A DNA stretch of 61,542 nt from Bacillota bacterium. Its GTDB lineage: Bacteria; Bacillota; Clostridia; Peptostreptococcales; Anaerovoracaceae. The position numbers and the translations under genes were made by a program. Below are positions 1-61,542 of the stretch, piece after piece. The notes under the pieces are model-generated. The model did not search any database and was not told the DNA's origin. It saw only the letters and a list, made by a program, of their open reading frames with translations. Location: NCBI GenBank assembly GCA_017459895.1, contig JAFUCA010000017.1, positions 1 through 61,542 on the forward strand. Direction: 5' to 3'. Position 1 is the stretch's first letter. The number at the start of each line of letters is the position of its first letter.

Positions 1-1
1 C

Positions 2-328
2 ATCATTCTGCCGGGCAGAATGTACAAGGAAGCATTCGAAGACAGAAGACTGAAGGCGAAGAACCTGTCCAGATGTCTGGAAGACTCCGGAACGATCACC
101 TCGAACTTCTTCCCGTGGAACACCTGCGGAGCGACGATGCGCTCCTTCCTGGGCGTGAACAGCGCGTACATTCCGTTCGCGGTACTGAACTATGTGAACC
201 CGCTGGTATCCATGTTCTACGGCGTCACCGGAATCACCATGGAGGAGATGACCGAGGAAGAGTACCAGAAGGTCCTGGAAGAAAGAGAAGCCGACAAGAA
301 GGCGGCTCTGGAGGCCGCGGAGGCTTAG
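2..328 (+). CDS. Na+/H+ antiporter NhaC family, C-terminal part
   Basis: The reading frame is open from the window edge and ends at 328, so only the C-terminus is seen. The segments ILPGRMY, NLSRCLEDSG and PWNTCGATM are typical of the last third of NhaC-type sodium/proton antiporters, where the Pro-Trp-Asn-Thr-Cys-Gly stretch lies in a late membrane helix. A hydrophobic segment follows, then a charged Glu/Lys-rich cytoplasmic tail. The family exchanges Na+ for H+, sometimes organic acids, at the cytoplasmic membrane. The substrate cannot be told from this fragment. A second NhaC-family protein lies at 33044-34342. Confidence 0.8.
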   Translation: MILPGRMYKEAFEDRRLKAKNLSRCLEDSGTITSNFFPWNTCGATMRSFLGVNSAYIPFAVLNYVNPLVSMFYGVTGITMEEMTEEEYQKVLEEREADKKAALEAAEA

Positions 329-433
329 AACCGGTACGCACAGTTTCATAAAGACTGCTTATTTGCAGGAGCAGGGATCCCTTGATCCCTCTCACATACA
401 GGAAGACTCAGTCTTCCGAACTGAATAAGTAAG

Positions 434-468
434 CACAAAGACCCGGTCACCACCCGGGTCTTTGTGTG
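434..468 (+). terminator. Probable terminator after the NhaC gene
   Basis: A strong inverted repeat, CACAAAGACCCGG against CCGGGTCTTTGTG, with a short loop, lies about 100 bp after the stop. There is no long T run, so intrinsic termination is likely but not certain. A smaller palindrome (GGAAGACT/AGTCTTCC) lies at 401-418. Confidence 0.55.
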
Positions 469-598
469 AATGTGGCTCGGCCCTGCGCCGAGCAGTCAGG
501 TTAACCAAGGTGCCACGCGCGCCGCAACGCGGCGCAAAGCGAGCGCAGCGAGCGGCGTGGAATCCAGTTAATAATGAAAGAGGATACAGGAGGAAAAC

Positions 599-1876
599 AT
601 GTTATCTCAGGTAATTGCCGTTGCGATCTTTGTCGCTGTCATCGGCGTGATCGTATCGGAAAAACTGCATCGTGCGGCCTGCGCGCTGATCGGGGCGATG
701 CTGCTGGTGCTGCTGGGCATACTGGAGCCGGCGGAAGCACTGGATTTCATCGACTTTAACACCATCGGCGTTCTGATCGGCATGATGATGTTCGTTGCCG
801 TTGTCAAGAATTCCGGGATATTCGAGTATCTGGCCATTAAATCGGCGAAGATCGCGAAGGGGAATCCGTGGAGGATCATGATCGCCTTCATGATCATCAC
901 CGCGGTTCTTTCTGCCTTCCTGGATAACGTGACCACCGTGCTGCTCATTGGTCCGATGACCTTCAGCATCTGTCAGAAGCTGGAGCTGAATCCGGTCCCC
1001 TATCTGATGACCCAGATCATGTCGTCCAACCTGGGGGGAACCGCGACCCTGATCGGAGATCCGCCGAACATCATGATCGGCAGCGCCGCGGATATTTCCT
1101 TTGCTCAGTTCGTCATGTACGACGCTCCCATCGTTGTGATCTCCATGGTGGCCGCAGTATTCATGTTCAAGTTCATCTATAAGAAGGGACTGACGGTCGC
1201 GCCGGAGAAGATGGAGCTGATCATGAACATGGACGAAAGGGAACAGATCCGGGATCACGCCCTGTTCGTCAAGAGCGTGATCATGATCTTCCTGGTGGCC
1301 CTCGCCTTCATCCTGCACGACACGCTGGGCCTGAAGACCAGCATCATCGCCCTGTCCTGCGCGGCTCTGATGATCATGATCGGGCGGCAGGATGTGGAGG
1401 AGACCGTGCACGACGTCGAATGGCCGACCATCGTGTTCTTCGCCTTCCTCTTCATCGTCGTCGGCGGACTGGAGAAGGTCGGTATCATTCAGGCCATCGC
1501 CGACCTGATGATCTCGGCAACGGGGACCCATTACGTGGTCCTGATGCTGGTCATCCTGTGGGTGTCCGCCATCTGTTCGGCCGTACTGGACAACATTCCG
1601 TTCGTAGCCACGCTGATCCCGCTGATCATGACCATGGAAGCCGAGGGCATCGATGTCTGGCCCCTCTGGTGGGCGGTGTCCATCGGCGCCTGCTTCGGCG
1701 GCAACGGCACCATCATCGGCGCCTCAGCCAACGTCGTTCTGACCGGCATCGCCGGCAGAAGAGGCTATCCGATCACCTTTATCGACTTCCTGAAGATCGG
1801 CGCTCCGGTCATGCTGATGTCGATCGTGCTTGCTACTGTCTATCTGCTGGTCCTCTTTGGAGGCTACTGGAAATAA
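599..1876 (+). CDS. ArsB/NhaD superfamily ion permease
   Basis: This is a 425-residue integral membrane protein with about ten to twelve hydrophobic helices. It carries hallmarks of the ArsB/NhaD/P-protein superfamily: SAFLDNVTTVLL near residue 103, NLGGTATLIGDPPN near 142, and a second SAVLDNIPFVATL with GGNGTIIGASANV in the C-terminal half, so the two-fold internal repeat is complete. Members move arsenite, Na+/H+ or dicarboxylates. The substrate is not evident here. An AGGAGG-type site lies just upstream of the ATG. No arsR or arsenate reductase gene is near, so an arsenic role is not supported by context. Confidence 0.8.
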   Translation: MLSQVIAVAIFVAVIGVIVSEKLHRAACALIGAMLLVLLGILEPAEALDFIDFNTIGVLIGMMMFVAVVKNSGIFEYLAIKSAKIAKGNPWRIMIAFMIITAVLSAFLDNVTTVLLIGPMTFSICQKLELNPVPYLMTQIMSSNLGGTATLIGDPPNIMIGSAADISFAQFVMYDAPIVVISMVAAVFMFKFIYKKGLTVAPEKMELIMNMDEREQIRDHALFVKSVIMIFLVALAFILHDTLGLKTSIIALSCAALMIMIGRQDVEETVHDVEWPTIVFFAFLFIVVGGLEKVGIIQAIADLMISATGTHYVVLMLVILWVSAICSAVLDNIPFVATLIPLIMTMEAEGIDVWPLWWAVSIGACFGGNGTIIGASANVVLTGIAGRRGYPITFIDFLKIGAPVMLMSIVLATVYLLVLFGGYWK

Positions 1877-1894
1877 GCAAAGGAGTTAATGAAA

Positions 1895-2278
1895 ATGAAA
1901 AAGCAAATCAAGAAATGGACAGCTGTCATTACGGCAGTGCTCTGCATGGGCGCCTTCCTTCTGACCGGGTGCGGAGATAAGAACGACTTCGCCACTTACA
2001 TGAAGGGGCAGCCGGCGATGCGTTCCGCGATCGAAACACAGCTGGCGATCCTGAGCTCTGACGCCAAGGGATCGATTCAGTACAAGGAGGATGGCCCGGA
2101 AGTAACGGTGACCTACTACGCTCTGACACAGAAGGAGATCGAAGGGGAAGAGGCGGAGAAGTGTACCGAGCGCTGCAATGTGATTCTTCAAGACGCTGTC
2201 GACCAGTATCATCAGGATACGGGGAAAACGGCCAGCGTCAAAGTGCTGATTTACGGACATGATGTAGAGAAAAAATAA
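1895..2278 (+). CDS. Small lipoprotein of unknown function
   Basis: The product is about 127 residues. It begins with a basic stretch and a hydrophobic segment ending in the lipobox LLTGC, so it should be lipidated and anchored on the outer face of the membrane. The mature part is short, acidic and mixed alpha/beta in character. No family was recognised. An in-frame ATG lies at 1889, but AGGAG at 1881-1885 is only three bases from it and nine from the ATG at 1895, so 1895 is preferred. It follows the permease by about 20 bp and probably shares its transcript. Confidence 0.7.
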   Translation: MKKQIKKWTAVITAVLCMGAFLLTGCGDKNDFATYMKGQPAMRSAIETQLAILSSDAKGSIQYKEDGPEVTVTYYALTQKEIEGEEAEKCTERCNVILQDAVDQYHQDTGKTASVKVLIYGHDVEKK

Positions 2279-2305
2279 CATTCCGGAGCACAGGGAGACA
2301 TTCGG

Positions 2306-2350
2306 GGCTGCCGTATCGACATTTGAGATGTTGTTGGGCAGCCTTTTTTT
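2306..2350 (+). terminator. Rho-independent terminator
   Basis: GGCTGCC (2306-2312) pairs with GGCAGCC (2337-2343), with a further internal ACAT/ATGT pairing, and is followed by seven T. It closes the permease-lipoprotein transcript. Confidence 0.8.
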
Positions 2351-2502
2351 GTACTCTGTCCCTCTAAGGTAAAGATTTGCCCTCGTACATCACAAGTTAT
2401 GAACCGGATATAGCTGCTCAGGTACACATTCTGCAAATTAGGAAGCGACAAATTTACCGAAGAGTCCGATCAGACCGTACAAACCCCTTGTTTTACAGGC
2501 GA

Positions 2503-2601
2503 TGGTACATAATCTGAGAAATCCTGATTGAATGTTTACCCGCAGATAAAGCGGATTTCTCTCATCCTTTCGAAATCTCCCGAAGAAAGGCGATTGTACC
2601 A
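2503..2601. other. Nested inverted repeats, possible three-way junction
   Basis: TGGTACA (2503-2509) can pair with TGTACCA (2595-2601). It encloses GAGAAATCC (2516-2524) with GGATTTCTC (2553-2561), and CCTTTC (2566-2571) with GAAAGG (2585-2590). The three stems form a closed junction in non-coding sequence. The stretch 2351-2673 holds no convincing gene. It could be a small structured RNA or a decayed mobile element. No riboswitch class was recognised. Confidence 0.35.
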
Positions 2602-2673
2602 AGATAGTGTAAAAAGATGGCTGCGGGAAACGTAGTGTCCCACAATTAATTATGCTCTCTACGGAAAGGAACT

Positions 2674-2871
2674 TTCGAGATTTTAGCGATTGAGAGTATA
2701 TCTGATCTCGAATATTCCTTCTGCAAAGTCTGGACGTCTCCCACCAATTCGAGATTCCGACCTATACGAAGGGTCAAAATCTCGAATCAAGGTAGCCTTG
2801 AAACTGATATTCATAAAGTTCAGAAGGATTATTCGAGATCCATCTTTCTTTAGAAGCCGCAAATCTCGAAT
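2674..2871. repeat. Array of three TTCGAGAT/ATCTCGAA arm pairs, 23-nt spacers
   Basis: There are three inverted-arm pairs: 2674-2681 with 2705-2712, 2747-2755 with 2779-2787, and 2831-2839 with 2863-2871. Each pair of arms is separated by exactly 23 nt of unrelated sequence. A one-mismatch copy of the dispersed word (GCAAAGTCTGG, 2723-2733) lies between the first two pairs. The array fills the gap before the CNNM gene and is not followed by T runs, so it is not a set of terminators. Confidence 0.8.
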
Positions 2872-3007
2872 GTTCGTTTCTGATATGTTTGTCAACTGAA
2901 AACTCCACAACAACTTGACGCTGCCCTCTTGCCCGGAACCACTTTACAATCCGGCGGTCTTTGAGATATACTATTAAATGGATTTTTATCGAATCGAGGA
3001 ATGAACA

Positions 3008-4294
3008 ATGAATGGTCTGCCCGGGCAGCTGGTACTCATCGCAATACTGATCCTGTTCTCCGCCTACTTCAGCGCGACGGAGACAGCCTTTACGTCCGTC
3101 AACCGGATCCGCATGAAAAATCTGGCCTCCGACGGCAACCGCAAGGCCGAGAAGGTCCTGGCCCTGTCAGAGAAATACGACAAGCTGCTGACGACCATCC
3201 TGATCGGAAACAATGTGGTCAACATCTGGATGACGGCCATCGCCACCAGCCTTTGCATATGGCTGTACGGGGCCCACGGGGCGACCATCGCCACCATCGC
3301 GATCACCGTCATTGTTCTGATTTTCGGAGAGATCACGCCGAAGAACATCGCCAAGGAGAAATCCGAAGGATTTTCGATGGTTTCGGCACCCTTCATCGGA
3401 GCACTGATGACAATTCTGACGCCAATCACCTTTATCTTCACCAAATGGAAACAATTCATTGGTAAGATATTTAAGCTGGGACAGCAGGAGACCATCACCG
3501 ACGATGAGATCCTGACCATGGTGGAGGAGGCCGAGACGGAGGGCTCCATCGATGAGGGCCGAAGCGAGCTGATCCAGAACGCCATCGAATTCGACGAGCT
3601 CACCGCCGAGGATGTCATGACGCCCCGGCCGGACATGGTCGCCATCGATACCGACTGTACGCAGGAGGAACTGGCGGATCTGTTCCGGGAGACCGGGTAT
3701 TCCCGTCTGCCGGTGTATGAAGAGGAGATCGACCGGATCATCGGCGTCATCAATCAGAAGGATTTTCACAATCAGATCGTGGGGACGGATAAGAAGATCA
3801 TCGACTGCATCATCCCGGTGGTGTTCGTTGCGGAGACCATTAAGATCTTCGACCTGCTGCGGAAGATGCAGCAGCTCAAGACCCATATGGCCATCGTCAT
3901 CGACGAATACGGCGGCACAGAAGGCCTGGTCACGATGGAGGATATCATCGAGGAACTGGTGGGAGAGATCTACGATGAGCACGACGTGGTCATCAACAAG
4001 GAGATCCTGCCGTTGCAGAACGGCAGCTACCGGGTGCAGGCCAGCGCCAGCGTGGCCCGGATATTCGACTACCTGGACATCGACGAAGAGATCCAGGAGG
4101 TCAACACGATCAACGGATGGGTCGCCATGAACCTGGACCGCCTGCCGAAACGGGACGATAAATTCGAAACAACGATCGGAGATAAACTGCTGAAGGTCCG
4201 GGTGACTAAGGCAGATGACCGGAAAGCAATCGAAATCAATCTGGTCTGTGAGACGATCGCAGATGAAGAGGAAACGGAGGAAAAAGACAGATGA
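3008..4294 (+). CDS. CNNM/CorC family membrane protein with CBS pair
   Basis: The 428-residue protein has an N-terminal CNNM (DUF21) transmembrane domain (about 1-190) with helices such as [17 protein letters not shown] pair follows (about 200-330, starting at [12 protein letters not shown]), then a C-terminal CorC_HlyC domain (about 345-420). Family members (YhdP/YrkA/MpfA type) have been linked to Mg2+ efflux or homeostasis. The old haemolysin label is not informative. Its stop overlaps the secA start by four bases (ATGA), implying translational coupling. One copy of the dispersed 10-bp word lies at 3247-3256. Confidence 0.88.
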
Positions 4295-7062
4295 GTTTCA
4301 TGGAAAAAATCTTCGGAGACCTGAACGAGAAGGAAGTCCGCAAGGTTGAGAAGATCGCCGATAAGGTCATGGCGCTGGACGGTCAGATGGCCGCTCTCAG
4401 CGATGACGAGCTCCGGGGGAAGACGCAGGAGTTCAAGGACCGGATCGCCGGAGGAGAGAGCCTGGACGATCTGCTGCCGGAGGCCTTCGCGGTCTGCCGG
4501 GAGGGCGCCTGGCGGTCTCTGGGAATGAAGCACTTCCGGGTGCAGGTCATCGGCGGCATCGTGCTCCATCAGGGCAGGATCTCCGAGATGAAGACCGGTG
4601 AAGGTAAGACGCTGGTGGCGACCCTGCCGGCCTACCTGAACGCGCTGGAAGGCAAGGGCGTCCACGTCGTCACCGTCAACGATTATCTGGCGAAGCGTGA
4701 CATGGAGTGGATGGGCAAGCTCTACACCTTCCTGGGACTGACGGTGGGATGCGTCATTCACGGCATCAGCGAGGAGGAGCGCCGGGCAGCCTACATGGCG
4801 GACATCACCTACGGCACGAACAATGAGTACGGCTTCGACTACCTGAGAGACAACATGGTCGTCTACAAGGAAGAGATGATGCAGCGGGAACTGAACTACG
4901 CCATCGTCGACGAGGTCGACTCCATCCTGATTGATGAAGCCAGAACGCCGCTGATCATTTCCGGCAAAGGAGACAAGTCCACGGACATGTATCGGCAGGC
5001 GGATAACTTCGTCAAGAAGCTGGTAAAGGATCAGGACTTCACCATCGAGGAGAAGGACGATCAGATCGCTCTGACCGAGGAAGGCGTGGCCAAGTGCGAG
5101 GTCCATTTCGGCATCGAGAACTTCTCCGATCCGGAGAACATGGAGATCAACCATCACGTTCAGCAGGCCCTGAAGGCCCGCAACATGATGAAGCGGGACG
5201 TGGATTACGTGGTCCGGGACGGAGAGATCATCATCGTCGACGAATTCACCGGCCGTATGATGTTCGGACGCCGCTACAGCGACGGTCTGCATCAGGCCAT
5301 CGAAGCCAAGGAAAACGTGCTGGTTCGTTCCGAGTCCAAGACCCTGGCGACCATCACACTGCAGAACTACTTCCGTATGTATCAGAAGCTGGCCGGCATG
5401 ACCGGTACGGCGAAGACCGAGGAATCCGAATTCGTCGACATCTACAATATGGACGTTGTGGTCATTCCGACCAATAAGCCCATCGCCCGGCGTGACCTGC
5501 AGGATGCGGTCTACGCCACGGAGCGGGGCAAGTACCACGCCATCGCCGATCTGGTGGAGCAGGCCCACAGCACGGGACAGCCGGTCCTGGTAGGTACCAT
5601 CTCCATCGAGAAGTCGGAGCTGATCGCGGACATGCTGCGCAAACGGGGCATCAAGGACTTCAACGTCCTGAACGCGAAGCATCATGAGAAGGAAGCGCAG
5701 ATCGTCGCGGAGGCGGGCCGTCTGGGAGCGATCACCATCGCCACCAACATGGCAGGCCGTGGTACCGACATCATTCTGGGCGGCAACCCGGAGTTTGAAG
5801 CCAGGAAGAAGATGGCGGAGCTGGAGTACGACGAGGACCAGATCGCCTTTGCCACCAGCTTCATTCAGAGCGATGACCCGGAGCTTCTGGAAGCCAGAGA
5901 GACCTTCCAGAAACTGCTGGCGGAATATACAGCGGAGCGTAAGCCGGAGCAGGAGAAGGTCGTGGAGCTTGGCGGCCTGTGCATCATCGGCACGGAGCGC
6001 CACGAATCCAGACGTATCGACAACCAGCTGCGAGGCCGTTCCGGACGTCAGGGAGACCCGGGCCAGACCCAGTTCTGCATCTCCATGGAGGATGAGCTGA
6101 TGCGGCTGTTCGGCGGTGAACGGATGCAGAACATCGTCCAAAAGCTGGGCGTCGAGGAGAATGAAGCCATCGAATCGGGCATGATCACCAAGCAGATCGA
6201 GAACGCCCAGAAGAAGGTCGAGGGGCGCAACTTCAGCATCCGTAAGTACGTTCTCCAGTACGACAACGTCATGAACAAGCAGCGGGAGATCATCTACGGC
6301 GAGCGAAAGAGAGTCCTGTTCGGGGAGGATCTGAGAGACGAGGTCTCCAACATGACCCGAAAGCTGATCGATGAGATCGTCGATCCGGTGGTCATGGCCT
6401 CCAAATATGCAGAGGAATGGGATTTCGACACGATCAACAAGGGCCTGCTGAAGATCACCGACCGGTTCCAGCCTTTGGAATTCGATCTGGAGGATCCGGA
6501 GACGGTGGCGGATCTGCAGAACATGGACGAGCAGTCCCTGAAGGAAGGCCTGTACCAGGATTTCGAGGATCTGTACGAAGAAAAAGAAAAGGAGATCGGA
6601 GCGGAGCGGCTGCGTGACGTCGAGCGTATGATCCTGCTGCGTGTCGTGGATAATAAATGGATGGATCACATCGATGCGATGGATCAGCTGAAGAGCGGTA
6701 TCGGACTGCGGGGCCTGGGCGGACAGGATCCGGCGGCGGCGTATGCCCACGAAGGATTTGCCATGTTCGAGCTGATGGTCGCAGCGATCCAGGAGGAATT
6801 CGTGAAGTTCTGCTATAACGTTACGGTCAAGACCTCTTCGGAGCGCCGCAACGTCACCGGCAGGGGCGAGTCCCATAAGGATGAATACGTGGACGATACT
6901 CCGCAGCAGCCGGGCGGGCAGCAGCCTCCGGCAGCGGCAGCGGTTCCGGCCAGAGAGCGCAAGCAGGAGACGGTGCGCCGCGACACCCCGAAGGTAGGAA
7001 GAAACGATCCGTGCCCGTGCGGCAGCGGGAAGAAGTATAAGCATTGCTGCGGAAAGTCGTAA
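4291..7062 (+). CDS. secA: Preprotein translocase ATPase SecA
   Basis: The 923-residue protein has the normal length and order for SecA. Walker A is MKTGEGKT at about 100-107, followed by VNDYLAKRD, the DEVDS Walker B box, TGTAKTE, GRGTDI and [13 protein letters not shown] of NBD2. The C-terminal zinc motif [14 protein letters not shown] binds SecB or lipid. It drives Sec-dependent export at the membrane, on which the many exported proteins of this window depend. The start is translationally coupled to the upstream gene, and prfB follows as in many Firmicutes. There is no exact copy of the dispersed word in the gene, only a one-mismatch copy at 6468-6478. Confidence 0.97.
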
Positions 7063-7174
7063 GGATTGCCCGAGCGAAGCGAGGGAGGATGCCTTACGAC
7101 CCGCGCCAGAGAAACGGGCATGGCCCGTTCTATGGTGCGGAAAGGATATATGAAAGCTATAACAGGAGTCATAG

Positions 7175-8296
7175 ATGATACAGACAGAACAGATCAGAGG
7201 AGAGCTTCCGGGCCTGAAGAGCATGCTGCGGGAAGCGGAGGAATCGCTGCGTCCGGAGCAGCTGCGGGAAGAGCTGGCGGCCCTGGACGAGAAGATCAAC
7301 GTGCCGGATTTCTGGAACGATCCGGAATCGGCCCAGAAGGTCATGAAAGAAAAGAAATCCATCGAAGGCAGTCTGGACACGCTGGAGGATCTCAGCGGCC
7401 GGATGGACGACCTTGAGATCATGCTGGATATGGCTGATGAGGCGGATTCCTCCGGGGACGGCGAGTCGGCCGAGCTGATGGTCACCGAGGCGCAGGAGGC
7501 CAGGCAAAAGCTGGAGCAGGACCTGGAAGCGCTGAAGCTCCAGACTTTGCTCGACGGGAAATACGATAAGAACAACGCCATCATCTCGGTTCACGCCGGC
7601 AGCGGCGGAACGGAGGCCATGGACTGGGCGGCGATGCTGTTTCGGATGTACACCCGCTGGTGTGAGAAGCGGGGCTATAAGTACAAGCTGATGGACATGA
7701 ACGACGATACGGAAGCGGGCATCAAGAGCGCCACGCTGCTGGTGGAGGGAGACTACGCCTACGGGTATCTGAAGAACGAGAAGGGTGTGCACCGGCTGGT
7801 TCGGATCTCGCCCTTTGACTCCTCCGGCCGGAGGCACACTTCCTTCGCTTCCCTGGACGTGACGCCGGAGATCGAATTCGACAATACCGTGGAGATCAAT
7901 CCGGAGGATCTGCGGATCGATACGTACCGGTCCAGCGGCGCCGGCGGGCAGCACGTCAACATGACGGACTCGGCGGTGCGGATCACCCACCTGCCCACCA
8001 ACATCGTCGTTACCTGCCAGAACGAGCGGTCCCAGATCCAGAACCGGGAGTTCGCCATGAAGATGCTCATGTCCAAGCTGATCGAGCTGAAGGAGCGGGA
8101 GGAGAAGGAATCCCTGGATGAGCTGAAGGGGGACTACAACCAGATCACCTGGGGAAGCCAGATCCGATCCTATGTTTTCCAGCCCTATACGATGGTCAAG
8201 GACCACCGGACCGGGGCGGAGGTCGGCAACGTGCAGGCAGTGATGGACGGCGACATCGACCTGTTTATCAACGAAAAGCTGAAGGCGAGAGATTGA
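7175..8296 (+). CDS. prfB: Peptide chain release factor 2, no frameshift
   Basis: The 373-residue protein carries the stop-codon recognition tripeptide SPF (in RISPFDSSGRRHTS) and the catalytic GGQ (SGAGGQHVN). Both assign it to RF2, which releases peptides at UGA and UAA. Many bacteria make RF2 through a programmed +1 frameshift at CTT-TGA near codon 25. Here the frame is continuous through that region (EESLRPEQL), with no internal stop, so the autoregulatory frameshift is absent. It follows secA by about 110 bp. Confidence 0.96.
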   Translation: MIQTEQIRGELPGLKSMLREAEESLRPEQLREELAALDEKINVPDFWNDPESAQKVMKEKKSIEGSLDTLEDLSGRMDDLEIMLDMADEADSSGDGESAELMVTEAQEARQKLEQDLEALKLQTLLDGKYDKNNAIISVHAGSGGTEAMDWAAMLFRMYTRWCEKRGYKYKLMDMNDDTEAGIKSATLLVEGDYAYGYLKNEKGVHRLVRISPFDSSGRRHTSFASLDVTPEIEFDNTVEINPEDLRIDTYRSSGAGGQHVNMTDSAVRITHLPTNIVVTCQNERSQIQNREFAMKMLMSKLIELKEREEKESLDELKGDYNQITWGSQIRSYVFQPYTMVKDHRTGAEVGNVQAVMDGDIDLFINEKLKARD

Positions 8297-8365
8297 TTGA
8301 AATTTCAGTCTTTTTAAGCCGGCGAAACCGGGAATATTTGTATACAGTATTTAAAAAAATACGCC

Positions 8366-8394
8366 TTGTTTTGGTTTTTTTATTGTGCTACTAT
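8366..8394 (+). promoter_or_regulatory. Likely sigma-A promoter of the oadB-like gene
   Basis: TTGTTT (8366-8371) and TACTAT (8389-8394) are 17 bp apart in an A/T-rich gap after prfB. A palindromic GATGCA-GA-TGCATC lies a little downstream in the leader, ahead of an AAGGAG-like ribosome site. Confidence 0.5.
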
Positions 8395-8454
8395 GGATTC
8401 GGTGATGCAGATGCATCGCTTTAGTCGTTGTGTGAAAAAGGAGAATGATAAGAA

Positions 8455-9621
8455 ATGGGTGCCATAGGCCAAACTTTGGTGACGTTCTGGGAGTCAACGG
8501 GTATTGCGAACTTCAGCTATCAGAACGGTATCATGATCATTGCGGCTCTGTTCTTCCTGTATCTTGCGATCAGACACGGATTTGAACCGCTTCTGCTGGT
8601 TCCGATCGCTTTCGGTATGCTGCTTTCCAACCTGCCGATGACAGCGATCTTCCTCAATGACGTCGTTCATGAGGGTATTACCAACTCGAATCAATTAACG
8701 GACGCAGGTATATTCTCGATATTCTATCTGCTGAAACCGGTCCTGCCGTCATTGATATTCCTCGGTGTCGGCGCCATGACGGACTTCGGCCCGCTGATCG
8801 CGAACCCGAAATCCCTGCTCATGGGAGCGGCGGCTCAGCTGGGTATCTTCTTCGCATTCTTCTCGGCGATCGCGCTGGGTTTCACTGCTCAGGAAGCCGG
8901 TTCCATCGGTATCATCGGTGGTGCGGACGGCCCGACAGCGATCTATCTGACCGGTAAGCTGGCAGACCATCTGCTGGGACCGATCGCGGTTGCCGCCTAC
9001 TCATATATGGCTCTGGTGCCGGTCATCCAGCCGCCGATCATGAAGCTGCTGACGACCAAGCACGAGCGTGAGATCAAGATGGAACAGCTGCGGGTGGTAT
9101 CCCAGCGTGAGAAGATCCTCTTCCCCATCGCGGTTACCATCGTTATCGCGCTGCTCCTGCCCTCCGTTGCTCCGCTGATCGGTATGCTGATGATGGGCAA
9201 CCTGTTCAAGGAGTGCGGACGTACCGCCAGATTGTCTGACACATCGTCCAACGCGCTGTCCAACATCCTGGTCATCCTGCTGGGTACCTGTGTCGGCGCA
9301 TCCGCGACGGGCGAGACCTTCATCACCTGGGCGACGATCAAGATCGTCATCCTGGGCGTGCTGGCATTCTGCTTCGGTACCGCAGGCGGACTTCTGATCG
9401 CCAAGCTGATGAACGCGATCTCGAAGAGCCCCATCAACCCGCTCATCGGATCGGCCGGTGTATCCGCCGTACCGATGGCAGCCCGTGTATCACAGGTAGA
9501 GGGCCAGAAGGCGAATCCGACCAACTTCCTGCTGATGCATGCCATGGGCCCGAACGTTGCCGGCGTTATCGGATCCGGCGTTGCCGCAGGCGTCATGCTC
9601 TGCATGTATGGTGGTTATTAA
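8455..9621 (+). CDS. Na+-transporting carboxybiotin decarboxylase, beta subunit
   Basis: The 388-residue hydrophobic protein matches the OadB/GcdB/MmdB family. The signature segment IGGADGPTAIYLTGKLA (about residues 157-173) carries the conserved Asp used for Na+ and proton movement, and the C-terminus ends in the usual glycine-rich helix (NVAGVIGSGVAAG). The family decarboxylates carboxybiotin carried by a partner biotin protein and exports Na+, coupled to oxaloacetate, glutaconyl-CoA or methylmalonyl-CoA. The carboxyltransferase, biotin carrier and gamma subunits are not next to it, so the substrate is unknown and the partners must be encoded elsewhere. Confidence 0.9.
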   Translation: MGAIGQTLVTFWESTGIANFSYQNGIMIIAALFFLYLAIRHGFEPLLLVPIAFGMLLSNLPMTAIFLNDVVHEGITNSNQLTDAGIFSIFYLLKPVLPSLIFLGVGAMTDFGPLIANPKSLLMGAAAQLGIFFAFFSAIALGFTAQEAGSIGIIGGADGPTAIYLTGKLADHLLGPIAVAAYSYMALVPVIQPPIMKLLTTKHEREIKMEQLRVVSQREKILFPIAVTIVIALLLPSVAPLIGMLMMGNLFKECGRTARLSDTSSNALSNILVILLGTCVGASATGETFITWATIKIVILGVLAFCFGTAGGLLIAKLMNAISKSPINPLIGSAGVSAVPMAARVSQVEGQKANPTNFLLMHAMGPNVAGVIGSGVAAGVMLCMYGGY

Positions 9622-9650
9622 GAAATTCTCTAAAATCATTTTTATACACG

Positions 9651-9688
9651 GGAAAACCCCCTGGCCGGGCGCGGTCAGGGGGTTTTCC
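9651..9688 (+). terminator. Terminator after the oadB-like gene
   Basis: GGAAAACCCCCTG pairs with CAGGGGGTTTTCC. The stem ends in a TTTT stretch on either strand, so it may also stop the convergent HAD gene transcript. Confidence 0.85.
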
Positions 9689-9721
9689 TGATTCTCGTGT
9701 TGTTCGGGTTCTGAGGGTCGT

Positions 9722-10369
9722 TCACATCAGCTGCAGAAGCTGCATCGGATCATCGATGATGGCGTCCGGGGTCTGCTCCGGCGGCAGCCCTTCCTGCAGC
9801 TGCTTCGCCAGGGTCACGCTCCAGGAGACCAACACCGGTTTGACGCCGGCGTTGCGGGCGCAGTGAATGTCGAAGGGGGAATCGCCTACCATGATGGTGT
9901 CCTCCGGCTTCGAGCCGAGGTGATCCAGAGCGATCTCAATGGACTGCGGATCCGGCTTGTGCCGGGTCACATCATCCGCGGTGACCACGAAGCGGAAGTA
10001 CTTCCGAAGATCAAAGGCGTCCAGCGCCTGCATCGTGGTGCTCTTCAGCCGGGAAGTGACCAGCGCCATCCGGATCTGCCTTCCTGACAGTTCCTCCAGG
10101 AGCTCCCGGATACCCGGGAACAGATGGATGTCCGAGAGGAAGTTGTCCCGCTGATATCCGCGGTAGATCTCCAGGGCCTGCTCCAGGGGGTGGCTGGGGA
10201 AGAAGTCCCGCATCGTTTTCTCCAGCGGCTCCCCAAAGGTGCGAAGGAGCGTGTCCACGTCCTCCTCGCGGCCCTCCAGCGCGCGGAAGGTGGTCTGCCA
10301 GGACTGGATGATCACATCGTTGGTGTCCATGATGGTTCCGTCAAAGTCGAATAATACTGTATTGATCAT
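9722..10369 (-). CDS. HAD-family phosphatase (PpaX/Gph-like)
   Basis: The 215-residue product has the four HAD motifs: DFDGTIMDT near residue 7 (nucleophile Asp), VTSRLKS (motif II), KPDP (motif III Lys) and MVGDSPFDI (motif IV). The cap domain between about 16 and 80 is the helical C1 type found in PpaX pyrophosphatase, phosphoglycolate phosphatase and beta-phosphoglucomutase relatives. Start choice: the ATG at 10369 (MINTVLFDFDG) has an AAAGGA site upstream. A longer in-frame extension to 10465 lacks both ribosome site and family similarity. The substrate is not determined. Confidence 0.85.
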   Translation of the reverse strand: MINTVLFDFDGTIMDTNDVIIQSWQTTFRALEGREEDVDTLLRTFGEPLEKTMRDFFPSHPLEQALEIYRGYQRDNFLSDIHLFPGIRELLEELSGRQIRMALVTSRLKSTTMQALDAFDLRKYFRFVVTADDVTRHKPDPQSIEIALDHLGSKPEDTIMVGDSPFDIHCARNAGVKPVLVSWSVTLAKQLQEGLPPEQTPDAIIDDPMQLLQLM

Positions 10370-10479
10370 ATTGGTCGGTTCCTTTCTGGAGCTATTATAT
10401 ACGAACTTCGCTGCGGAATCCATGGCGGCGGGTATAAAAATTGCGAGGTAGTACATCTGTACCACCCCGCAAGGTCCGA

Positions 10480-12528
10480 TCAGTTGATCGCTTTGCCGTC
10501 AACATACAGCTTGTGGCCGTTAAAGTCGATGTTGCTGTAATCCCCGTCGGCGTCCTCCAGAGAGCTCACGTAGGAATCACCGGTCAGGGTGATCCTGGAA
10601 TCTTTATCCAGGGTCAGGGCGACGGATCCGGCTTCGTTGTCTCCGTTGATGGTGCCTTCGTAGGTCGAATCGGTCAGCTTCATGGAAAGGCTGGAGAGTC
10701 CGTCGAGCTGAATGTCTCCGGTGAGTTTCTCCTCCGCGGCCTTCAGGGTCACGTTGCCGCCGTTGGAGCCCTCGGTGCCCCATTCGCTGGTGCCCTGGGC
10801 ACTGAGGAGCACGCCGCTGCCGAAGTTCAACTCAGTATTCGTCAGATCGATGACAGCATCGGTGTTGGTGACGAAGAACATGGGTGCGGTCTTGTAGTAA
10901 CTGGAATCCTTGCTGATGCTCAGCACAGAATCCTTCGCGGTGAAGTTGCCAGTGCCCTCGTCCGCATCACCGGACATGGACTGGTAGATCATGACGCCCG
11001 CGATGTCCACGTCCCCCCGGTTGCCGGCGCCGCTGCATGTGAGCTTCGAGTTCTCAACGGCAGCGCTGTTCTTGCCCTCGACGACGGTGATCTGGGCACC
11101 GTTTGCAGTGCCCTTTGAATCCGTCAGCGTGATGTTACCGGTGGAGTAGATGAGGGGGGAGCCGGCGCCATTGGTCTCCAGTGTGGAGTTTGCTGCTGAC
11201 ACGGTTCCCTCGCCCCGGTCGGTGGCCATCGCTGCGCAGGAGCCGCCCTGGGTAGTGATGCTCACCTTGTCCGCTTCGATGGTGCCGCCGTAAGTGGCGT
11301 CCAATCCGCGGGAGGAGCTTTCTCCGCTGGTGGTGATGGTGGAATCGCTGATGGTGATCTTCGAATTCTCACCGGTCGAAAAGACAGCGTTGGCTCCCTT
11401 GGCGCTGGTGGTGATGGTCGCGTTCTTCACGGTCGCGGTCGAGTTTTCCTGGACCAGAAGTCCGGCGTTGACACCGGAGAAGTCGGAGCTCTCGGTGTTG
11501 GAGCTGTCGCCGCTTTCCTTGTTAATGGTCGCGCCGTCGGAGGTAAGGGTGCCTCCGTTCGTTACGAGGATAGCGTTCTCATCCGCATTGGTGGAGGTGT
11601 ACTCATCGTTCAGGGTCTCCTCAGTTCCGTCGACTGTGGTGGCGCCGGTCGCCTCGATGGAGCTTTCCTGTCCGCCCGGGCTGCCCTGGTTCTCCGGTCC
11701 GCCCGGGCTGCCCTGCATCTGTTCCTGCATCCGGCCGTGGCCTCCGGCAAAGACCTTGGTGGTCAGAGCGGCCTGTCCTCCGGTAAGGCATCCCGCCAGC
11801 AGAACCGCTGCGATGATGTACGCCGCGAGCCTCTTCCGGCTGCGGAAAGTCTCCCTCAGAGTCCTTTGGTTCATGTTGGAGAAGATCAGCTGCAGAAGGA
11901 TCAGCGCGAAGGCCAGACCCTCGGCTCCGAACAGGATGTAGTAGGGAGCGGAAATATCTCTCAGGGATGCGCCGCCCCTGTGACCGCCCGGGCCGCCGTT
12001 ATGGGTGGGGTTGATCTGGTTGGAACTTCCCTGGTCACTGCTGCCGGGGCCGCCATTCTGGTTGGAACTTCCCTGGCTGGAACTGGACTGGTCGCCGCTC
12101 CGGGGGCCGCCGTTTCCATCAGGCGGGCTGGGGGACTGGTTGCCGGAGTTGCCCTGGTCGGAGCTGCCTTGACTGGTGCTGCTCTGGTCGCCACTTCCGT
12201 CCGGCGGAGTGCTGCCATCCGGGGGAGCCGGCGGCTGAGCACCGGAATGATTGTCGGTATTATTGTCTGCAGCGCTCTGGTCGCTGGAGTTCTGATCGCT
12301 TTTTCTTTGATCGCTGGTGCTTTGATCACTGGAATTCTGATCGCTGGTGCTTTGGTCCGGCTGCTCCAGCCTTTGCTCGGACTGGGGTCCGCCCTGCATC
12401 TGCGGTTGCTCACCTATACCCGGAGGTCCGGCAAGGGAACCGGCGGCGCGATGGGCCGTGAAGACCATACCTGCTGCGAGCAGAACTGCGATCACGATCA
12501 TGATGATATTCTTTCTCGTTCGATTCAT
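10480..12528 (-). CDS. Large membrane-anchored Ser/Asp/Gly-rich repeat protein
   Basis: The 682-residue protein has unusual architecture. An N-terminal signal/anchor helix (about 8-27) is followed by a low-complexity DQ/SS/PPDG-rich stretch (about 45-185). Two further hydrophobic helices (about 195-220 and 232-255) come next, then a long Thr/Ser/Asn/Gly-rich part (about 280-680). The repeated pattern of short beta strands in that part (TVKNATITTS, KITISDSTITTS, NITLTDSKGT) suggests a right-handed beta-helix as in autotransporter or pectate-lyase-like surface proteins. No catalytic residues are evident. Start at 12528 has an AAAGGA site. One copy of the dispersed word is at 12367-12376. Surface adhesin or carbohydrate binding is a guess. 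Confidence 0.6.
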   Translation of the reverse strand: MNRTRKNIIMIVIAVLLAAGMVFTAHRAAGSLAGPPGIGEQPQMQGGPQSEQRLEQPDQSTSDQNSSDQSTSDQRKSDQNSSDQSAADNNTDNHSGAQPPAPPDGSTPPDGSGDQSSTSQGSSDQGNSGNQSPSPPDGNGGPRSGDQSSSSQGSSNQNGGPGSSDQGSSNQINPTHNGGPGGHRGGASLRDISAPYYILFGAEGLAFALILLQLIFSNMNQRTLRETFRSRKRLAAYIIAAVLLAGCLTGGQAALTTKVFAGGHGRMQEQMQGSPGGPENQGSPGGQESSIEATGATTVDGTEETLNDEYTSTNADENAILVTNGGTLTSDGATINKESGDSSNTESSDFSGVNAGLLVQENSTATVKNATITTSAKGANAVFSTGENSKITISDSTITTSGESSSRGLDATYGGTIEADKVSITTQGGSCAAMATDRGEGTVSAANSTLETNGAGSPLIYSTGNITLTDSKGTANGAQITVVEGKNSAAVENSKLTCSGAGNRGDVDIAGVMIYQSMSGDADEGTGNFTAKDSVLSISKDSSYYKTAPMFFVTNTDAVIDLTNTELNFGSGVLLSAQGTSEWGTEGSNGGNVTLKAAEEKLTGDIQLDGLSSLSMKLTDSTYEGTINGDNEAGSVALTLDKDSRITLTGDSYVSSLEDADGDYSNIDFNGHKLYVDGKAIN

Positions 12529-12727
12529 GTGCGTTCCTTTCGGTGGTTCTGTGAAGCAGAGAAAGCCGGATAGACTCCTCTGCGGATTTCCTGCTTAAGC
12601 AGTTATAGTTTCCCCCAGATCTGTGAAAGAATTGTGATGAGTGTTCGTAGATTCTGCGTAAGTCATGGGTATATTGTGTGCGCGAGCGGATGGGGGGTAG
12701 GGGATATCGCTGACTTCAGGGTATTGC

Positions 12728-12981
12728 CTACCACGGAACATGCAAAGTCTGCAAAATATGGTAGCTTCCTACCATATGAAGCGGGAAATGCCTGTCTGGT
12801 GGTAGGATACGGGATGCCTGCAGCAGAGGGATGGAACAAATTTGCTGTTAAACAACCTCATATAGGACGATCTTGCTGCAAACAATCATTCTGCAGGTGC
12901 GCGTCTACCATATCATCTGATTTTCCGCAGGATATGGTAGAGTGCTACCATAATTGAGCAGGAATTGCGATTTCGTGGTAG
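12728..12981. repeat. 254-bp CTACCAT element, copy 1 (eight inverted arms)
   Basis: There are two four-arm units, at 12728-12805 and 12905-12981. Each unit is arm, spacer, inverted arm, 4 nt, arm, spacer, inverted arm. Arms are CTACCAC or CTACCAT and ATGGTAG or GTGGTAG. Spacers are 23/23 and 22/23 nt. The units start 177 bp apart. The spacers do not resemble each other. The element lies between divergent genes. The surrounding stretch 12529-13270 holds no credible gene. Confidence 0.9.
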
Positions 12982-12986
12982 GCGAG

Positions 12987-13092
12987 CCCGCCGGAACCAG
13001 AACCCTGCAAAGGAGTCCCGGCCCGCCGGAACCAGAACCCTGCTGCAGGAGTCCCGGCCCGCCGGAACCAGAACCCTGCGAGGGAGTCCCGG
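12987..13092. repeat. Three tandem 35-36-bp G/C-rich repeats
   Basis: The unit starts CCCGCCGGAACCAG and ends GGAGTCCCGG. Copies are at 12987-13021, 13022-13057 and 13058-13092, differing mainly in three or four bases in the middle. The period is not a multiple of three and no gene spans the array. It abuts the CTACCAT element. A perfect copy of the dispersed word follows at 13130-13140. Confidence 0.85.
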
Positions 13093-13174
13093 CCGGCAAG
13101 AAACGAAACCCTTGTGGCGGGAATCCAGTCCAGCCTTTGCATCAAAATGAGATGATTTTTAGTCCGAAAAGCTG

Positions 13175-13205
13175 TTGTCACACAGTTAACTGTGCGTTGT
13201 ATAGT
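13175..13205 (+). promoter_or_regulatory. Promoter with palindromic operator before thiS-like gene
   Basis: TTGTCA (13175-13180) and TATAGT (13200-13205) form a promoter with a long 19-bp spacer. The perfect 14-bp palindrome CACAGTTAACTGTG (13181-13194) sits inside the spacer and would place a bound regulator across the polymerase site. The adjacent MerR-type gene is an obvious but untested candidate, since MerR regulators act on over-long spacers. Confidence 0.5.
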
Positions 13206-13270
13206 AGATAATCGGAAACAAGTCTGATTCAAACACTAATCCCAATGACGAAGCTATGGAGGAACAGGAG

Positions 13271-13477
13271 ATGAAGATCCTCTTCAATAATCAGGAACGG
13301 GAATACGGAGAAGGGACCACGCTGGATATGCTTGTGGAGGAATTCAAAGGCAGTCAGCATGTCAGCCATGTCGGAGCATGGGTCAACAATAAAATGGTTC
13401 GACCGGTGGCCTACGCAAGCACAGAACTAAAAGAGGGCGACAGAGTCAGTGTCAAACGGTTTGCCGGAGGGGGCTGA
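13271..13477 (+). CDS. thiS: ThiS/MoaD-like sulfur carrier protein
   Basis: The 68-residue protein has a beta-grasp ubiquitin-like fold pattern (MKILFNNQ start, LKEGDRVSV) and ends in a Gly-Gly-Gly tail, the adenylated and thiocarboxylated terminus of ThiS-type sulfur carriers. It could serve thiamine thiazole synthesis or another sulfur transfer. No thiG, thiF or moeB gene is adjacent, so the pathway is not shown. An upstream in-frame ATG (13256) is ignored because GGAGG at 13258-13262 is correctly spaced for 13271. Confidence 0.8.
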   Translation: MKILFNNQEREYGEGTTLDMLVEEFKGSQHVSHVGAWVNNKMVRPVAYASTELKEGDRVSVKRFAGGG

Positions 13478-13490
13478 TGGAGGACGATTC

Positions 13491-14765
13491 TCAGTAATCT
13501 TTGAGGAGGTTTTTATCCAGGCGTCCGAAATAGGTGTAAAAATACAGTAAATCGCCTTCGGAATGATAGTCAAAAGATGCGCCGATCCCGGGAGAGGACG
13601 TGCTGCCGACCAGATGGTTCTCCTCAATTTGAACACCGTTTGAAGTCATGCGGCGTTTGAAGGTATCCAGATAAAACAGCGGGATGTTTGTGTTCGGATA
13701 CTCTCTTTTGATCGTTGCCAGCGTTTTTGCTGAATGAGAGTAGTAGGTATATACTCCGCCGCAAAGGGCACCGTCTTTCAGCAGAGGACGGATCTTCTCG
13801 ATGGGATAGTCGGGATTGTAAAACACAAACTCACTGGAAGAGTAATCATCCAGAAAGAAGTCGATCAGCCCGTTCCTGAGGGGAAGATGGAACGCATTGT
13901 CACAGATGTAGATGATCTTAAATCGGTCGTTCAGGCGTCCGATCTTGTCTTTGATATACTGGAGAACATCCAGACTTTGATCTGCGATTATAAATGTGCA
14001 GGATGAATCAAACAGCCCATGATATTTGCAGATGAAGTCCCCGGCGTATCCTCCGGAGGTGAAGATGGTGCCGGATATGGTTTCCCTGTCATTTTTCCCG
14101 CATTCCTGCAGGATACTTGTCTTCAGAAGGTAGTAGGAGTTGGCCTCCAGATTGAGGTACTCCGTTGAGTATTCGGACAGCAGATTCAGAAGATTGCTCC
14201 ATTCGATATGCATTTGTCCGGGATCTTCATAATCACTGATCAGTATTCCATCGGTGATATCAAGAGAATAGCCACAGGAACAGGTGACGTGACCGGATAT
14301 GATCTTGTTGCTGCGGATTTCTGCATCGCTGAAATCGAGCGTCTGTCCGCAGTGTGGGCAGGTTAGCATTGAAATGCAGCTCACAGGAAGACCGGCGATG
14401 AAATTCGATGCCACCTCATCGGTCGGCAGGGTGGATTGCTTCAGGATATCGATGCAATGGCGCAGTTCCGCAATCGTTCCCTCAAGTTCGCTGATCTTTG
14501 TGAGAAAGATCCGGTTGTATTTGCTGCGGGCATCGGCATTCAAGGTATGCTGGATCAGACCATTGACATGAAAGATCCTGCTGATCTCGCCCAGAGAGTA
14601 ATGCATCTGCTTCAGTTGCTGGATCTCTTCCATCTGCTGAACACATTCCTCATCAAAATCGTATTGGTGTCCTTTTTTCTTCGGTGTCAGAAGACCCTGC
14701 TCAATGTAATAGCGAATGCCGTTCGGTGTCAGGTTGTATCTGGCAGAAAACTGTCCGGTCTTCAT
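13491..14765 (-). CDS. MerR-type regulator fused to methyltransferase-like domain
   Basis: The 424-residue product has an N-terminal winged-helix domain of MerR type (MKTGQFSARYNLTPNGIRYYIEQGLL, about 1-70) and a coiled linker. A four-cysteine zinc-like segment follows (CPHCGQ near 145, then CSCGYSLDITDG), like the N-terminus of RlmA-type rRNA methyltransferases. The C-terminal Rossmann-like part (about 235-400) has IIADQS and ICDNAFHLPLRNGLIDFFLDD, resembling SAM-dependent methyltransferases. Effector and target are unknown. The start at 14765 has CGGAGG upstream. A 21-residue longer form is possible but poorly supported. It converges with the thiS-like gene, whose upstream palindrome it may recognise. 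Confidence 0.75.
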   Translation of the reverse strand: MKTGQFSARYNLTPNGIRYYIEQGLLTPKKKGHQYDFDEECVQQMEEIQQLKQMHYSLGEISRIFHVNGLIQHTLNADARSKYNRIFLTKISELEGTIAELRHCIDILKQSTLPTDEVASNFIAGLPVSCISMLTCPHCGQTLDFSDAEIRSNKIISGHVTCSCGYSLDITDGILISDYEDPGQMHIEWSNLLNLLSEYSTEYLNLEANSYYLLKTSILQECGKNDRETISGTIFTSGGYAGDFICKYHGLFDSSCTFIIADQSLDVLQYIKDKIGRLNDRFKIIYICDNAFHLPLRNGLIDFFLDDYSSSEFVFYNPDYPIEKIRPLLKDGALCGGVYTYYSHSAKTLATIKREYPNTNIPLFYLDTFKRRMTSNGVQIEENHLVGSTSSPGIGASFDYHSEGDLLYFYTYFGRLDKNLLKDY

Positions 14766-15063
14766 AGAAGCCTCCGGTAAATTGTTGTCGGAATAATTTG
14801 AAGTAGCCAGCAAATTATTATAACACAATATTCGGAAGGAAATACAGTCTGCTTTGCTTTTATGAAATCTCTAAATCGGAGAATCTCCCCTGTGCACCAT
14901 GCTTTTCGTTTTGCCGGAAAAAGGAGAAAATCGCATAAGACAGCAAGTTTACTTGGCGTGTTACAATGCACCGAACAAGCGGAACAACAGAGCGCAACAA
15001 GAAACAGATTTGAAATGACACGTGCCGGCGCCGGAGGGTGTCAGCAGAAAGGAGAGAACAGAA

Positions 15064-16155
15064 ATGAGCAACGAAAGAGCGTATAACTTTTCGGCAGGTC
15101 CGTCTATGCTGCCCCTTCCGGTACTGGAAGAAGTCAGGGACAACCTTTTGAACTACAAAGGCTGCGGCGAGTCCGTCATGGAGATGAGCCACCGGTCCGC
15201 GGAATTTAAGCAGATCCTGGCAGATGCCGAGGCCTCCCTGAGAGATATCATGAACATTCCGGATAATTACAAGGTCGTGTTCGTCCAGGGCGGCGGCACG
15301 CTGCAGTTCGCGATGGTTCCCATGAACCTGGCGACGAAGAGCGGCAAGATCGACTTTGTCGTTACCGGCCAGTGGGCGAAGAAGGCCTATCAGGAAGCGG
15401 TCAAGCTGGGCTTTGACGCGAAGGTCATCGCCTCCTCCGAAGACGATGTCTATACCTGGATTCCGAAGATCACGAAGGACGATATCCGTCCGGACGCAGA
15501 CTACGTGCACATCTGCTTCAACAACACGATCTACGGAACCCACTACAACTACATTCCGGACACCGGAGACATTCCTCTGGTGGCGGATATGTCCTCCTGC
15601 ATCCTGTCCGAGGAAGTCGATGTCAGCAAGTTCGGCATCATCTGGTTCGGCGTGCAGAAGAACGTAGCTCCGGCGGGCGTGGCAGTGGCCATCATCCGCG
15701 AGGATCTGATCGGCAACGCTCCGGCAGACATCCCGACCTATCTGGACTACAAGCCTCACGTGGAGAAGGAATCCGCCTACAATACACCGAACTGCTGGTC
15801 CATCTACGTATCCGGCGAGGTCTTCAAGTACATCAAGAGCATCGGCGGCATCGCGGAGATGAACAAGAGAGATATCGCAAAGGCTGGCAAGCTCTATGAT
15901 TTCATCGACGCCAGCGATTTCTACAAGTGCCCGGTGAAGAAGGAAGACCGTTCCCTGATGAACGTAGTCTTCGTCATCGGAGACAAGGATCTGGAGAAGA
16001 AGTTCGTTGCTGATGCAAAGGCGGAAGGGCTCCACAACCTGGGCGGCCACCGGACCGTCGGCGGCATGCGCGCCAGCATTTACAACGCGATGCCGGAAGA
16101 AGGCGTGGACAAGCTCATCGAGTTCATGAAGAAATTTGAAGCGGAGAACAAATAA
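15064..16155 (+). CDS. serC: Phosphoserine aminotransferase SerC
   Basis: The 363-residue PLP enzyme converts 3-phosphohydroxypyruvate and glutamate to phosphoserine in serine synthesis, and also acts in pyridoxal synthesis in some bacteria. The N-terminus YNFSAGPSMLP, the helix GCGESVMEMSHRS, the PLP-lysine segment (FGVQKNVAPAG) and the C-terminal GGHRTVGGMRASIYNA are all family hallmarks. AAGGAG lies eight bases before the ATG at 15064. serA is not adjacent. A copy of the dispersed word falls in the coding sequence at 15877-15886, where it encodes Ala-Lys-Ala-Gly. Confidence 0.96.
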   Translation: MSNERAYNFSAGPSMLPLPVLEEVRDNLLNYKGCGESVMEMSHRSAEFKQILADAEASLRDIMNIPDNYKVVFVQGGGTLQFAMVPMNLATKSGKIDFVVTGQWAKKAYQEAVKLGFDAKVIASSEDDVYTWIPKITKDDIRPDADYVHICFNNTIYGTHYNYIPDTGDIPLVADMSSCILSEEVDVSKFGIIWFGVQKNVAPAGVAVAIIREDLIGNAPADIPTYLDYKPHVEKESAYNTPNCWSIYVSGEVFKYIKSIGGIAEMNKRDIAKAGKLYDFIDASDFYKCPVKKEDRSLMNVVFVIGDKDLEKKFVADAKAEGLHNLGGHRTVGGMRASIYNAMPEEGVDKLIEFMKKFEAENK

Positions 16156-16162
16156 GACAGCA

Positions 16163-18007
16163 ATGAAGCTGAATGCGAAGCAATTAACCAACTTTATAAG
16201 TTCGATTGTGATCACGGCGCTGCTCCTGACCGGAGCAGTGCCTTCTTTCACGTGGGCGGCGGATACAGACGAAGCGCAGCCGGCCGCTGCCGCCGCGCAG
16301 GAACAGCCTTTGCAGATCCAGCCGTCGGTGGACATCAGCGCGGTGAAGGCCCCGAAGACCTTCGGAACCTCCGTGCTCGCCATGGATATGCGGACCGGAA
16401 CGGTTCTGTATGAGAAGAATGCGGATGAGGTCCGGCAGCCGGCCAGCGTCACGAAGATCCTGACCTGTCTGGTCATACTCGAGAATCTGCCGATGGATGA
16501 GGTCGTCACCGTACCGGAAGGCATCGAGATGGGAGGCAGCAGCATGGGGCTGATGCCCGGAGAGAAGCTGACGGTGGAGGAGCTGCTGTACGGACTCATG
16601 CTCCCCTCAGGCAATGACGCGGCGGAGGTTCTGGCCATCGCGGCGGGCGGGAGCATCGACGGCTTCGGCGAAATGATGAACGCCCGGGCGAAGGAGATGG
16701 GTGCGGTGCATACCGACTTCCGAAACCCCAACGGACTCAACGAAGATCCCCAGCGGCTGAACTACACCACGGCGAGAGACCTGGCGATCATGTCCAGAGA
16801 GGCGATGAAGAATCCGGACTTCCGGAAGATCGTCGGAACAGCGAAGCACACCGTGCCTGCCACCAATCTGTCCGAGGAACGGGACCTGGAGAACTCCAAC
16901 TGGTGCCTCTGGAAGAAGAGCAAGATGGTGATCAATAAGAAAGAGGTTCCGTACAAGTACGACGGCTGCACCGGCATCAAGACCGGATTCACCAGCGATG
17001 CGGGCAACTGCTTCGTCGGAAGCGCGGAGCGGGACGGGACCGAGATCCTGGTGGTATCGCTGAATTCGGAGAAACTTTCCCAGCGGTACAAGGACGGCGT
17101 CATCCTGTGGAACGATGCCTTCAGCAAGTACGAGACCAGTCAGATCCTGCAGGCCGGAGAGTCCCTTGGCATCAGCCGGGTGCGCCGCGGCGAGACAAAG
17201 ACCGTGGAAGTCGGTACGAAGGAGGATCTCTATCTGACCGTTCCGAAGGGGACGAAGGCGGACGGGGAATTCACTACGGAGTTTCAGCTGAAGGAAGACC
17301 GTCTGACGGCTCCCGTCGAAGCCGGCCAGAGCGTCGGCGATGCGCTTGTTTTTAACAGCAAGGGACAGCTGGTGGGAAGGGAAGAACTCTATACCCTCGC
17401 GGCCGTGGGACAGGGCGGTCCCCTTTCGTACATCGGGATCGCGGATAAGGACGCGCCCATGGTGCTCGGCGCTGCCGGGGCGCTGCTGCTTCTGATCATC
17501 ATTCTGACCATCCTCCGGCGAAGCCGCAGCCGCAAAAGCCGCAGGAAACAGCAGGATGAGATCCGCGGAGAGCTTGCGACCATGCGCACGGCCGGCGTCG
17601 GAATGACCATAGCGGAGCTCAGCGAGGTGACCGGCAAGGAAGAGATCAAGCCCATCGACCGGGGCCCGGCGCGGATCTCCGATGAGGAGCTGACCGCCTG
17701 GACCAGCACCGTCAGCGCATCCAAGGCCGGTCCCCAGGCAGGCCGCTTCGGCGGACGAAGCGAGCGGGGCGGTTACGGCAGAGATTTCCCGGGGGGTGCG
17801 CAGCAGGCAGAAGGACAGCCGGCGGGACGCGGCCGCAGCTCCCTCACCGATGAGGAACTGTTCGCTCTGCTGGAGCAGACGAATCGCGTTGATCGGAACC
17901 GGCCCCGCAGACACGCGGGCCTGACCCGGGATGAGATGATCGAAGTGATGCGCTCACCGGATCACGAAGCGGCGGAGGACAGAAAACCGGAGCAGGACAA
18001 TGTTTGA
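16163..18007 (+). CDS. D-alanyl-D-alanine carboxypeptidase (S11, DacF-like) with long tail
   Basis: The product has about 614 residues. A signal peptide (about 1-33) is followed by the peptidase S11 domain with SVTK (active Ser), SGN and KTG (CTGIKTGFTSD) motifs, then the C-terminal beta domain. It trims the terminal D-Ala of peptidoglycan pentapeptide. A membrane helix (APMVLGAAGALLLL, about 434-456) and an unusually long basic cytoplasmic tail of about 155 residues follow. The tail repeats the motif DEELxAxx (RISDEELTAWT, SLTDEELFALL). Start is uncertain: a TTG at 16136 inside serC is also in frame. The 3' end overlaps uvrC by eight bases. Confidence 0.88.
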   Translation: MKLNAKQLTNFISSIVITALLLTGAVPSFTWAADTDEAQPAAAAAQEQPLQIQPSVDISAVKAPKTFGTSVLAMDMRTGTVLYEKNADEVRQPASVTKILTCLVILENLPMDEVVTVPEGIEMGGSSMGLMPGEKLTVEELLYGLMLPSGNDAAEVLAIAAGGSIDGFGEMMNARAKEMGAVHTDFRNPNGLNEDPQRLNYTTARDLAIMSREAMKNPDFRKIVGTAKHTVPATNLSEERDLENSNWCLWKKSKMVINKKEVPYKYDGCTGIKTGFTSDAGNCFVGSAERDGTEILVVSLNSEKLSQRYKDGVILWNDAFSKYETSQILQAGESLGISRVRRGETKTVEVGTKEDLYLTVPKGTKADGEFTTEFQLKEDRLTAPVEAGQSVGDALVFNSKGQLVGREELYTLAAVGQGGPLSYIGIADKDAPMVLGAAGALLLLIIILTILRRSRSRKSRRKQQDEIRGELATMRTAGVGMTIAELSEVTGKEEIKPIDRGPARISDEELTAWTSTVSASKAGPQAGRFGGRSERGGYGRDFPGGAQQAEGQPAGRGRSSLTDEELFALLEQTNRVDRNRPRRHAGLTRDEMIEVMRSPDHEAAEDRKPEQDNV

Positions 18008-20141
18008 TATCCAGGAAAACCTGAAAAAACTCCCGGACTGTCCCGGGGTGTACATGCACAAGGACAAGCTGGGAAATATCATCTACGTCGGCAAGGCGAT
18101 CTCCCTTCGAAACCGGGTGCGCCAGTATTTTCAGTCGTCCCGGAACATGGATCCGAAGGTCCGGAGCATGGTCAGCCAGATCGCTGAGTTTGAATACATC
18201 AAGGTCGGCAGTGAGATGGAAGCCCTCATCCTGGAGTGCAACCTGATCAAGAAACACCATCCGAAGTACAACATCCTGCTGCGGGACGATAAGACCTATC
18301 CCTATATCCGGATCACAAGCGAGCCATATCCCAGGCTCATGAAAACCCGGCTGATCAAAAAAGACGGCAGCCGCTATTTCGGCCCCTACAGCGATGCCGG
18401 GGCGGTGAATAAGATCGTGGATCTGCTCAACACCAGCTTTTCGCTGAAGCGGTGCTCGACGGCCGCGTTCCCGCCGGGATTCAAACCCTGCCTCAATTAC
18501 CACATCAAGCAGTGCCGGGGCATCTGCAGCGGGAAAGTGGATCCGGAGGAGTACGCCCGCGCCGTGGAAGGAGCGGCGGATTTTCTCAGCGGGCGCAGCA
18601 AGAAGCTGCAGACCGCGTTAAAAGAGAAGATGCAGGCGGCTTCGGAGGCGATGGAGTACGAGGAGGCGGCCGTCTATCGGGATTACCTGGAGGCGGCGAA
18701 GGCGCTGTCGGAGACCCAGCGGGTGGTCATGCACCACAGCGAGGAAGCCGATGTGGTCATGCCCGCCAGGGGCACTGAAGAAACCTATATGGTGGTCTTT
18801 TTCGTGCGGGAAGGCAAGCTGATCGGCCGGGAAAGCTTCGCCCTGGACGCGCTGGAGGTGGACACGACAGCGGCCATCGAGGCGCAGGATGACAGATCAT
18901 CTGCCGGCGCGAAAGAGGCGGAGACATCTGCCGGAGCAAAAGAGGCTGAGACATCTGCCGGCGCGAAAGAGGCGGAGACACCTTCCGGCGTGAAAGAGGC
19001 GGAGACGGCGCTGCTGTCCGCATTCCTGAACCAGCACTACAGCCGGCTGCCCAACATCCCGAAGGAGATCCTGCTCCCCCGCATGCCCGTCGACGCGGCG
19101 GTGCTGGAGGCATATCTGACCCAGCTGGCGGGACACAGCGTGAAGCTGCTCTGCCCCCAGAGAGGTGAGAAGCGGGCGCTGGTGGAAATGGCCCGGCGGG
19201 ATGTGCTGGAAATGATCCGCACCATCGACGACCGGGCGAAGGCTGCCCGGGAGCGCCGGCAGACGCTGGGGCAGGAGATCTACGATGTGCTCCATGCCAT
19301 GGGAGCATCGTCGGTCATTGAGGGGAGCATCGATCCCGCAACGGGACTTCCCGGCTACGACGGCCGTCAGTTCCGGGCGGAGGCATACGATATCTCCAAT
19401 ACCAACGGGATCGACACCGTCGGCGCCATGGTGACCTTTGACGGGCTGAAGGCGGACAAGCAGGGCTACCGCAAGTTCCGCATCCGCAGCGTGCAGGGGC
19501 AGGATGACTATGCCTCCATGACCGAGGTGCTGAGCCGCCGGTTTGCCCGGGTCTTTCAGGGAGATGACAAATTCTCCGTGCTCCCGGACATCATCTTCAT
19601 GGACGGCGGCAAAGGACACGTATCCACCGCGCTGGCGGTCATCGACGCCACCGGCTTTGACATTCCGGTGGTCGGCATGGTCAAGGACGATCATCACCGC
19701 ACCCGGGCGCTGATCTACCGCAAGGCGGGCGCCGGCGATGCAGCATCCGGGCCAGCACGGGACGGCGGCGCCGCGTCCGGACCAACACGGGCCGGCGGCG
19801 CTTTGAGCAGTTCTGACGCGGGATCCGATTCGGACTATGTGGAGATCTCTCTGTCGGACAAGCCCCTGCTCTACAGCTACATCGGCCGGATGCAGGAGGA
19901 GGTGCACCGCTTCGCTATCGAATACCACCGGAAGGTCCGGGGCAAGCACCAGACCGGATCCATTCTCGATGAGATCCCCGGCATCGGCCCGAAGCGCCGC
20001 AACGCTCTGCTGGAGCACTTCAAAAGCGTGGAGGCTATCCGGGATGCCGCACGTTCCGATGACGGGACACAAAAACTGGCGGAAGTGCCCGGTATGAACA
20101 CCTCCGCCGCCGAAGCCGTGTGCCGATATTTTCAGAAATAG
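18000..20141 (+). CDS. uvrC: UvrABC system protein C with repeat insert
   Basis: The 713-residue protein performs both incisions in nucleotide excision repair with UvrA and UvrB. It shows the N-terminal GIY-YIG nuclease (GVYMHKDKLGNIIYVGKA, about 15-32), the UVR domain (about 203-238), the RNase H-like domain (AYDISNTNGIDTVGAMVTF) and the C-terminal double helix-hairpin-helix (IPGIGPKRRNALLEHF). It is about 100 residues longer than usual because of two low-complexity inserts. One is four tandem nine-residue repeats (SAGAKEAET, bases 18900-19007) and the other is an Ala/Gly/Ser stretch near 19735-19825. Both lie in linkers, so function is probably kept. It overlaps the upstream gene by eight bases. 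Confidence 0.95.
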   Translation: MFDIQENLKKLPDCPGVYMHKDKLGNIIYVGKAISLRNRVRQYFQSSRNMDPKVRSMVSQIAEFEYIKVGSEMEALILECNLIKKHHPKYNILLRDDKTYPYIRITSEPYPRLMKTRLIKKDGSRYFGPYSDAGAVNKIVDLLNTSFSLKRCSTAAFPPGFKPCLNYHIKQCRGICSGKVDPEEYARAVEGAADFLSGRSKKLQTALKEKMQAASEAMEYEEAAVYRDYLEAAKALSETQRVVMHHSEEADVVMPARGTEETYMVVFFVREGKLIGRESFALDALEVDTTAAIEAQDDRSSAGAKEAETSAGAKEAETSAGAKEAETPSGVKEAETALLSAFLNQHYSRLPNIPKEILLPRMPVDAAVLEAYLTQLAGHSVKLLCPQRGEKRALVEMARRDVLEMIRTIDDRAKAARERRQTLGQEIYDVLHAMGASSVIEGSIDPATGLPGYDGRQFRAEAYDISNTNGIDTVGAMVTFDGLKADKQGYRKFRIRSVQGQDDYASMTEVLSRRFARVFQGDDKFSVLPDIIFMDGGKGHVSTALAVIDATGFDIPVVGMVKDDHHRTRALIYRKAGAGDAASGPARDGGAASGPTRAGGALSSSDAGSDSDYVEISLSDKPLLYSYIGRMQEEVHRFAIEYHRKVRGKHQTGSILDEIPGIGPKRRNALLEHFKSVEAIRDAARSDDGTQKLAEVPGMNTSAAEAVCRYFQK

Positions 20142-20153
20142 ATCATGAAATGC

Positions 20154-20335
20154 AAAACTCTGCCAGCCTTCACAAATTTTAAGCATCTGGCAGAGTTTTT
20201 ATCGTTCTGGGAAGATCTATGACGCAGGAACTCGGCCAAAAGCGATAGAAACATAGGAAATTGGCAGGGTTTCAGGCTAATTAGACGTGCTTAACTCTGC
20301 CAATTGAAGCACGGAAGGCAGCGTATGGCAGAGTT
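20154..20335. repeat. Array of three AACTCTGCCA arm pairs, 22-23-nt spacers
   Basis: Arm pairs are 20154-20165 with 20188-20199 (12 bp, spacer 22), 20229-20238 with 20262-20271 (AACTCGGCCA/TGGCAGGGTT, spacer 23) and 20293-20302 with 20326-20335 (spacer 23). The first pair is followed by T residues and probably also terminates uvrC. The array fills the gap between convergent uvrC and GNAT genes. Just after the first arm, CCAGCCTTCAC resembles the dispersed 11-bp word. Confidence 0.85.
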
Positions 20336-20377
20336 GTCTCAATCTTCCAATCACAAATCAAAGCAGATTACAACAGA

Positions 20378-20974
20378 TTACAGCAGATCCGGTTTTTTCT
20401 CCGGTTCCTTGAAGAATTCCTTGCGCAGGAGGTAGCGGTCCTTGCCGCCGTAAAGCTTCCTGCGGTCTGCGATGTGAAAATTCATGATCAGGAAATTGTT
20501 ATAGCTGTAGGGATTGGACGGGGCGATGGAGGTCAGGCCTTCGGTCGCACCCAGTTCGATCGCCTGGCCGATCCGGATCTTGTTGAACAGCCTTTGCAGA
20601 CCGTGACCGCGGTAGGGGGGAGCCACCATCGTCAGATCCAGAGAAGCCGTCCGGGACAGATGCTCCTCGTCGTAATCGAAGTAGTGCCCGTAATTCTTCT
20701 CGACCACCGGGGTGGTGCCTGCGATGAGGACCGAGTAGCCGGCCACATCCCCGTCTTCCGTTGTGGCGATGTAGCAGTAGTCTGTCTCCAGCGCATCCAG
20801 CGACTCCTCACGGTTATAGGTCGCGTACACATCCTTATTCGGCAGCGCGTCCACAATGGTCTGCTGCAGATTCATGACCGCGTCCAGATCATCCGGAGTA
20901 GCGCGGCGGATGTGAAACTTCTTCGGGACGCCCTTTCCGTTCATCAGTTCAATATCAAATGGCAATTGGATCAT
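20378..20974 (-). CDS. GNAT-family acetyltransferase
   Basis: The 198-residue protein shows a GNAT fold: an N-terminal ATPDDLDAVMNLQQ helix, the beta4 strand SLDLTMVAPPYRGHGL (the R/Q-x-x-G-x-G/A acetyl-CoA loop is PPYRGHGLQ), and a C-terminal SIAPSNPYSYNNFL segment as in amino-acid-like N-acyltransferases. The substrate is unknown. The start at 20974 has GGGAGGA upstream. A 28-residue longer form runs into the promoter region. It is divergent from a paralogue at 21113. A copy of the dispersed word is at 20589-20598. Confidence 0.82.
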   Translation of the reverse strand: MIQLPFDIELMNGKGVPKKFHIRRATPDDLDAVMNLQQTIVDALPNKDVYATYNREESLDALETDYCYIATTEDGDVAGYSVLIAGTTPVVEKNYGHYFDYDEEHLSRTASLDLTMVAPPYRGHGLQRLFNKIRIGQAIELGATEGLTSIAPSNPYSYNNFLIMNFHIADRRKLYGGKDRYLLRKEFFKEPEKKPDLL

Positions 20975-21112
20975 ACCAGATTCCTCCCTTTCGTTTTTTC
21001 TATGGACAGTATAGCACAAACGTTCAAGAAAGTTGAAATTAATTCTTTGCTTTATCACTTTAATCCGGTATAATATGTAATAACATTCTTAAACATAAGG
21101 AGATAAAGTACA

Positions 21113-21664
21113 ATGAATCTACCGGCGACTGTAACACTGTCCCGCAGGTCCGGTGAGGAGCGTACGTTTCTGATCCGGCGCTGCGAGGAGACCGATCTCT
21201 TTCAGATCCTGATGCTGCAGCAGAGGATCGCGGAGGATTTGTCCGATCCCGGGATCTACGTATTGGTGGACGAGGAGGATATCCTGGAGTCACTGAAGAA
21301 GGACTACTGCTGCGGAGTGTATCTGGACGGCAGGATCGTGGCCTTTACGATGATGATCGCGAACCGGGTCTCGCCGCGCAACTACGGCTCCTACGTCGGC
21401 TACGGGCCGCAGCGGCAGGCGAAGTGTGTTTCGATGGAGATCACCATCGTGGACGAGCCCTGCCGGGGCTTCGGTATGCAAAGGCTGTTCGTGCAGTTGA
21501 GGGAGGAGGCGGCGCGGCAGATGGGCGCGGAAGAAGCCCTGGTCACCATCGGGCCGGACAACAAATACAGTCTGCAGAACCTGATCGATTCCGGGTATGA
21601 GATCATCGAGACAAGACCGCTCTATGAGGGCGCCATGCGGCATATCCTGCGCAAAGACCTGTGA
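21113..21664 (+). CDS. GNAT-family acetyltransferase, paralogue
   Basis: The 183-residue protein shares its layout with the divergent neighbour: the opening IRRCEETDLFQILMLQQRI, the central SMEITIVDEPCRGFGMQRLF with the CRGFGMQ cofactor loop, and VTIGPDNKYSLQNLIDSGYEI. The two genes probably arose by inverted duplication, since both carry the same late Asn-Pro/Asn-Lys-Tyr-Ser motif. The substrate is unknown. AAGGAG lies nine bases before the ATG. Confidence 0.82.
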   Translation: MNLPATVTLSRRSGEERTFLIRRCEETDLFQILMLQQRIAEDLSDPGIYVLVDEEDILESLKKDYCCGVYLDGRIVAFTMMIANRVSPRNYGSYVGYGPQRQAKCVSMEITIVDEPCRGFGMQRLFVQLREEAARQMGAEEALVTIGPDNKYSLQNLIDSGYEIIETRPLYEGAMRHILRKDL

Positions 21665-21731
21665 ATTCCCTGTTGATAAAGGCCGGATAAAATGATATAG
21701 TAACGGTACATCACCGAAAAGGAGAGGGAAC

Positions 21732-22004
21732 ATGGCAGAGGATAAAGAATTATACGGATACGAAGAAGACGATATTCTGACGCTGGAATTTGATGACGGC
21801 ACTGAAGAGGAGTGCGGGATCCTCGGCGTGTTTGACGCGCTCGATAAGGAATACATCGCACTGAATCCGCTGGGAACCGAGGACGTCTATATCTACGGCT
21901 ACAAGGAATACGACGAGGATTATGATCTGATCGATATCACCGACGACGAAGAATACAAGGCCGTCGTCGCTGTCTTCGAGAAGCTGGCGGTCGAAGAGGC
22001 ATAG
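21732..22004 (+). CDS. DUF1292 family protein
   Basis: The 90-residue, very acidic protein fits the DUF1292 family widespread in Clostridia: DDILTLEFDDGTEEECGILGVFD, KEYIALNPL, ending LIDITDDEEYKAVVAVFEKL. Function is unknown. In other Firmicutes it usually sits near yqgF and yrzL, which are not here. It is followed by a bidirectional terminator shared with dapB. Confidence 0.85.
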   Translation: MAEDKELYGYEEDDILTLEFDDGTEEECGILGVFDALDKEYIALNPLGTEDVYIYGYKEYDEDYDLIDITDDEEYKAVVAVFEKLAVEEA

Positions 22005-22018
22005 CGCAATAAGAACTC

Positions 22019-22063
22019 AAAAAAGGAGCACGCTCCCTTAGTCAGGGAAGCGGACTCCTTTTT
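22019..22063. terminator. Bidirectional terminator
   Basis: AAAAAGGAG (22020-22028) pairs with CTCCTTTTT (22055-22063), enclosing TCCCT/AGGGA. T runs occur on both strands, serving DUF1292 and the convergent dap genes. Confidence 0.85.
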
Positions 22064-22075
22064 GTGTTGTCTTTT

Positions 22076-22843
22076 TTAGCCGAACAGCAGATCGTCCATG
22101 GTGTAGAAGCCAGGCTCCTTTGTCAGGAGGCGCTTCGCTGCGCCGATGGCTCCGTCCACCAGAATCTGGCGGCTTCCCATCTTATGGGTGATCTCGAAAA
22201 CTTCATCCGTTCCGAAGAAATCGACCTTGTGCTCCCCGACCATGGTGCCGCCGCGGATCGCATGGACGCCGATCTCTTTCTTCGTGCGGGCACCGCAGTT
22301 GCCTTCCCGGCCGTAGACCAGTTCGCACTCCCCCTTGGGATCGATGGCCTGGATCAGAGTCTTCGCGGTGCCGCTGGGAGCATCCACTTTCTTGTTGTGA
22401 TGGGTCTCCGTGACCTCCACATCCCAGCCTTCGAGAACCGGAGCGATTTCTCCGAGGATGTGGCGGAACAGGTTGATACCGAAGGAATAATTGGAAGCCC
22501 AGATGACCGGGACCTTCTCTCCCAGCGCCTGGATCTGATCCAGCTGTGCTGTGGTCAGGTTGGTGGTTCCGGACAGCAGCGGCGTTTCTGTCCGCCCCGC
22601 GTAAGCCAGAAGATCATCCGTCAGCGTTGGGTTACTGAAGTCGATGATCAGGTCCGCATTTTTATCAAGCCCTGCAAGTCCCGCGGCGTCGATGATCCCC
22701 CGGGCTTCGTCCGCCGCCAGGTCGATGCGGCAGACCACTTCGTTTGCCGCGGTACTTCCGTCCGCCCCGGCTCCGTTTTCTGCCAGCAGCGTCTGTTCGA
22801 TCAATTGTCCCATCCGGCCGTAGCCGGCGATGATTACTTTCAT
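22076..22843 (-). CDS. dapB: 4-hydroxy-tetrahydrodipicolinate reductase DapB
   Basis: The 255-residue enzyme reduces the DapA product with NAD(P)H in diaminopimelate and lysine synthesis. It shows the Rossmann GYGRMGQ at residues 7-13, SNYSFGINLF, the catalytic ETHHNKKVDAPSGTA and GEHKVDFFG. It lies 23 bp after dapA on the same strand, an operon. The meso-DAP it helps make is the substrate of the MurE at 28498-29988. The copy of the dispersed word at 22879-22888 is in dapA, not here. Confidence 0.96.
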   Translation of the reverse strand: MKVIIAGYGRMGQLIEQTLLAENGAGADGSTAANEVVCRIDLAADEARGIIDAAGLAGLDKNADLIIDFSNPTLTDDLLAYAGRTETPLLSGTTNLTTAQLDQIQALGEKVPVIWASNYSFGINLFRHILGEIAPVLEGWDVEVTETHHNKKVDAPSGTAKTLIQAIDPKGECELVYGREGNCGARTKKEIGVHAIRGGTMVGEHKVDFFGTDEVFEITHKMGSRQILVDGAIGAAKRLLTKEPGFYTMDDLLFG

Positions 22844-22866
22844 TTCAGTTCAGTCCTTTCTTTTAA

Positions 22867-23760
22867 TCAGATAATCCCCAGCCTTTGCATCTCGGAGCGC
22901 AGCACCGCACGGTTCTTCTCCTCCATCTCATACAAAGGCAGGCGGAATCCGCCGACGTCCATGCCGGCCATGTTCATTGCTTCCTTGATCGGGATCGGAT
23001 TGACCTCGATGAAGAAGTCGTTGATCAGCGGCAGGTATTCCAGCTGCGTCGCCGCAGCCTTTGCGGTGCGGCCCTCCAGATAGTCCCAGCACATCTCGTG
23101 GACCTTCTCCGGCATCAGATTGGCCCAGACGGAGATCGTGCCGCTGCCGCCCACAGACATAAGGGGGATGGTGATGTCGTCGTTACCGCTCCAGATGTGG
23201 AACTCGCAGTCTTCGGTGGCCTTGGCCAGTTTGACCACGTAGCCCATGTCCCCGGAGGCTTCCTTGACGCCGACGATGTTGTCCTTCTTCGCCAGCTCCG
23301 CCATCACATCGATGGGGAAGCCGATGCCCGTGCGTCCCGGGATGTTGTAGATGATGACCGGAATGTCCACCGAATCCGCCACATCGTAAATGTGGTGATA
23401 GAGTCCTGCCTTGTTCGCCTTGTTGTAATAGGGCGAGATGCACAGGAGGGCGTCGGCGCCGGCCTTGGTGAAGCGCTCCGCCTTCTCGAAGGAAGTGCGG
23501 GTGTCGTTGGAGCCCGCGTTGACGATCAGAGGGATCCGGCCTTTGCAGACCTCGATTGACTTCTTGACGATCTCGAAGTCCTCCTGCCAGGTAAAGGTGG
23601 GGGATTCGCTGGTCGTGCCCAGGATCAGGATGCCGTCCGTCTTATTCGCGATGTGGAACTCCAGAAGCTCCTCCAGTTTTTCGAAATTTATGCTGCCGTC
23701 CTCGTGGAACGGGGTGATCAGGGCCACGATGGAGCCCTTGACATCAAATTTATCTGCCAT
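22867..23760 (-). CDS. dapA: 4-hydroxy-tetrahydrodipicolinate synthase DapA
   Basis: The 297-residue TIM-barrel lyase condenses pyruvate with aspartate semialdehyde. Family marks are GSIVALITPF at the start, the GTTSESPT loop, VIIYNIPGRTG with the catalytic Tyr, and the Schiff-base lysine in GVKEASGD. AAGGAGGTG lies eight bases before the ATG at 23760. A longer start at 23784 would bury this site. Two copies of the dispersed word fall in the gene (22879-22888 and 23055-23064). Confidence 0.96.
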   Translation of the reverse strand: MADKFDVKGSIVALITPFHEDGSINFEKLEELLEFHIANKTDGILILGTTSESPTFTWQEDFEIVKKSIEVCKGRIPLIVNAGSNDTRTSFEKAERFTKAGADALLCISPYYNKANKAGLYHHIYDVADSVDIPVIIYNIPGRTGIGFPIDVMAELAKKDNIVGVKEASGDMGYVVKLAKATEDCEFHIWSGNDDITIPLMSVGGSGTISVWANLMPEKVHEMCWDYLEGRTAKAAATQLEYLPLINDFFIEVNPIPIKEAMNMAGMDVGGFRLPLYEMEEKNRAVLRSEMQRLGII

Positions 23761-23833
23761 AATAAACACCTCCTTATGTAACATATACTATACTACATTC
23801 GGAGGCAGATATCTACTAAATCAGTTTTTGGGA

Positions 23834-24391
23834 TCAGTCCTCTTCCCAGAAGTTCACCGGCTCGTAATCGGTCAGCGGCGCCAGGAATCCGTGCTCCGTC
23901 AAGGCCTGCTGGATCAGATCCAGGATCTCCTCGCTGTCGGCGGTGACCGTGTGATAGTGGTAGCCGGAGGTGGTGTTCTTCAGCAGGGTGGATTTGCCGC
24001 TGGAGACGTCCTCCAGGAACCGCTGCACGTCCAGGCGGGAGCGGATGTTCAGCTCTCCACGGATCACATCGTAGGCCCGGTGATAGACGAAGACGTCCTT
24101 GACGCAGCCCCCCAGATCCACGCAGAGGGTCAGCTCCGCGGCGGTGTCCTCATCCGAATGGTAGGACTTGAAGACCCGGCTGCACCGGGCCGCGTCCTGC
24201 AGAAGATAGCCGCTGGAGGTGGCCTGAATGTCCTCCCCGTTCGCCCGCAGCAGGGCCACATCCTGCACGATGACCTGCCGGCTGACGCCGTAGCGGGAGG
24301 CCAGCTGGCTCGCGGAGATGGGACCGGAAGCGTTCTTCAGATCCGCCCGTATGTTTTCTCGTCTCTGATTTCCTTTCTGACTCGGTTTCAA
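23834..24391 (-). CDS. niaR: Niacin-responsive repressor NiaR
   Basis: The 185-residue protein has an N-terminal helix-turn-helix (SASQLASRYGVSRQVIVQDVALLRANG, about 27-50) and a C-terminal 3H domain. The latter is named for three metal-binding histidines, of which several are visible (VYHRAYD, GYHYHTV). NiaR/YrxA represses NAD synthesis and niacin uptake genes when nicotinic acid is present. It is the last gene of a nadB-nadC-niaR cluster, so it very likely controls its own operon and the divergent nadA. Confidence 0.92.
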   Translation of the reverse strand: MKPSQKGNQRRENIRADLKNASGPISASQLASRYGVSRQVIVQDVALLRANGEDIQATSSGYLLQDAARCSRVFKSYHSDEDTAAELTLCVDLGGCVKDVFVYHRAYDVIRGELNIRSRLDVQRFLEDVSSGKSTLLKNTTSGYHYHTVTADSEEILDLIQQALTEHGFLAPLTDYEPVNFWEED

Positions 24392-24403
24392 ACGTGTTCC
24401 TCC

Positions 24404-25264
24404 TTATGGCAGCGGGTGCAGGTTTTTCAGGGAGACATCCAGAATCGGCGCGGAGTGGGTCAGGGCGCCGCTGGAAATGTAGTCCACCGCCAGGTCCCGC
24501 AGGGCGGGGATCCGCTCCTCCGTCACGTTGCCGGAGATCTCGATCTCGGCCCGGCCGTCGATCAGAGCGATGGCTTCCTGCATCTGATCGTGATCCATGT
24601 TGTCCAGCATGATGATGTCGGCGCCGGCCTCCACGGCCTCCCGGACCATGTCCAGGTTCTCCGTCTCCACTTCGATTTTGCGCACGAAGGGGGCGTAGGC
24701 CCTGGCGGCTTCAATGGCCTGCGTCACACCGCCGGCGGCACCGATGTGGTTGTCCTTAAGCATGACCCCGTCGGTCAGGTTGTAGCGGTGGTTGTTTCCT
24801 CCGCCGACGGAAACGGCGTATTTCTCAAAGATCCGGTTGTTCGGGGTGGTCTTGCGGGTGTCCAGCAGCTTGATGCCGGTGCCATCCAAAAGCTGGACGG
24901 TCCTGGCGGTATAGCTGGCGATGCCGCTCATCCGCTGCAGATAATTCAGGGCGGTCCGCTCCCCGGAAAGGATCGCCCGGATGTCTCCGGTCACAGTGGC
25001 CAGCCTTTGCCCGGCGCGCACCGGATCGCCTTCGCTGACCTCCGGATCCACCTGAATCTGCGGATCCAGCAGCTCAAAGACCCGGCAGAAGACCGGAAGG
25101 CCGCAGATGATCCCGTCCTGCTTGCAGATCAGATCGGCCTGACCGGGGCAGGGACGGGGCATGACGCTGTTCGTCGAAACATCTTCGCTTGTGATATCCT
25201 CCTGCAGGGCGCTTCGGATCAGCGGATCCACCTGCAGGGCCATGGTTACGGGACTGAAACGCAT
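24404..25264 (-). CDS. nadC: Nicotinate-nucleotide pyrophosphorylase (quinolinate PRTase)
   Basis: The 286-residue enzyme converts quinolinate and PRPP to nicotinate mononucleotide. Motifs include SGERTALNYLQRMSGIA, LLDTRKTTPNNR and LKDNHIGAAGG. The start ATG overlaps the nadB stop by one base (TAATG), so the two are translationally coupled. A copy of the dispersed word lies at 25001-25010 within the conserved beta domain. The preceding nadB and the divergent nadA complete de novo quinolinate synthesis. Confidence 0.96.
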   Translation of the reverse strand: MRFSPVTMALQVDPLIRSALQEDITSEDVSTNSVMPRPCPGQADLICKQDGIICGLPVFCRVFELLDPQIQVDPEVSEGDPVRAGQRLATVTGDIRAILSGERTALNYLQRMSGIASYTARTVQLLDGTGIKLLDTRKTTPNNRIFEKYAVSVGGGNNHRYNLTDGVMLKDNHIGAAGGVTQAIEAARAYAPFVRKIEVETENLDMVREAVEAGADIIMLDNMDHDQMQEAIALIDGRAEIEISGNVTEERIPALRDLAVDYISSGALTHSAPILDVSLKNLHPLP

Positions 25265-26595
25265 TATTCCATCCCCCTTTCGGAATTGACTTTTTCTTCT
25301 TCGGTCATGATCCATTCGGCCTGCTCGATTGCCTTCAGGACCAGTTCATTGCTCTCCCGGCCGTATTCCTCCGCGTTCTCGTACTTCTCCAGACGGACCT
25401 TTTCGAAGAGCTCCGGGTTCCTGCGGACGGAATCGTAATGGAGGATCACATCGGTAGCGGCGCGGCTGGCGAAGACCAGGCTTTCCAGCAGAGAGTTGCT
25501 GGCCAGACGGTTCCTGCCGTGGACGCCGTTGCACGCGGTCTCGCCGATGGCATACAGCTGGGGCATGGAGGTGGCGCTGGAGGAGTCGACCTTGATGCCG
25601 CCCATGAAGTAGTGCTGGGCGGGGACGACGGGGATGCATTCCTTCACCGGATCGTATCCGTGCTCCCGGCAGTAGGCAACGATGTTGGGGAAGTGGCTCA
25701 GCATTTCCTCCTCCGGGATGGGCCGCATGTCCTCCCAGACGTGATTCGTGCCGTCGATCTCCATCTGTTTGAGGATGGCCTTGGTGACCACGTCTCTGGG
25801 CTGCAGCTCGTCCACGAATCGCTCCATGTTCTTGTTGTACAGAAGGGCGCCTTCCCCCCGGACCGATTCGGAGATCAGGAAGGACCGTTCCTCCTCGTTC
25901 TCCGTATAGAAGGTCGTCGGGTGGATCTGCACGTAATTGATGTTCTCCAGGCGGATGTTGTGCCGGATGGCGATGGCCAGCGCGTCTCCCGTCAGATGGC
26001 GGAAGTTGGTGGAGTGGCGGTACAGGCCGCCGATGCCGCCGCAGGCCAGGAAGGTGAAATCCGCCTCCATGGTCTCGAGATGACCGTCCGCCAGCCGCAG
26101 CACGGCTCCGTAGCAGACGTTGTTCTCTTCGATCAGATCCACCATGGTGGTGTATTCCATCAGTGTGATGTTGGGTCGATTCTCGGCCTGCCGCAGGAGC
26201 TTGCTTGTGATCTCTTTGCCGGTGACATCCTCATGAAAGAGGATCCGTTTCTCCGAGTGGGCGCCTTCCTTGGTGAAGGCCAGGCTTCCGTCGGCTTCCC
26301 GTTCGAAATCCGCCCCGTAGCTGATCAGGTCGGCGATGACCCGCTGGGATTCCCGGATCATGATGTCCACGGACTGCCGGTTGTTCTCGTAGTGGCCGGC
26401 CTTCATCGTGTCCTGAAAATAGCTGTTATAGTCGTCTTCGTCCCGCAGCATGCAGATCCCGCCCTGGGCCAGGAAGGAGTCGCTGCTCTCCAGGTCCGCC
26501 TTGGTGATGATGGTGATCTGCTTGTCCTGGGGCAGATGCAGGGCGGCATAGAGGCCGGAGCATCCGCTGCCGACGATCAGAATATCTGTTTTCAT
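25264..26595 (-). CDS. nadB: L-aspartate oxidase NadB
   Basis: The 443-residue flavoprotein oxidises L-aspartate to iminoaspartate for NadA. The FAD-binding GSGCSGLYAA is at about 10-19. HPTTFYTE with the active-site Arg region, VRGEGALLYNK, and QHYFMGGIKVD followed by GETACNGVHGRNRLASNSLLE identify the family. The C-terminal helical domain is short compared with the about 530-residue enterobacterial enzyme, which is common in Firmicutes. The start at 26595 has an AAAGGAA site. Transcription is divergent from nadA. Confidence 0.95.
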   Translation of the reverse strand: MKTDILIVGSGCSGLYAALHLPQDKQITIITKADLESSDSFLAQGGICMLRDEDDYNSYFQDTMKAGHYENNRQSVDIMIRESQRVIADLISYGADFEREADGSLAFTKEGAHSEKRILFHEDVTGKEITSKLLRQAENRPNITLMEYTTMVDLIEENNVCYGAVLRLADGHLETMEADFTFLACGGIGGLYRHSTNFRHLTGDALAIAIRHNIRLENINYVQIHPTTFYTENEEERSFLISESVRGEGALLYNKNMERFVDELQPRDVVTKAILKQMEIDGTNHVWEDMRPIPEEEMLSHFPNIVAYCREHGYDPVKECIPVVPAQHYFMGGIKVDSSSATSMPQLYAIGETACNGVHGRNRLASNSLLESLVFASRAATDVILHYDSVRRNPELFEKVRLEKYENAEEYGRESNELVLKAIEQAEWIMTEEEKVNSERGME

Positions 26596-26659
26596 AATGT
26601 AGGTTCCTTTCGTGAATCCTGCCGTAATGTATTGATTCGTAAGAAATGTAACATAATCC

Positions 26660-26723
26660 CGGCAGGGTGTCAAGACAGCTATATAGATATACGGCTTGAC
26701 ATAGACGGAAGCTTTGCTAAAAT
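26660..26723. promoter_or_regulatory. Divergent nadB/nadA promoters with candidate NiaR operator
   Basis: On the minus strand, TTGACA followed after 17 bp by TACATT can drive nadB. Its -35 lies inside the interrupted palindrome TGTCAAGACA (26668-26677). On the plus strand, TTGACA (26696-26701) and TAAAAT (26718-26723), 16 bp apart, can drive nadA. A TGTC..GACA site across one promoter and just upstream of the other fits control by NiaR. This assignment is inference. A copy of the dispersed word begins five bases after the plus -10 (26728-26737). Confidence 0.55.
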
Positions 26724-26774
26724 AGATGCAAAGGCTGCAGGAACGGTAGCGTCGAATACCGTATGAACGCAGGG

Positions 26775-27043
26775 TTTGTCATGGAACAGTCAAAAGCGAG
26801 CTATGTCGTGACAAATTAGAAAATGGATTGTCACAGAAAGGACTAAAAACTGAAGCTACGTGACAAAATGAAAAACGGATTGTCATGGGAAGAGTCAAAG
26901 GGTAGAGTTACGTGACAATAGTGATATGTCCAGCTGGCTTTTTCATAAGGTTTTGTCACAGTGACTTCAAAAACAGTGTCCTTTGTGACAAAATGAAAAA
27001 CGGATTGTCATGGAATGAGTCAAAAGTCGAAGCTGCGTGACAC
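26775..27043. repeat. Five TTGTCA/TGACAA hairpins, 23-nt spacers, in nadA leader
   Basis: Arm pairs are 26775-26783 with 26807-26815, 26828-26835 with 26859-26866, 26879-26887 with 26911-26919, 26951-26960 with 26984-26993 and 27005-27012 with 27036-27043. When arms are scored as eight bases (TTGTCAYR and its partner), every spacer is exactly 23 nt. Several spacers share a GAGTCAAA core, and the links between hairpins 2-3 and 4-5 are identical (AAATGAAAAACGGA), so recent local duplication occurred. If nadA is transcribed from 26718, the whole array lies in its leader. Confidence 0.85.
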
Positions 27044-27092
27044 TTTGTAAAGTGAATAATGACACTACCGCAAAAAAACAAGGAGATATTCA

Positions 27093-28010
27093 ATGGATAA
27101 GAAGGAACTGCAGGCGGAGATCCTGCGACTGAAAAAAGAAAAAGACATCTGCATTCTGGCTCATGCCTATCAGGATCATGAGCTGTGGGAGGTTGCCGAC
27201 TACATGGGGGATTCCTTCGGTCTTTCCCTTCAGGCGGAGAAGGCACAGCAGCAGAACGTGATCATGTGCGGCGTCCGGTTCATGGCAGAGACGGTCAAGA
27301 CCCTGGCACCGAACAAGCGGGTGTGGATCGCCAACGAGCGGGCGGGCTGCCCCATGGCGGATCAGATGGACCGGGAGGACGTGCTCCGGCTGAAGGAGCA
27401 GTATCCGGACTACACGGTCTGCGCCTACATCAATACCACAGCGGATCTGAAGCGGGCGGTGGACGTGGTCGTCACGTCTTCTTCCGCCATGAAGATCATC
27501 GGTCAGCTGCCGGATGAGAAGATCCTGTTCATCCCGGACCGGAACCTGGGCGGCTGGATCGCGAAGCAGATGCCGGAGAAGACCTTCGCCTTCTTTGACG
27601 GTGGATGTCCCTCCCATATGCTGATCGCGCCGGAGGATGTGGAGCGGGCCCGCCGGGATTATCCCGAGGCGCAGATCCTGGTTCATCCGGAATGCGTGGC
27701 GGCGGTGGCAGAGGGCGCCGATTACGTCGGCAGCACCACCGGCATCATGAAGTACGCGAAGGAAAGCGACGGCAGGCAGTTCGTGATCGGAACCGAAAAC
27801 AGCATCGTGGAGCATCTGCGCATCGAGTGTCCGGACAAGGAGTTTGTTGCCCTGTCCCCCCTGTGCGTCTGCCCCAATATGCGCATGACCACTCTGGAAG
27901 ATCTCTACGGCTGCATCATGGGAACCTGCGGCGAAGAGATCCTGCTCTCCGAGGAGGAGATCGCCGAGTCCCGCCGGCCCATCGACCGGATGATCGAACT
28001 GGGAGGCTGA
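27093..28010 (+). CDS. nadA: Quinolinate synthase NadA
   Basis: The 305-residue iron-sulfur enzyme condenses iminoaspartate with dihydroxyacetone phosphate to quinolinate. The three cluster cysteines are expected in IMCGVRFMAE, in HPECVAAV and in the C-terminal MGTCGEEILL segment. Other hallmarks are LAHAYQDHE, CAYINTTADLK and DRNLGGWIAKQ. AAGGAG lies seven bases before the ATG. It is divergent from nadB-nadC-niaR, with a long leader full of hairpins. Confidence 0.96.
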   Translation: MDKKELQAEILRLKKEKDICILAHAYQDHELWEVADYMGDSFGLSLQAEKAQQQNVIMCGVRFMAETVKTLAPNKRVWIANERAGCPMADQMDREDVLRLKEQYPDYTVCAYINTTADLKRAVDVVVTSSSAMKIIGQLPDEKILFIPDRNLGGWIAKQMPEKTFAFFDGGCPSHMLIAPEDVERARRDYPEAQILVHPECVAAVAEGADYVGSTTGIMKYAKESDGRQFVIGTENSIVEHLRIECPDKEFVALSPLCVCPNMRMTTLEDLYGCIMGTCGEEILLSEEEIAESRRPIDRMIELGG

Positions 28011-28223
28011 GCCCCGAAGGCCGCAGTTACTTTTCAGACGGTCGCCAGGCTCAGGCACAGCGATGCATCACCTGCCCACAGACTGTGCACCAGTCGGCGG
28101 CACGAAACGAGAGTGAAATTTAGCTGTTTTGATGATGACGGAACGAAACACCGCATTTCTTTCGCGGGTTCGATCCATATGCTCTTTCTCGGTCCAATCG
28201 GACTCATAAAACATAGATAATCC

Positions 28224-28266
28224 GGACAAATCCCATTCGCTGATGTTTGAAATCGAGGATTTGTCC
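28224..28266. repeat. GGACAAATCC/GGATTTGTCC arm pair, 23-nt spacer
   Basis: A perfect 10-bp inverted pair (28224-28233 and 28257-28266) has exactly 23 nt between arms, the same geometry as the other arrays with a new arm word. Around it, weaker pairs such as GTCCAAT/ATTGGAC and TTTTGATG/CATCAAAA occur. The region 28011-28410 holds no credible gene. Confidence 0.7.
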
Positions 28267-28417
28267 CAAAGGATCCTAAGATATACGAGTTTTCGATCCG
28301 CACGCATCAAAAGCGCCAATATTATCGTTGTTATTGGACGGAGTCGGGCAAGCCATTGCATCTCGCAGGCGATGTGTGAACAGCAGCGGCACGCCCCGCA
28401 GATATAATTGCAAAATC

Positions 28418-28450
28418 TACCGCAGTATAGTATCATATTATACTGCGGTA
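28418..28450 (+). promoter_or_regulatory. Perfect 12-bp inverted repeat upstream of murE
   Basis: TACCGCAGTATA (28418-28429) and TATACTGCGGTA (28439-28450) are separated by nine bases and followed by ATTTGTTTTTG. This could be an operator over the murE promoter (the arms contain TATA-like boxes) or a terminator of the preceding leader. The sequence does not decide. Confidence 0.45.
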
Positions 28451-28497
28451 ATTTGTTTTTGCCGCGCAGCTGCAGTGATAAGACGGGAGTGAAAACT

Positions 28498-29988
28498 ATG
28501 AAGCTTGAGAAGCTGATCGAATACATCAATTATGAAATCATCCAGCCGGGGGGTCGGGATCCGCTTGCCGCGGAGGTCACCGCCGTACAGCTGGATTCCA
28601 GGAAAATCGAACCGGGCAATCTGTTCGTCTGCATCAAGGGCGCGGTGTTTGACGGCCACAAGTTCGCGCCGGATGTCGCAAAGGCTGGCGCATCCGTGAT
28701 CGTTATCCAGGATGCCATCGACATGGGACAGATCTCTTCGGAGGTGACGGTGCTGAAGGTCGCCGACAGCCGGTATGCCCTGGCGTGCATTTCCGCCGCC
28801 TGGTTCGGCCATCCCGCCCGGGAGCTGACCACCATCGGCATTACGGGGACCAAGGGCAAGACCACCACGACCTACATGGTGAAGTCCATCCTCGAAAAAA
28901 CCGGCCACAAGGTGGGCCTGATCGGCACCATCGAGGCCATCGTCGGAGAGAAGACCTATCCGGCGCCCAACACCACGCCGGAATCCTATACGATTCAGAA
29001 GTATTTCCGGGAGATGGTGGAGGCGGGCTGCGACTGCGTGGTCATGGAGGCGTCCTCCCAGGGATTCATGCTCCACCGCACCGCCGGCTTCGTGTTCGAT
29101 TACGGGATCTTCACCAACATCGAGCGGGACCACATCGGCCCCAACGAGCACCGGGACTTCGACCACTACCTGGCCTGCAAGAAAATGCTCTTAAACCAGT
29201 GCCGCATCGGCATCGTCAACCGGGACGACTCCCATTTCGATCAGATCATCGAGGGAGCGACCTGTGAGATCGAGACCTACGGACTGTCGGAGGAAGCGGA
29301 CCTGCGGGCGGACGATATGCAGCTGGTATCCGGGCCGGGGTATCTGGGAATTTCCTATCACGTCCGGGGACTGATGGATTTCCCGGTTCAGATCGACATT
29401 CCCGGCAAGTTCAGCGTTTACAATTCCCTGACCGCCATCGCCATCTGCCGCCACTTCGGGGCCCGGCCCCAGGCCATCATCGATGCGCTGAAGGATATCC
29501 GGGTCAAGGGCCGGGTCGAGCTGATCAAGGTCAGCGATGACTTCACGCTGATGATCGACTACGCCCACAACGCCATGGCACTCCAGTCTTTGCTTACGAC
29601 GCTGCGGGAGTACCATCCCCACCGTCTGGTTTCCCTGTTCGGCTGCGGCGGCAACCGGTCCAGAGAGCGGCGCTTCGAGATGGGAGAGACCTCCGGCAGA
29701 CTAGCGGATCTGACCATCATCACCTCGGACAACCCGAGAAACGAGGAGCCCCAGGCCATCATCGATGACATCAAAACGGGAATCAGCAGGACCGACGGCA
29801 AATACGTTGAGATCATCGACCGCAAGGAGGCCATCCGCTACGCCATCGAGCACGGCGAGCCGGGGGACATCATCATCTGCGCCGGCAAGGGCCACGAGAC
29901 CTATCAGGAGATAGGCGGCGTCAAGCACGACATGGACGAGCGGGTATTAATTAAGGAAGTATTGGAAGAGATCAAGGAGAGTAAATGA
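28498..29988 (+). CDS. murE: UDP-MurNAc-tripeptide synthetase MurE (meso-DAP type)
   Basis: The 496-residue ligase adds the third residue to the peptidoglycan stem peptide. The ATP loop is GTKGKTTTTYMVK (about 119-131). The N-terminal domain has VQLDSRKIEPGNLFVCIKGAVFDGH, and the C-terminal domain has the motif DNPR (SDNPRNEEP). In this family DNPR marks enzymes that use meso-diaminopimelate rather than lysine, in agreement with dapA/dapB nearby. The start at 28498 follows GGGAG. One copy of the dispersed word lies at 28678-28687 in the N-terminal domain. Confidence 0.95.
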   Translation: MKLEKLIEYINYEIIQPGGRDPLAAEVTAVQLDSRKIEPGNLFVCIKGAVFDGHKFAPDVAKAGASVIVIQDAIDMGQISSEVTVLKVADSRYALACISAAWFGHPARELTTIGITGTKGKTTTTYMVKSILEKTGHKVGLIGTIEAIVGEKTYPAPNTTPESYTIQKYFREMVEAGCDCVVMEASSQGFMLHRTAGFVFDYGIFTNIERDHIGPNEHRDFDHYLACKKMLLNQCRIGIVNRDDSHFDQIIEGATCEIETYGLSEEADLRADDMQLVSGPGYLGISYHVRGLMDFPVQIDIPGKFSVYNSLTAIAICRHFGARPQAIIDALKDIRVKGRVELIKVSDDFTLMIDYAHNAMALQSLLTTLREYHPHRLVSLFGCGGNRSRERRFEMGETSGRLADLTIITSDNPRNEEPQAIIDDIKTGISRTDGKYVEIIDRKEAIRYAIEHGEPGDIIICAGKGHETYQEIGGVKHDMDERVLIKEVLEEIKESK

Positions 29989-29989
29989 G

Positions 29990-31384
29990 ATGAAAAAATA
30001 CGACATTATCGTGGTCGGCTCCGGAGCCGGCGGCGTGTTCATCGCCTATGAACTGGCGAAGCTGGACATCGATGCCAGCGTGCTGATCCTGGACAAGGGC
30101 GGCCGCCTGGAGGAGCGGGTCTGCCCCATCAAGCTGGGCAAGACCGACAGCTGCATCAAGTGCAACCCGTGCCACATCATGAACGGATACGGCGGCGCGG
30201 GAACCCTGTCCGACGGGAAGTACAACATCACCACCCAGTTCGGGGGCGACCTGCACAACTACGTGGGACACGACAAAGCGCTGGAGCTGATGGAGTATGT
30301 GGACGAGGTGCTTTGCAGCATGGGCGGCGCGGACGCGAAGCTGTATTCCACCGCCAGCTCCGATCTGAAGACCATCTGTCTGAAGAACGACCTGCACCTG
30401 CTGGAGGCGAAGGTGCGCCACCTGGGAACCGACCGGAACGTGAAGATCCTGGGGCGGATCTTTGATTACTGCTCGGAGAAGATCGACATGCAGTTCCGCA
30501 CCACCATCGAGGATGTGATCCATGAAGAGGACGGCGCCTTCACCGTCGTGACGGACAAGGGGGAGGCCTACAGCTGCAAAGATCTGGTCATGGCCACCGG
30601 CCGCTCCGGGTCCAAGTGGATCGCCAGCGTTTGCGATAAGATGGGGATCAAACAGAAGAAGACCCGGGTCGATATCGGCGTGCGGGTGGAACTTCCGGCG
30701 GAGATCTTCAAGCACATCACCGACGATGTCTACGAGAGCAAGATCGTCTACAAAACGGACAAATACAACGACATGGTGCGGACCTTCTGTATGAATCCCT
30801 ACGGAGAGGTGGTTTCCGAGAACACCAATGGCATCGTCACCGTCAACGGGCACAGCTACGCGGATCCGTCCCTGCTGACGGAGAACACCAACTTCGCGCT
30901 GCTGGTCTCCAACAACTTCACGGAGCCCTTCGAGGACAGCAACGAGTACGGTGAGTCCATCGCCCGCCTGTCGAACATGCTGGGAGGCGGCGTGCTGCTG
31001 CAGCGGTTCGGAGATCTGGTCAAGGGCCGGCGCTCCAGCGAGCGGCGGATGGCCAAGTGCTTTACCCGTCCGACCCTGCAGGCGACGCCGGGGGATCTGT
31101 CCCTGGTCATTCCGAAGCGCCAGCTGGACAACATCATCGAGATGATCTACGCGCTGGACAAGGTGGCGCCGGGCACGGCCAATGAAGACACCCTGCTGTA
31201 CGGCGTGGAGGTCAAGTTCTACAACTCCAAGGTGGAGGTGGATGAGCATCTGGAGACGAAGGTGAAGGGGCTCTACGCCCTGGGCGACGGCTCCGGCGTG
31301 ACCCATTCTCTGTCCCAGGCGTCGGCCAGCGGCGTGCACGTGGGCCGGATCCTGGCGGATAAGTACGGGAGGAAGAACGGATGA
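29990..31384 (+). CDS. FAD-dependent oxidoreductase of the COG2509 type
   Basis: The 464-residue protein begins with an FAD-binding Rossmann motif, YDIIVVGSGAGGVFIAYEL, and ends with a second nucleotide-contact segment, GLYALGDGSGVTHSLSQASASG. An unusual CxxCxxC-like segment (CIKCNPCHIM, about 56-65) lies near the N-terminus and might bind metal or take part in redox. Such uncharacterised dehydrogenases are widespread in Clostridia, with unknown substrates. It starts two bases after murE and overlaps the next gene by four bases, so it belongs to one operon running to the racemase-like gene. Confidence 0.75.
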   Translation: MKKYDIIVVGSGAGGVFIAYELAKLDIDASVLILDKGGRLEERVCPIKLGKTDSCIKCNPCHIMNGYGGAGTLSDGKYNITTQFGGDLHNYVGHDKALELMEYVDEVLCSMGGADAKLYSTASSDLKTICLKNDLHLLEAKVRHLGTDRNVKILGRIFDYCSEKIDMQFRTTIEDVIHEEDGAFTVVTDKGEAYSCKDLVMATGRSGSKWIASVCDKMGIKQKKTRVDIGVRVELPAEIFKHITDDVYESKIVYKTDKYNDMVRTFCMNPYGEVVSENTNGIVTVNGHSYADPSLLTENTNFALLVSNNFTEPFEDSNEYGESIARLSNMLGGGVLLQRFGDLVKGRRSSERRMAKCFTRPTLQATPGDLSLVIPKRQLDNIIEMIYALDKVAPGTANEDTLLYGVEVKFYNSKVEVDEHLETKVKGLYALGDGSGVTHSLSQASASGVHVGRILADKYGRKNG

Positions 31385-31869
31385 GTCCGGAGAAGATGCA
31401 AAGGCTGGAGCCCCGGGCGGCGCAGGAACTGGATTCTCAGGCGGCGCCGGAAGGGAGCCCCAGGGTACAGCGTGCCCTGGCGTATCATAAAAAGGGATAC
31501 AACTGCGCCCAGGCGGTGGCCTGCGCCTTCGCGGAGGAGCTGGGCCGGGATGAGAAGGACGTGTTTCAGATCATGGAGGCCTTTGGCCTTGGCATGGGCA
31601 TGATGGGAACCTGCGGCGCCGTATCCGGCATGGCGGCGGTGGTCGGGATGAAGGAATCCGACGGCAACCTGGAAAAGCCGGCAACGAAGAAAAAAAGCTA
31701 TCAGGTCTCCAAGGAACTGATCCGCCGTTTTCAGGAGAAAAACGGCTCCATCATCTGCCGGGAGATCAAGGGTGTGGATACGAAAAAGGTGCTGCGCAGC
31801 TGCAACGGCTGCATCGAGGACGCGGTTGCGCTCCTCGGGGAGTATCTGAGAGGAGGAAGCAATGTATAA
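31381..31869 (+). CDS. C_GCAxxG_C_C family protein
   Basis: The 162-residue protein matches the C_GCAxxG_C_C family, probable redox proteins of anaerobes: GYNCAQAVACAFAEELG, GMMGTCGAVSGMAAVVG, and later cysteines in IICREIKG and LRSCNGCIEDAV. The regularly spaced cysteines suggest metal or disulfide chemistry, but no reaction is known. Start ATGA overlaps the FAD protein, and the 3' end overlaps the racemase gene by eight bases. The adjacent flavoprotein could be an electron partner. The dispersed word occurs at 31398-31407, near the 5' end. Confidence 0.82.
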   Translation: MSPEKMQRLEPRAAQELDSQAAPEGSPRVQRALAYHKKGYNCAQAVACAFAEELGRDEKDVFQIMEAFGLGMGMMGTCGAVSGMAAVVGMKESDGNLEKPATKKKSYQVSKELIRRFQEKNGSIICREIKGVDTKKVLRSCNGCIEDAVALLGEYLRGGSNV

Positions 31870-32956
31870 GAAACCGGGATATCCGAAGCTGGTTATCGAT
31901 CTGAACAAGCTGAGGAACAACATCGAGCGGGTGCAGTCCATGTGCGCGGATCGCGGTGTGGAGATCGCGGGTGTCATCAAGGGATGCTCCGGGCTGATTC
32001 CCTGCGCTCAGCAGTTCGAACGGGCCGGGTGCAGCTATATCGCGTCATCCCGGCTGGAGCAGCTCCAGCCTTTGCGGGAAAACGGGATCCAGGCGCCGCT
32101 GATGATGGTGCGGGTGCCGATGCTCAGTGAAGCCGCCGACGTGGTGCGGATCTGCGACTATTCGCTGAACAGCGAGGTCAGCGTTCTGAAGGAGCTGAAC
32201 GTGCAGGCCCGGCTGCAGGACCGGGAGCACAATGTCATTCTGATGGCGGACTGCGGGGATCTGCGGGAAGGCTTCTGGGACAAGGACGAGATGGTGGATG
32301 CAGCGGAGATGGTCGAAAACGACCTGCGCAATCTCCATCTGGCGGGGGTCGGCGTCAATGTGGGCTGCTACGGTTCGGTCCTGGCGACACCGGAAAAACT
32401 GCAGGAGCTGGTGGACATCGCGGAGCGGATCGAGGAGCGGATCGGCCGGGAGCTGGAAATCATCTCCGGCGGGGCGACCAGTTCCCTGATGCGGGTCATG
32501 GACGGAAACCTGCCGGAGCGGATCAATATGCTGCGGGTCGGCGAAGGGATCCTGCTGGCCTACGATCTGCCGAACCTGTACGGATACGAGATGGAGGATA
32601 TGTATCAGGACGCCTTTGTGCTGCGGGCGGAGGTCATCGAGGTCAAGGATAAGCCCTCCCATCCGGTGGGGGAGATCGGATTTGACGCCTTCGGGCACCG
32701 GATCGAGTATGAGGACCGGGGGATCCGCCGCCGGGCGCTGGTGGGCATCGGCAAGTGCGATTACGGCGATCCTTCGGAGCTTCTGTGCCGGGAGAAGGGC
32801 GCGGAGGTTCTGGGAGCATCCAGCGACCATACGATTCTGGATGTGCAGGACGTGAAGCGGAGCCTGAAGGTGGGCGACATCATCGAGTTCGATGTGAAGT
32901 ACGCGACCATCGTCTATCTGACCAACTCGCCGAATATCGAGAAGGTGTACATATAG
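31862..32956 (+). CDS. PLP-dependent alanine/ornithine racemase family enzyme
   Basis: The 364-residue protein has the alanine-racemase TIM barrel. The PLP lysine is probably in GVIKGCSG (the usual VxKxxxYG is altered), with YIASSRLEQL, ADCGDLREGFWD, GVGVNVGCYG and ISGGATSS downstream. This variant set resembles ornithine or broad-range racemases of Clostridia (Orr-like) more than Alr. Substrate is inferred only. The next gene is an NhaC-type carrier, which in Stickland fermenters can accompany amino-acid metabolism. A dispersed word copy lies at 32066-32075. Confidence 0.78.
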   Translation: MYKKPGYPKLVIDLNKLRNNIERVQSMCADRGVEIAGVIKGCSGLIPCAQQFERAGCSYIASSRLEQLQPLRENGIQAPLMMVRVPMLSEAADVVRICDYSLNSEVSVLKELNVQARLQDREHNVILMADCGDLREGFWDKDEMVDAAEMVENDLRNLHLAGVGVNVGCYGSVLATPEKLQELVDIAERIEERIGRELEIISGGATSSLMRVMDGNLPERINMLRVGEGILLAYDLPNLYGYEMEDMYQDAFVLRAEVIEVKDKPSHPVGEIGFDAFGHRIEYEDRGIRRRALVGIGKCDYGDPSELLCREKGAEVLGASSDHTILDVQDVKRSLKVGDIIEFDVKYATIVYLTNSPNIEKVYI

Positions 32957-33043
32957 AATCGGTTTTAGGATCGGTTGGAGAACCGGTTGGAACAGGTCCG
33001 GGCGGGGGCCCGGAAAGACAACGTGTGTGTGAGGAGTGAGAAA

Positions 33044-34342
33044 ATGAATAAGAAAAAACCCAATGGTCTGGCGCTGCTGCCGATCATCGTATTTCTGGTG
33101 GTGTACCTCGGCAGCGGTATCTACTACGAGTATGTGAATCCCCCGGAGGGCGGCATGGGATTCTACGTCATGTCCGTCGTCGTCGCCTTCATGGTGGCCC
33201 TGGCGGTAGCCTTCGTACAGAATCCGGAGCTGTCCTTCAATGAAAAGATCACGGCCTGCGCGAAGGGCATCGGAGATGACAACATCACGATCATGCTGTT
33301 CATCTTCCTGCTGGCCGGCGCCTTCAGCGGTGTGGCCAGCGCATCCGGCGGCGCGGAGAGCACGGCGAATATGCTGCTGGATGTGGTGCCGGACGGATTC
33401 GCGATCCCGGGACTGTTCGTCATTGCCTGCGTGATCTCCATGGCGATGGGAACCTCGGTGGGAACCATCACGGTCCTGACGCCGATCGCCGCCAGCGTCG
33501 CGGCTTCGGCGGAGCTGAACCTGCCCATGTGCGTGGCCACCATCGTCGGCGGCGCTATGTTCGGCGACAACCTGTCCTTTATCAGCGACACGACCATCGC
33601 GGCGACCAAGACCCAGGGCATCGAAATGAAAGAAAAGTTCCGGGCCAACTTCCGGATCGCCCTGCCGGCGGCCATCGCGACCCTGATCCTGCTGGTGATC
33701 CTCTGCCTTCGCAGCTCTGGCGCTGCCATCGGTCATTTTGATTTCAATTTCCTGCAGGCGCTGCCTTACTTCGCGGTCCTGATCGCGGCCCTCGCCGGGG
33801 TCAACGTTTTCATCGTCCTTGGCTGCGGCGCGATCCTGTCCATGATCATGGGCCTGGTGACCGGATCCCTTTCGGTGAGCACGGCGCTCTCCGCCATGGG
33901 GGACGGGACCTCCGGCATGTTTGAAACTATGATCGTAGCGATCCTGGTGGCGGCCATCGGCGCTCTGATGAAGGAATTCGGCGGATTCGAGTTCATCCTC
34001 GGCCTGATCCACAAAGGCTTCAAATCCCGCCGGGGCGGCGAACTGGGCATCGGCATCCTGGTGTCCATCATGGACATCGCCACAGCGAACAACACCATCG
34101 CCATCGTCATGGCGGGCCCCCTGGCGAAGAACGTCAGCGAGGAATTCGATGTTCCTCCGGCCCGGACGGCGTCCATCCTGGACATCTTCTCCTGCATCTG
34201 GCAGGGGATCATCCCCTACGGCGCACAGCTTCTGGTGGCCGCGGGCCTGGCCGGAATAGGCAGCGTCGCCATCGTGCCCTTCCTGTTCTATCAGGGGTTC
34301 CTGCTGATCGCGGTCCTGGTGTCGATTATTGTGAAGAAGTAA
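33044..34342 (+). CDS. NhaC-family Na+/H+ antiporter
   Basis: The 432-residue protein has eleven or so hydrophobic helices. Key segments are LAGAFSGVASASGG, AMGTSVGTITVLTPIA, GGAMFGDNLSFISDTTIAATKTQG and DIFSCIWQGIIPYGAQ, which define the NhaC family. It exchanges Na+ for H+ or an organic substrate across the membrane. The start at 33044 has GAGGAG ten bases upstream. An upstream in-frame ATG at 32975 lies in leader sequence. It follows the racemase-like gene by 87 bp and may share its transcript. Confidence 0.88.
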   Translation: MNKKKPNGLALLPIIVFLVVYLGSGIYYEYVNPPEGGMGFYVMSVVVAFMVALAVAFVQNPELSFNEKITACAKGIGDDNITIMLFIFLLAGAFSGVASASGGAESTANMLLDVVPDGFAIPGLFVIACVISMAMGTSVGTITVLTPIAASVAASAELNLPMCVATIVGGAMFGDNLSFISDTTIAATKTQGIEMKEKFRANFRIALPAAIATLILLVILCLRSSGAAIGHFDFNFLQALPYFAVLIAALAGVNVFIVLGCGAILSMIMGLVTGSLSVSTALSAMGDGTSGMFETMIVAILVAAIGALMKEFGGFEFILGLIHKGFKSRRGGELGIGILVSIMDIATANNTIAIVMAGPLAKNVSEEFDVPPARTASILDIFSCIWQGIIPYGAQLLVAAGLAGIGSVAIVPFLFYQGFLLIAVLVSIIVKK

Positions 34343-34402
34343 GGGGTCGGGGCGCTGGGAATGGCAGCGGACCGCGTTTTCAGCGCACTTCAGTGGATCA
34401 GG

Positions 34403-34655
34403 CTACCATCAAATGGCGGAATCTGTCTTGATATGGTAGGGCGCTACCATATCAAGCGATGTTTAAGAAAATATGGTAGACATCGCCCCGATTAACACCG
34501 CTATGCAGCAAGCAAATCCTGACTTGATGACAAATATGAGCAAAATTGTTCTGTGCGCTGGCTGAGAGAAACGAATCCCTACCACGAATCATGATTTTTA
34601 TGACCAATATGGTAGGACCCTACCATTTTTGATAACTTTACGGATAATATGGTAG
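34403..34655. repeat. 253-bp CTACCAT element, copy 2
   Basis: Two four-arm units lie at 34403-34479 (spacers 23 and 22) and 34579-34655 (spacers 23 and 22), each with a 4-nt centre. The units start 176 bp apart. The centre of the first unit extends to a 13-bp stem, CTTGATATGGTAG (34427-34439) with CTACCATATCAAG (34444-34456). The element lies in the 1-kb gap between convergent genes. The 99 nt between units share short words (GCAAAT, TTCTG) with the other copies. Confidence 0.9.
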
Positions 34656-34763
34656 GGTCAGCCAATTGAAGACAAAGACCAACTTCTATTTACTCAAACT
34701 TCCCACATGGAAACAGGCAGGAAACGGCATTACAAAGTTGTCGGCGCATTCAGAGTTCAGGAT

Positions 34764-35029
34764 ATGGTGTAGATTTCTCAATCGCAGCTATGAAATGACA
34801 GATATTCCGTTTTCAGGAGCCCGTGGCTGGGCGTGAAAGCCCATATGGTGTAGAAGAGTTATTCGAAGTTGATCGTTGGCATCATTTTAATTGGAAACGT
34901 TGTCATTTATAAATCAGCCGAAGAAATGTGACAACCATTCAGATCCAAAGGCTGGTTTTGTTCCGATTATCAGCCTGGTTTCGGACTGCAATTGTCACTT
35001 TCAAACATGAGAAAAGGAATCTACACCAT
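34764..35029. repeat. Second element: ATGGTGTAG arms with inner GTTGTCA hairpin
   Basis: ATGGTGTAGA occurs at 34764-34773 and 34845-34854, and its complement TCTACACCAT at 35020-35029. Inside, GTTGTCA (34899-34905) and TGACAAC (34929-34935) are separated by exactly 23 nt, and a further TTGTCAC lies at 34992-34998. A one-mismatch copy of the dispersed word (CCAAAGGCTGG, 34945-34955) lies inside. There is no gene in 34343-35122. Confidence 0.7.
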
Positions 35030-35122
35030 AAGCTGCATCCCAGCTAACGGGCGAAGCTGTTTGCCGGAGCTAAAGGTCTGAGATTTCAATGTTCCGTTCC
35101 CATTCTCATCTGGGAAGTTTTA

Positions 35123-35308
35123 GTGTTATTAACCACGGAGCAATTCCCGATCAACCCGAAGGGTACATCCATTTCAAAGGTGACGAAGGGAAAGAAGAAG
35201 CTGAAGGCGAAGAAGAAGTATTACGTGCAGATCCGCACCTACAGGAAGGTGGGCGGCCAGTACTACTACTCCGCATGGTCGAAGACCAGGAAGATCAAGA
35301 CCAGGTAG
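35123..35308 (+). pseudogene. Remnant of the FN3-like secreted protein family
   Basis: The last 45 or so codons (TKGKKKLKAKKKYYVQIRTY and YYYSAWSKTRKIKTR) resemble the C-terminal module of the proteins at 37810-38574 and 39241-39987 (KTYYVRVRV, YYSSWSPKRAVKTK). There is no signal peptide, ribosome site or N-terminal domain, so this is a 3' gene fragment left by deletion or recombination. An exact copy of the 11-bp dispersed word (35311-35321) follows the stop by two bases. Confidence 0.6.
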
Positions 35309-35350
35309 CTCCAGCCTTTGCGAATCCGCAGATGTATATAGTTCCAACAA

Positions 35351-35384
35351 AAAGAGAGCCGGTCTGTGCCAGTCGGCTCTCTTT
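35351..35384 (-). terminator. Terminator of the minus-strand rpn gene
   Basis: AAAGAGAGCCG pairs with CGGCTCTCTTT. Read on the minus strand it ends in a T run, 24 bp after the rpn stop. Confidence 0.75.
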
Positions 35385-35407
35385 CACTCGGTGTTTGTTC
35401 GGTGGAC

Positions 35408-36205
35408 TTAAAGCAGAGTCCTCTCTTTAGCTTCAAAATATCTTTTAGGATCGTAGCCCAGTTTCTCGGCAGCATCTTCTTCGGAAACGTGAAAAGATCT
35501 GGAGGCATTCTGGACTGCGGAAATCATAGAACGCTCTTCAACACGTGCATTCTCTTCTTTAACAATTTTCTCTACAGCTTCACACATCTCACGCACTCCT
35601 TTCTCGGTTTCTTTGAAATAGCGCATTCTCCGGGCAAGTTCGGGAAAATGCATTTCAGCAGCCGTTGTGGCTCTGAAATCATTCATAAGCATACCAATCG
35701 GATCATGCCCCTCATAAGCACCGTTAACATAGACAATATGCTCACTGTCATTGAAGGGTTGATTCAGTTCAAGAATCATTCGTTCTATATGGTACATAGG
35801 GAGACCATGCCCATAAACATCATTTTCGGTGATAAAAATCACATATTGCTCGGGCAAATCAGAATACTCACTGCCGGATTCTATGGAATTCGCATCAATG
35901 AGACTGCTGTTGTAACGTGCTCGTTTTGGCTGGGCTCCCTTATTTTCCCGTTGAACCTCTACATTATGGAGCCATTCCTGATCATCTGCTGCAAGGATGT
36001 CCAAACGTACGGAGCGCCCCTGGAGATTCTTAATTTCCTTCTGAGCAGTCACGCTCACAACGCGTAATGATTTCTCAGGAGTGATAATTCTGAGAATCAA
36101 TTCAGCAAGATCAATTTGCCCGTCAAAGAATTTCGTCATATAGTCATCATCCAGTAAACGAAACCCTTGTATCAGTTCAAAGTATTTATCGTAAGGTCTT
36201 CTCAT
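35408..36205 (-). CDS. Rpn/PD-(D/E)XK family nuclease-transposase-like protein
   Basis: The 265-residue protein has the catalytic pattern of the PDDEXK_2 family: RLDILAADDQEWLHNVEVQRE, with the Asp and the Glu-Val-Gln of a PD-(D/E)XK nuclease, preceded by a helical start with FRLLDDDYMTKFF. Rpn proteins cut DNA, raise recombination in E. coli, and have been tied to phage defence. This copy is clearly diverged from the pair at 57210 and 61052. The minus-strand XRE gene upstream may regulate it. It sits beside two different inverted-arm elements. Confidence 0.78.
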   Translation of the reverse strand: MRRPYDKYFELIQGFRLLDDDYMTKFFDGQIDLAELILRIITPEKSLRVVSVTAQKEIKNLQGRSVRLDILAADDQEWLHNVEVQRENKGAQPKRARYNSSLIDANSIESGSEYSDLPEQYVIFITENDVYGHGLPMYHIERMILELNQPFNDSEHIVYVNGAYEGHDPIGMLMNDFRATTAAEMHFPELARRMRYFKETEKGVREMCEAVEKIVKEENARVEERSMISAVQNASRSFHVSEEDAAEKLGYDPKRYFEAKERTLL

Positions 36206-36330
36206 TTATCATAGATATCAGAAATCGAATTTTCTCACATCCATATTATACCATTGAGAGATGAAAGGAGCAATAGCAGAGGCAGGATTTCACGATTCCT
36301 TCACGAAATCAACAATTAATTTCAAGGAGG

Positions 36331-36696
36331 TCATAAAGTGCCTTTCTTCAACGCCTTTTTTACCTCTCTGGCTGCCGTGTATATCAGCTGCTTCTCATGC
36401 ATTGTGCAGTCTTCGGTCAGATCCTTGAATTCTTTATCAAAAGCAGTCTGTGTGACGGTAATGTTGTCGTGCAGCAGGCTGTCGACGGTCGTTTCAAGGG
36501 CATTGGCAATCAAAACGAGAGACGGGAGACTGACTTTGGTCTTCCCGCTTTCGATATGGCTCATATGTGGAGTGGACAGATCAACCTTCTCCGCCAGCCG
36601 CTCCTGTGTCATTCCCTTGCGCTTGCGGGCGTTTTTAATGCGAAGGCCGATAGCTGCATAATCAAGTTGTGTATCTGGATCAGTATGTCTGCTCAT
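36331..36696 (-). CDS. XRE-family transcriptional regulator
   Basis: The 121-residue protein carries an N-terminal Cro/C1 helix-turn-helix (IGLRIKNARKRKGMTQERLAEKVDLSTPHMSHIESGKTKVSLPSL, described here in parts: recognition helix near STPHMSHIE) and a short helical C-terminus. Such proteins repress small operons, toxin-antitoxin loci or mobile functions. It is co-oriented with the rpn gene 125 bp downstream and divergent from the secreted-protein cluster, so either may be its target. Confidence 0.85.
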   Translation of the reverse strand: MSRHTDPDTQLDYAAIGLRIKNARKRKGMTQERLAEKVDLSTPHMSHIESGKTKVSLPSLVLIANALETTVDSLLHDNITVTQTAFDKEFKDLTEDCTMHEKQLIYTAAREVKKALKKGTL

Positions 36697-36870
36697 AGGT
36701 GCCTCTCTTCGAATTCAGTTGTATACACATATATGGGGAATAAATTTCTTTATATTTTAATTGTGCAGCAGAACAGGAGAGGTTATAATTGCTTATAACA
36801 ACATATAACAAATAAAATGTGCGTATAGATTAATTTATCGCCAGATGAATTTGAAAGAGAGGAAACGAAG

Positions 36871-37764
36871 TTGAAAGGGAGAAGTTTTGCACTTGCAATG
36901 ACCGTGATGCTTTTGATTATCACAATAATATCATTTAATACAGAATATGCATCCGCTGCAGATTACGCTACCAGCGGCATCTCAAAACCGTTCATTTTGC
37001 AGCAGGGGAATGGGTTCACGATTAAGGGAACAGTAACATCCACAAGCAAGTATAAAATCCAAACGGCGACCGTGGGTGTCTATACTCCGAAAGGTTCGCT
37101 TAAGACGGGAAAGACACTGAAGGTAAACACAAAGACAGTCAACTTAAATAAATTCAATTCATATGTTAACTTCAAGAAGCTGCCAACGGGAACGTATTAC
37201 TATCAGATTAAGATTAAAAGAAACGGGAAAACGAAAAGAATTCTGAATCAGAAGGTGATGGTCAATTACAGCAACTATGTGTTCTATTCAAAGAATTACA
37301 GCGGATATTCATTTCAGCAGTTTGGATGGAGCATGTTTAAGAATGAAGGTTGTGCTGTAACGGCAACTGCGATGGTTGTTTCGAACAAGAAAGGAAAGAA
37401 GATCTCGCCGGATGATGTATATAAGAAGATGTTCGGCAGTCAAAAGCGAACGGTTTGTCCGGATCTTCCGGCATGGAAGACGGTTGCGAAAAAATACGGG
37501 CTGAGTTCTATTGTTTATACGAAAAATGCGCCGTATTCTGAGACAACGATCATGAAGGAAGCCAAGAAATATCCCCAGGGTGTTATATGCAATACCGGAT
37601 CCCACTATTATGTGGCGAAGTATGGAGGGGGTTCATTCTACTATAATGATCCGGCAGGCTACTACCCGCTGGGAAAGACCGTGGCAAGTAGCACTCATAT
37701 CAAAGGTAGATCTAATCTTATTCACGACAAGGGATCCGTCGTGCAGATCATCGTGTTGAAATAG
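36871..37764 (+). CDS. Secreted C39-like (Peptidase_C39_2) cysteine protease
   Basis: The 297-residue product has a signal peptide ending near YASAAD and a basic beta-rich domain (about 40-130). The C-terminal papain-like C39 domain has the Cys in MFKNEGCAVTATAM, the His in CNTGSHYYVAKY and the Asp in YYNDPAGY. C39-type domains cleave peptides, often bacteriocin leaders or cell-surface proteins. No ABC transporter is fused. It starts with TTG, placed eight bases after AGAGAGGAAA. It opens a cluster of exported proteins in A/T-richer sequence. Confidence 0.78.
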   Translation: MKGRSFALAMTVMLLIITIISFNTEYASAADYATSGISKPFILQQGNGFTIKGTVTSTSKYKIQTATVGVYTPKGSLKTGKTLKVNTKTVNLNKFNSYVNFKKLPTGTYYYQIKIKRNGKTKRILNQKVMVNYSNYVFYSKNYSGYSFQQFGWSMFKNEGCAVTATAMVVSNKKGKKISPDDVYKKMFGSQKRTVCPDLPAWKTVAKKYGLSSIVYTKNAPYSETTIMKEAKKYPQGVICNTGSHYYVAKYGGGSFYYNDPAGYYPLGKTVASSTHIKGRSNLIHDKGSVVQIIVLK

Positions 37765-37809
37765 TAATGGTATAAGGGGAAGGTGTTCATCGGAAAGGAG
37801 ATGAAGGAA

Positions 37810-38574
37810 ATGAGAAAAATCAGATTGACAGCCTTTGCATTGATTTCGGTTGTGCTGGTAATGATTCTGGCTACGGCCACGGTGTTTGCGGCCGTGGATG
37901 AGCGGGAGCCGAATGACAGTAAGCAGAGTGCAAATCTGATAAAGATGGGAGCCGTTGTGTACGGATCGACAGATGACTTTGAGGCGTTCGAAAGAAGCGG
38001 TTATGATTGGTTCAAGTTTACGGCTCCAATATCCGGAACTGCAAAACTCACGCTACAAATGGATGCAAATTATAGTAGTAGTATGTTTCCATGGGTGACA
38101 ATGGATGTTTTTGATTCCAGTTCAAATGAGATTGCAGGTCGCAGTGATGATCTTGATACGGATGGAGCGTCATCCGTGACTTTTGGAGTCTTGTCAGGGA
38201 AAACATATTATATCCGATGCTACGGGGGTACGTACATGAACGGTGGGATGTATTACCATTTTAAGGTCGGATATTCCATTGGCAGAACAACGATCACTTC
38301 CGCCAAAGGAAAGAAAAAGGCGCTTACCGTCAAATGGAACAAGAAGGCCAAGGCCTCATTCTATCAGGTACAGTATATCAAAAAAGGCACCTATCAGGAT
38401 TATGGATGGAATCGGGCGAAGACAGTAAAGGTTTCAAGTAAGAGCAAGAGCAGAACGATCAAGAAGCTTGCAAAGAAGAAGACCTATTATGTACGGGTGC
38501 GAGTCGCCCGGACGATCAGCGGAGTCACGTACTATTCTTCGTGGAGTCCGAAGAGGGCAGTTAAAACAAAGTAA
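37810..38574 (+). CDS. Secreted PPC-like plus FN3-like protein
   Basis: The protein has about 254 residues. A signal peptide ends near TVFAAVDE. A prepeptidase C-terminal (PPC)-like beta domain (about 30-155) follows, with EREPNDSKQSAN, DWFKFTAPISGTAKLTL and GKTYYIRCYGG. The last 95 residues are a very lysine-rich fibronectin-III-like module (KKALTVKWNKKAKASF, YYVRVRVARTISGV, YYSSWSPKRAVKTK). High charge suggests binding to anionic wall polymers (inference). Start at 37810 suits AAGGAG at 37794-37799. A nearby ATG at 37801 is too close. The 3' 300 bp are almost identical to the gene at 39241. Confidence 0.7.
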   Translation: MRKIRLTAFALISVVLVMILATATVFAAVDEREPNDSKQSANLIKMGAVVYGSTDDFEAFERSGYDWFKFTAPISGTAKLTLQMDANYSSSMFPWVTMDVFDSSSNEIAGRSDDLDTDGASSVTFGVLSGKTYYIRCYGGTYMNGGMYYHFKVGYSIGRTTITSAKGKKKALTVKWNKKAKASFYQVQYIKKGTYQDYGWNRAKTVKVSSKSKSRTIKKLAKKKTYYVRVRVARTISGVTYYSSWSPKRAVKTK

Positions 38575-38587
38575 ACGGAAGAACAAC

Positions 38588-39196
38588 ATGAAGAGAAAAA
38601 GAACAAGGGTTGCAGCGTTTCTGGTCGCTCTTGCAGTGATGGTGTCATTCATGCCGGCACCAGCCTTTGCGGGAATGAAATCCATGACAGCCTATTACCA
38701 GATCTATAAGCATGGAAAGGCTGTATATTGCTGTGCGGAGGCAGGCCTGTTCAAGGTTACGGTGACCAAGGCAGGCAAGGTAAAGAAGATCAAGCGCCTG
38801 GAAAAGGGGTTCATGAGTTGGGAAAAAAAGAAAGGCAAGTACCTGTACTATATGAAGATAGGCAAGACAGGTGCTGGAACTCTGAAACGGGTCAAAATGT
38901 CCGGAGGGAAGATAAAAACGCTAATAGGGTGGAAAGAGGAACTGATTGCTGTCATTTCGGGGAATAAAATCTATTACGCATACTTTATGCCTGGACGCGA
39001 CAGGTACGCGAAGAAGGTCATGAAGCTGAACGGCAAATCCAAGAAAAAGACCAGGCACAAGCCTCTGGAGAAGAACAAAAGATCGAATGCCAAAGGCTAC
39101 CGAATCATCAACAATTGGTCGGGGGATGGCAACACCATCAAATCGTATCTCAAGACACCGAAGGGGACGTACTACCTGGGGGAGTCTTCTATGTGA
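38588..39196 (+). CDS. Small secreted lysine-rich protein
   Basis: The 202-residue protein has a clear signal peptide (MKRKRTRVAAFLVALAVMV, cleavage near APAFAG). The mature part is basic and carries repeats of about 40 residues that alternate Tyr/Lys-rich strands (KAVYCCAEAGLFKVTV, GKYLYYMKIGKTGAGTLKRV, NKIYYAYFMPGRDRYAKKV), a beta-propeller or DUF5050-like pattern. No function is recognised. The dispersed word lies in the signal-peptide codons (38661-38670, reading Ala-Phe-Ala). It is 13 bp from the upstream gene. Confidence 0.6.
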   Translation: MKRKRTRVAAFLVALAVMVSFMPAPAFAGMKSMTAYYQIYKHGKAVYCCAEAGLFKVTVTKAGKVKKIKRLEKGFMSWEKKKGKYLYYMKIGKTGAGTLKRVKMSGGKIKTLIGWKEELIAVISGNKIYYAYFMPGRDRYAKKVMKLNGKSKKKTRHKPLEKNKRSNAKGYRIINNWSGDGNTIKSYLKTPKGTYYLGESSM

Positions 39197-39240
39197 TCGG
39201 GCCGCTCGCGAAGCAGATTATTGTAGGGGGGGGTAATGCA

Positions 39241-39987
39241 ATGAGAAATAGGACATGGAAGATCCTAGTGCTTGCTTGCTTTATCACGTTAGTCACAGTT
39301 GCACCGACTTTTGCGGCAATAGATGAACAAGAGTCAAATGATAATAAATCCACTGCAAACACAATTTCGGTTGGAGCATCTGTGTATGGTGATATTCCAT
39401 ATGGCGATATAGATTATTATAAATTCACGGCTCCAATATCAGGAACAGCAAAGCTTAGCCTATGGGAAGACAGAGCGACAGATGATCACGAATGGGATAG
39501 GACAAAAGTTACTGTATATGATGCAAACCAGAATGAGATTATTTCTGTGAATGATTCGTGGATGACAGATTCGGGTTCAAATGGAACATTTGGATTATCC
39601 CATGGAAAGACATATTATTTGAAAGTTCATACATTTTGGGGAATGGGCAGCGGGTATTCCTATTCATATCATTTTAAGGTCGCATATTCCATCGGCAAAA
39701 CAACGATCACTTCCGTCAAAGGAAAGAAAAAGGCGCTTACCGTCAAATGGAACAAGAAGGCTAAGGCCTCGTTCTATCAGGTGCAGTATATCAAAAAAGG
39801 CACCTACCAGGATTACGGGTGGAATCGGGCGAAAACGGTAAAGGTCTCAAACAAGAGCAAGAGCAGAACGATCAAGAAGCTTGCGAAGAAGAGGACCTAT
39901 TATGTACGGGTGCGAGTCGCCCGGACGATCAGCGGAGTCACGTATTATTCTTCGTGGAGTCCGAAGAGGGCAGTAAAAACAAAATGA
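39241..39987 (+). CDS. Secreted PPC-like plus FN3-like protein, paralogue
   Basis: The 248-residue protein has the same layout as 37810-38574: signal peptide ending near TFAAID, PPC-like domain with ESNDNKSTAN and DYYKFTAPISGTAKLSL, and C-terminal FN3-like module. The N-terminal two-thirds have diverged strongly and are A/T-richer, whereas the last 95 codons are about 93 percent identical at DNA level to the paralogue. This points to gene conversion or module swapping. A G-rich stretch precedes the ATG at 39241. Confidence 0.7.
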   Translation: MRNRTWKILVLACFITLVTVAPTFAAIDEQESNDNKSTANTISVGASVYGDIPYGDIDYYKFTAPISGTAKLSLWEDRATDDHEWDRTKVTVYDANQNEIISVNDSWMTDSGSNGTFGLSHGKTYYLKVHTFWGMGSGYSYSYHFKVAYSIGKTTITSVKGKKKALTVKWNKKAKASFYQVQYIKKGTYQDYGWNRAKTVKVSNKSKSRTIKKLAKKRTYYVRVRVARTISGVTYYSSWSPKRAVKTK

Positions 39988-40057
39988 TATTTCGGTTTTG
40001 GCATGGAATGTATCAGATGATTGTAGCGCCTTGCCGAATCACAAGGAGGCAGAGATT

Positions 40058-40957
40058 ATGAAGAAAAAACTAACAACCATTATCATAATGACTATTATTA
40101 TGACACTGGCTGCGCCAGCCTTTGCATCAGCTGAGGTTAGAGGCTCAACGCAGTTTCTGATCAATCAGGCAAAGAGTACGAAGTATACAGGAAAGACGCT
40201 GAGTCAGGTCAAGGCAGCGATTAAGTCGCAGGGGTATAACGGTTGGAGGATGAGTTATGACTATGACTGGTGCGCCTGGTACGTTGCAAATATAGCAAAC
40301 GCAGCTTATGTCGGTAACTATTCGGGCATGAAGCAAGTCGCCAAAAGCACATATGCGAATATTATGGCAGAGAATTTCGCTAGGTTTAACGGGACTACGA
40401 AAAAGAATCCATCCAAGTATACTCCAAAGGCTGGCGATATTGTTGTAGAGAATAACAACGGGCATATCGGTATCATGATTTCCTCAAAAAAGGCTGTTTA
40501 CGGAAATGATGGAACGGCATCCTGGCGATACACAACAGTGAAAATCAGAAAACCGCACGATGTAACCTACTACGTTCCGCGGGCAAATTGGTACCAAGTG
40601 CATTATTCAGACGGACTGGCAAGTACAACGATCACAAACGATATGAAGATCAATCCTCCCCATAAAGCAACTTTTGGGAAGTCAGTAAAGACAAGCGCTA
40701 AGAAGTTCAAGAGGCAGGGATATACTTATTCGTATTGGTACATCTATCGACAAGATTATAGCAAAGAAAACAACCGATATACGAACCAGTACTATTCGAA
40801 AAATACCAAGACGGGGAAATACGCTTGGGTTCCATCTGGAACGAAGAACTACAAGAAGTATAAGAAGAAGGTAGGGAGCAAAATCAAGTTCGGATACAAT
40901 GCCGGTTTTGCGGGAGCCAAGATCATTCTGACTCCGGTGTGGACGAAGAGCAAATAA
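40058..40957 (+). CDS. Secreted CHAP-domain peptidoglycan hydrolase
   Basis: The 299-residue protein has a signal peptide ending near PAFASAEV and an N-terminal CHAP domain with the catalytic Cys in DYDWCAWYVANIANAA, the His in NNGHIGIMISSKKAVYG, and an expected third polar residue after it. CHAP enzymes cleave peptidoglycan as amidases or endopeptidases. The basic C-terminal part (about 185-299), rich in Tyr and Lys, may bind the wall. Start at 40058 has AAGGAGG nine bases upstream. The dispersed word (40116-40125) again falls on signal-peptide Ala-Phe-Ala codons. Confidence 0.82.
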   Translation: MKKKLTTIIIMTIIMTLAAPAFASAEVRGSTQFLINQAKSTKYTGKTLSQVKAAIKSQGYNGWRMSYDYDWCAWYVANIANAAYVGNYSGMKQVAKSTYANIMAENFARFNGTTKKNPSKYTPKAGDIVVENNNGHIGIMISSKKAVYGNDGTASWRYTTVKIRKPHDVTYYVPRANWYQVHYSDGLASTTITNDMKINPPHKATFGKSVKTSAKKFKRQGYTYSYWYIYRQDYSKENNRYTNQYYSKNTKTGKYAWVPSGTKNYKKYKKKVGSKIKFGYNAGFAGAKIILTPVWTKSK

Positions 40958-40981
40958 ACAAAGAGAAAGAGATGTTTAGCC

Positions 40982-41725
40982 ATGTTAAAGAAAATAACGA
41001 TTTTGGTGTTTGCATGCACATTTTTGATTCTTTGTATGGGATGTGCAGGGACAAACAAATATGCTGATCAATGGGTTGGTCAATGGTACTTTGCTCAGGA
41101 TCCGGAGAGAGAACCGTATATGTTCAATGAAGATTATACGATCACAGATGAAAGTGATGGCTCTTTGGTAGGAAGGTTTGATGCAACAGAGGATACGATC
41201 AAGATTTACATTGACGGACAGGAAGATCCTAATATATGCAATCCTCAGACATTTGATGACTCGGGATACACCGCGATATATTTTGATGATGATATTACTC
41301 TTGTTGATGGGTATGAGGGTGCCATTATTTATTATGAGCAGTATATTTACGTTGATCCTTCAGATATCTGGGCGTACGATTTTTCGGGAAATTATTACGA
41401 AGAAGCTCAGAACGAAAGCCTGGAGGGAATGAGCGAATACGATAAGATGGTGAAGATCAAGACGGAGGGGGGATATACTGTAGACGGCCATCACGGAGGC
41501 TTTACCCTGAAGGATAACTATTCGGGTTACTGGTACGGTGTTGGAGAAATGGCAGTTACTGTAGATATTGACAGAGACAACAGAAAAATGAGACTGATTG
41601 ATCCATCTGGAGGAGTAAAGGAATATGATATAGAGTGGTCTGATGATATACAGGAATACTACTTTATATATAGGAATTATGTGGGCGAGGATGACTATTT
41701 CTTCAGACTGGAAAATGTCAATTAG
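40982..41725 (+). CDS. Lipoprotein of unknown function
   Basis: The 247-residue protein has a lipoprotein signal (LILCMGC lipobox near residues 15-21) and a very acidic mature part rich in Asp, Tyr and Gly, with strands such as WVGQWYFAQDPE and YFIYRNYVGEDDYFFRLENV. This is a lipocalin-like or calycin-like beta pattern but not a recognised family. It contrasts with the basic neighbours, perhaps as a charge partner or immunity-like factor (speculation). It follows the CHAP gene by 24 bp. Confidence 0.65.
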   Translation: MLKKITILVFACTFLILCMGCAGTNKYADQWVGQWYFAQDPEREPYMFNEDYTITDESDGSLVGRFDATEDTIKIYIDGQEDPNICNPQTFDDSGYTAIYFDDDITLVDGYEGAIIYYEQYIYVDPSDIWAYDFSGNYYEEAQNESLEGMSEYDKMVKIKTEGGYTVDGHHGGFTLKDNYSGYWYGVGEMAVTVDIDRDNRKMRLIDPSGGVKEYDIEWSDDIQEYYFIYRNYVGEDDYFFRLENVN

Positions 41726-41745
41726 AAGTATCGGTGGGTACAGGT

Positions 41746-43485
41746 ATGGCCAGAATTGAGAACAACACCTTCGACGACGGATTTCACGTCCGTTACGACG
41801 ATGGCACAGTTGAGCATTTTTATCAGAACACGTGGGATGACGGGTATCACGGCGATAAAGGATCCTCCATCCGGGAGCACTACCTGGATGACGGATTTAC
41901 TGTGTACAAACCGGATGGATCCAGGGAGAGTTTTCAGGAAGGCTATTTCGGCGGGATAAAGGGAGATCGCGGTTCTGAGATCCGGAAGGACTTTTTCGGT
42001 GATACCGTCATTGACAACTATGACAGTGGGGTGAAATCCTCCTCGGGCGGCGCCATGGGTGTCCCCGTCCCATCTCTGGGAATCGTTCATATCCTGATCA
42101 TCATCGCCGTCGGTGCCGCGCTGCTTTTCTCGGTAAAGCATGCTCCGGAGCATCTGGAAAAGGCCTTCACTACCATTGGAAATGAGTTCACACTTATCGT
42201 GATCCCCTGGATGCTCCAGTTCCTCATCACTGCTATCATGGTGAGGACACATTTTCTGAAGAACCGGGACACGACCGCCGGAAGGATGTTTTTGAGGGTC
42301 ATGGGGGCCGGCCTGATTGTTTTCGTGATCTGGGGCGCCGGCATTTTGACGGCCGCAGCAATTTCGGAGCAGGATGTGGGGTTCTTTGAATACATTATTG
42401 TTATGCCCATCGGGATACTCATGCATTCGGCAGGGTTTCTTGTTTTACTCGTTCCGACGGCATTCCTTGAATCCCAGTTCCTTCATCTATTCGTCAGGAA
42501 GACGGCCGATGCAAAGGCTGGGAAGATCAGTTGGATCATCATTGCAATCATTGCTACGGTGCTGGCCGTTATCGGAACGGTTGTTGTGATGCATCTGCTG
42601 GCAGAGGAGAGCGGATTTGATGTCAGATCAGACGAGCAGGCTGAATCCGGAGAGGCATATATGCCGGGTGCATATGACGCTTACGCCGATGATTTCATTC
42701 TTCCGGGAAGTGATGAATTCTTTTATGAAGAGAGCGATATCGAGGATCTGGATCTGGATGACACGCAGACCGCCATCAACGAGATCTACGCCCGTCACGG
42801 GAGAATTTTCAGAGAGGATCCAGACTACAGCCGGTTCAACTCCTTCGAGTGGTATCATCCGATCTATCCTGCCGAGGAGTTTGATGACAGTTGCTTCAAT
42901 GAATACGAGAAGAGCAATATTGACCTGCTCGCCAGGCACAGAGCCGATCTGAAGGATCGTTCCGAAGAAGGCGGAAGAACAGAGGGAAGCAGCATTAACA
43001 AGATAAATGTGATCGGTGAAACGTATCAGAACATCAATGATCAATTCGGGCCGTTGGCAAAAGATTATGAGAAGAACAGCGTGGTTTACTACAGGACCAA
43101 AGGTGATATACTGGTTGGGTTTTTAAATCATGACCTCTATTTGCCTGACTTGAGCAGGGAGTATGAAGAGGGAGAAGACGTAGATATTATTTTTAATGAG
43201 GATTGCATCTGCTGCGAGATGCTCGGAAGTGCAGAAGAATTGTTCGGGATTAAGAACAAGGATGCCCTTTCTGAAGAAGAATTGGCGCAGAAATTATCCG
43301 CGCAGTTTGTCCAGGGAGAACCGAACGCATTCGGTGAGTCAGACGAGGATGTGATCGCCAGAGTGAATCTTGAAGACGACAAAGATTTCTATGAAATTAG
43401 AAGGGAAGACGGTAACCGAGGCAGAGAGGTAACAAGTGATACGCCGTTTCGATTGGATTATGCGAGTTATCTAATCACCTGGTGA
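41746..43485 (+). CDS. Membrane protein with YARHG domain
   Basis: The product has about 579 residues. An N-terminal soluble part (about 1-85) of short Asp-Gly repeats (DDGFHVRYDDGT, DDGYHGDKGSS, DDGFTVYKPDGS) precedes five or so membrane helices (about 95-285). A YARHG domain follows (AINEIYARHGRIF, about 345-405), then an acidic C-terminal domain. YARHG is an extracellular domain found with peptidases and wall-active proteins in Clostridia. The function is unknown. The GTG at 41734 is an alternative start. Neither has a strong ribosome site. The dispersed word at 42511-42520 lies between helices. Confidence 0.65.
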   Translation: MARIENNTFDDGFHVRYDDGTVEHFYQNTWDDGYHGDKGSSIREHYLDDGFTVYKPDGSRESFQEGYFGGIKGDRGSEIRKDFFGDTVIDNYDSGVKSSSGGAMGVPVPSLGIVHILIIIAVGAALLFSVKHAPEHLEKAFTTIGNEFTLIVIPWMLQFLITAIMVRTHFLKNRDTTAGRMFLRVMGAGLIVFVIWGAGILTAAAISEQDVGFFEYIIVMPIGILMHSAGFLVLLVPTAFLESQFLHLFVRKTADAKAGKISWIIIAIIATVLAVIGTVVVMHLLAEESGFDVRSDEQAESGEAYMPGAYDAYADDFILPGSDEFFYEESDIEDLDLDDTQTAINEIYARHGRIFREDPDYSRFNSFEWYHPIYPAEEFDDSCFNEYEKSNIDLLARHRADLKDRSEEGGRTEGSSINKINVIGETYQNINDQFGPLAKDYEKNSVVYYRTKGDILVGFLNHDLYLPDLSREYEEGEDVDIIFNEDCICCEMLGSAEELFGIKNKDALSEEELAQKLSAQFVQGEPNAFGESDEDVIARVNLEDDKDFYEIRREDGNRGREVTSDTPFRLDYASYLITW

Positions 43486-43543
43486 AGCATCCCCGCAAAT
43501 ATGATATACTCTACCCAAGCACACGAAAGGAGCGGGCAAAGCC

Positions 43544-43891
43544 ATGGAGAAACCGAAAACAGGACAGGAATTCGTCATGCACGCGGACATTCCGGCGGAG
43601 GATATGCCGACATGGACGAAACGGCGGATCGCAGCCCACGGAGAGGATCTGATGCTGGTGGAGAACGAGTTCATGACGGGAGATACGGCGCCGGAGCACG
43701 AGCACTTCCACGCTCAGATCACCTACGTTATCAAGGGAGCACTGGAATTTACTGTCGACGGAGAAACGAAGACGCTGCGCAGCGGTGATTCCGTTTATAT
43801 CCGGCCCCACACGGTGCACAGCGCGGTGGCGGTCGAAGATTCTCTGATTATCGATCTGTTCGCGCCTCAGCGGGAGGATTTTCTGGACTGA
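43544..43891 (+). CDS. Small single-domain cupin
   Basis: The 115-residue protein is a one-domain cupin with metal-binding motif 1 (PEHEHFHAQITYVIKG) and motif 2 (GDSVYIRPHTVHSAV). Such proteins bind a metal and act as isomerases, dioxygenases or sensors. The substrate cannot be told. AAAGGAG lies upstream of the ATG. It converges with the MFS gene, whose stop is one base away (43892), leaving no room for a terminator between them. Confidence 0.85.
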   Translation: MEKPKTGQEFVMHADIPAEDMPTWTKRRIAAHGEDLMLVENEFMTGDTAPEHEHFHAQITYVIKGALEFTVDGETKTLRSGDSVYIRPHTVHSAVAVEDSLIIDLFAPQREDFLD

Positions 43892-45139
43892 TCAGTACCC
43901 GAGCCGCCCGCGCAGCAGATCCCGGCGGCGCATCAGGATCCACAGGAGCAGAGCCATCAGACCGCAGCCAAGAGAGATCAGACCGGTGCCGGTGATCATT
44001 GAGCTCCAGGCCAGGGTCGCCAGACTGGTGCCGACGATGCCCACCAGATTGCAGGCAAACTGCATCAGAGCACTGGCGGAACCGGCGGCGTGACTGTATT
44101 CCTCCAGCAGGACCACGATGCTCAGGGGGCGGATCATGCCCTCGGCGATCATCAGGGGTACGATGGAGAACAGGAAGATCAGCGGATGCAGCCGCCCGAT
44201 CAGAAGAAGCGACGATGCTCCCGTCAGCACCATGGCAACGGTGATAGTGACCACCCATGCTCCGCTGAGCCGGCGCACCAGGAGCATGTAGAGAAACGGC
44301 GCGATGATGGACATACCGGCGCCGACGCCGTACAGGATGCCGTAGGCTACATTGCTGATGCCGAAATCGTTGATGTACACATAGGAACTGACGGCGATGT
44401 ACGCCCAGACCGGGATTGTCAGGAACGCGGCGATTCCGAGGAATAATGCAAAGGCTGGCGCTCTCGCGATGGAGAGTGCCTCTTTTATTACCGCGGACAT
44501 ATGCTCCGCGACCCGGATTTCTTTTGGCCAGGTCTCGGTGGAGATCAGAATCGGGATCGCCGTGATCCCGGTGGCGATGCCGAGAAAATAAAAGATCGAA
44601 TGCCAGGAACTGATGTTGATCAGTACAGATCCCAGCGTGGGCGCAAGCAGCGGGCCCATGGCCGCGATGGACTGCAGCAGCGTCATCGACCGCTCAAAGC
44701 GGCGGCCGGAGAAGCTGTCCTTGATCATCGCCGAGGTTACTGTAAGAACGCTTCCGGTGCCCAGACCGCCGGCCGCCCGGAGCACAGCCATGCTGAGCAC
44801 GCTCCCCGAGAAAGCGCACAGAAATGTGCAGACAGCGCTTCCGATCAGACCGATCAGGAGCACGGGCTTGCGGCCGAACCGGTCCGAGAGCGTGCCGCTG
44901 AACAGCGTGCTGACTGCCGTCGTCACGATCCCTGCGTTGATTGTGATGTTCAGCATGGATTCCGTCGTGTGGAACTCTTCCTTGAGGATCGGCAGAGCCG
45001 GCAGATACATATCCAAAGTGATCCACTGGATCGTCGTAATGACCATGATGGTGATGACGAAAAACGTCATATTCAGATGTTTCTGGGGAAGCAGAATTTC
45101 CGGGTCAGCAGGCCTCCCCCTTCGGTCGGTGTGCTTCAT
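43892..45139 (-). CDS. Bcr/CflA-type MFS drug exporter
   Basis: The 415-residue protein has twelve predicted membrane helices. The MFS loop 2-3 motif is GTLSDRFGRKPVL, and the first helix holds DMYLPALPILKEEF, typical of the Bcr/CflA (DHA1) group that exports bicyclomycin, chloramphenicol or sulfonamides. Start at 45139 overlaps the stop of the upstream phosphatase gene by four bases (ATGA). A longer start at 45214 lies inside that gene. The dispersed word is at 44448-44457. Confidence 0.86.
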   Translation of the reverse strand: MKHTDRRGRPADPEILLPQKHLNMTFFVITIMVITTIQWITLDMYLPALPILKEEFHTTESMLNITINAGIVTTAVSTLFSGTLSDRFGRKPVLLIGLIGSAVCTFLCAFSGSVLSMAVLRAAGGLGTGSVLTVTSAMIKDSFSGRRFERSMTLLQSIAAMGPLLAPTLGSVLINISSWHSIFYFLGIATGITAIPILISTETWPKEIRVAEHMSAVIKEALSIARAPAFALFLGIAAFLTIPVWAYIAVSSYVYINDFGISNVAYGILYGVGAGMSIIAPFLYMLLVRRLSGAWVVTITVAMVLTGASSLLLIGRLHPLIFLFSIVPLMIAEGMIRPLSIVVLLEEYSHAAGSASALMQFACNLVGIVGTSLATLAWSSMITGTGLISLGCGLMALLLWILMRRRDLLRGRLGY

Positions 45140-45978
45140 CGGTGCTTCGCCTCCGCGTTTTGTGCTCCCTTCCACGCTGCCAGAAACTCCTTCACTGCTG
45201 AAGGCCGGCCGCACAGGATCGATGGTTTCCCTTCAAATTTCAAGGGAGCACCGTTGATGTCGGTGACGGAGCATCCGGTTTCCTCGGCGATCAGCTTGCC
45301 GGCGGCGAAATCCCAGGGCGAAAGACTGAGCTCCGCATAGAGCCCGAAGCGGCCGCAGGCGGTCCAGCAGCAGTCCAGCGCCGCCGATCCCGTGCGCCGC
45401 ACATCCGCTGAGAGCTCGTACAGAAGATGCGCCATACGGAAGGTGGGAGCATTGGTGGAATCGTCATAGGGAGCCGTGCCGAATACCGTGATCGCATCCG
45501 CCAGCTTCAGATCAAACTCCGGCAGACGGTGCCCGTTCAGCCAGGTGCCCCGGCCAAGGCCCGCGCTGAACAGCTCTTCCCGGTAGGGGTCGTAGATCAC
45601 GCCGATCCGCGTTTTACCGTCCACCGTCATGGCGATGGATGTGCAGGAATGCTGCAGTCCGTGGACGAAATTCGCGGTGCCGTCGATGGGGTCGATGATG
45701 AAACAGACGCCTTCATTCACCTCCTCCGGATCCGCGATCTGCCGGATCCCGGGCAGAGACAGATCCTCCTCGCAGAGGAACGAGCAGGGGGAACACAGGA
45801 TGTCCAGCCTTTGCATGAGCATCCTCTGGATCTCCAGATCCTTCGAAGTGACCAGATCCCGGCGGCCGGACTTGGTGGACACCTTAACATCCCGGTCCGC
45901 GCTGCGGATCATGCGGCCGGCTTTCACCGCCAGTTTCTCGATTTCATGCTGCAGGAATGCGTCATCAGGTACGATCAT
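45136..45978 (-). CDS. Inositol monophosphatase family protein
   Basis: The 280-residue protein shows the Mg2+-dependent phosphatase motifs: FLCEEDL in place of the usual GEE(S/T), DPIDGTANFVHG (motif 1, about 103-114) and SPWDFAAGKLIAEETG (motif 2). Members hydrolyse inositol phosphate, 3'-phosphoadenosine phosphate or fructose bisphosphate, and which one applies here is unknown. It is translationally coupled to the exporter downstream. One dispersed word copy is at 45805-45814. Confidence 0.88.
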   Translation of the reverse strand: MIVPDDAFLQHEIEKLAVKAGRMIRSADRDVKVSTKSGRRDLVTSKDLEIQRMLMQRLDILCSPCSFLCEEDLSLPGIRQIADPEEVNEGVCFIIDPIDGTANFVHGLQHSCTSIAMTVDGKTRIGVIYDPYREELFSAGLGRGTWLNGHRLPEFDLKLADAITVFGTAPYDDSTNAPTFRMAHLLYELSADVRRTGSAALDCCWTACGRFGLYAELSLSPWDFAAGKLIAEETGCSVTDINGAPLKFEGKPSILCGRPSAVKEFLAAWKGAQNAEAKHR

Positions 45979-46068
45979 GGTTACAGGCTCCTTTTCTGTG
46001 TTCTTTCTTAATTATACGGGAAACCGCCGGCGAAGACAACGGGGCAGGTTTTGCGCGGCCGCCGCAAT

Positions 46069-46195
46069 ATGGGGTTGTATGGCGCAAAGCCTGGGGAGGC
46101 AGCCCCATGAGATCCTGGAACACTACCCCAAAATGGGGTAGCACAGCGAAGGGACATGGGGTTACTTCCCCACAGAATTTCAAATACTACCCCAG
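46069..46195. repeat. Two four-block GGGG/CCCC elements
   Basis: Unit 1 (46069-46130) and unit 2 (46134-46195) each read GGGG, 18-19 nt, GGGG, 6 nt, CCCC, 18-19 nt, CCCC, with outer words ATGGGGT-like and ACTACCCCA. The inner blocks form a 6-nt-loop hairpin and the outer blocks a second stem. In unit 1 the second block is preceded by GCAAAGCCTGG (46084-46094), one base off the dispersed word. The gap 45979-46332 is between divergent genes and contains nothing else obvious. Confidence 0.8.
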
Positions 46196-46332
46196 ATCCC
46201 TCGATAGGTCAGCACCATCCCCGAAGGCCGCCGCGAAAACGCCTGATCTGACCTTGAGAAAACACCGGAAATACAGTATGATATATACAGGAAATTATTG
46301 CATATGACAGAAGACAGGAGGTAAGAGACAGC

Positions 46333-47367
46333 ATGGTTGGTAAAGTCATTTTGATTATTATATTGGTCATACTCATCGGTATCATCGTGCGGAACGTGGT
46401 CATCGTCCCGCAGCAGCATGAGTACGTCGTGGAGTTTCTCGGGAAATACCGCAAAACCTGGGGCGCGGGGCTGCATATCAAGATCCCGTTCCTGGAAGCG
46501 GTCGTGGCGAAGATCTCCCTGAAGGAGCAGACGCTGGATTTCCCGCCGCAGAACGTTATCACCAAGGATAACGTCACCATCACAGTGGATTCCGTCGTAT
46601 TCTCCCGGGTGTTCAGCTCGAAGGATTACACCTACGGCATCGAGGACGCTCTGTATGCGCTGGAGAATCTGACGGCCACCACTCTGCGAAATATCCTGGG
46701 CGAGATGGAGCTGGATCAGACCCTGTCCTCCCGGCAGGAGATCAACGCTAAGATGGAGGCCATTCTGGACGCGGCGACCGACCCCTGGGGCCTGAAGGTC
46801 ACCCGTGTTGAGATCAAGAACATCAATCCTCCGAGGGACATCGAAGAAGCCATGACGAAGCAGATGAAGGCGGAGCGTGAGAAGCGGCAGGCCGTGCTGG
46901 AGGCGGAAGCCCACAAGGAATCCGTCATGAAGCGGGCCGAGGGTGACAAGGCGGCGAAGATCCTGGCCGCCGAAGCCGAGATGCAGGCAAGGATCGCGGT
47001 CGCCAAGGGTGAAGCGGAGTCCATCCGGCTGACCTACGAAGCCCAGGCCACCGGTCTGAAATACCTGTCTCAGGCTAATATTCAGGAGAGCGTTCTGCGG
47101 CTGCGGGGCATCGATGCCTTGAAGGATGTGGCCGACGGCAGAGCGACGAAGATCTTCATGCCGACGGATCTCAGCGATGTGGTCTCCATCATCGGAGCGG
47201 TGGGAGAGACCCTGGGCATCGGCGATGCCGAGGGAATCGATAAGAGCCCGGAACCGGCTCCGGCGCCGCCGGAGGATCCCTGCCATGGGGACAGCGCATC
47301 CAAGATCACCCAGGAGATCAACGCCCAGAAGAAGGAGGCGTGGCTTCGCCAGAATGCGAAGGGCTGA
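46333..47367 (+). CDS. Stomatin/SPFH (band 7) membrane protein
   Basis: The 344-residue protein has an N-terminal membrane helix (about 4-26), then an SPFH domain (VVIVPQQHEYVVEFLGKY, GLHIKIPFLE, DNVTITVDSVVFSRV) and a long charged coiled coil (KQMKAEREKRQAVLEAEAH onward, about 175-240). Such QmcA/HflK-like proteins assemble into membrane rings or lipid-domain scaffolds and often modulate proteases. The usual NfeD partner gene is not adjacent. The tail (PEPAPAPPEDP) is low complexity. Confidence 0.88.
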   Translation: MVGKVILIIILVILIGIIVRNVVIVPQQHEYVVEFLGKYRKTWGAGLHIKIPFLEAVVAKISLKEQTLDFPPQNVITKDNVTITVDSVVFSRVFSSKDYTYGIEDALYALENLTATTLRNILGEMELDQTLSSRQEINAKMEAILDAATDPWGLKVTRVEIKNINPPRDIEEAMTKQMKAEREKRQAVLEAEAHKESVMKRAEGDKAAKILAAEAEMQARIAVAKGEAESIRLTYEAQATGLKYLSQANIQESVLRLRGIDALKDVADGRATKIFMPTDLSDVVSIIGAVGETLGIGDAEGIDKSPEPAPAPPEDPCHGDSASKITQEINAQKKEAWLRQNAKG

Positions 47368-47396
47368 GCCGGAGCTGACCGCAGCAGGCTCCGGGT

Positions 47397-47471
47397 GTGA
47401 ACCGGCAGGGTGAACTAACCGGGTGAACCGGCCGCGTGAACCGGCCGGATGAAACAACTGGCGAAACAGCC
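47397..47471. repeat. 13-bp tandem repeat (GTGAACCGGCCGG type)
   Basis: Six consecutive blocks start at 47397, 47410, 47423, 47436, 47449 and 47462 and degrade toward the end (ATGAAACAACTGG, CGAAACAGCC). The period is not a multiple of three and it lies after the stomatin stop. There is no gene in 47368-47592. Confidence 0.75.
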
Positions 47472-47503
47472 TCATTCCACTGCCGCTGCAGGCTTTGCGC
47501 GCA

Positions 47504-47532
47504 TTGACAGGGCAGTGGTTTTCTTTTATAAT
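47504..47532 (+). promoter_or_regulatory. Consensus sigma-A promoter of greA
   Basis: TTGACA (47504-47509) and TATAAT (47527-47532), both perfect, are 17 bp apart. An inverted repeat CCACTGCC (47477-47484) and GGCAGTGG (47511-47518) brackets the -35 box and could be an operator. Confidence 0.9.
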
Positions 47533-47592
47533 ATTTATTTAGCTAATACGGGCGCCGGAGCGCTCAATATTTAGAAAAAGGAGATTTGATCA

Positions 47593-48078
47593 ATGGCTGA
47601 GATCATCAACGAAGAAATCATCTTAACGCAGGAAGGGTACGACCGGATCGTCGCGGAGCACGAGGAACTGGTGGCGGTCAAACGCGGCGAAGTGGCGGAG
47701 AGAATCAAGGAAGCGATTTCCTACGGCGACATTTCCGAGAACGCGGAGTACGATGCTGCGAAGAACGAGCAGGCGGAGCTGGAGGAGCGGATCCTTTATC
47801 TGGAGAATATGATCCGCAAGGCGAAGATCGTTCAGGACGAGGATGTCAAGGGCGACACCGTCGGCATCGGCCTGAAGGTTGAGGTGAAGAATACCGATAC
47901 CGGTGAGACCGCGGAGTATACCATCGTCGGCGCGACCGAATCCGATCCCTTCGAGGGGAAGATTACCACCGAATCCGCCGTCGGCAAGGCGCTGGTAGGA
48001 CATAAGCAGGGTGAGATCATAGCCGTTGAAGTACCGGACGGTACCATCACATACGAGATCGTGAAGATCAGCAAGTAG
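47593..48078 (+). CDS. greA: Transcription elongation factor GreA
   Basis: The 161-residue protein has the N-terminal coiled coil (LTQEGYDRIVAEHEELVAVKRGEVAERIKEA, acidic tip DISENAEYDAAKNEQ) and a C-terminal FKBP-like domain ending with SAVGKALVGHKQGEIIAVEVP. It rescues backtracked RNA polymerase by stimulating transcript cleavage. It is driven by a perfect promoter and followed 21 bp later by lysyl-tRNA synthetase, the same greA-lysS order seen in Firmicutes even though here the synthetase is class I. Confidence 0.96.
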   Translation: MAEIINEEIILTQEGYDRIVAEHEELVAVKRGEVAERIKEAISYGDISENAEYDAAKNEQAELEERILYLENMIRKAKIVQDEDVKGDTVGIGLKVEVKNTDTGETAEYTIVGATESDPFEGKITTESAVGKALVGHKQGEIIAVEVPDGTITYEIVKISK

Positions 48079-48099
48079 TAAGTAATCAGGAGGATATAA

Positions 48100-50124
48100 A
48101 TGCACTGGTCAGATAAGATTGCAGACATAGTCATCCGGAGAAATCCGGACAAAGAAGAATACGTATGCGCTGCCGGCATCAGCCCGTCAGGCTCCATCCA
48201 CATCGGAAACTTCCGGGACATCGCAACCGCGCTGTTCGTATGTCAGGCCCTGGAGAGAAAGGGCAAGAAAGCCCGCCTGCTTTTCTCCTGGGATGAGTAC
48301 GACCGTTTCCGTAAGGTCCCGGTGAATGTCAGCGCCGTGGATCCGGAGAACAAATACGAAGACTACATCGGACTCCCCTATAAGGACGTTCCGAACCCCT
48401 TCGGCACCGAAGAGACCGACTACGCCGATTTCTTCGAGAAGGAATTCATGCGGTCCATCGAGAAGTTCGGGATCACCATGGATTACCGGTATCAGGCGGA
48501 CATGTACCGCAGCGGCAAGTACGTGGAGCACATCATCACGGCTCTGAAGAAGCGCGGCGAGATCTTCGATATTCTGGACAGCTTCCGGACCCAGGAAGCG
48601 CAGCCGGGCGAGCGGGAGGCTTACTATCCGGTCAGCATTTTCTGCCCGCACTGCGGCAAGGACACTACGAAGATCACCTCCATCAATGAGGACTGCACCG
48701 TCGCGGAATACGAGTGCGAATGCGGCCACAAGGGGACCTTCGACTTCACGAAGGACTTCAACTGCAAGCTGGCCTGGAAGATCGACTGGCCGATGCGCTG
48801 GATGTACGAGGGCGTTGACTTCGAGCCGGGCGGCAAGGATCACGCGAGCCCCGGCGGTTCCTACGACACCAGTAAGGTCATCGCCAAGAAGATCTACGGC
48901 TATGAAGCGCCAGTCTTTGTAGGATACGAATTCATCGGCATTAAGGGAACCACCGGTAAGATGTCCGGATCCTCCGGCCTGAACCTGACGCCGGAGACGC
49001 TGCTGAAGCTGTACGAGCCGGAGATCATCATCTGGCTGTATTCCCGCTGCGAGCCCCAGAAGGCGTTCAACTTCTGCTTCGACGACGAGATCCTGCGGCA
49101 GTACTTCGAGTTCGATAAGAAATACAACCAGTACATCGACGGCACCGCCAATGAGCACGACAAGACCGTCATGGAGAACGCTCTGATGTTCGGACCGCGG
49201 ATCAAGACCGTGCCTATGTCCCTGCTGGTACAGCTCGGCTCCATCGTGGACTTCAACGTGCCCATGATCGAGACCGTGTTTGAGAAGATCAATCAGCCGT
49301 ACAAGTACGACGACTTTAAGGACCGGCTGGACCGGGCGAAGTTCTGGCTGGAGGAATGCGCGCCGGAGAACGCCAATAAGCTGCGGGCTACCCGGGATTG
49401 GGAGACTTACAACAGCCTGGACGAGAACGGCCAGAAGATGATCTCGATCCTCTACGATTATCTGAAGAACGAGGAATACGATCTGGACGCGCTGAATGCA
49501 GAGCTCTACGCGATCCCGAAGCAGATCTTCGGTGAGGACGCGGAGAACCTGAAGAAGCTGCAGGGCGCCTTCTTCAAGAGCGTCTACAAGATGCTGATCG
49601 ATAAGGAGAGAGGTCCGAGACTGTATCTGTTCCTCTACGCAATCGACAAGGAGCGGTTCCTGCCTTTGCTGGACTTCTCCTATCCCCAGACGGAGGAGGA
49701 GAAGGCGGCGGACGAGGCTGCAAAGGCTGGCCCGGCCGAGGAGGAGAAGGCGGAGCGCGTTTACGGCGATCCGGATCCTGTGGCGCCGATCACCCAGCCG
49801 GACATCTCCATTGACGATTTCTTCAAGATGGATCTGCGCGTCTGCAAGGTGCTGAAGTGCCAGGAGATCCGCAAGGCCCGCAGCAACTTCAAGCTGACTC
49901 TGTTTGACGGAGAGAGAGAACGCGTCATCGTGTCCAGCCTGAAGGGCGAGTACGAGCCGGAGGAACTGGTGGGCAAGAAGATCATCGTCGTGGCCAACCT
50001 GGAATCCGCCCGCATGACCGGCGTGACTTCGGAAGGCATGCTGCTGGCGGCGACCAACAATGCCTGCGGCTGCAAGGTTATCTTCGTTGACGATATGGTA
50101 CCGGAGGGGACGCGGATCTGCTGA
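48100..50124 (+). CDS. lysK: Class I lysyl-tRNA synthetase with C-terminal Trbp111-like domain
   Basis: The 674-residue protein has the class I signature HIGN (PSGSIHIGNF, about 29-32) and KMSGS (GKMSGSSG, about 287-291), and a cysteine-rich insertion (CPHCGK and CECGHKG). This is the archaeal-type LysK fold. After about residue 530, an acidic linker carrying a dispersed word copy (49720-49729) leads into a full tRNA-binding OB-fold (FFKMDLRVCKVLKCQEI, RVIVSSLKGEYEPEELVGKK, MTGVTSEGMLLAA). That is the Trbp111/MetG-C type usually attached to MetRS or PheT. Usual LysK is about 500-530 residues. It charges tRNA-Lys. Confidence 0.93.
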   Translation: MHWSDKIADIVIRRNPDKEEYVCAAGISPSGSIHIGNFRDIATALFVCQALERKGKKARLLFSWDEYDRFRKVPVNVSAVDPENKYEDYIGLPYKDVPNPFGTEETDYADFFEKEFMRSIEKFGITMDYRYQADMYRSGKYVEHIITALKKRGEIFDILDSFRTQEAQPGEREAYYPVSIFCPHCGKDTTKITSINEDCTVAEYECECGHKGTFDFTKDFNCKLAWKIDWPMRWMYEGVDFEPGGKDHASPGGSYDTSKVIAKKIYGYEAPVFVGYEFIGIKGTTGKMSGSSGLNLTPETLLKLYEPEIIIWLYSRCEPQKAFNFCFDDEILRQYFEFDKKYNQYIDGTANEHDKTVMENALMFGPRIKTVPMSLLVQLGSIVDFNVPMIETVFEKINQPYKYDDFKDRLDRAKFWLEECAPENANKLRATRDWETYNSLDENGQKMISILYDYLKNEEYDLDALNAELYAIPKQIFGEDAENLKKLQGAFFKSVYKMLIDKERGPRLYLFLYAIDKERFLPLLDFSYPQTEEEKAADEAAKAGPAEEEKAERVYGDPDPVAPITQPDISIDDFFKMDLRVCKVLKCQEIRKARSNFKLTLFDGERERVIVSSLKGEYEPEELVGKKIIVVANLESARMTGVTSEGMLLAATNNACGCKVIFVDDMVPEGTRIC

Positions 50125-50126
50125 TC

Positions 50127-51086
50127 ATGAAGAACCACAAGGGTGAAATGTTATTACTGCTGGCCTCCGTCATCTGGGGGTCAGCTTATATTTTTCAGAA
50201 GGTCGGCATGGACTATGTGGGTCCCTTTACCTTCGGGTTCTGCCGGTTCTGCCTGGGCGCACTGGCGCTGGTGCCGGTGGTGTGGCTGTTTGACCGCCGC
50301 AGGCAAAGGCTGGAGGGGCCGGCGGAAACGGCTGGGGCTGCGGAGACTGGAGCGGGAACCGGGGCGCGAACTCCCCGCCCGGGGGCTGCAGCGCTGACCG
50401 ACCGGACGCTGCTTGTCGGAAGCCTTCTGTGCGGACTGACGCAGTTCGCGGCGGGAAGCCTGCAGCAGATCGGTCTGATCTATACGACGGCGGGGAAGGC
50501 CGGCTTCATCACATCCATGCACATCGTGATCGTCCCTGTGCTGATGATCTTCCTGCGGCGCCGGGTCGGGTTTATCACCTGGATCGGGGTAGCGCTGGCG
50601 GTGTTTGGCATGTATCTGCTCTGTATTACCGAGGGATTCCGCCTCCATCTGGGAGACGGTCTGGTCTTTGGCTGCGCGGTGGTCTATGCGCTGCAGATCC
50701 TGCTGATCGACTATTATGCGGTGCGGACCGATCCGATCCGCCTGGCGGCACTGCAGTTTCTCATTGCAGGCATCCTGTCCGGAATCTGCATGCTCCTGTT
50801 TGAGCATGTTGTCCTGGCGGCGATTCTGGCCTGCGCGGTGCCGATCCTCTACACGGGCCTCCTGGAGGTCGCCGCTGCCTACACGCTGGAGATCTTCGGC
50901 CAGCAGACGACGGCGCCTTCAGTGACCGCCATCATCCTCAGCCTGGAGTCGGTGTTTGCCGTCATCTGCGGCGCCCTGTTTCTGGGAGAGCAGCTTTCGA
51001 GCCGGGAGATCATCGGCTGCGTTCTGATGATGAGCGCGTTTCTCATTGCCCAGATCGGCGGGGGAAATCGGGAGAAGACGGATTAA
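50127..51086 (+). CDS. EamA/DMT-family transporter
   Basis: The 319-residue protein has ten predicted membrane helices in two EamA repeats (LLLLASVIWGSAYIFQKVG at the start and TAIILSLESVFAVICGALFLGEQLS near the end). It probably exports a metabolite. Between helices 2 and 3 there is a 45-residue low-complexity insert (about 57-90, Gly/Ala/Thr-rich) absent from typical members. It begins with a dispersed word copy (50303-50312). The start follows lysK by two bases, so it is in the greA-lysK operon. Confidence 0.85.
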   Translation: MKNHKGEMLLLLASVIWGSAYIFQKVGMDYVGPFTFGFCRFCLGALALVPVVWLFDRRRQRLEGPAETAGAAETGAGTGARTPRPGAAALTDRTLLVGSLLCGLTQFAAGSLQQIGLIYTTAGKAGFITSMHIVIVPVLMIFLRRRVGFITWIGVALAVFGMYLLCITEGFRLHLGDGLVFGCAVVYALQILLIDYYAVRTDPIRLAALQFLIAGILSGICMLLFEHVVLAAILACAVPILYTGLLEVAAAYTLEIFGQQTTAPSVTAIILSLESVFAVICGALFLGEQLSSREIIGCVLMMSAFLIAQIGGGNREKTD

Positions 51087-51105
51087 ACCTACGATAAGAG
51101 ATTAA

Positions 51106-51140
51106 CGCAAAAGACTCCGGCAAAGCCGGAGTCTTTTGCG
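51106..51140 (+). terminator. Terminator of the greA operon
   Basis: CGCAAAAGACTCCGG pairs with CCGGAGTCTTTTGCG around a five-base loop, with T residues on both strands. Confidence 0.9.
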
Positions 51141-51204
51141 ATCAGTAATTCATATCATTTCCATATACAACTGCAAAAGGACGAATTAAATGTTGTTTGA
51201 GGAA

Positions 51205-51224
51205 GTTAGTTAACTTTAACTAAC
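51205..51224. promoter_or_regulatory. Near-perfect palindrome upstream of adhesin
   Basis: GTTAGTTAAC faces TTTAACTAAC, a 20-bp palindrome with two central mismatches, followed by a TATACTATA-like box. The stretch 51141-51552 is A/T-rich, holds no gene, and is the likely control region of the adhesin. No -35/-10 pair is convincing. Confidence 0.4.
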
Positions 51225-51552
51225 CATAATATACTATAGACGAAGGGATCCGTCAAGGGGTTTTTGAAAAAAGTTTTGTTGAATGAAAGTGCTTTTGACC
51301 CGCAGTATCTCCTGATAGGCGTAAAAGTCAAGTTTCTGGCAAGAATGTGGGCGGGCAGGAACAAGTAAATACAAGGTTTATGTGATAAAATTTACTCTGA
51401 GTAATTATTGCATATTCGCACGGCGGCAGGCACGATTAACGGTTTATTGACGGTTATTTTGATGCCCCGCCGGGTATACTGCTCTCAGAACGGTGGCATA
51501 GACACCGCTGTCAGCAAGCATCCATCTGTGAAGCCGGAAGGGAAATTATTAA

Positions 51553-54500
51553 GTGCAGAACTGGTCGTTAAAACAATTGCAGGAACTGCTTACAGACAAA
51601 AGCTATCGGCGGACGCTCGTCAGAGCGCTCGCTGTTATTGTCGTTTTTTGCACGACCTATGCGCTGATCCTGCCGGCCATCACCCTCGAGAAGGACAAGG
51701 CTCAGGAGATGGGCGGAGTGGATGTGGAGCAGGCCATCGAACTGCAGACGGAGGAAGAGGAGACGGCTGCGGCCGCTTCGGATGAGCCGGATGCTGATGC
51801 AAAGGCTGGGCCGGACGCTGATGCAAAGGCTGGCGAGCCGCAGGAAGCGGCTGCAGCGGATGATGATAACGCAGTAGTTCCGTCAGAGGGGGACCTGGAT
51901 CCTGCTGCCCAGGATACGGAAGCGGCAGCCTTTGCACCGGGAGAGCCCATTACCTATGAAGACGATACCATCCGAGTGACAGCCACACCGCTGGACGAAG
52001 AGATTCCGGCCGGAGCGGAGCTTGTTGTGACGCCGATCACCCCGGACATGGACGCTTACGATGCTTACTTCGAAGCGCTCAACCGGGGGTTTGATGCGGG
52101 TACCTACAACCCCGGGAACTCCCTTCTCTACGACGTATCCGTCATGGTGGGAGATCAGGAATACGAACCAAAGGACGGCAAGATTGAAGTCAAGCTGGAG
52201 TTCAAAGACAACCAGCTGACGGAGATGCTGGGCGGAGATCTGGATGAAAATGCGCCTCTCCGCGTGATTCACCTGCCGGTGAAAGGGAAGAACAGCAGCT
52301 CCCTCGAAAACGTGAAGGCATCCCGGGTCGAACGGGAATACGTCGCGGGTACGATCCTGGATACAGACGATGCGGAATCCGTCAGTTTCGAACTGGATAG
52401 TTTGTCAGTGGTGACGGTGACGGGGGCCACTACTGATGTGAACGTGACAGGGGCACTTCAGGGGACCACTATGAAGTCCCTCGATTACAATGTCTACGCA
52501 TATCTGGTACAGGAGAACGGCGGGGACGCTTATGGTGTCAAGATCAATTTTACAAATAAACAGTTCACCGGAACAATATCAAATGTGCCGGTAGGGACGT
52601 ATAATCTGGTGCTTGCGTACAAGGCAAATAATCAGCAATTAACGGAAGGGAAATGGAATAAGAATAACGTATACGAAAATATTGTTGTTGAGAATACAGG
52701 ACAATATATCTTTGGATACTCTGCACAAATGCCGGAGGATAAGACAATCACTTCAAGTGATAAGACAGTAAGTTTTGCATTAAGTGTATCCGAAACAACG
52801 AGTGCTGGCAATGTGTCTTTATCTACAATTATGGACAGGGCCCTGAATTACGGTATTGTGGCCGAGGATATCAAGTATAATGTCAGATCCTACACAAATT
52901 TTGCGGCGAAACATATTGATATTTCAAATAGCAATGACAGTACAATTTATAGCCACAGGGCTGATGGAATCGAGGTGGTCCCCAATATTCTTGCAAGTAT
53001 AACACACAATGGTCAGCCCATGTCGACACAGGATAAACCTGCAAACTATTATGTGACAGAAGATGACAAAAGCAAGGTAAGTTCCAACAATACAGAAGAA
53101 ACAATTTTACGGAACAAAAATGAGATTGAAGACCGTATTGAGATCATGATTTCCAATACGCTGAAACAGGCCGAGGAACTTGCACAGCCAGAAAAGAATA
53201 TGCTGACACTTCCATCCGTATTGACAGTAGACGTCAGTCCGTATGGAAAGGACGAGACAATCATTTTGGATGCAACAAACATTAGCGGGGAGCAAAATGG
53301 CTTCACTATTGTTAAACGACCTGGACAGACAGTAGTTTTTAATATATATGGCGAAAATGCTGCTCCACCACAGAATATCAAGATCAAGTTAGTTGATGAT
53401 GAAGGAAAGCAGATAGGAGATATCTACGAGGCGGGAGATAGTATGAAAAATGCTCCTGCATCAGATGGTAACGTATGGAACAAGGTCATCTGGAACTTTC
53501 CTGACGCGCCGTCGGTGACCGCCACAAATTGCATTGGAGGAATATTTCTGGTTCCGAAAGGTGATTTCAATGCGGCAAATAAGGGCGGTGGATGGATCGT
53601 GGCCCGAGGCAGGGTAAGTGTAACAAACGAATGGTATGGATTCCCCGGAGATGATGAACCGTTCAAACAGAAAATAATCCGAAAGACTTTTGTAGGGATT
53701 TCGGAGGAAAATGTTGATAAAAATAACTACCAAATCAAGGTGTGGACACATACTAATGAAAGCACGTCGGGCACAACTCGCGACCAATTAATAACCTCGC
53801 TGGTAATAAAAGAGGATTCAGATCCAACCCTAATACATGACAATACCGGAGAGAATGATCAGACGGGATATCTGGGGAAAGGAGTAGATGAAAATGGTGA
53901 TTTCTATGTTGAGTGGAGAACACCGCCGTTGTCTGTTGGAAACGAGCATAAATTAACTGAGGTTAATGCTGCCAGTACCGATGGAATTGATCCGGTTTTG
54001 ATTGAATTTACCGGACCTTATTCGGTGTGGAGTGATACAGCGAAGGATTATGTCTGGGAAAGCCGACAGGAAGATTTCACGAGCGCTGATAGTTTTGCGG
54101 GAATCTTTAATGTCAGTTCTCATAATGAAGATTACAGGCAGAATGTTTATGTGGTCAACCACTATACAGATATAAATAATCCTACAGTTTACGTAGCTCC
54201 AGAGGCTACAAAACAGTTGACTGGACGAAGTCTGTATGCGAATCAGTTCTCGTTTGAACTTTCAGCAACAGGTGATACACCACACATCAATGATTCCAAT
54301 AAAGACATTGTGACGAATGATGCAAATGGTCACATAAAGTTTGACCCTATTAAGTTTGAGAATCTTGGAATATCTTCAGGACAATCCAGGAAATTTACCT
54401 ATGCGATAAAAGAGGTTATCCCTGAGACTGCGACGGAAGAGGAAGGAATCGTTAGCAACGATGATGGGTATACTTATGATACACACGTCTGTAATGTTGA

Positions 54501-56601
54501 GATTACTGTGACAATGAGCCCTTCAGGCAAATATATTGCAGATGTGAAATACACTACAGATGACGGTGAAGATGTTGCGAATCTGTTTAGTAATTCATAT
54601 GAAGCGACTTCAGAGAGTATTGATATTACAGCAAGAAAGATTCTGGAAGGCGGAGAACTGGAGAACGGAGAGTTTACATTCAAAATCTATAATGTGAATG
54701 AAAATGGCAGTGCAGGAGATTTGATTTCCTCTGCGAACAATGATGCTCATGGAAATGTGGTGTTTAGGAAAGCTGCAGAGTTTGCACCGGCAGAATTTGG
54801 AGATTCTACTTCATGGCCAAAAACAATTACCAAAAAATACATGATCGAAGAAGAACCCGGCTCTGAGGTGGGTATGGTCTATGCTACCAATAAAGTATAT
54901 GTTACTGTTTCGGCAACTATTGGTGAAGACGGAGCCATAACGATAGCTGACCCCGTGTATTCAGATACTCCTGCAGATGAGGGACAGCTGACTGCAGTAT
55001 ATGAGCCGAACGATGAAACTAATCCGCTGGTCGGAAAGATCAGGGTTGGAGTGGAAAATGTAACGCTTGGCGAAGATAACACAGTTACACTAACAGACGA
55101 GAACGGATCCGTCACAACAGCAGTTCCAACAGGTAATTATGCGGAATTTAATGTGGATTACAGCAATTCTTACGGTGCGCATCGCTATACGGTGACAGCG
55201 GGAAATCATACAGGATCGCTTGTAGTCACTGCAACAGAGGGAGAAACCACCTCTGGAGGGGGCGGAGCAGGTGATGGCACCGGAAACATTACGTTTTTTA
55301 ATAAGGACAATCAGGTAATTGACAGTGTAAATGCCGGAGACGAAATAATTCTAACTTTTGAAAAAAAGAATTATCGGTTAGCAAATGGGAATCCTGAATC
55401 ACGTTTCGTATTAAAACTACGGTTATCCGATACAAATAACAGTGATATTAAAACAATTGAAGTGACGCCAGAAGTTATTAGAACCAATCTGTATACAAAG
55501 CCAAGTGATAGTGATTATTGTGATTTGACGCTTACTTATCACTATGTTGTTCCTGAAGAGGTGTATGATCAATACTATTGGCCGAATGGAGCAAACAGAA
55601 AAGTGGGAAAGATTAAGATAGATGGAGACATAACCGATAGCCCGAGCTTTGAGGGGTATACGCAAGGCGGAAGCAGTACTAAGGAACCAGATACCGTAGA
55701 AGCCTCACCCTTTACAGACACTTTCAATGCGGAGTCGATTGATCCGACATTTATCAATCAGCGTACGACAGCAGGATTGGAAATCTACAAGACGGTTTCC
55801 GGTTTGAATACTGATAAAACCAGAAGCTATAACTTCACAATAACACTGCCTGAAGGACAAACCGATGCGTTTTACAAAATGTATGACAGTAATGGGGTCA
55901 TGAAGTCTTCCGGAACCTGGGAATCTGGTCCGAGACAGTTCACATTATCTGATGGTGAGCACATCGCATTAGAGGCCCTGCCGACGGGAAAAAATATTAC
56001 AATCACAGAATCGACGGATGATGCGTATACAACAACAATTAACCGTGATGGTACTGATGGGGCAACGGCAGAGGTCAGTATTAACAATAATGAGAGAAAA
56101 GCGACGGTATCACTAACTCGTGGAACCGCAAGAATTAGATATGTCAATACACGTAATCGGCAGAACGTGAAACTTCTCAAGATTTCATCAACTGATACTT
56201 CAAAAGTACTAGCAGGAGCGGAGTTCACCGTCGAAAAGGACGATGAGATATTTGTGAATTCGGTAATTTCGGGTGAAGATGGATTAATTAATTTAGGTTC
56301 ATTAGAAGTTGGAGATTACTATTTAACAGAAATACATGCTCCAGATGGATATATACCCATTGAAGGCAGAATTCATGTGCGAGTTTCGGCATATGGAGTA
56401 AGTGCTTCTCTGGAAGGAAGTGTGACAATTTACAATGTGCAGGTCGGTGATGACGGAGTAATGACAGTAATTGTTCCAAACAGTAACGGTTACGAACTTC
56501 CCTCCACTGGCGGACCGGGCACCACGTGGATCTACCTTCTGGGGTCAATGCTGATCCTGGGATGCGGCATTCTTCTGATCGCGCGGCGCAGACTGCAGTA
56601 A
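51553..56601 (+). CDS. LPxTG-anchored SpaA/Cna-B type surface adhesin
   Basis: The 1682-residue protein starts with GTG. An N-terminal export helix (ALAVIVVFCTTYALILPAITLE, about 23-45; ILPAIT is typical of clostridial surface adhesins) precedes an Ala/Asp-rich linker. Several pilin-like or Cna-B beta domains follow (ATKQLTGRSLYANQFSFEL, ARKILEGGELENGEFTFKI, EIYKTVSGLNTDKTRSYNFTI, VKLLKISSTDTSKVLAGAEFTV) and probably form Lys-Asn isopeptide bonds. It ends ELPSTGG, a membrane helix and RRRLQ, a sortase anchor. Codons from about 52480 to 56480 are visibly more A/T-rich than both ends, suggesting a swapped middle. Three dispersed word copies lie in the G/C-rich 5' part only. Confidence 0.9.
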   Translation: MQNWSLKQLQELLTDKSYRRTLVRALAVIVVFCTTYALILPAITLEKDKAQEMGGVDVEQAIELQTEEEETAAAASDEPDADAKAGPDADAKAGEPQEAAAADDDNAVVPSEGDLDPAAQDTEAAAFAPGEPITYEDDTIRVTATPLDEEIPAGAELVVTPITPDMDAYDAYFEALNRGFDAGTYNPGNSLLYDVSVMVGDQEYEPKDGKIEVKLEFKDNQLTEMLGGDLDENAPLRVIHLPVKGKNSSSLENVKASRVEREYVAGTILDTDDAESVSFELDSLSVVTVTGATTDVNVTGALQGTTMKSLDYNVYAYLVQENGGDAYGVKINFTNKQFTGTISNVPVGTYNLVLAYKANNQQLTEGKWNKNNVYENIVVENTGQYIFGYSAQMPEDKTITSSDKTVSFALSVSETTSAGNVSLSTIMDRALNYGIVAEDIKYNVRSYTNFAAKHIDISNSNDSTIYSHRADGIEVVPNILASITHNGQPMSTQDKPANYYVTEDDKSKVSSNNTEETILRNKNEIEDRIEIMISNTLKQAEELAQPEKNMLTLPSVLTVDVSPYGKDETIILDATNISGEQNGFTIVKRPGQTVVFNIYGENAAPPQNIKIKLVDDEGKQIGDIYEAGDSMKNAPASDGNVWNKVIWNFPDAPSVTATNCIGGIFLVPKGDFNAANKGGGWIVARGRVSVTNEWYGFPGDDEPFKQKIIRKTFVGISEENVDKNNYQIKVWTHTNESTSGTTRDQLITSLVIKEDSDPTLIHDNTGENDQTGYLGKGVDENGDFYVEWRTPPLSVGNEHKLTEVNAASTDGIDPVLIEFTGPYSVWSDTAKDYVWESRQEDFTSADSFAGIFNVSSHNEDYRQNVYVVNHYTDINNPTVYVAPEATKQLTGRSLYANQFSFELSATGDTPHINDSNKDIVTNDANGHIKFDPIKFENLGISSGQSRKFTYAIKEVIPETATEEEGIVSNDDGYTYDTHVCNVEITVTMSPSGKYIADVKYTTDDGEDVANLFSNSYEATSESIDITARKILEGGELENGEFTFKIYNVNENGSAGDLISSANNDAHGNVVFRKAAEFAPAEFGDSTSWPKTITKKYMIEEEPGSEVGMVYATNKVYVTVSATIGEDGAITIADPVYSDTPADEGQLTAVYEPNDETNPLVGKIRVGVENVTLGEDNTVTLTDENGSVTTAVPTGNYAEFNVDYSNSYGAHRYTVTAGNHTGSLVVTATEGETTSGGGGAGDGTGNITFFNKDNQVIDSVNAGDEIILTFEKKNYRLANGNPESRFVLKLRLSDTNNSDIKTIEVTPEVIRTNLYTKPSDSDYCDLTLTYHYVVPEEVYDQYYWPNGANRKVGKIKIDGDITDSPSFEGYTQGGSSTKEPDTVEASPFTDTFNAESIDPTFINQRTTAGLEIYKTVSGLNTDKTRSYNFTITLPEGQTDAFYKMYDSNGVMKSSGTWESGPRQFTLSDGEHIALEALPTGKNITITESTDDAYTTTINRDGTDGATAEVSINNNERKATVSLTRGTARIRYVNTRNRQNVKLLKISSTDTSKVLAGAEFTVEKDDEIFVNSVISGEDGLINLGSLEVGDYYLTEIHAPDGYIPIEGRIHVRVSAYGVSASLEGSVTIYNVQVGDDGVMTVIVPNSNGYELPSTGGPGTTWIYLLGSMLILGCGILLIARRRLQ

Positions 56602-56622
56602 ATCATGTTTCAGAAATCAGAT

Positions 56623-56661
56623 AACCACAGTGCAGACACAGAAATGCGCTGTGGTTTTTTC
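56623..56661 (+). terminator. Terminator of the adhesin gene
   Basis: AACCACAG (56623-56630) pairs with CTGTGGTT (56649-56656), followed by a T run. Confidence 0.85.
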
Positions 56662-56674
56662 CTATTAAGGATTT

Positions 56675-56737
56675 ATGGGGCAGGAAATCTGCAAAGGCTG
56701 GGGCTGCATCCCCATAGAAATTGCAATACAGCCCCAG
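56675..56737. repeat. Four-block GGGG/CCCC element containing the dispersed word
   Basis: GGGG, 19 nt, GGGG, 6 nt, CCCC, 18 nt, CCCC: the same layout as the units at 46069 and 60761. The second block is fused to an exact GCAAAGGCTGG (56691-56701), at the same place where unit 46069 has a one-base variant. Confidence 0.8.
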
Positions 56738-56815
56738 AGATAATCAGAGGTGTTCTTCAGGAGTGAAGTTTGTCATAGATTCTGCCGCAGGAAAGCATAG
56801 CTCAAACTACGGAAC

Positions 56816-57067
56816 CTACCATGAGAGCGCTGTTTTCGTCCAGGATGGTAGGACGCTACCATAGGAGGCTTGCTTTCGTGAAAATATGGTAGGCGGCAGC
56901 GCTCTGGGATAGTAAAAGAGCAAATTGATTCAGTTCTGAAGAATTAAACCAGCAAAATAATTCTGCTTTTCGTTTGAAACAAAGGGTATTCTACCATATT
57001 CAGAGATATCCCGACCAGGATGGTAGATTCCTACCATCCTGGCTAGCTTTTGGCAGTTTCATGGTAG
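56816..57067. repeat. 252-bp CTACCAT element, copy 3
   Basis: Four-arm units lie at 56816-56892 and 56991-57067 (spacers 22 and 23 in both, 4-nt centres). The units start 175 bp apart. In the first unit AGAGCGCTG (56824-56832) can also pair with CAGCGCTCT (56897-56905). The dispersed word (57091-57101) follows, then the rpn promoter. There is no gene in 56602-57209. Confidence 0.9.
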
Positions 57068-57138
57068 GAGGGAGCGGCTGACGAAGATCTCCAGCCTTTG
57101 CACGACAATAAAAATAACAAAATATACCAGTAAAATAT

Positions 57139-57188
57139 TGACAAGTGCGTGCCGTTGTGATATCCTCATAAATACCAAATAATGGTAA
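57139..57188 (+). promoter_or_regulatory. rpn promoter with TACCA/TGGTA operator
   Basis: TTGACA (57139-57144) and TATCCT (57162-57167) are 17 bp apart. Just downstream lies the perfect palindrome TACCAAATAATGGTA (57174-57188), and another TACCA is at 57126-57130. The half-site TACCA is also the core of the CTACCAT arms next door. The block is duplicated before the second rpn copy. Confidence 0.75.
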
Positions 57189-57209
57189 TATCAAAAAGGG
57201 GGTATCAAT

Positions 57210-58049
57210 ATGGCAACGAAAACGTATGACGAACTGTGTTTTACCGATGATTTCATGTTTTGCAAGGTCCTGGAAAACGACCCGGAGCTTTGCAGGGAGC
57301 TGATCGAGATCATTCTGGGGGTGAAGATCGAGATCGTTGAGAAGGTTGGGAAGCAAACGCCGATTGAGATCACGCCGGACGGCAGGGGCGTGCGGCTGGA
57401 TGTCCGGCTGGAGGGCGATGGACGCATTTACAATCTGGAAATGCAGAACGCCGCGAAGAAGGAGCTGCCTCGCAGAAGCCGCTATTATCAGGGAATGCTC
57501 GATCTGGATCAGCTGGAGCGGGGCAGCAAATACAGTGAACTCAAGGAAACATTTATTATTTTTCTCTGCACGTTCGATCCCTTCGAACGGGGCCTCGCAC
57601 GCTATACCATTAAATCGATTGTTGAAGAGGCACCGGGAATCGAATATAATGATGGTACGCACAAGATTTATCTGTCGTCTCTGCCGGATCAGGAAGGCAG
57701 TATGAGCGAAGGACTTCGCCGGTTTCTGAATTACATGAATGACTACAGTGCTGAAGACGATTTTACCCGAAGATTAGAGACAGCGGTGGCTCGTGCGAAA
57801 TCAATGGAAAGCTGGAGGAAGGAATACATGTTTTTGTATGAACACGAGGAAGAAGCACGCGCCGAAGGCCTGGAAGAGGGACTGAAAGAAGGCCGTGCCG
57901 AGGGCGAGGAACTCTTTGGCAGGCTTTACCTTGCGATGAAGGCCGACGACCGCGTGGACGAATTCGAGCAGGCGATCGCGGACCGGGAGTTGTTCGCTGA
58001 CTTGCTGACGGAATACGGACTGTACAAGCGGGACCAGGCCACCGGATAA
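57210..58049 (+). CDS. Rpn-family PD-(D/E)XK nuclease, copy A
   Basis: The 279-residue protein is of the PDDEXK_2/Rpn group. It opens CFTDDFMFCKVLENDPELCREL, and the nuclease core is RLDVRLEGDGRIYNLEMQN (Asp and Glu-Met-Gln), then RSRYYQGMLDLDQLERGSKYSELKETFIIFLC. The C-terminal tail is charged (EEARAEGLEEGLKEGRAEGEEL). E. coli Rpn proteins nick DNA and promote RecA-independent recombination, and a phage-defence role has been reported. It has its own strong promoter and a GGGGG-type ribosome site. An IS66-type element begins two bases after the stop. Confidence 0.88.
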   Translation: MATKTYDELCFTDDFMFCKVLENDPELCRELIEIILGVKIEIVEKVGKQTPIEITPDGRGVRLDVRLEGDGRIYNLEMQNAAKKELPRRSRYYQGMLDLDQLERGSKYSELKETFIIFLCTFDPFERGLARYTIKSIVEEAPGIEYNDGTHKIYLSSLPDQEGSMSEGLRRFLNYMNDYSAEDDFTRRLETAVARAKSMESWRKEYMFLYEHEEEARAEGLEEGLKEGRAEGEELFGRLYLAMKADDRVDEFEQAIADRELFADLLTEYGLYKRDQATG

Positions 58050-58051
58050 TC

Positions 58052-58073
58052 GTAAGCGCAAAGTAACAGGGTG
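58052..58073. repeat. IS66 terminal inverted repeat, left
   Basis: It begins GTAAGCGCAAAGTAACAG. A strong hairpin (AAATGGACTT with AAGTCCATTT) lies just inside, before the tnpC stop. Confidence 0.75.
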
Positions 58074-58119
58074 TTACAAGAAGAAATGGACTTGGAGTGT
58101 TTTACTCTAAGTCCATTTG

Positions 58120-59751
58120 TTAACCTTTGGAGCAGATCTTCTGGACTTCCTCGTTCCATGGAGCAAATCGCTCCAGCTCTTCGTCGGTCATGTCGCTGTC
58201 CGGCCGCTGCCTGAGAAGATACTCCAGGTATTTGTAACGGCTGAGCCCGTACAGTTTCGCCATCTCGACGATCGTATAGATTCCCATGCTTGCATTTGCT
58301 CCGTCAATGGAAGAACTGAACAGCCAGTTTTTCCTGCCGACTGTGACCGGTCTGACCGAGTTCTCGCTCCAGTTGTTCGAAATGCTGCAGCGGCAATCCT
58401 CCAGATAGGTCATCAGATAGTTCCTGCGACCCTGCAGATATGTCACGGCCTTTGCGAATTTCCCGTTTCCGCTTACGGACTGTTTGTCCGCCCACGCGAT
58501 GAAGGCCTCGATCACAGGCTTCTCATCTTTGAGGCGGCGTTTCTTTCGGGTCTCGGGCTTGTAGCCGCGCTCCGCATATTTTCTCTCGTATTCAAATAAT
58601 TTGTTGCAATACATGACCCCCTGCACTGCAGGGTTGGTGATGTCATTGCCATGTCCTTTGGGGATCGCCTCATAGAAATACCGCCGGATGTGCGCATAGC
58701 AGGTACACCTGCGTACATCTTTCAGCTTGTTGTAACCTGAAAAGCCATCGCACATCAGATAGGTCCCGGCTCGGATCCCCTGCAGCATTTCCACCGCTGT
58801 GTCTCCCGATCTTGTCGGCGAGTATCGGTAGTACACGATCGGCGGCAAGCCGTCCTCGCCCGTTCGCAGAAGCCATACATAAGACTTGCTCTCGGGCGCC
58901 TTCCCCGGTTCTTTGAGCACCTGTATCGGTGTCTCGTCCATCATCAGAAACCTTCGTTCGATGGCTTTCCGCAGGAAGAGATCGGTCATCGGCTTGAAAT
59001 ACCGCTCATTGCACTGCACCGTCCAGTTCGCCATCGTCGTACGGTTGATGGGTCCGCCAAGTTCCTCAAAGCTCTTCTCCAGGCGATAGTAGGGAACCGC
59101 CAGTGCGAATTTCTGGTAGAAACTCCAGGCGGCGAGCGATGCGCTCACGTAACTGTGATCCAGCAGCGCTGGCGGAGCCCCTTCATCCTTGATGAATTGC
59201 GGATCTTCCGTATCCTTGCACCTGGGGCACTCATAGGTGGTCGCCATATACTCGATCACATACATCTCGGGTTTGACGTGGACCACATCGCGGCGGATCC
59301 GTTCTGTCCCGATCGGTCTCATCTCACTGCCGCATACACTGCAGGTCTTTTCTTCGTCAGACAGAGTGTCGACATATACTTTCTCGACACGCAGGGCCCC
59401 GAACAGCTCATCAAAGGTGGCTTTTGTCTTCTTCGCCTTTTTGTGTGCCTTGACTTCGATGAATTCTGCTTCCACCAGTTCCGGCTCCTGCTCAGGCACC
59501 ATCCCAAGTTCAGCGAACAGATCCAGCTGGTCGGAGTCGGCTTGGATTACCGTTCTTTCCTTTGATGCACCGAACATCTTCCTCCTTAGAAGCCGCAGCT
59601 CTTCCGTAAGCTCCGCGATACGCTGATCCTTTTCCGCCAGCATCGCGGTCATGGATTCCATGGTCTTGCTCTGTGCGCTGACTGTTTTATTCAGCTCTTT
59701 GATCATGTCCCGCAGCTCTGTGAGCTGAACATCTCTTGCAGGGCTTTCCAT
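58120..59751 (-). CDS. tnpC: IS66 transposase TnpC (DDE)
   Basis: The 543-residue transposase has an N-terminal leucine zipper (about 10-55) and a zinc finger (CSVCGSEM and YECPRCKD). The DDE domain has Asp in LMMDETPIQVL, Asp in LMCDGFSGYN and Glu in NNWSENSVRPV. The C-terminal IS66 domain ends RYKYLEYLLRQRPD. It looks full length and intact. It works with TnpA and TnpB encoded upstream. Confidence 0.95.
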   Translation of the reverse strand: MESPARDVQLTELRDMIKELNKTVSAQSKTMESMTAMLAEKDQRIAELTEELRLLRRKMFGASKERTVIQADSDQLDLFAELGMVPEQEPELVEAEFIEVKAHKKAKKTKATFDELFGALRVEKVYVDTLSDEEKTCSVCGSEMRPIGTERIRRDVVHVKPEMYVIEYMATTYECPRCKDTEDPQFIKDEGAPPALLDHSYVSASLAAWSFYQKFALAVPYYRLEKSFEELGGPINRTTMANWTVQCNERYFKPMTDLFLRKAIERRFLMMDETPIQVLKEPGKAPESKSYVWLLRTGEDGLPPIVYYRYSPTRSGDTAVEMLQGIRAGTYLMCDGFSGYNKLKDVRRCTCYAHIRRYFYEAIPKGHGNDITNPAVQGVMYCNKLFEYERKYAERGYKPETRKKRRLKDEKPVIEAFIAWADKQSVSGNGKFAKAVTYLQGRRNYLMTYLEDCRCSISNNWSENSVRPVTVGRKNWLFSSSIDGANASMGIYTIVEMAKLYGLSRYKYLEYLLRQRPDSDMTDEELERFAPWNEEVQKICSKG

Positions 59752-59890
59752 GCCTGAAACTCCTTTTCTTTGCTACTCATATTTTACCAAATACCGGGAA
59801 ACAAAAAAAGAGTTTTCTTCAGGAAAATACGAAAAAATTCAGTATTTCCAATGCTTTGAGCATCATCAGATCTGCCAAAAATCTCCGCCT

Positions 59891-60241
59891 TCACGTACTG
59901 ATCCTAAGGGCCTTCGGCTGCTCGATCTCCAGTCCGCTCATCAGCCAGTCCAACTGCTTCCAGCTGATCGATCTCACTTCATCAGCATTCCTGGGCCAGC
60001 GGAACCTGCCGCTTACGTTGCTGTCCAGCCGCTTGTACAGCAGGGTATATCCATCCGGCTCCCGAAGCAGGATCTTGATCCTGTCGCAGCGCCTGCCGCA
60101 GAACAGGTAGATCGATCGCCGGTCCGGTTCTTCCCAAAGCTTATCCATGATGATGGCATACAGGCCATCGATGGCTTTGCGCATATCTGTATAGCCGGTG
60201 ATGATATATATGTTTGTTGCCAGAGAGATGTCACCGATCAC
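59891..60241 (-). CDS. tnpB: IS66 accessory protein TnpB
   Basis: The 116-residue IS66 Orf2 protein has the typical YTDMRKAIDGLYAII, SIYLFCGRRCDRIKILL and DGYTLLYKRLDSNVSGRF. It is required for transposition by an unclear mechanism. Its start overlaps the tnpA stop by four bases (ATGA). Confidence 0.93.
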   Translation of the reverse strand: MIGDISLATNIYIITGYTDMRKAIDGLYAIIMDKLWEEPDRRSIYLFCGRRCDRIKILLREPDGYTLLYKRLDSNVSGRFRWPRNADEVRSISWKQLDWLMSGLEIEQPKALRIST

Positions 60242-60624
60242 ATTGTACCTCCAAGACCTGCCAGCAATGTCCTGAGCAGTGCGGGATCCACAGCATTCGT
60301 CAGCCGGATCACTGTCCGGCCGGAGATGATCTCTGCGACTGGTTGTCCTGTGCTCAGCGGCATTGGCTCTGGAATTCTGTGCCCCGTGTCCGGCACAAGG
60401 TCTACTTTGATGACTTCCTGTGGCTGCGGCTTATGGGGTGAGCGCTGTCTCATTGGCTCCGGTATGTCCGGATACCCGTTTTCCCTGAAGTCGTGAATCC
60501 ATTTGTAGAACGTGCTTCTTCGAATGCCATGTTCTTCAAGCCACTGATAATCCGAAAGTCCGCTTCTGCGGCATTCGAGGACAAGTTCGTAACGCTCTTC
60601 CTGGGTGAGATTTCTTGTGTTCAT
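60238..60624 (-). CDS. tnpA: IS66 accessory protein TnpA
   Basis: The 128-residue IS66 Orf1 protein has a helix-turn-helix (YELVLECRRSGLSDYQWLEEHGIRRSTFYKWIHDFR in outline, about 12-47), followed by a variable C-terminus. It probably binds the element ends. Translation couples to tnpB. Confidence 0.9.
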   Translation of the reverse strand: MNTRNLTQEERYELVLECRRSGLSDYQWLEEHGIRRSTFYKWIHDFRENGYPDIPEPMRQRSPHKPQPQEVIKVDLVPDTGHRIPEPMPLSTGQPVAEIISGRTVIRLTNAVDPALLRTLLAGLGGTM

Positions 60625-60733
60625 GCTGTACCTCTTTTCTTAGACTTAAATGGTACCGCTACTCTTATGGACATAGAGTGAAATGGTCCATTTCCTCCTA
60701 ATATTATGAGGTGTCGGATCAGACGTTACAATC

Positions 60734-60755
60734 CACCCTCAGATTTGGCGCTTAC
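60734..60755. repeat. IS66 terminal inverted repeat, right
   Basis: On the minus strand it begins GTAAGCGCCAAATCTGAG, matching the left end at the first eight bases and at GGGTG further in. Confidence 0.75.
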
Positions 60756-60760
60756 TTTGC

Positions 60761-60912
60761 ATGGGGTCGTATAAAGAAATCCATGGGGATGTAACCCCAT
60801 AGAGGCATCGAATACAACCCCAGAAAAGGAGCGCTGCGGCGACGAATCTGGGGTCGTATATTAAGAAATCCATGGGGATGTAACCCCACAGGATCGCCGG
60901 ATATGACCCCAG
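60761..60912. repeat. Two tandem four-block GGGG/CCCC elements
   Basis: Units lie at 60761-60823 and 60848-60912, with GGGG, 18-20 nt, GGGG, 6 nt, CCCC, 19 nt, CCCC. Both contain GGGGTCGTAT at the start, CATGGGGATGTAACCCC in the centre and ACCCCAG at the end, so they are recent duplicates. They lie between IS66 and the second rpn promoter. Otherwise 60756-61051 holds no gene. Confidence 0.85.
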
Positions 60913-60979
60913 ATGACTTCGTTCTGCAAGGCTCATAGTGTGACGGGACGAAAAATTGTTAAAATATACCAGTAAAATA

Positions 60980-61008
60980 TTGACAAACACTTGCTGATAT
61001 GATATCCT
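60980..61008 (+). promoter_or_regulatory. Promoter of rpn copy B
   Basis: TTGACA (60980-60985) and TATCCT (61003-61008), 17 bp apart, are followed by TGCCAAATAATGGTA. This is the copy-A palindrome with one base changed. Confidence 0.75.
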
Positions 61009-61051
61009 CATAACTGCCAAATAATGGTAATATCAAAAAGGAGGTATCAAT

Positions 61052-61542
61052 ATGGCAACGAAAACGTATGACGAACTGTGTTTTACTGATGATTTCATGT
61101 TTTGCAAGGTTCTGGAGAACGATCCGGAGCTTTGCAGGGAGCTGATCGAGCTCATTCTGGGGGTGAAGATCGAGATCGTTGAGAAGGTGGGGAGGCAGAC
61201 GCCGATTGAGATCACACCGGACGGCAGGGGCGTGCGGCTGGACGTCCGGCTGGAGGGCGACGGACGTATTTTCAACCTGGAAATGCAAAATGCCAAGAAG
61301 AAGGAACTGCCCCGCAGGAGCCGCTATTACCAGGGGCTGATCGACCTCGATCAGCTGGAGCGGGGCAGCAAATATAGTGAACTCAAGGAAACATTTATTA
61401 TCTTTCTCTGCACGTTCGATCCCTTCGGACAGGGTCTTGCTCGCTACACAGTCACATCGATTGTTGAAGAGGCACCGGGAATCGAATATAATGATGGTAC
61501 GCACAAGATTTATCTGTCGTCTCTGCCGGATCAGGAAGGCAG
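61052..61542 (+). CDS. Rpn-family nuclease, copy B (cut by window end)
   Basis: The first 163 codons are seen, with no stop. The protein matches copy A at about 95 percent of positions, including CFTDDFMFC, the nuclease core RLDVRLEGDGRIFNLEMQN and YSELKETFIIFLC. Differences include Ile-to-Leu near residue 34 and FGQGLARYTVTS in place of FERGLARYTIKS. The promoter and leader are also duplicated. Completeness of the gene cannot be judged here. Confidence 0.88.
   Translation, partial: MATKTYDELCFTDDFMFCKVLENDPELCRELIELILGVKIEIVEKVGRQTPIEITPDGRGVRLDVRLEGDGRIFNLEMQNAKKKELPRRSRYYQGLIDLDQLERGSKYSELKETFIIFLCTFDPFGQGLARYTVTSIVEEAPGIEYNDGTHKIYLSSLPDQEG

Follow-up and report, generated by a model that had tools for sequence, protein, structure and literature searches.

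The closest described systems are the DUS of the Neisseriaceae and the USS of the Pasteurellaceae, and a 2025 paper (PMC12616744) names these two families as the only ones known to tell their own DNA from foreign DNA at binding. The Neisseriaceae DUS is described in PMC3630211 as having dialects that follow the species tree around a constant inner core, and the Pasteurellaceae USS is presented in PMC12616744 as a genome-enriched motif that spans about 9 bases, has extended flanks and comes in two dialects. The word considered here, GCAAAGGCTG, was found in a 61,542-nt stretch of a Bacillota genome, hereafter the window. It resembles the DUS, whose receptor is ComP, in its shortness, its very high copy number and its dialects with a constant core. 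However, the neisserial core is centred on CTG, whereas ours is GCAAARGC, occurs in Bacillota and is proposed to be served by a Tad filament; the neisserial consensus as given in PMC13020248 is GCCGTCTGAA. With the USS it shares the form of a short, genome-enriched motif with dialects, but word and phylum differ: the USS consensus as given in PMC13020248, AAGTGCGGT, is unlike our word, and its predicted receptor is the minor pilin ComN/PpdA.

A different uptake route is described in PMC8513845, where Liberibacter crescens takes up DNA by a Tad pilus and ComEC and where tad-like genes are reported as needed in Micrococcus luteus; the term "uptake sequence" is absent from the main text of that paper. 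The combination of a Tad pilus with ComEC is what our genome has in common with L. crescens, with its role here read from gene content alone.

On the data presented below, GCAAAGGCTG is probably the DNA uptake sequence of this species, and the original prediction, which had proposed such a reading, is supported: a near-chance genome-wide count, strict polarity and linkage to a single transposable repeat, named in advance as refuting it, were each looked for and not found. As uptake is viewed here only through sequence analysis, the part of the word in it is one that we infer. If the reading is true, an uptake sequence would have arisen independently in Bacillota.

Abundance of the word

The window contains 28 exact copies of GCAAAGGCTG between positions 3247 and 57101, 16 on the minus and 12 on the plus strand, while 100 dinucleotide shuffles of the window gave a mean of 0.12 copies and a largest count of 2. 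The over-representation that had been claimed is thus real, although the earlier figures of 27 copies and a 16:11 split were slightly off. The copies and their state in relatives are as follows.

3247..3256, minus strand, exact match to GCAAAGGCTG
12367..12376, minus strand, exact match
13131..13140, minus strand, exact match, outside called genes
15877..15886, plus strand, exact match, conserved in G303; other relatives carry GCAAAGGCAAC (G268, G282), GCAAAGGCAAA (G293), GCAAAGGCAGC (G300) or GCAAAGGCTCAG (G261)
16304..16313, minus strand, exact match
20588..20597, minus strand, exact match, conserved in G303 by alignment
21478..21487, plus strand, exact match, aligned to GCAAAAGCTG in G303
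22879..22888, minus strand, exact match
23055..23064, minus strand, exact match, conserved in G303 and aligned to GCAAAGGCAAC in G293
25001..25010, minus strand, exact match
26728..26737, plus strand, exact match, outside called genes
28678..28687, plus strand, exact match, aligned to GCAAAGGCAGG in G304, G300, G289, G290, G307, G309 and G312, as well as in G303, a TGG species
31398..31407, plus strand, exact match, conserved in G302 and aligned to GCAAAGGCAGC in G282
32066..32075, minus strand, exact match
35312..35321, minus strand, exact match, outside called genes
37829..37838, minus strand, exact match
38661..38670, minus strand, exact match, outside called genes
40116..40125, minus strand, exact match
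42511..42520, plus strand, exact match
44448..44457, plus strand, exact match
45805..45814, minus strand, exact match, conserved in G303 by alignment
49720..49729, plus strand, exact match, conserved in G297 by alignment
50303..50312, plus strand, exact match
51799..51808, plus strand, exact match, first of three near the start of a large surface-protein gene
51823..51832, plus strand, exact match, second of these three
51926..51935, minus strand, exact match, third of these three
56691..56700, plus strand, exact match, outside called genes
57092..57101, minus strand, exact match, outside called genes

The enrichment extends throughout the genome. In its 2.5 Mb, GCAAAGGCTG occurs 864 times (442 + 422), compared with 10 occurrences (4 + 6) of the reversed word, which places one word in about every 2.9 kb of mostly coding DNA. 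The 11-mer GCAAAGGCTGG was present in 123 copies in 391 kb of the genome's own sequence, where an order-4 Markov model predicts 0.86. Both the genome-wide count and the Markov comparison, proposed earlier as checks, therefore lie far above chance for a word in the 9- to 12-base range. Across an even draw of 297 genomes of the order, the runner-up to these 864 copies held 86.

Placement, orientation and sequence tolerance

Copies are scattered over coding and non-coding DNA, as had been stated, with 129 words lying wholly in coding sequence (0.37 per kb) and 31 elsewhere (0.73 per kb). The strands are used without replication polarity: 82 words lie on the G-rich and 72 on the C-rich strand of 10-kb pieces, and 81 lie on and 79 off the major coding strand of their stretch. 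Among one-mismatch neighbours, changes were tolerated at positions 1, 2, 6, 7, 9 and 11 and were nearly absent at AAA (3-5), C8 and G10, a profile as would be seen for a protein-binding site.

These observations bear on the idea that the word is a Chi-like or other recombination or replication signal, read by an enzyme such as AddAB or FtsK and spread through the genome. The high copy number in genes and spacers is compatible with it, position-specific tolerance fits any protein-binding site, and the preference of words inside genes for the coding-strand orientation (83:46) could hint at a weak polarity. Chi and KOPS, however, are short and polar sequences that stay stable within a group, whereas our word has 10-11 bases, an end that varies between congeners, and the balanced splits of 82:72 and 81:79. 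Chi and KOPS as such were rejected for want of an orientation bias with respect to replication, in line with the original contrast to these sites, and a signal of this broader kind is improbable.

Whether the word is a relic, either of a repeated peptide or of a dispersed repeat (MITE- or REP-like), can be judged from the surroundings of the copies. A dispersed repeat of some 360 bp does exist in the genome, but the window's copy of it is free of the word, and the flanks carry at most 0.22 bits outside the positions adjoining the core. Such weak flanks argue against linkage to one transposable repeat, which is ruled out. All six frame and orientation classes are occupied, so what is kept is the word as DNA, not an encoded peptide, and a peptide repeat is likewise ruled out. 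Taken as a whole, an origin as a repeat relic is extremely improbable.

The distribution of gaps carries little information. The empty stretch 3257-12366, to which the earlier reading had drawn attention, is real, but a largest gap of that length has a P of 0.29; its genes look like housekeeping genes, e.g., secA and prfB, with names read from their translations. The IS66 and rpn stretch does lack the word over 4.4 kb as claimed, yet this absence has no weight either (P = 0.13). An avoidance of mobile DNA was consequently rejected, the word-free gaps being within chance. Close inverted word pairs are a known feature of terminators in Neisseriaceae and Pasteurellaceae. This habit is not seen here: among 191 degenerate words, close inverted pairs (<60 bp) showed no excess, with 6 neighbours against 5.5 expected, and four of the six were in plus-minus order. 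A search for RNA families in the window gave none at gathering score.

Dialects and switching at orthologous sites

The core GCAAARGC was counted in 49 genomes of the genus, of which 31 had at least 350 copies per Mb, four had 305-335 and 14 had fewer than 200. With its CpG, the reversed control for this 8-base core makes a poor baseline (385 vs 1352 in our genome), so core density across genomes was used instead. Since densities of up to 402 per Mb were reached beyond the genus, density alone cannot separate the weakest enriched species.

Related species carry dialects of this one core. GCAAARGCTGG (TGG dialect) was present in 334-762 copies in five of the 49 genomes and in 0-43 copies in the other 44, and TGCAAARGCA (A dialect) in 105-580 copies in 23 genomes and 4-86 in the other 26, with 17 in our own genome; further ends were also seen. 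We regard these dialects of sister species as the strongest evidence in favour of an uptake sequence. The key branch of the tree had a support of only 47. Loci L119-L121, from relatives of the same dialect, are labelled Bacillota/Firmicutes. No such word was found in 80 kb of G243, at 321 core copies per Mb, or among the top words in 40 kb each of G333 and G142, two genomes of other genera with a high GCAAARGC density. Two g8 genomes showed only a weak and different word, GCAGGYTTTG.

Conservation in orthologues, suggested earlier as a check, was informative at the level of single sites. The exact word was retained at aligned places in 12/29 cases in TGG relatives, 2/80 in A-dialect species, 1/22 in species with other dialects and 1/23 in non-enriched species; in G303, exact conservation amounted to 4/9, no more than double the 22% seen for random 10-mers. 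Where the core was retained at one of our word sites, relatives mostly carried the end of their own dialect: the core was followed by A in 18 of 20 cases (10 sites) in A-dialect species and by T in 13 of 15 cases in TGG relatives. Judging from this base, the word is rewritten in place between species, as are DNA uptake sequences that have dialects.

A protein that organises the chromosome, associates with the nucleoid or methylates DNA would have sites that are equally dispersed, lack replication polarity and show a binding-like profile. The word is not palindromic, though, while HIP1 and most methylation motifs are palindromes, and switching in place at the given density in mostly coding DNA would seem to need a drive beyond selection on single sites. 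We therefore consider such a site unlikely. If the word is an uptake sequence, a genus in which some species have it and others do not, and in which close species use several dialects, would offer a natural experiment on the origin of such words, on changes in receptor preference and on whether species are isolated by their dialects.

Competence and pilus genes

Competence and pilus genes, which the original prediction had named as something to look for, are present: our genome encodes ComEC, a DNA-binding protein of ComEA size and, as type IV filament, a Tad pilus. Among 31 genomes of the genus, ComEC was detected in 28 (23/24 enriched, 5/7 non-enriched), the Tad ATPase CpaF in 28 (22/24 and 6/7) and a ComEA-sized HHH_3 protein in 26 (19/24 and 7/7), where the match was missing or cut in G282, G293, G298, G303 and G304, with assemblies 71-91% complete. 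The presence of the machinery does not predict the word, and no gene specific to enriched species was found.

We propose that the cell would be naturally competent and that a surface filament would bind free DNA bearing GCAAAGGCTGG. Retraction would hand the bound DNA to the ComEA-like protein, ComEC would thread a single strand across the membrane, and this strand would enter the chromosome by recombination. As tagged DNA would be taken up more and biased transformation would spread tagged alleles, words would pile up on both strands, within and between genes; a shift in receptor preference would then lead to rewriting in place and to dialects. If true, natural transformation would shape the genomes of uncultured gut bacteria. 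The most far-reaching version, offered tentatively, would make gut Bacillota the third group to have independently invented a way of recognising self-DNA in transformation. The receptor, a minor pilin of the TadE-like kind, would here sit on the Tad pilus instead of a classical competence pilus, and shifts of dialect inside the genus would alter words by the hundred and might keep species from using one another's DNA.

Candidate filament and receptor

From gene content, it is quite possible, at slightly below even chances, that the uptake filament is the Tad pilus. An operon with a PilT-like ATPase on contig C34 was weakened as an uptake pilus and is not preferred, for three reasons. This ATPase is missing in 8/24 enriched genomes, including the 98% complete G270 and the 96% complete G310, and occurs in 3/7 non-enriched ones (G148, G198 and G301). 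The operon's four small proteins had no pilin-family match above the curated cut-off. Finally, the word is lacking in 77 named loci that have related operons (5 GCAAAGGCTG in 1.25 Mb).

Enriched and non-enriched species were compared for TadB, the small and the zinc-type TadE-like pilins and ComEC. The zinc-type pilin was rejected as receptor, as it showed no acceleration in enriched species and its Ada-like match was only weak: 4/19 members of this larger TadE-like pilin matched PF02805 (Ada-type zinc domain), with a best E of 0.084, and a search for a solved relative gave nothing convincing (best E 0.12). The small TadE-like minor pilin, which has a fast-changing outer part, is a candidate receptor; it is conceivable but doubtful that specificity resides in it. 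In few and non-independent pairs, its ectodomain shared 25% identity among 11 enriched vs 44% among 6 non-enriched species, and its N-terminal helix 53 and 57%, respectively.

Abundance and shape of the word

The 61.5-kb window contains 28 copies of the 10-mer GCAAAGGCTG, here called the word (16 minus, 12 plus), against a mean of 0.12 copies and a maximum of 2 in 100 dinucleotide shuffles. The over-representation claimed by the original prediction thus stands, while its exact figures (27 copies, split 16:11) do not. The own assembly (2,495,951 bases in 55 contigs, completeness 93.34%, contamination 5.14%) holds 442 + 422 copies against 4 + 6 of the reversed word, i.e., 864 against 10; among 297 genomes drawn evenly from the order, no other exceeded 86 copies. 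In a 391-kb sample of own sequence (the window and 19 of 20 further stretches), the word was the most frequent 10-mer and its 11-mer form GCAAAGGCTGG the most frequent 11-mer. Under an order-4 Markov model, GCAAAGGCTGG ranked first among 11-mers (123 observed, 0.86 expected) and the word second among 10-mers (160 observed, 2.87 expected), preceded by its own overlap CAAAGGCTGG (153 observed, 2.58 expected). The observed excess is real, and stronger than was visible from the window alone, with both the genome-wide count and the Markov comparison bearing it out.

Of 159 copies with full flanks, 64% were preceded by T (−1) and 77% followed by G (+10), with at most 0.22 bits at each position farther out. 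One-mismatch neighbours of GCAAAGGCTGG were enriched with C at position 1 (19 copies), G at 2 (10) and A at 6 (26), and each alternative base at position 11 was found in 11–13 copies; mismatches were nearly missing in AAA (1 in total), at C8 (0) and at G10 (2). This position-dependent tolerance is, as judged from sequence, the profile of a putative protein-binding site and not of a copied element.

Placement in the genome

With genes called by a home-made caller, unbenchmarked against a standard one, 129 of the 160 sampled words lay wholly inside genes and 31 did not, at densities of 0.37 per kb in genes and 0.73 per kb otherwise, in line with the predicted scatter over coding and non-coding DNA. 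Within genes, every combination of orientation and frame (six in all) was occupied, and the coding-strand orientation was favoured (83 vs 46). No replication polarity was found by GC skew (82 vs 72) or by the major coding strand (81 vs 79), which agrees with the lack of strong orientation bias noted earlier. Since the spacing was near random (CV 0.93), the word-free stretch 3257–12366, previously singled out, is unremarkable (P = 0.29 for a largest gap of that length). Close neighbours were not in excess (among 191 degenerate words, 6 pairs lay less than 60 bp apart, where 5.5 were expected); four of the six pairs were in plus-minus order.

Further features of the window are as follows; Rfam gave no match in it.

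28026–28390: dispersed repeat of about 360 bp without the word, 82–92% alike over 250–360 bp in at least 8 other places of the own genome (contigs C6, C8, C9, C28, C34 (three times) and C37)
57210–58049 and 61052–61540: copies of an rpn-type gene (label of the original prediction) flanking IS66-type genes; the two agree over their first 45 residues except at one position, and the second copy is cut by the contig end

A shared core with dialects

Across all 49 genus genomes, the density of the core GCAAARGC, calculated with rounded genome sizes, was at least 350 per Mb in 31, 305–335 in four and less than 200 in 14. Of the four intermediate genomes (G435, G437, G311 and G243), G435 carries the word as TGCAAAGGCTA and G311 carries 221 copies of TGCAAARGCA, while no such word was found in the sampled sequence of G243. 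A draw of 197 genomes from the family included 192 from outside the genus; the highest densities among the latter were 402 (G333) and 356 per Mb (G142), so density alone fails to separate the weakest enriched (core-rich) genomes; no such word was among the top words in 40 kb of either. Core variants ranked top in six relatives sampled at 64–80 kb each (G261, G268, G270, G289, G290 and G308), and pooled loci of relatives gave the same picture; none was on top in G187 (67 kb) or G193 (33 kb).

Two main dialects were found. GCAAARGCTGG (TGG dialect) has 762 copies in the own genome, 440 in G303, 435 in G297, 408 in G302 and 334 in G438, against 0–43 in the remaining 44 genus genomes and at most 8 for the reversed control. 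TGCAAARGCA (A dialect) has 105–580 copies in 23 of the 49 genomes and 4–86 in the other 26, with 17 in the own genome (control 15); G438 carries both dialects, with 117 copies of the latter. Other forms include an AAC end in G282 (8 of 16 cores), a TCC end in G261 (8 of 75 cores; 11-mer CAAAAGCTCCG 7 times, 0.09 expected), a leading TC in G270 and a CTA end in G435; in G308, G305 and G313 the core has no clear single end. In another genus of the family, GCAGGYTTTG shows a weak excess (loci L103–L106 of G294 and L099–L102 of G072) and is possibly another such word.

In a tree of 32 of the 49 genus species, built from CpaF, TadB, ComEC and one TadE-like protein and including one very long row (G193), all 24 enriched species fell on one side of a single branch (support 47), and the TGG species (own, G297, G302 and G303) grouped together (support 99). 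A single gain is possible on this tree.

Switching at orthologous sites

The window was aligned to orthologous DNA of 12 relatives and, separately, all own stretches to the relatives sampled, with dialect classes set by us from pooled-locus word ends. In 156 aligned pairs, the exact 10-mer was retained in 12 of 29 with TGG relatives, 2 of 80 with A-dialect species, 1 of 22 with other dialects, 1 of 23 with non-enriched species and 0 of 2 unclassed. After a retained core, TGG relatives had T as the next base in 13 of 15 cases, and A-dialect species had A in 18 of 20, from 10 sites; other dialects gave A once, T twice and C once (n = 4), and non-enriched species T, G and C (n = 3).

Forms of the word at window position 15877
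Own genome: GCAAAGGCTGG
G268 and G282: GCAAAGGCAAC
G300: GCAAAGGCAGC
G261: GCAAAGGCTCAG

The pattern would be best explained by a DNA uptake sequence that arose independently and exists in several dialects in a genus of gut Bacillota; the phylum and the gut habitat are those given in the labels of named same-dialect relatives and of further matches. Against this reading, exact conservation in G303 (4 of 9) is just twice that of random 10-mers (22%), G303 has the A form at window 28678 although it is a TGG species, and the species in the tally are not independent. The closest known systems are found in Neisseriaceae, whose uptake words fall into eight dialects sharing an inner core (PMC3630211), and in Pasteurellaceae, which have an uptake word too (PMC12616744); the word is unlike either. 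No title among the open-licence full texts retrieved, including work on Firmicutes, Clostridia and MAGs, reported a Bacillota uptake sequence.

Predicted competence machinery and candidate receptor

Machinery was surveyed in 31 genus genomes, 24 enriched and 7 non-enriched. ComEC was found in 28 (missing in the non-enriched G148 and G301 and the enriched, 79% complete G302) and HHH_3 matches in 30, of ComEA size (open frame of 140–281 aa) in 26, including all 7 non-enriched genomes; this form was absent or truncated in five enriched genomes, G282, G293, G298, G303 and G304 (71–91% complete). The Tad locus comprises CpaF, TadB, TadC-like, Flp-like, two TadE-like and DUF5702 proteins (the TadC-like and Flp-like labels are our own reading) and was found in enriched and non-enriched species alike, with CpaF in 28 of 31 (not found in the enriched G293 and G297, and in G299). 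The own genome encodes ComEC, a ComEA-sized HHH_3 protein and the Tad locus, and these are found in non-enriched species too.

Own locus L060 encodes a second ATPase, of PilT type, whose operon also contains a T2SSF gene. By our sorting of family matches, this type is present in 16 of the 24 enriched genomes and 3 of the 7 non-enriched ones. Two enriched genomes that lack it, G270 (98% complete) and G310 (96% complete), have no match but CpaF above the family cut-off, so Tad is the best candidate for a shared filament. DNA uptake is reported to depend on Tad in Liberibacter, and a requirement for tad-like genes in Micrococcus luteus is cited in the same paper (PMC8513845).

Besides the PilT-like ATPase, the L060 operon (7070–10891) encodes a T2SSF protein and small membrane proteins, one of them of DUF4860, and no clear pilins. 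The ATPase gene occurs twice in the own assembly (C14 and C34, equal scores), perhaps as a strain duplicate or binning artefact. Relatives of the operon lie in 77 named loci (L122–L198), mostly from Clostridia MAGs, with 73–82% ATPase identity, and in these loci the word was not found. Pooled, they hold GAACATGTTC 56 times (3.0 expected) and TAGAACATGT 28 times (0.55 expected), which we presume may be a LexA-type box.

Four proteins were compared for their change relative to CpaF, with the enriched pairs restricted to the CpaF range of the non-enriched pairs. The small TadE-like pilin (own L062:3129–3521) reached ratios of 2.92 in enriched against 1.97 in non-enriched pairs, compared to 1.58 and 1.29 for TadB, 2.02 and 1.93 for the zinc-type TadE-like pilin, and 2.25 and 2.17 for ComEC. 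Its ectodomain identity was 25% among 11 enriched species (the G261 sequence being short) against 44% among 6 non-enriched ones, from few species and non-independent pairs; its N-terminal helix showed 53% and 57%, respectively. The fast ectodomain would fit a part with ever-changing specificity, which makes this pilin a lead as candidate receptor, and we propose that uptake may proceed via Tad with a TadE-like receptor. At L062:4743–5501, another TadE-like pilin carries two tandem C-terminal repeats with invariant cysteines (C172, C195, C198; C224, C247, C250) and a weak resemblance to the Ada zinc domain.
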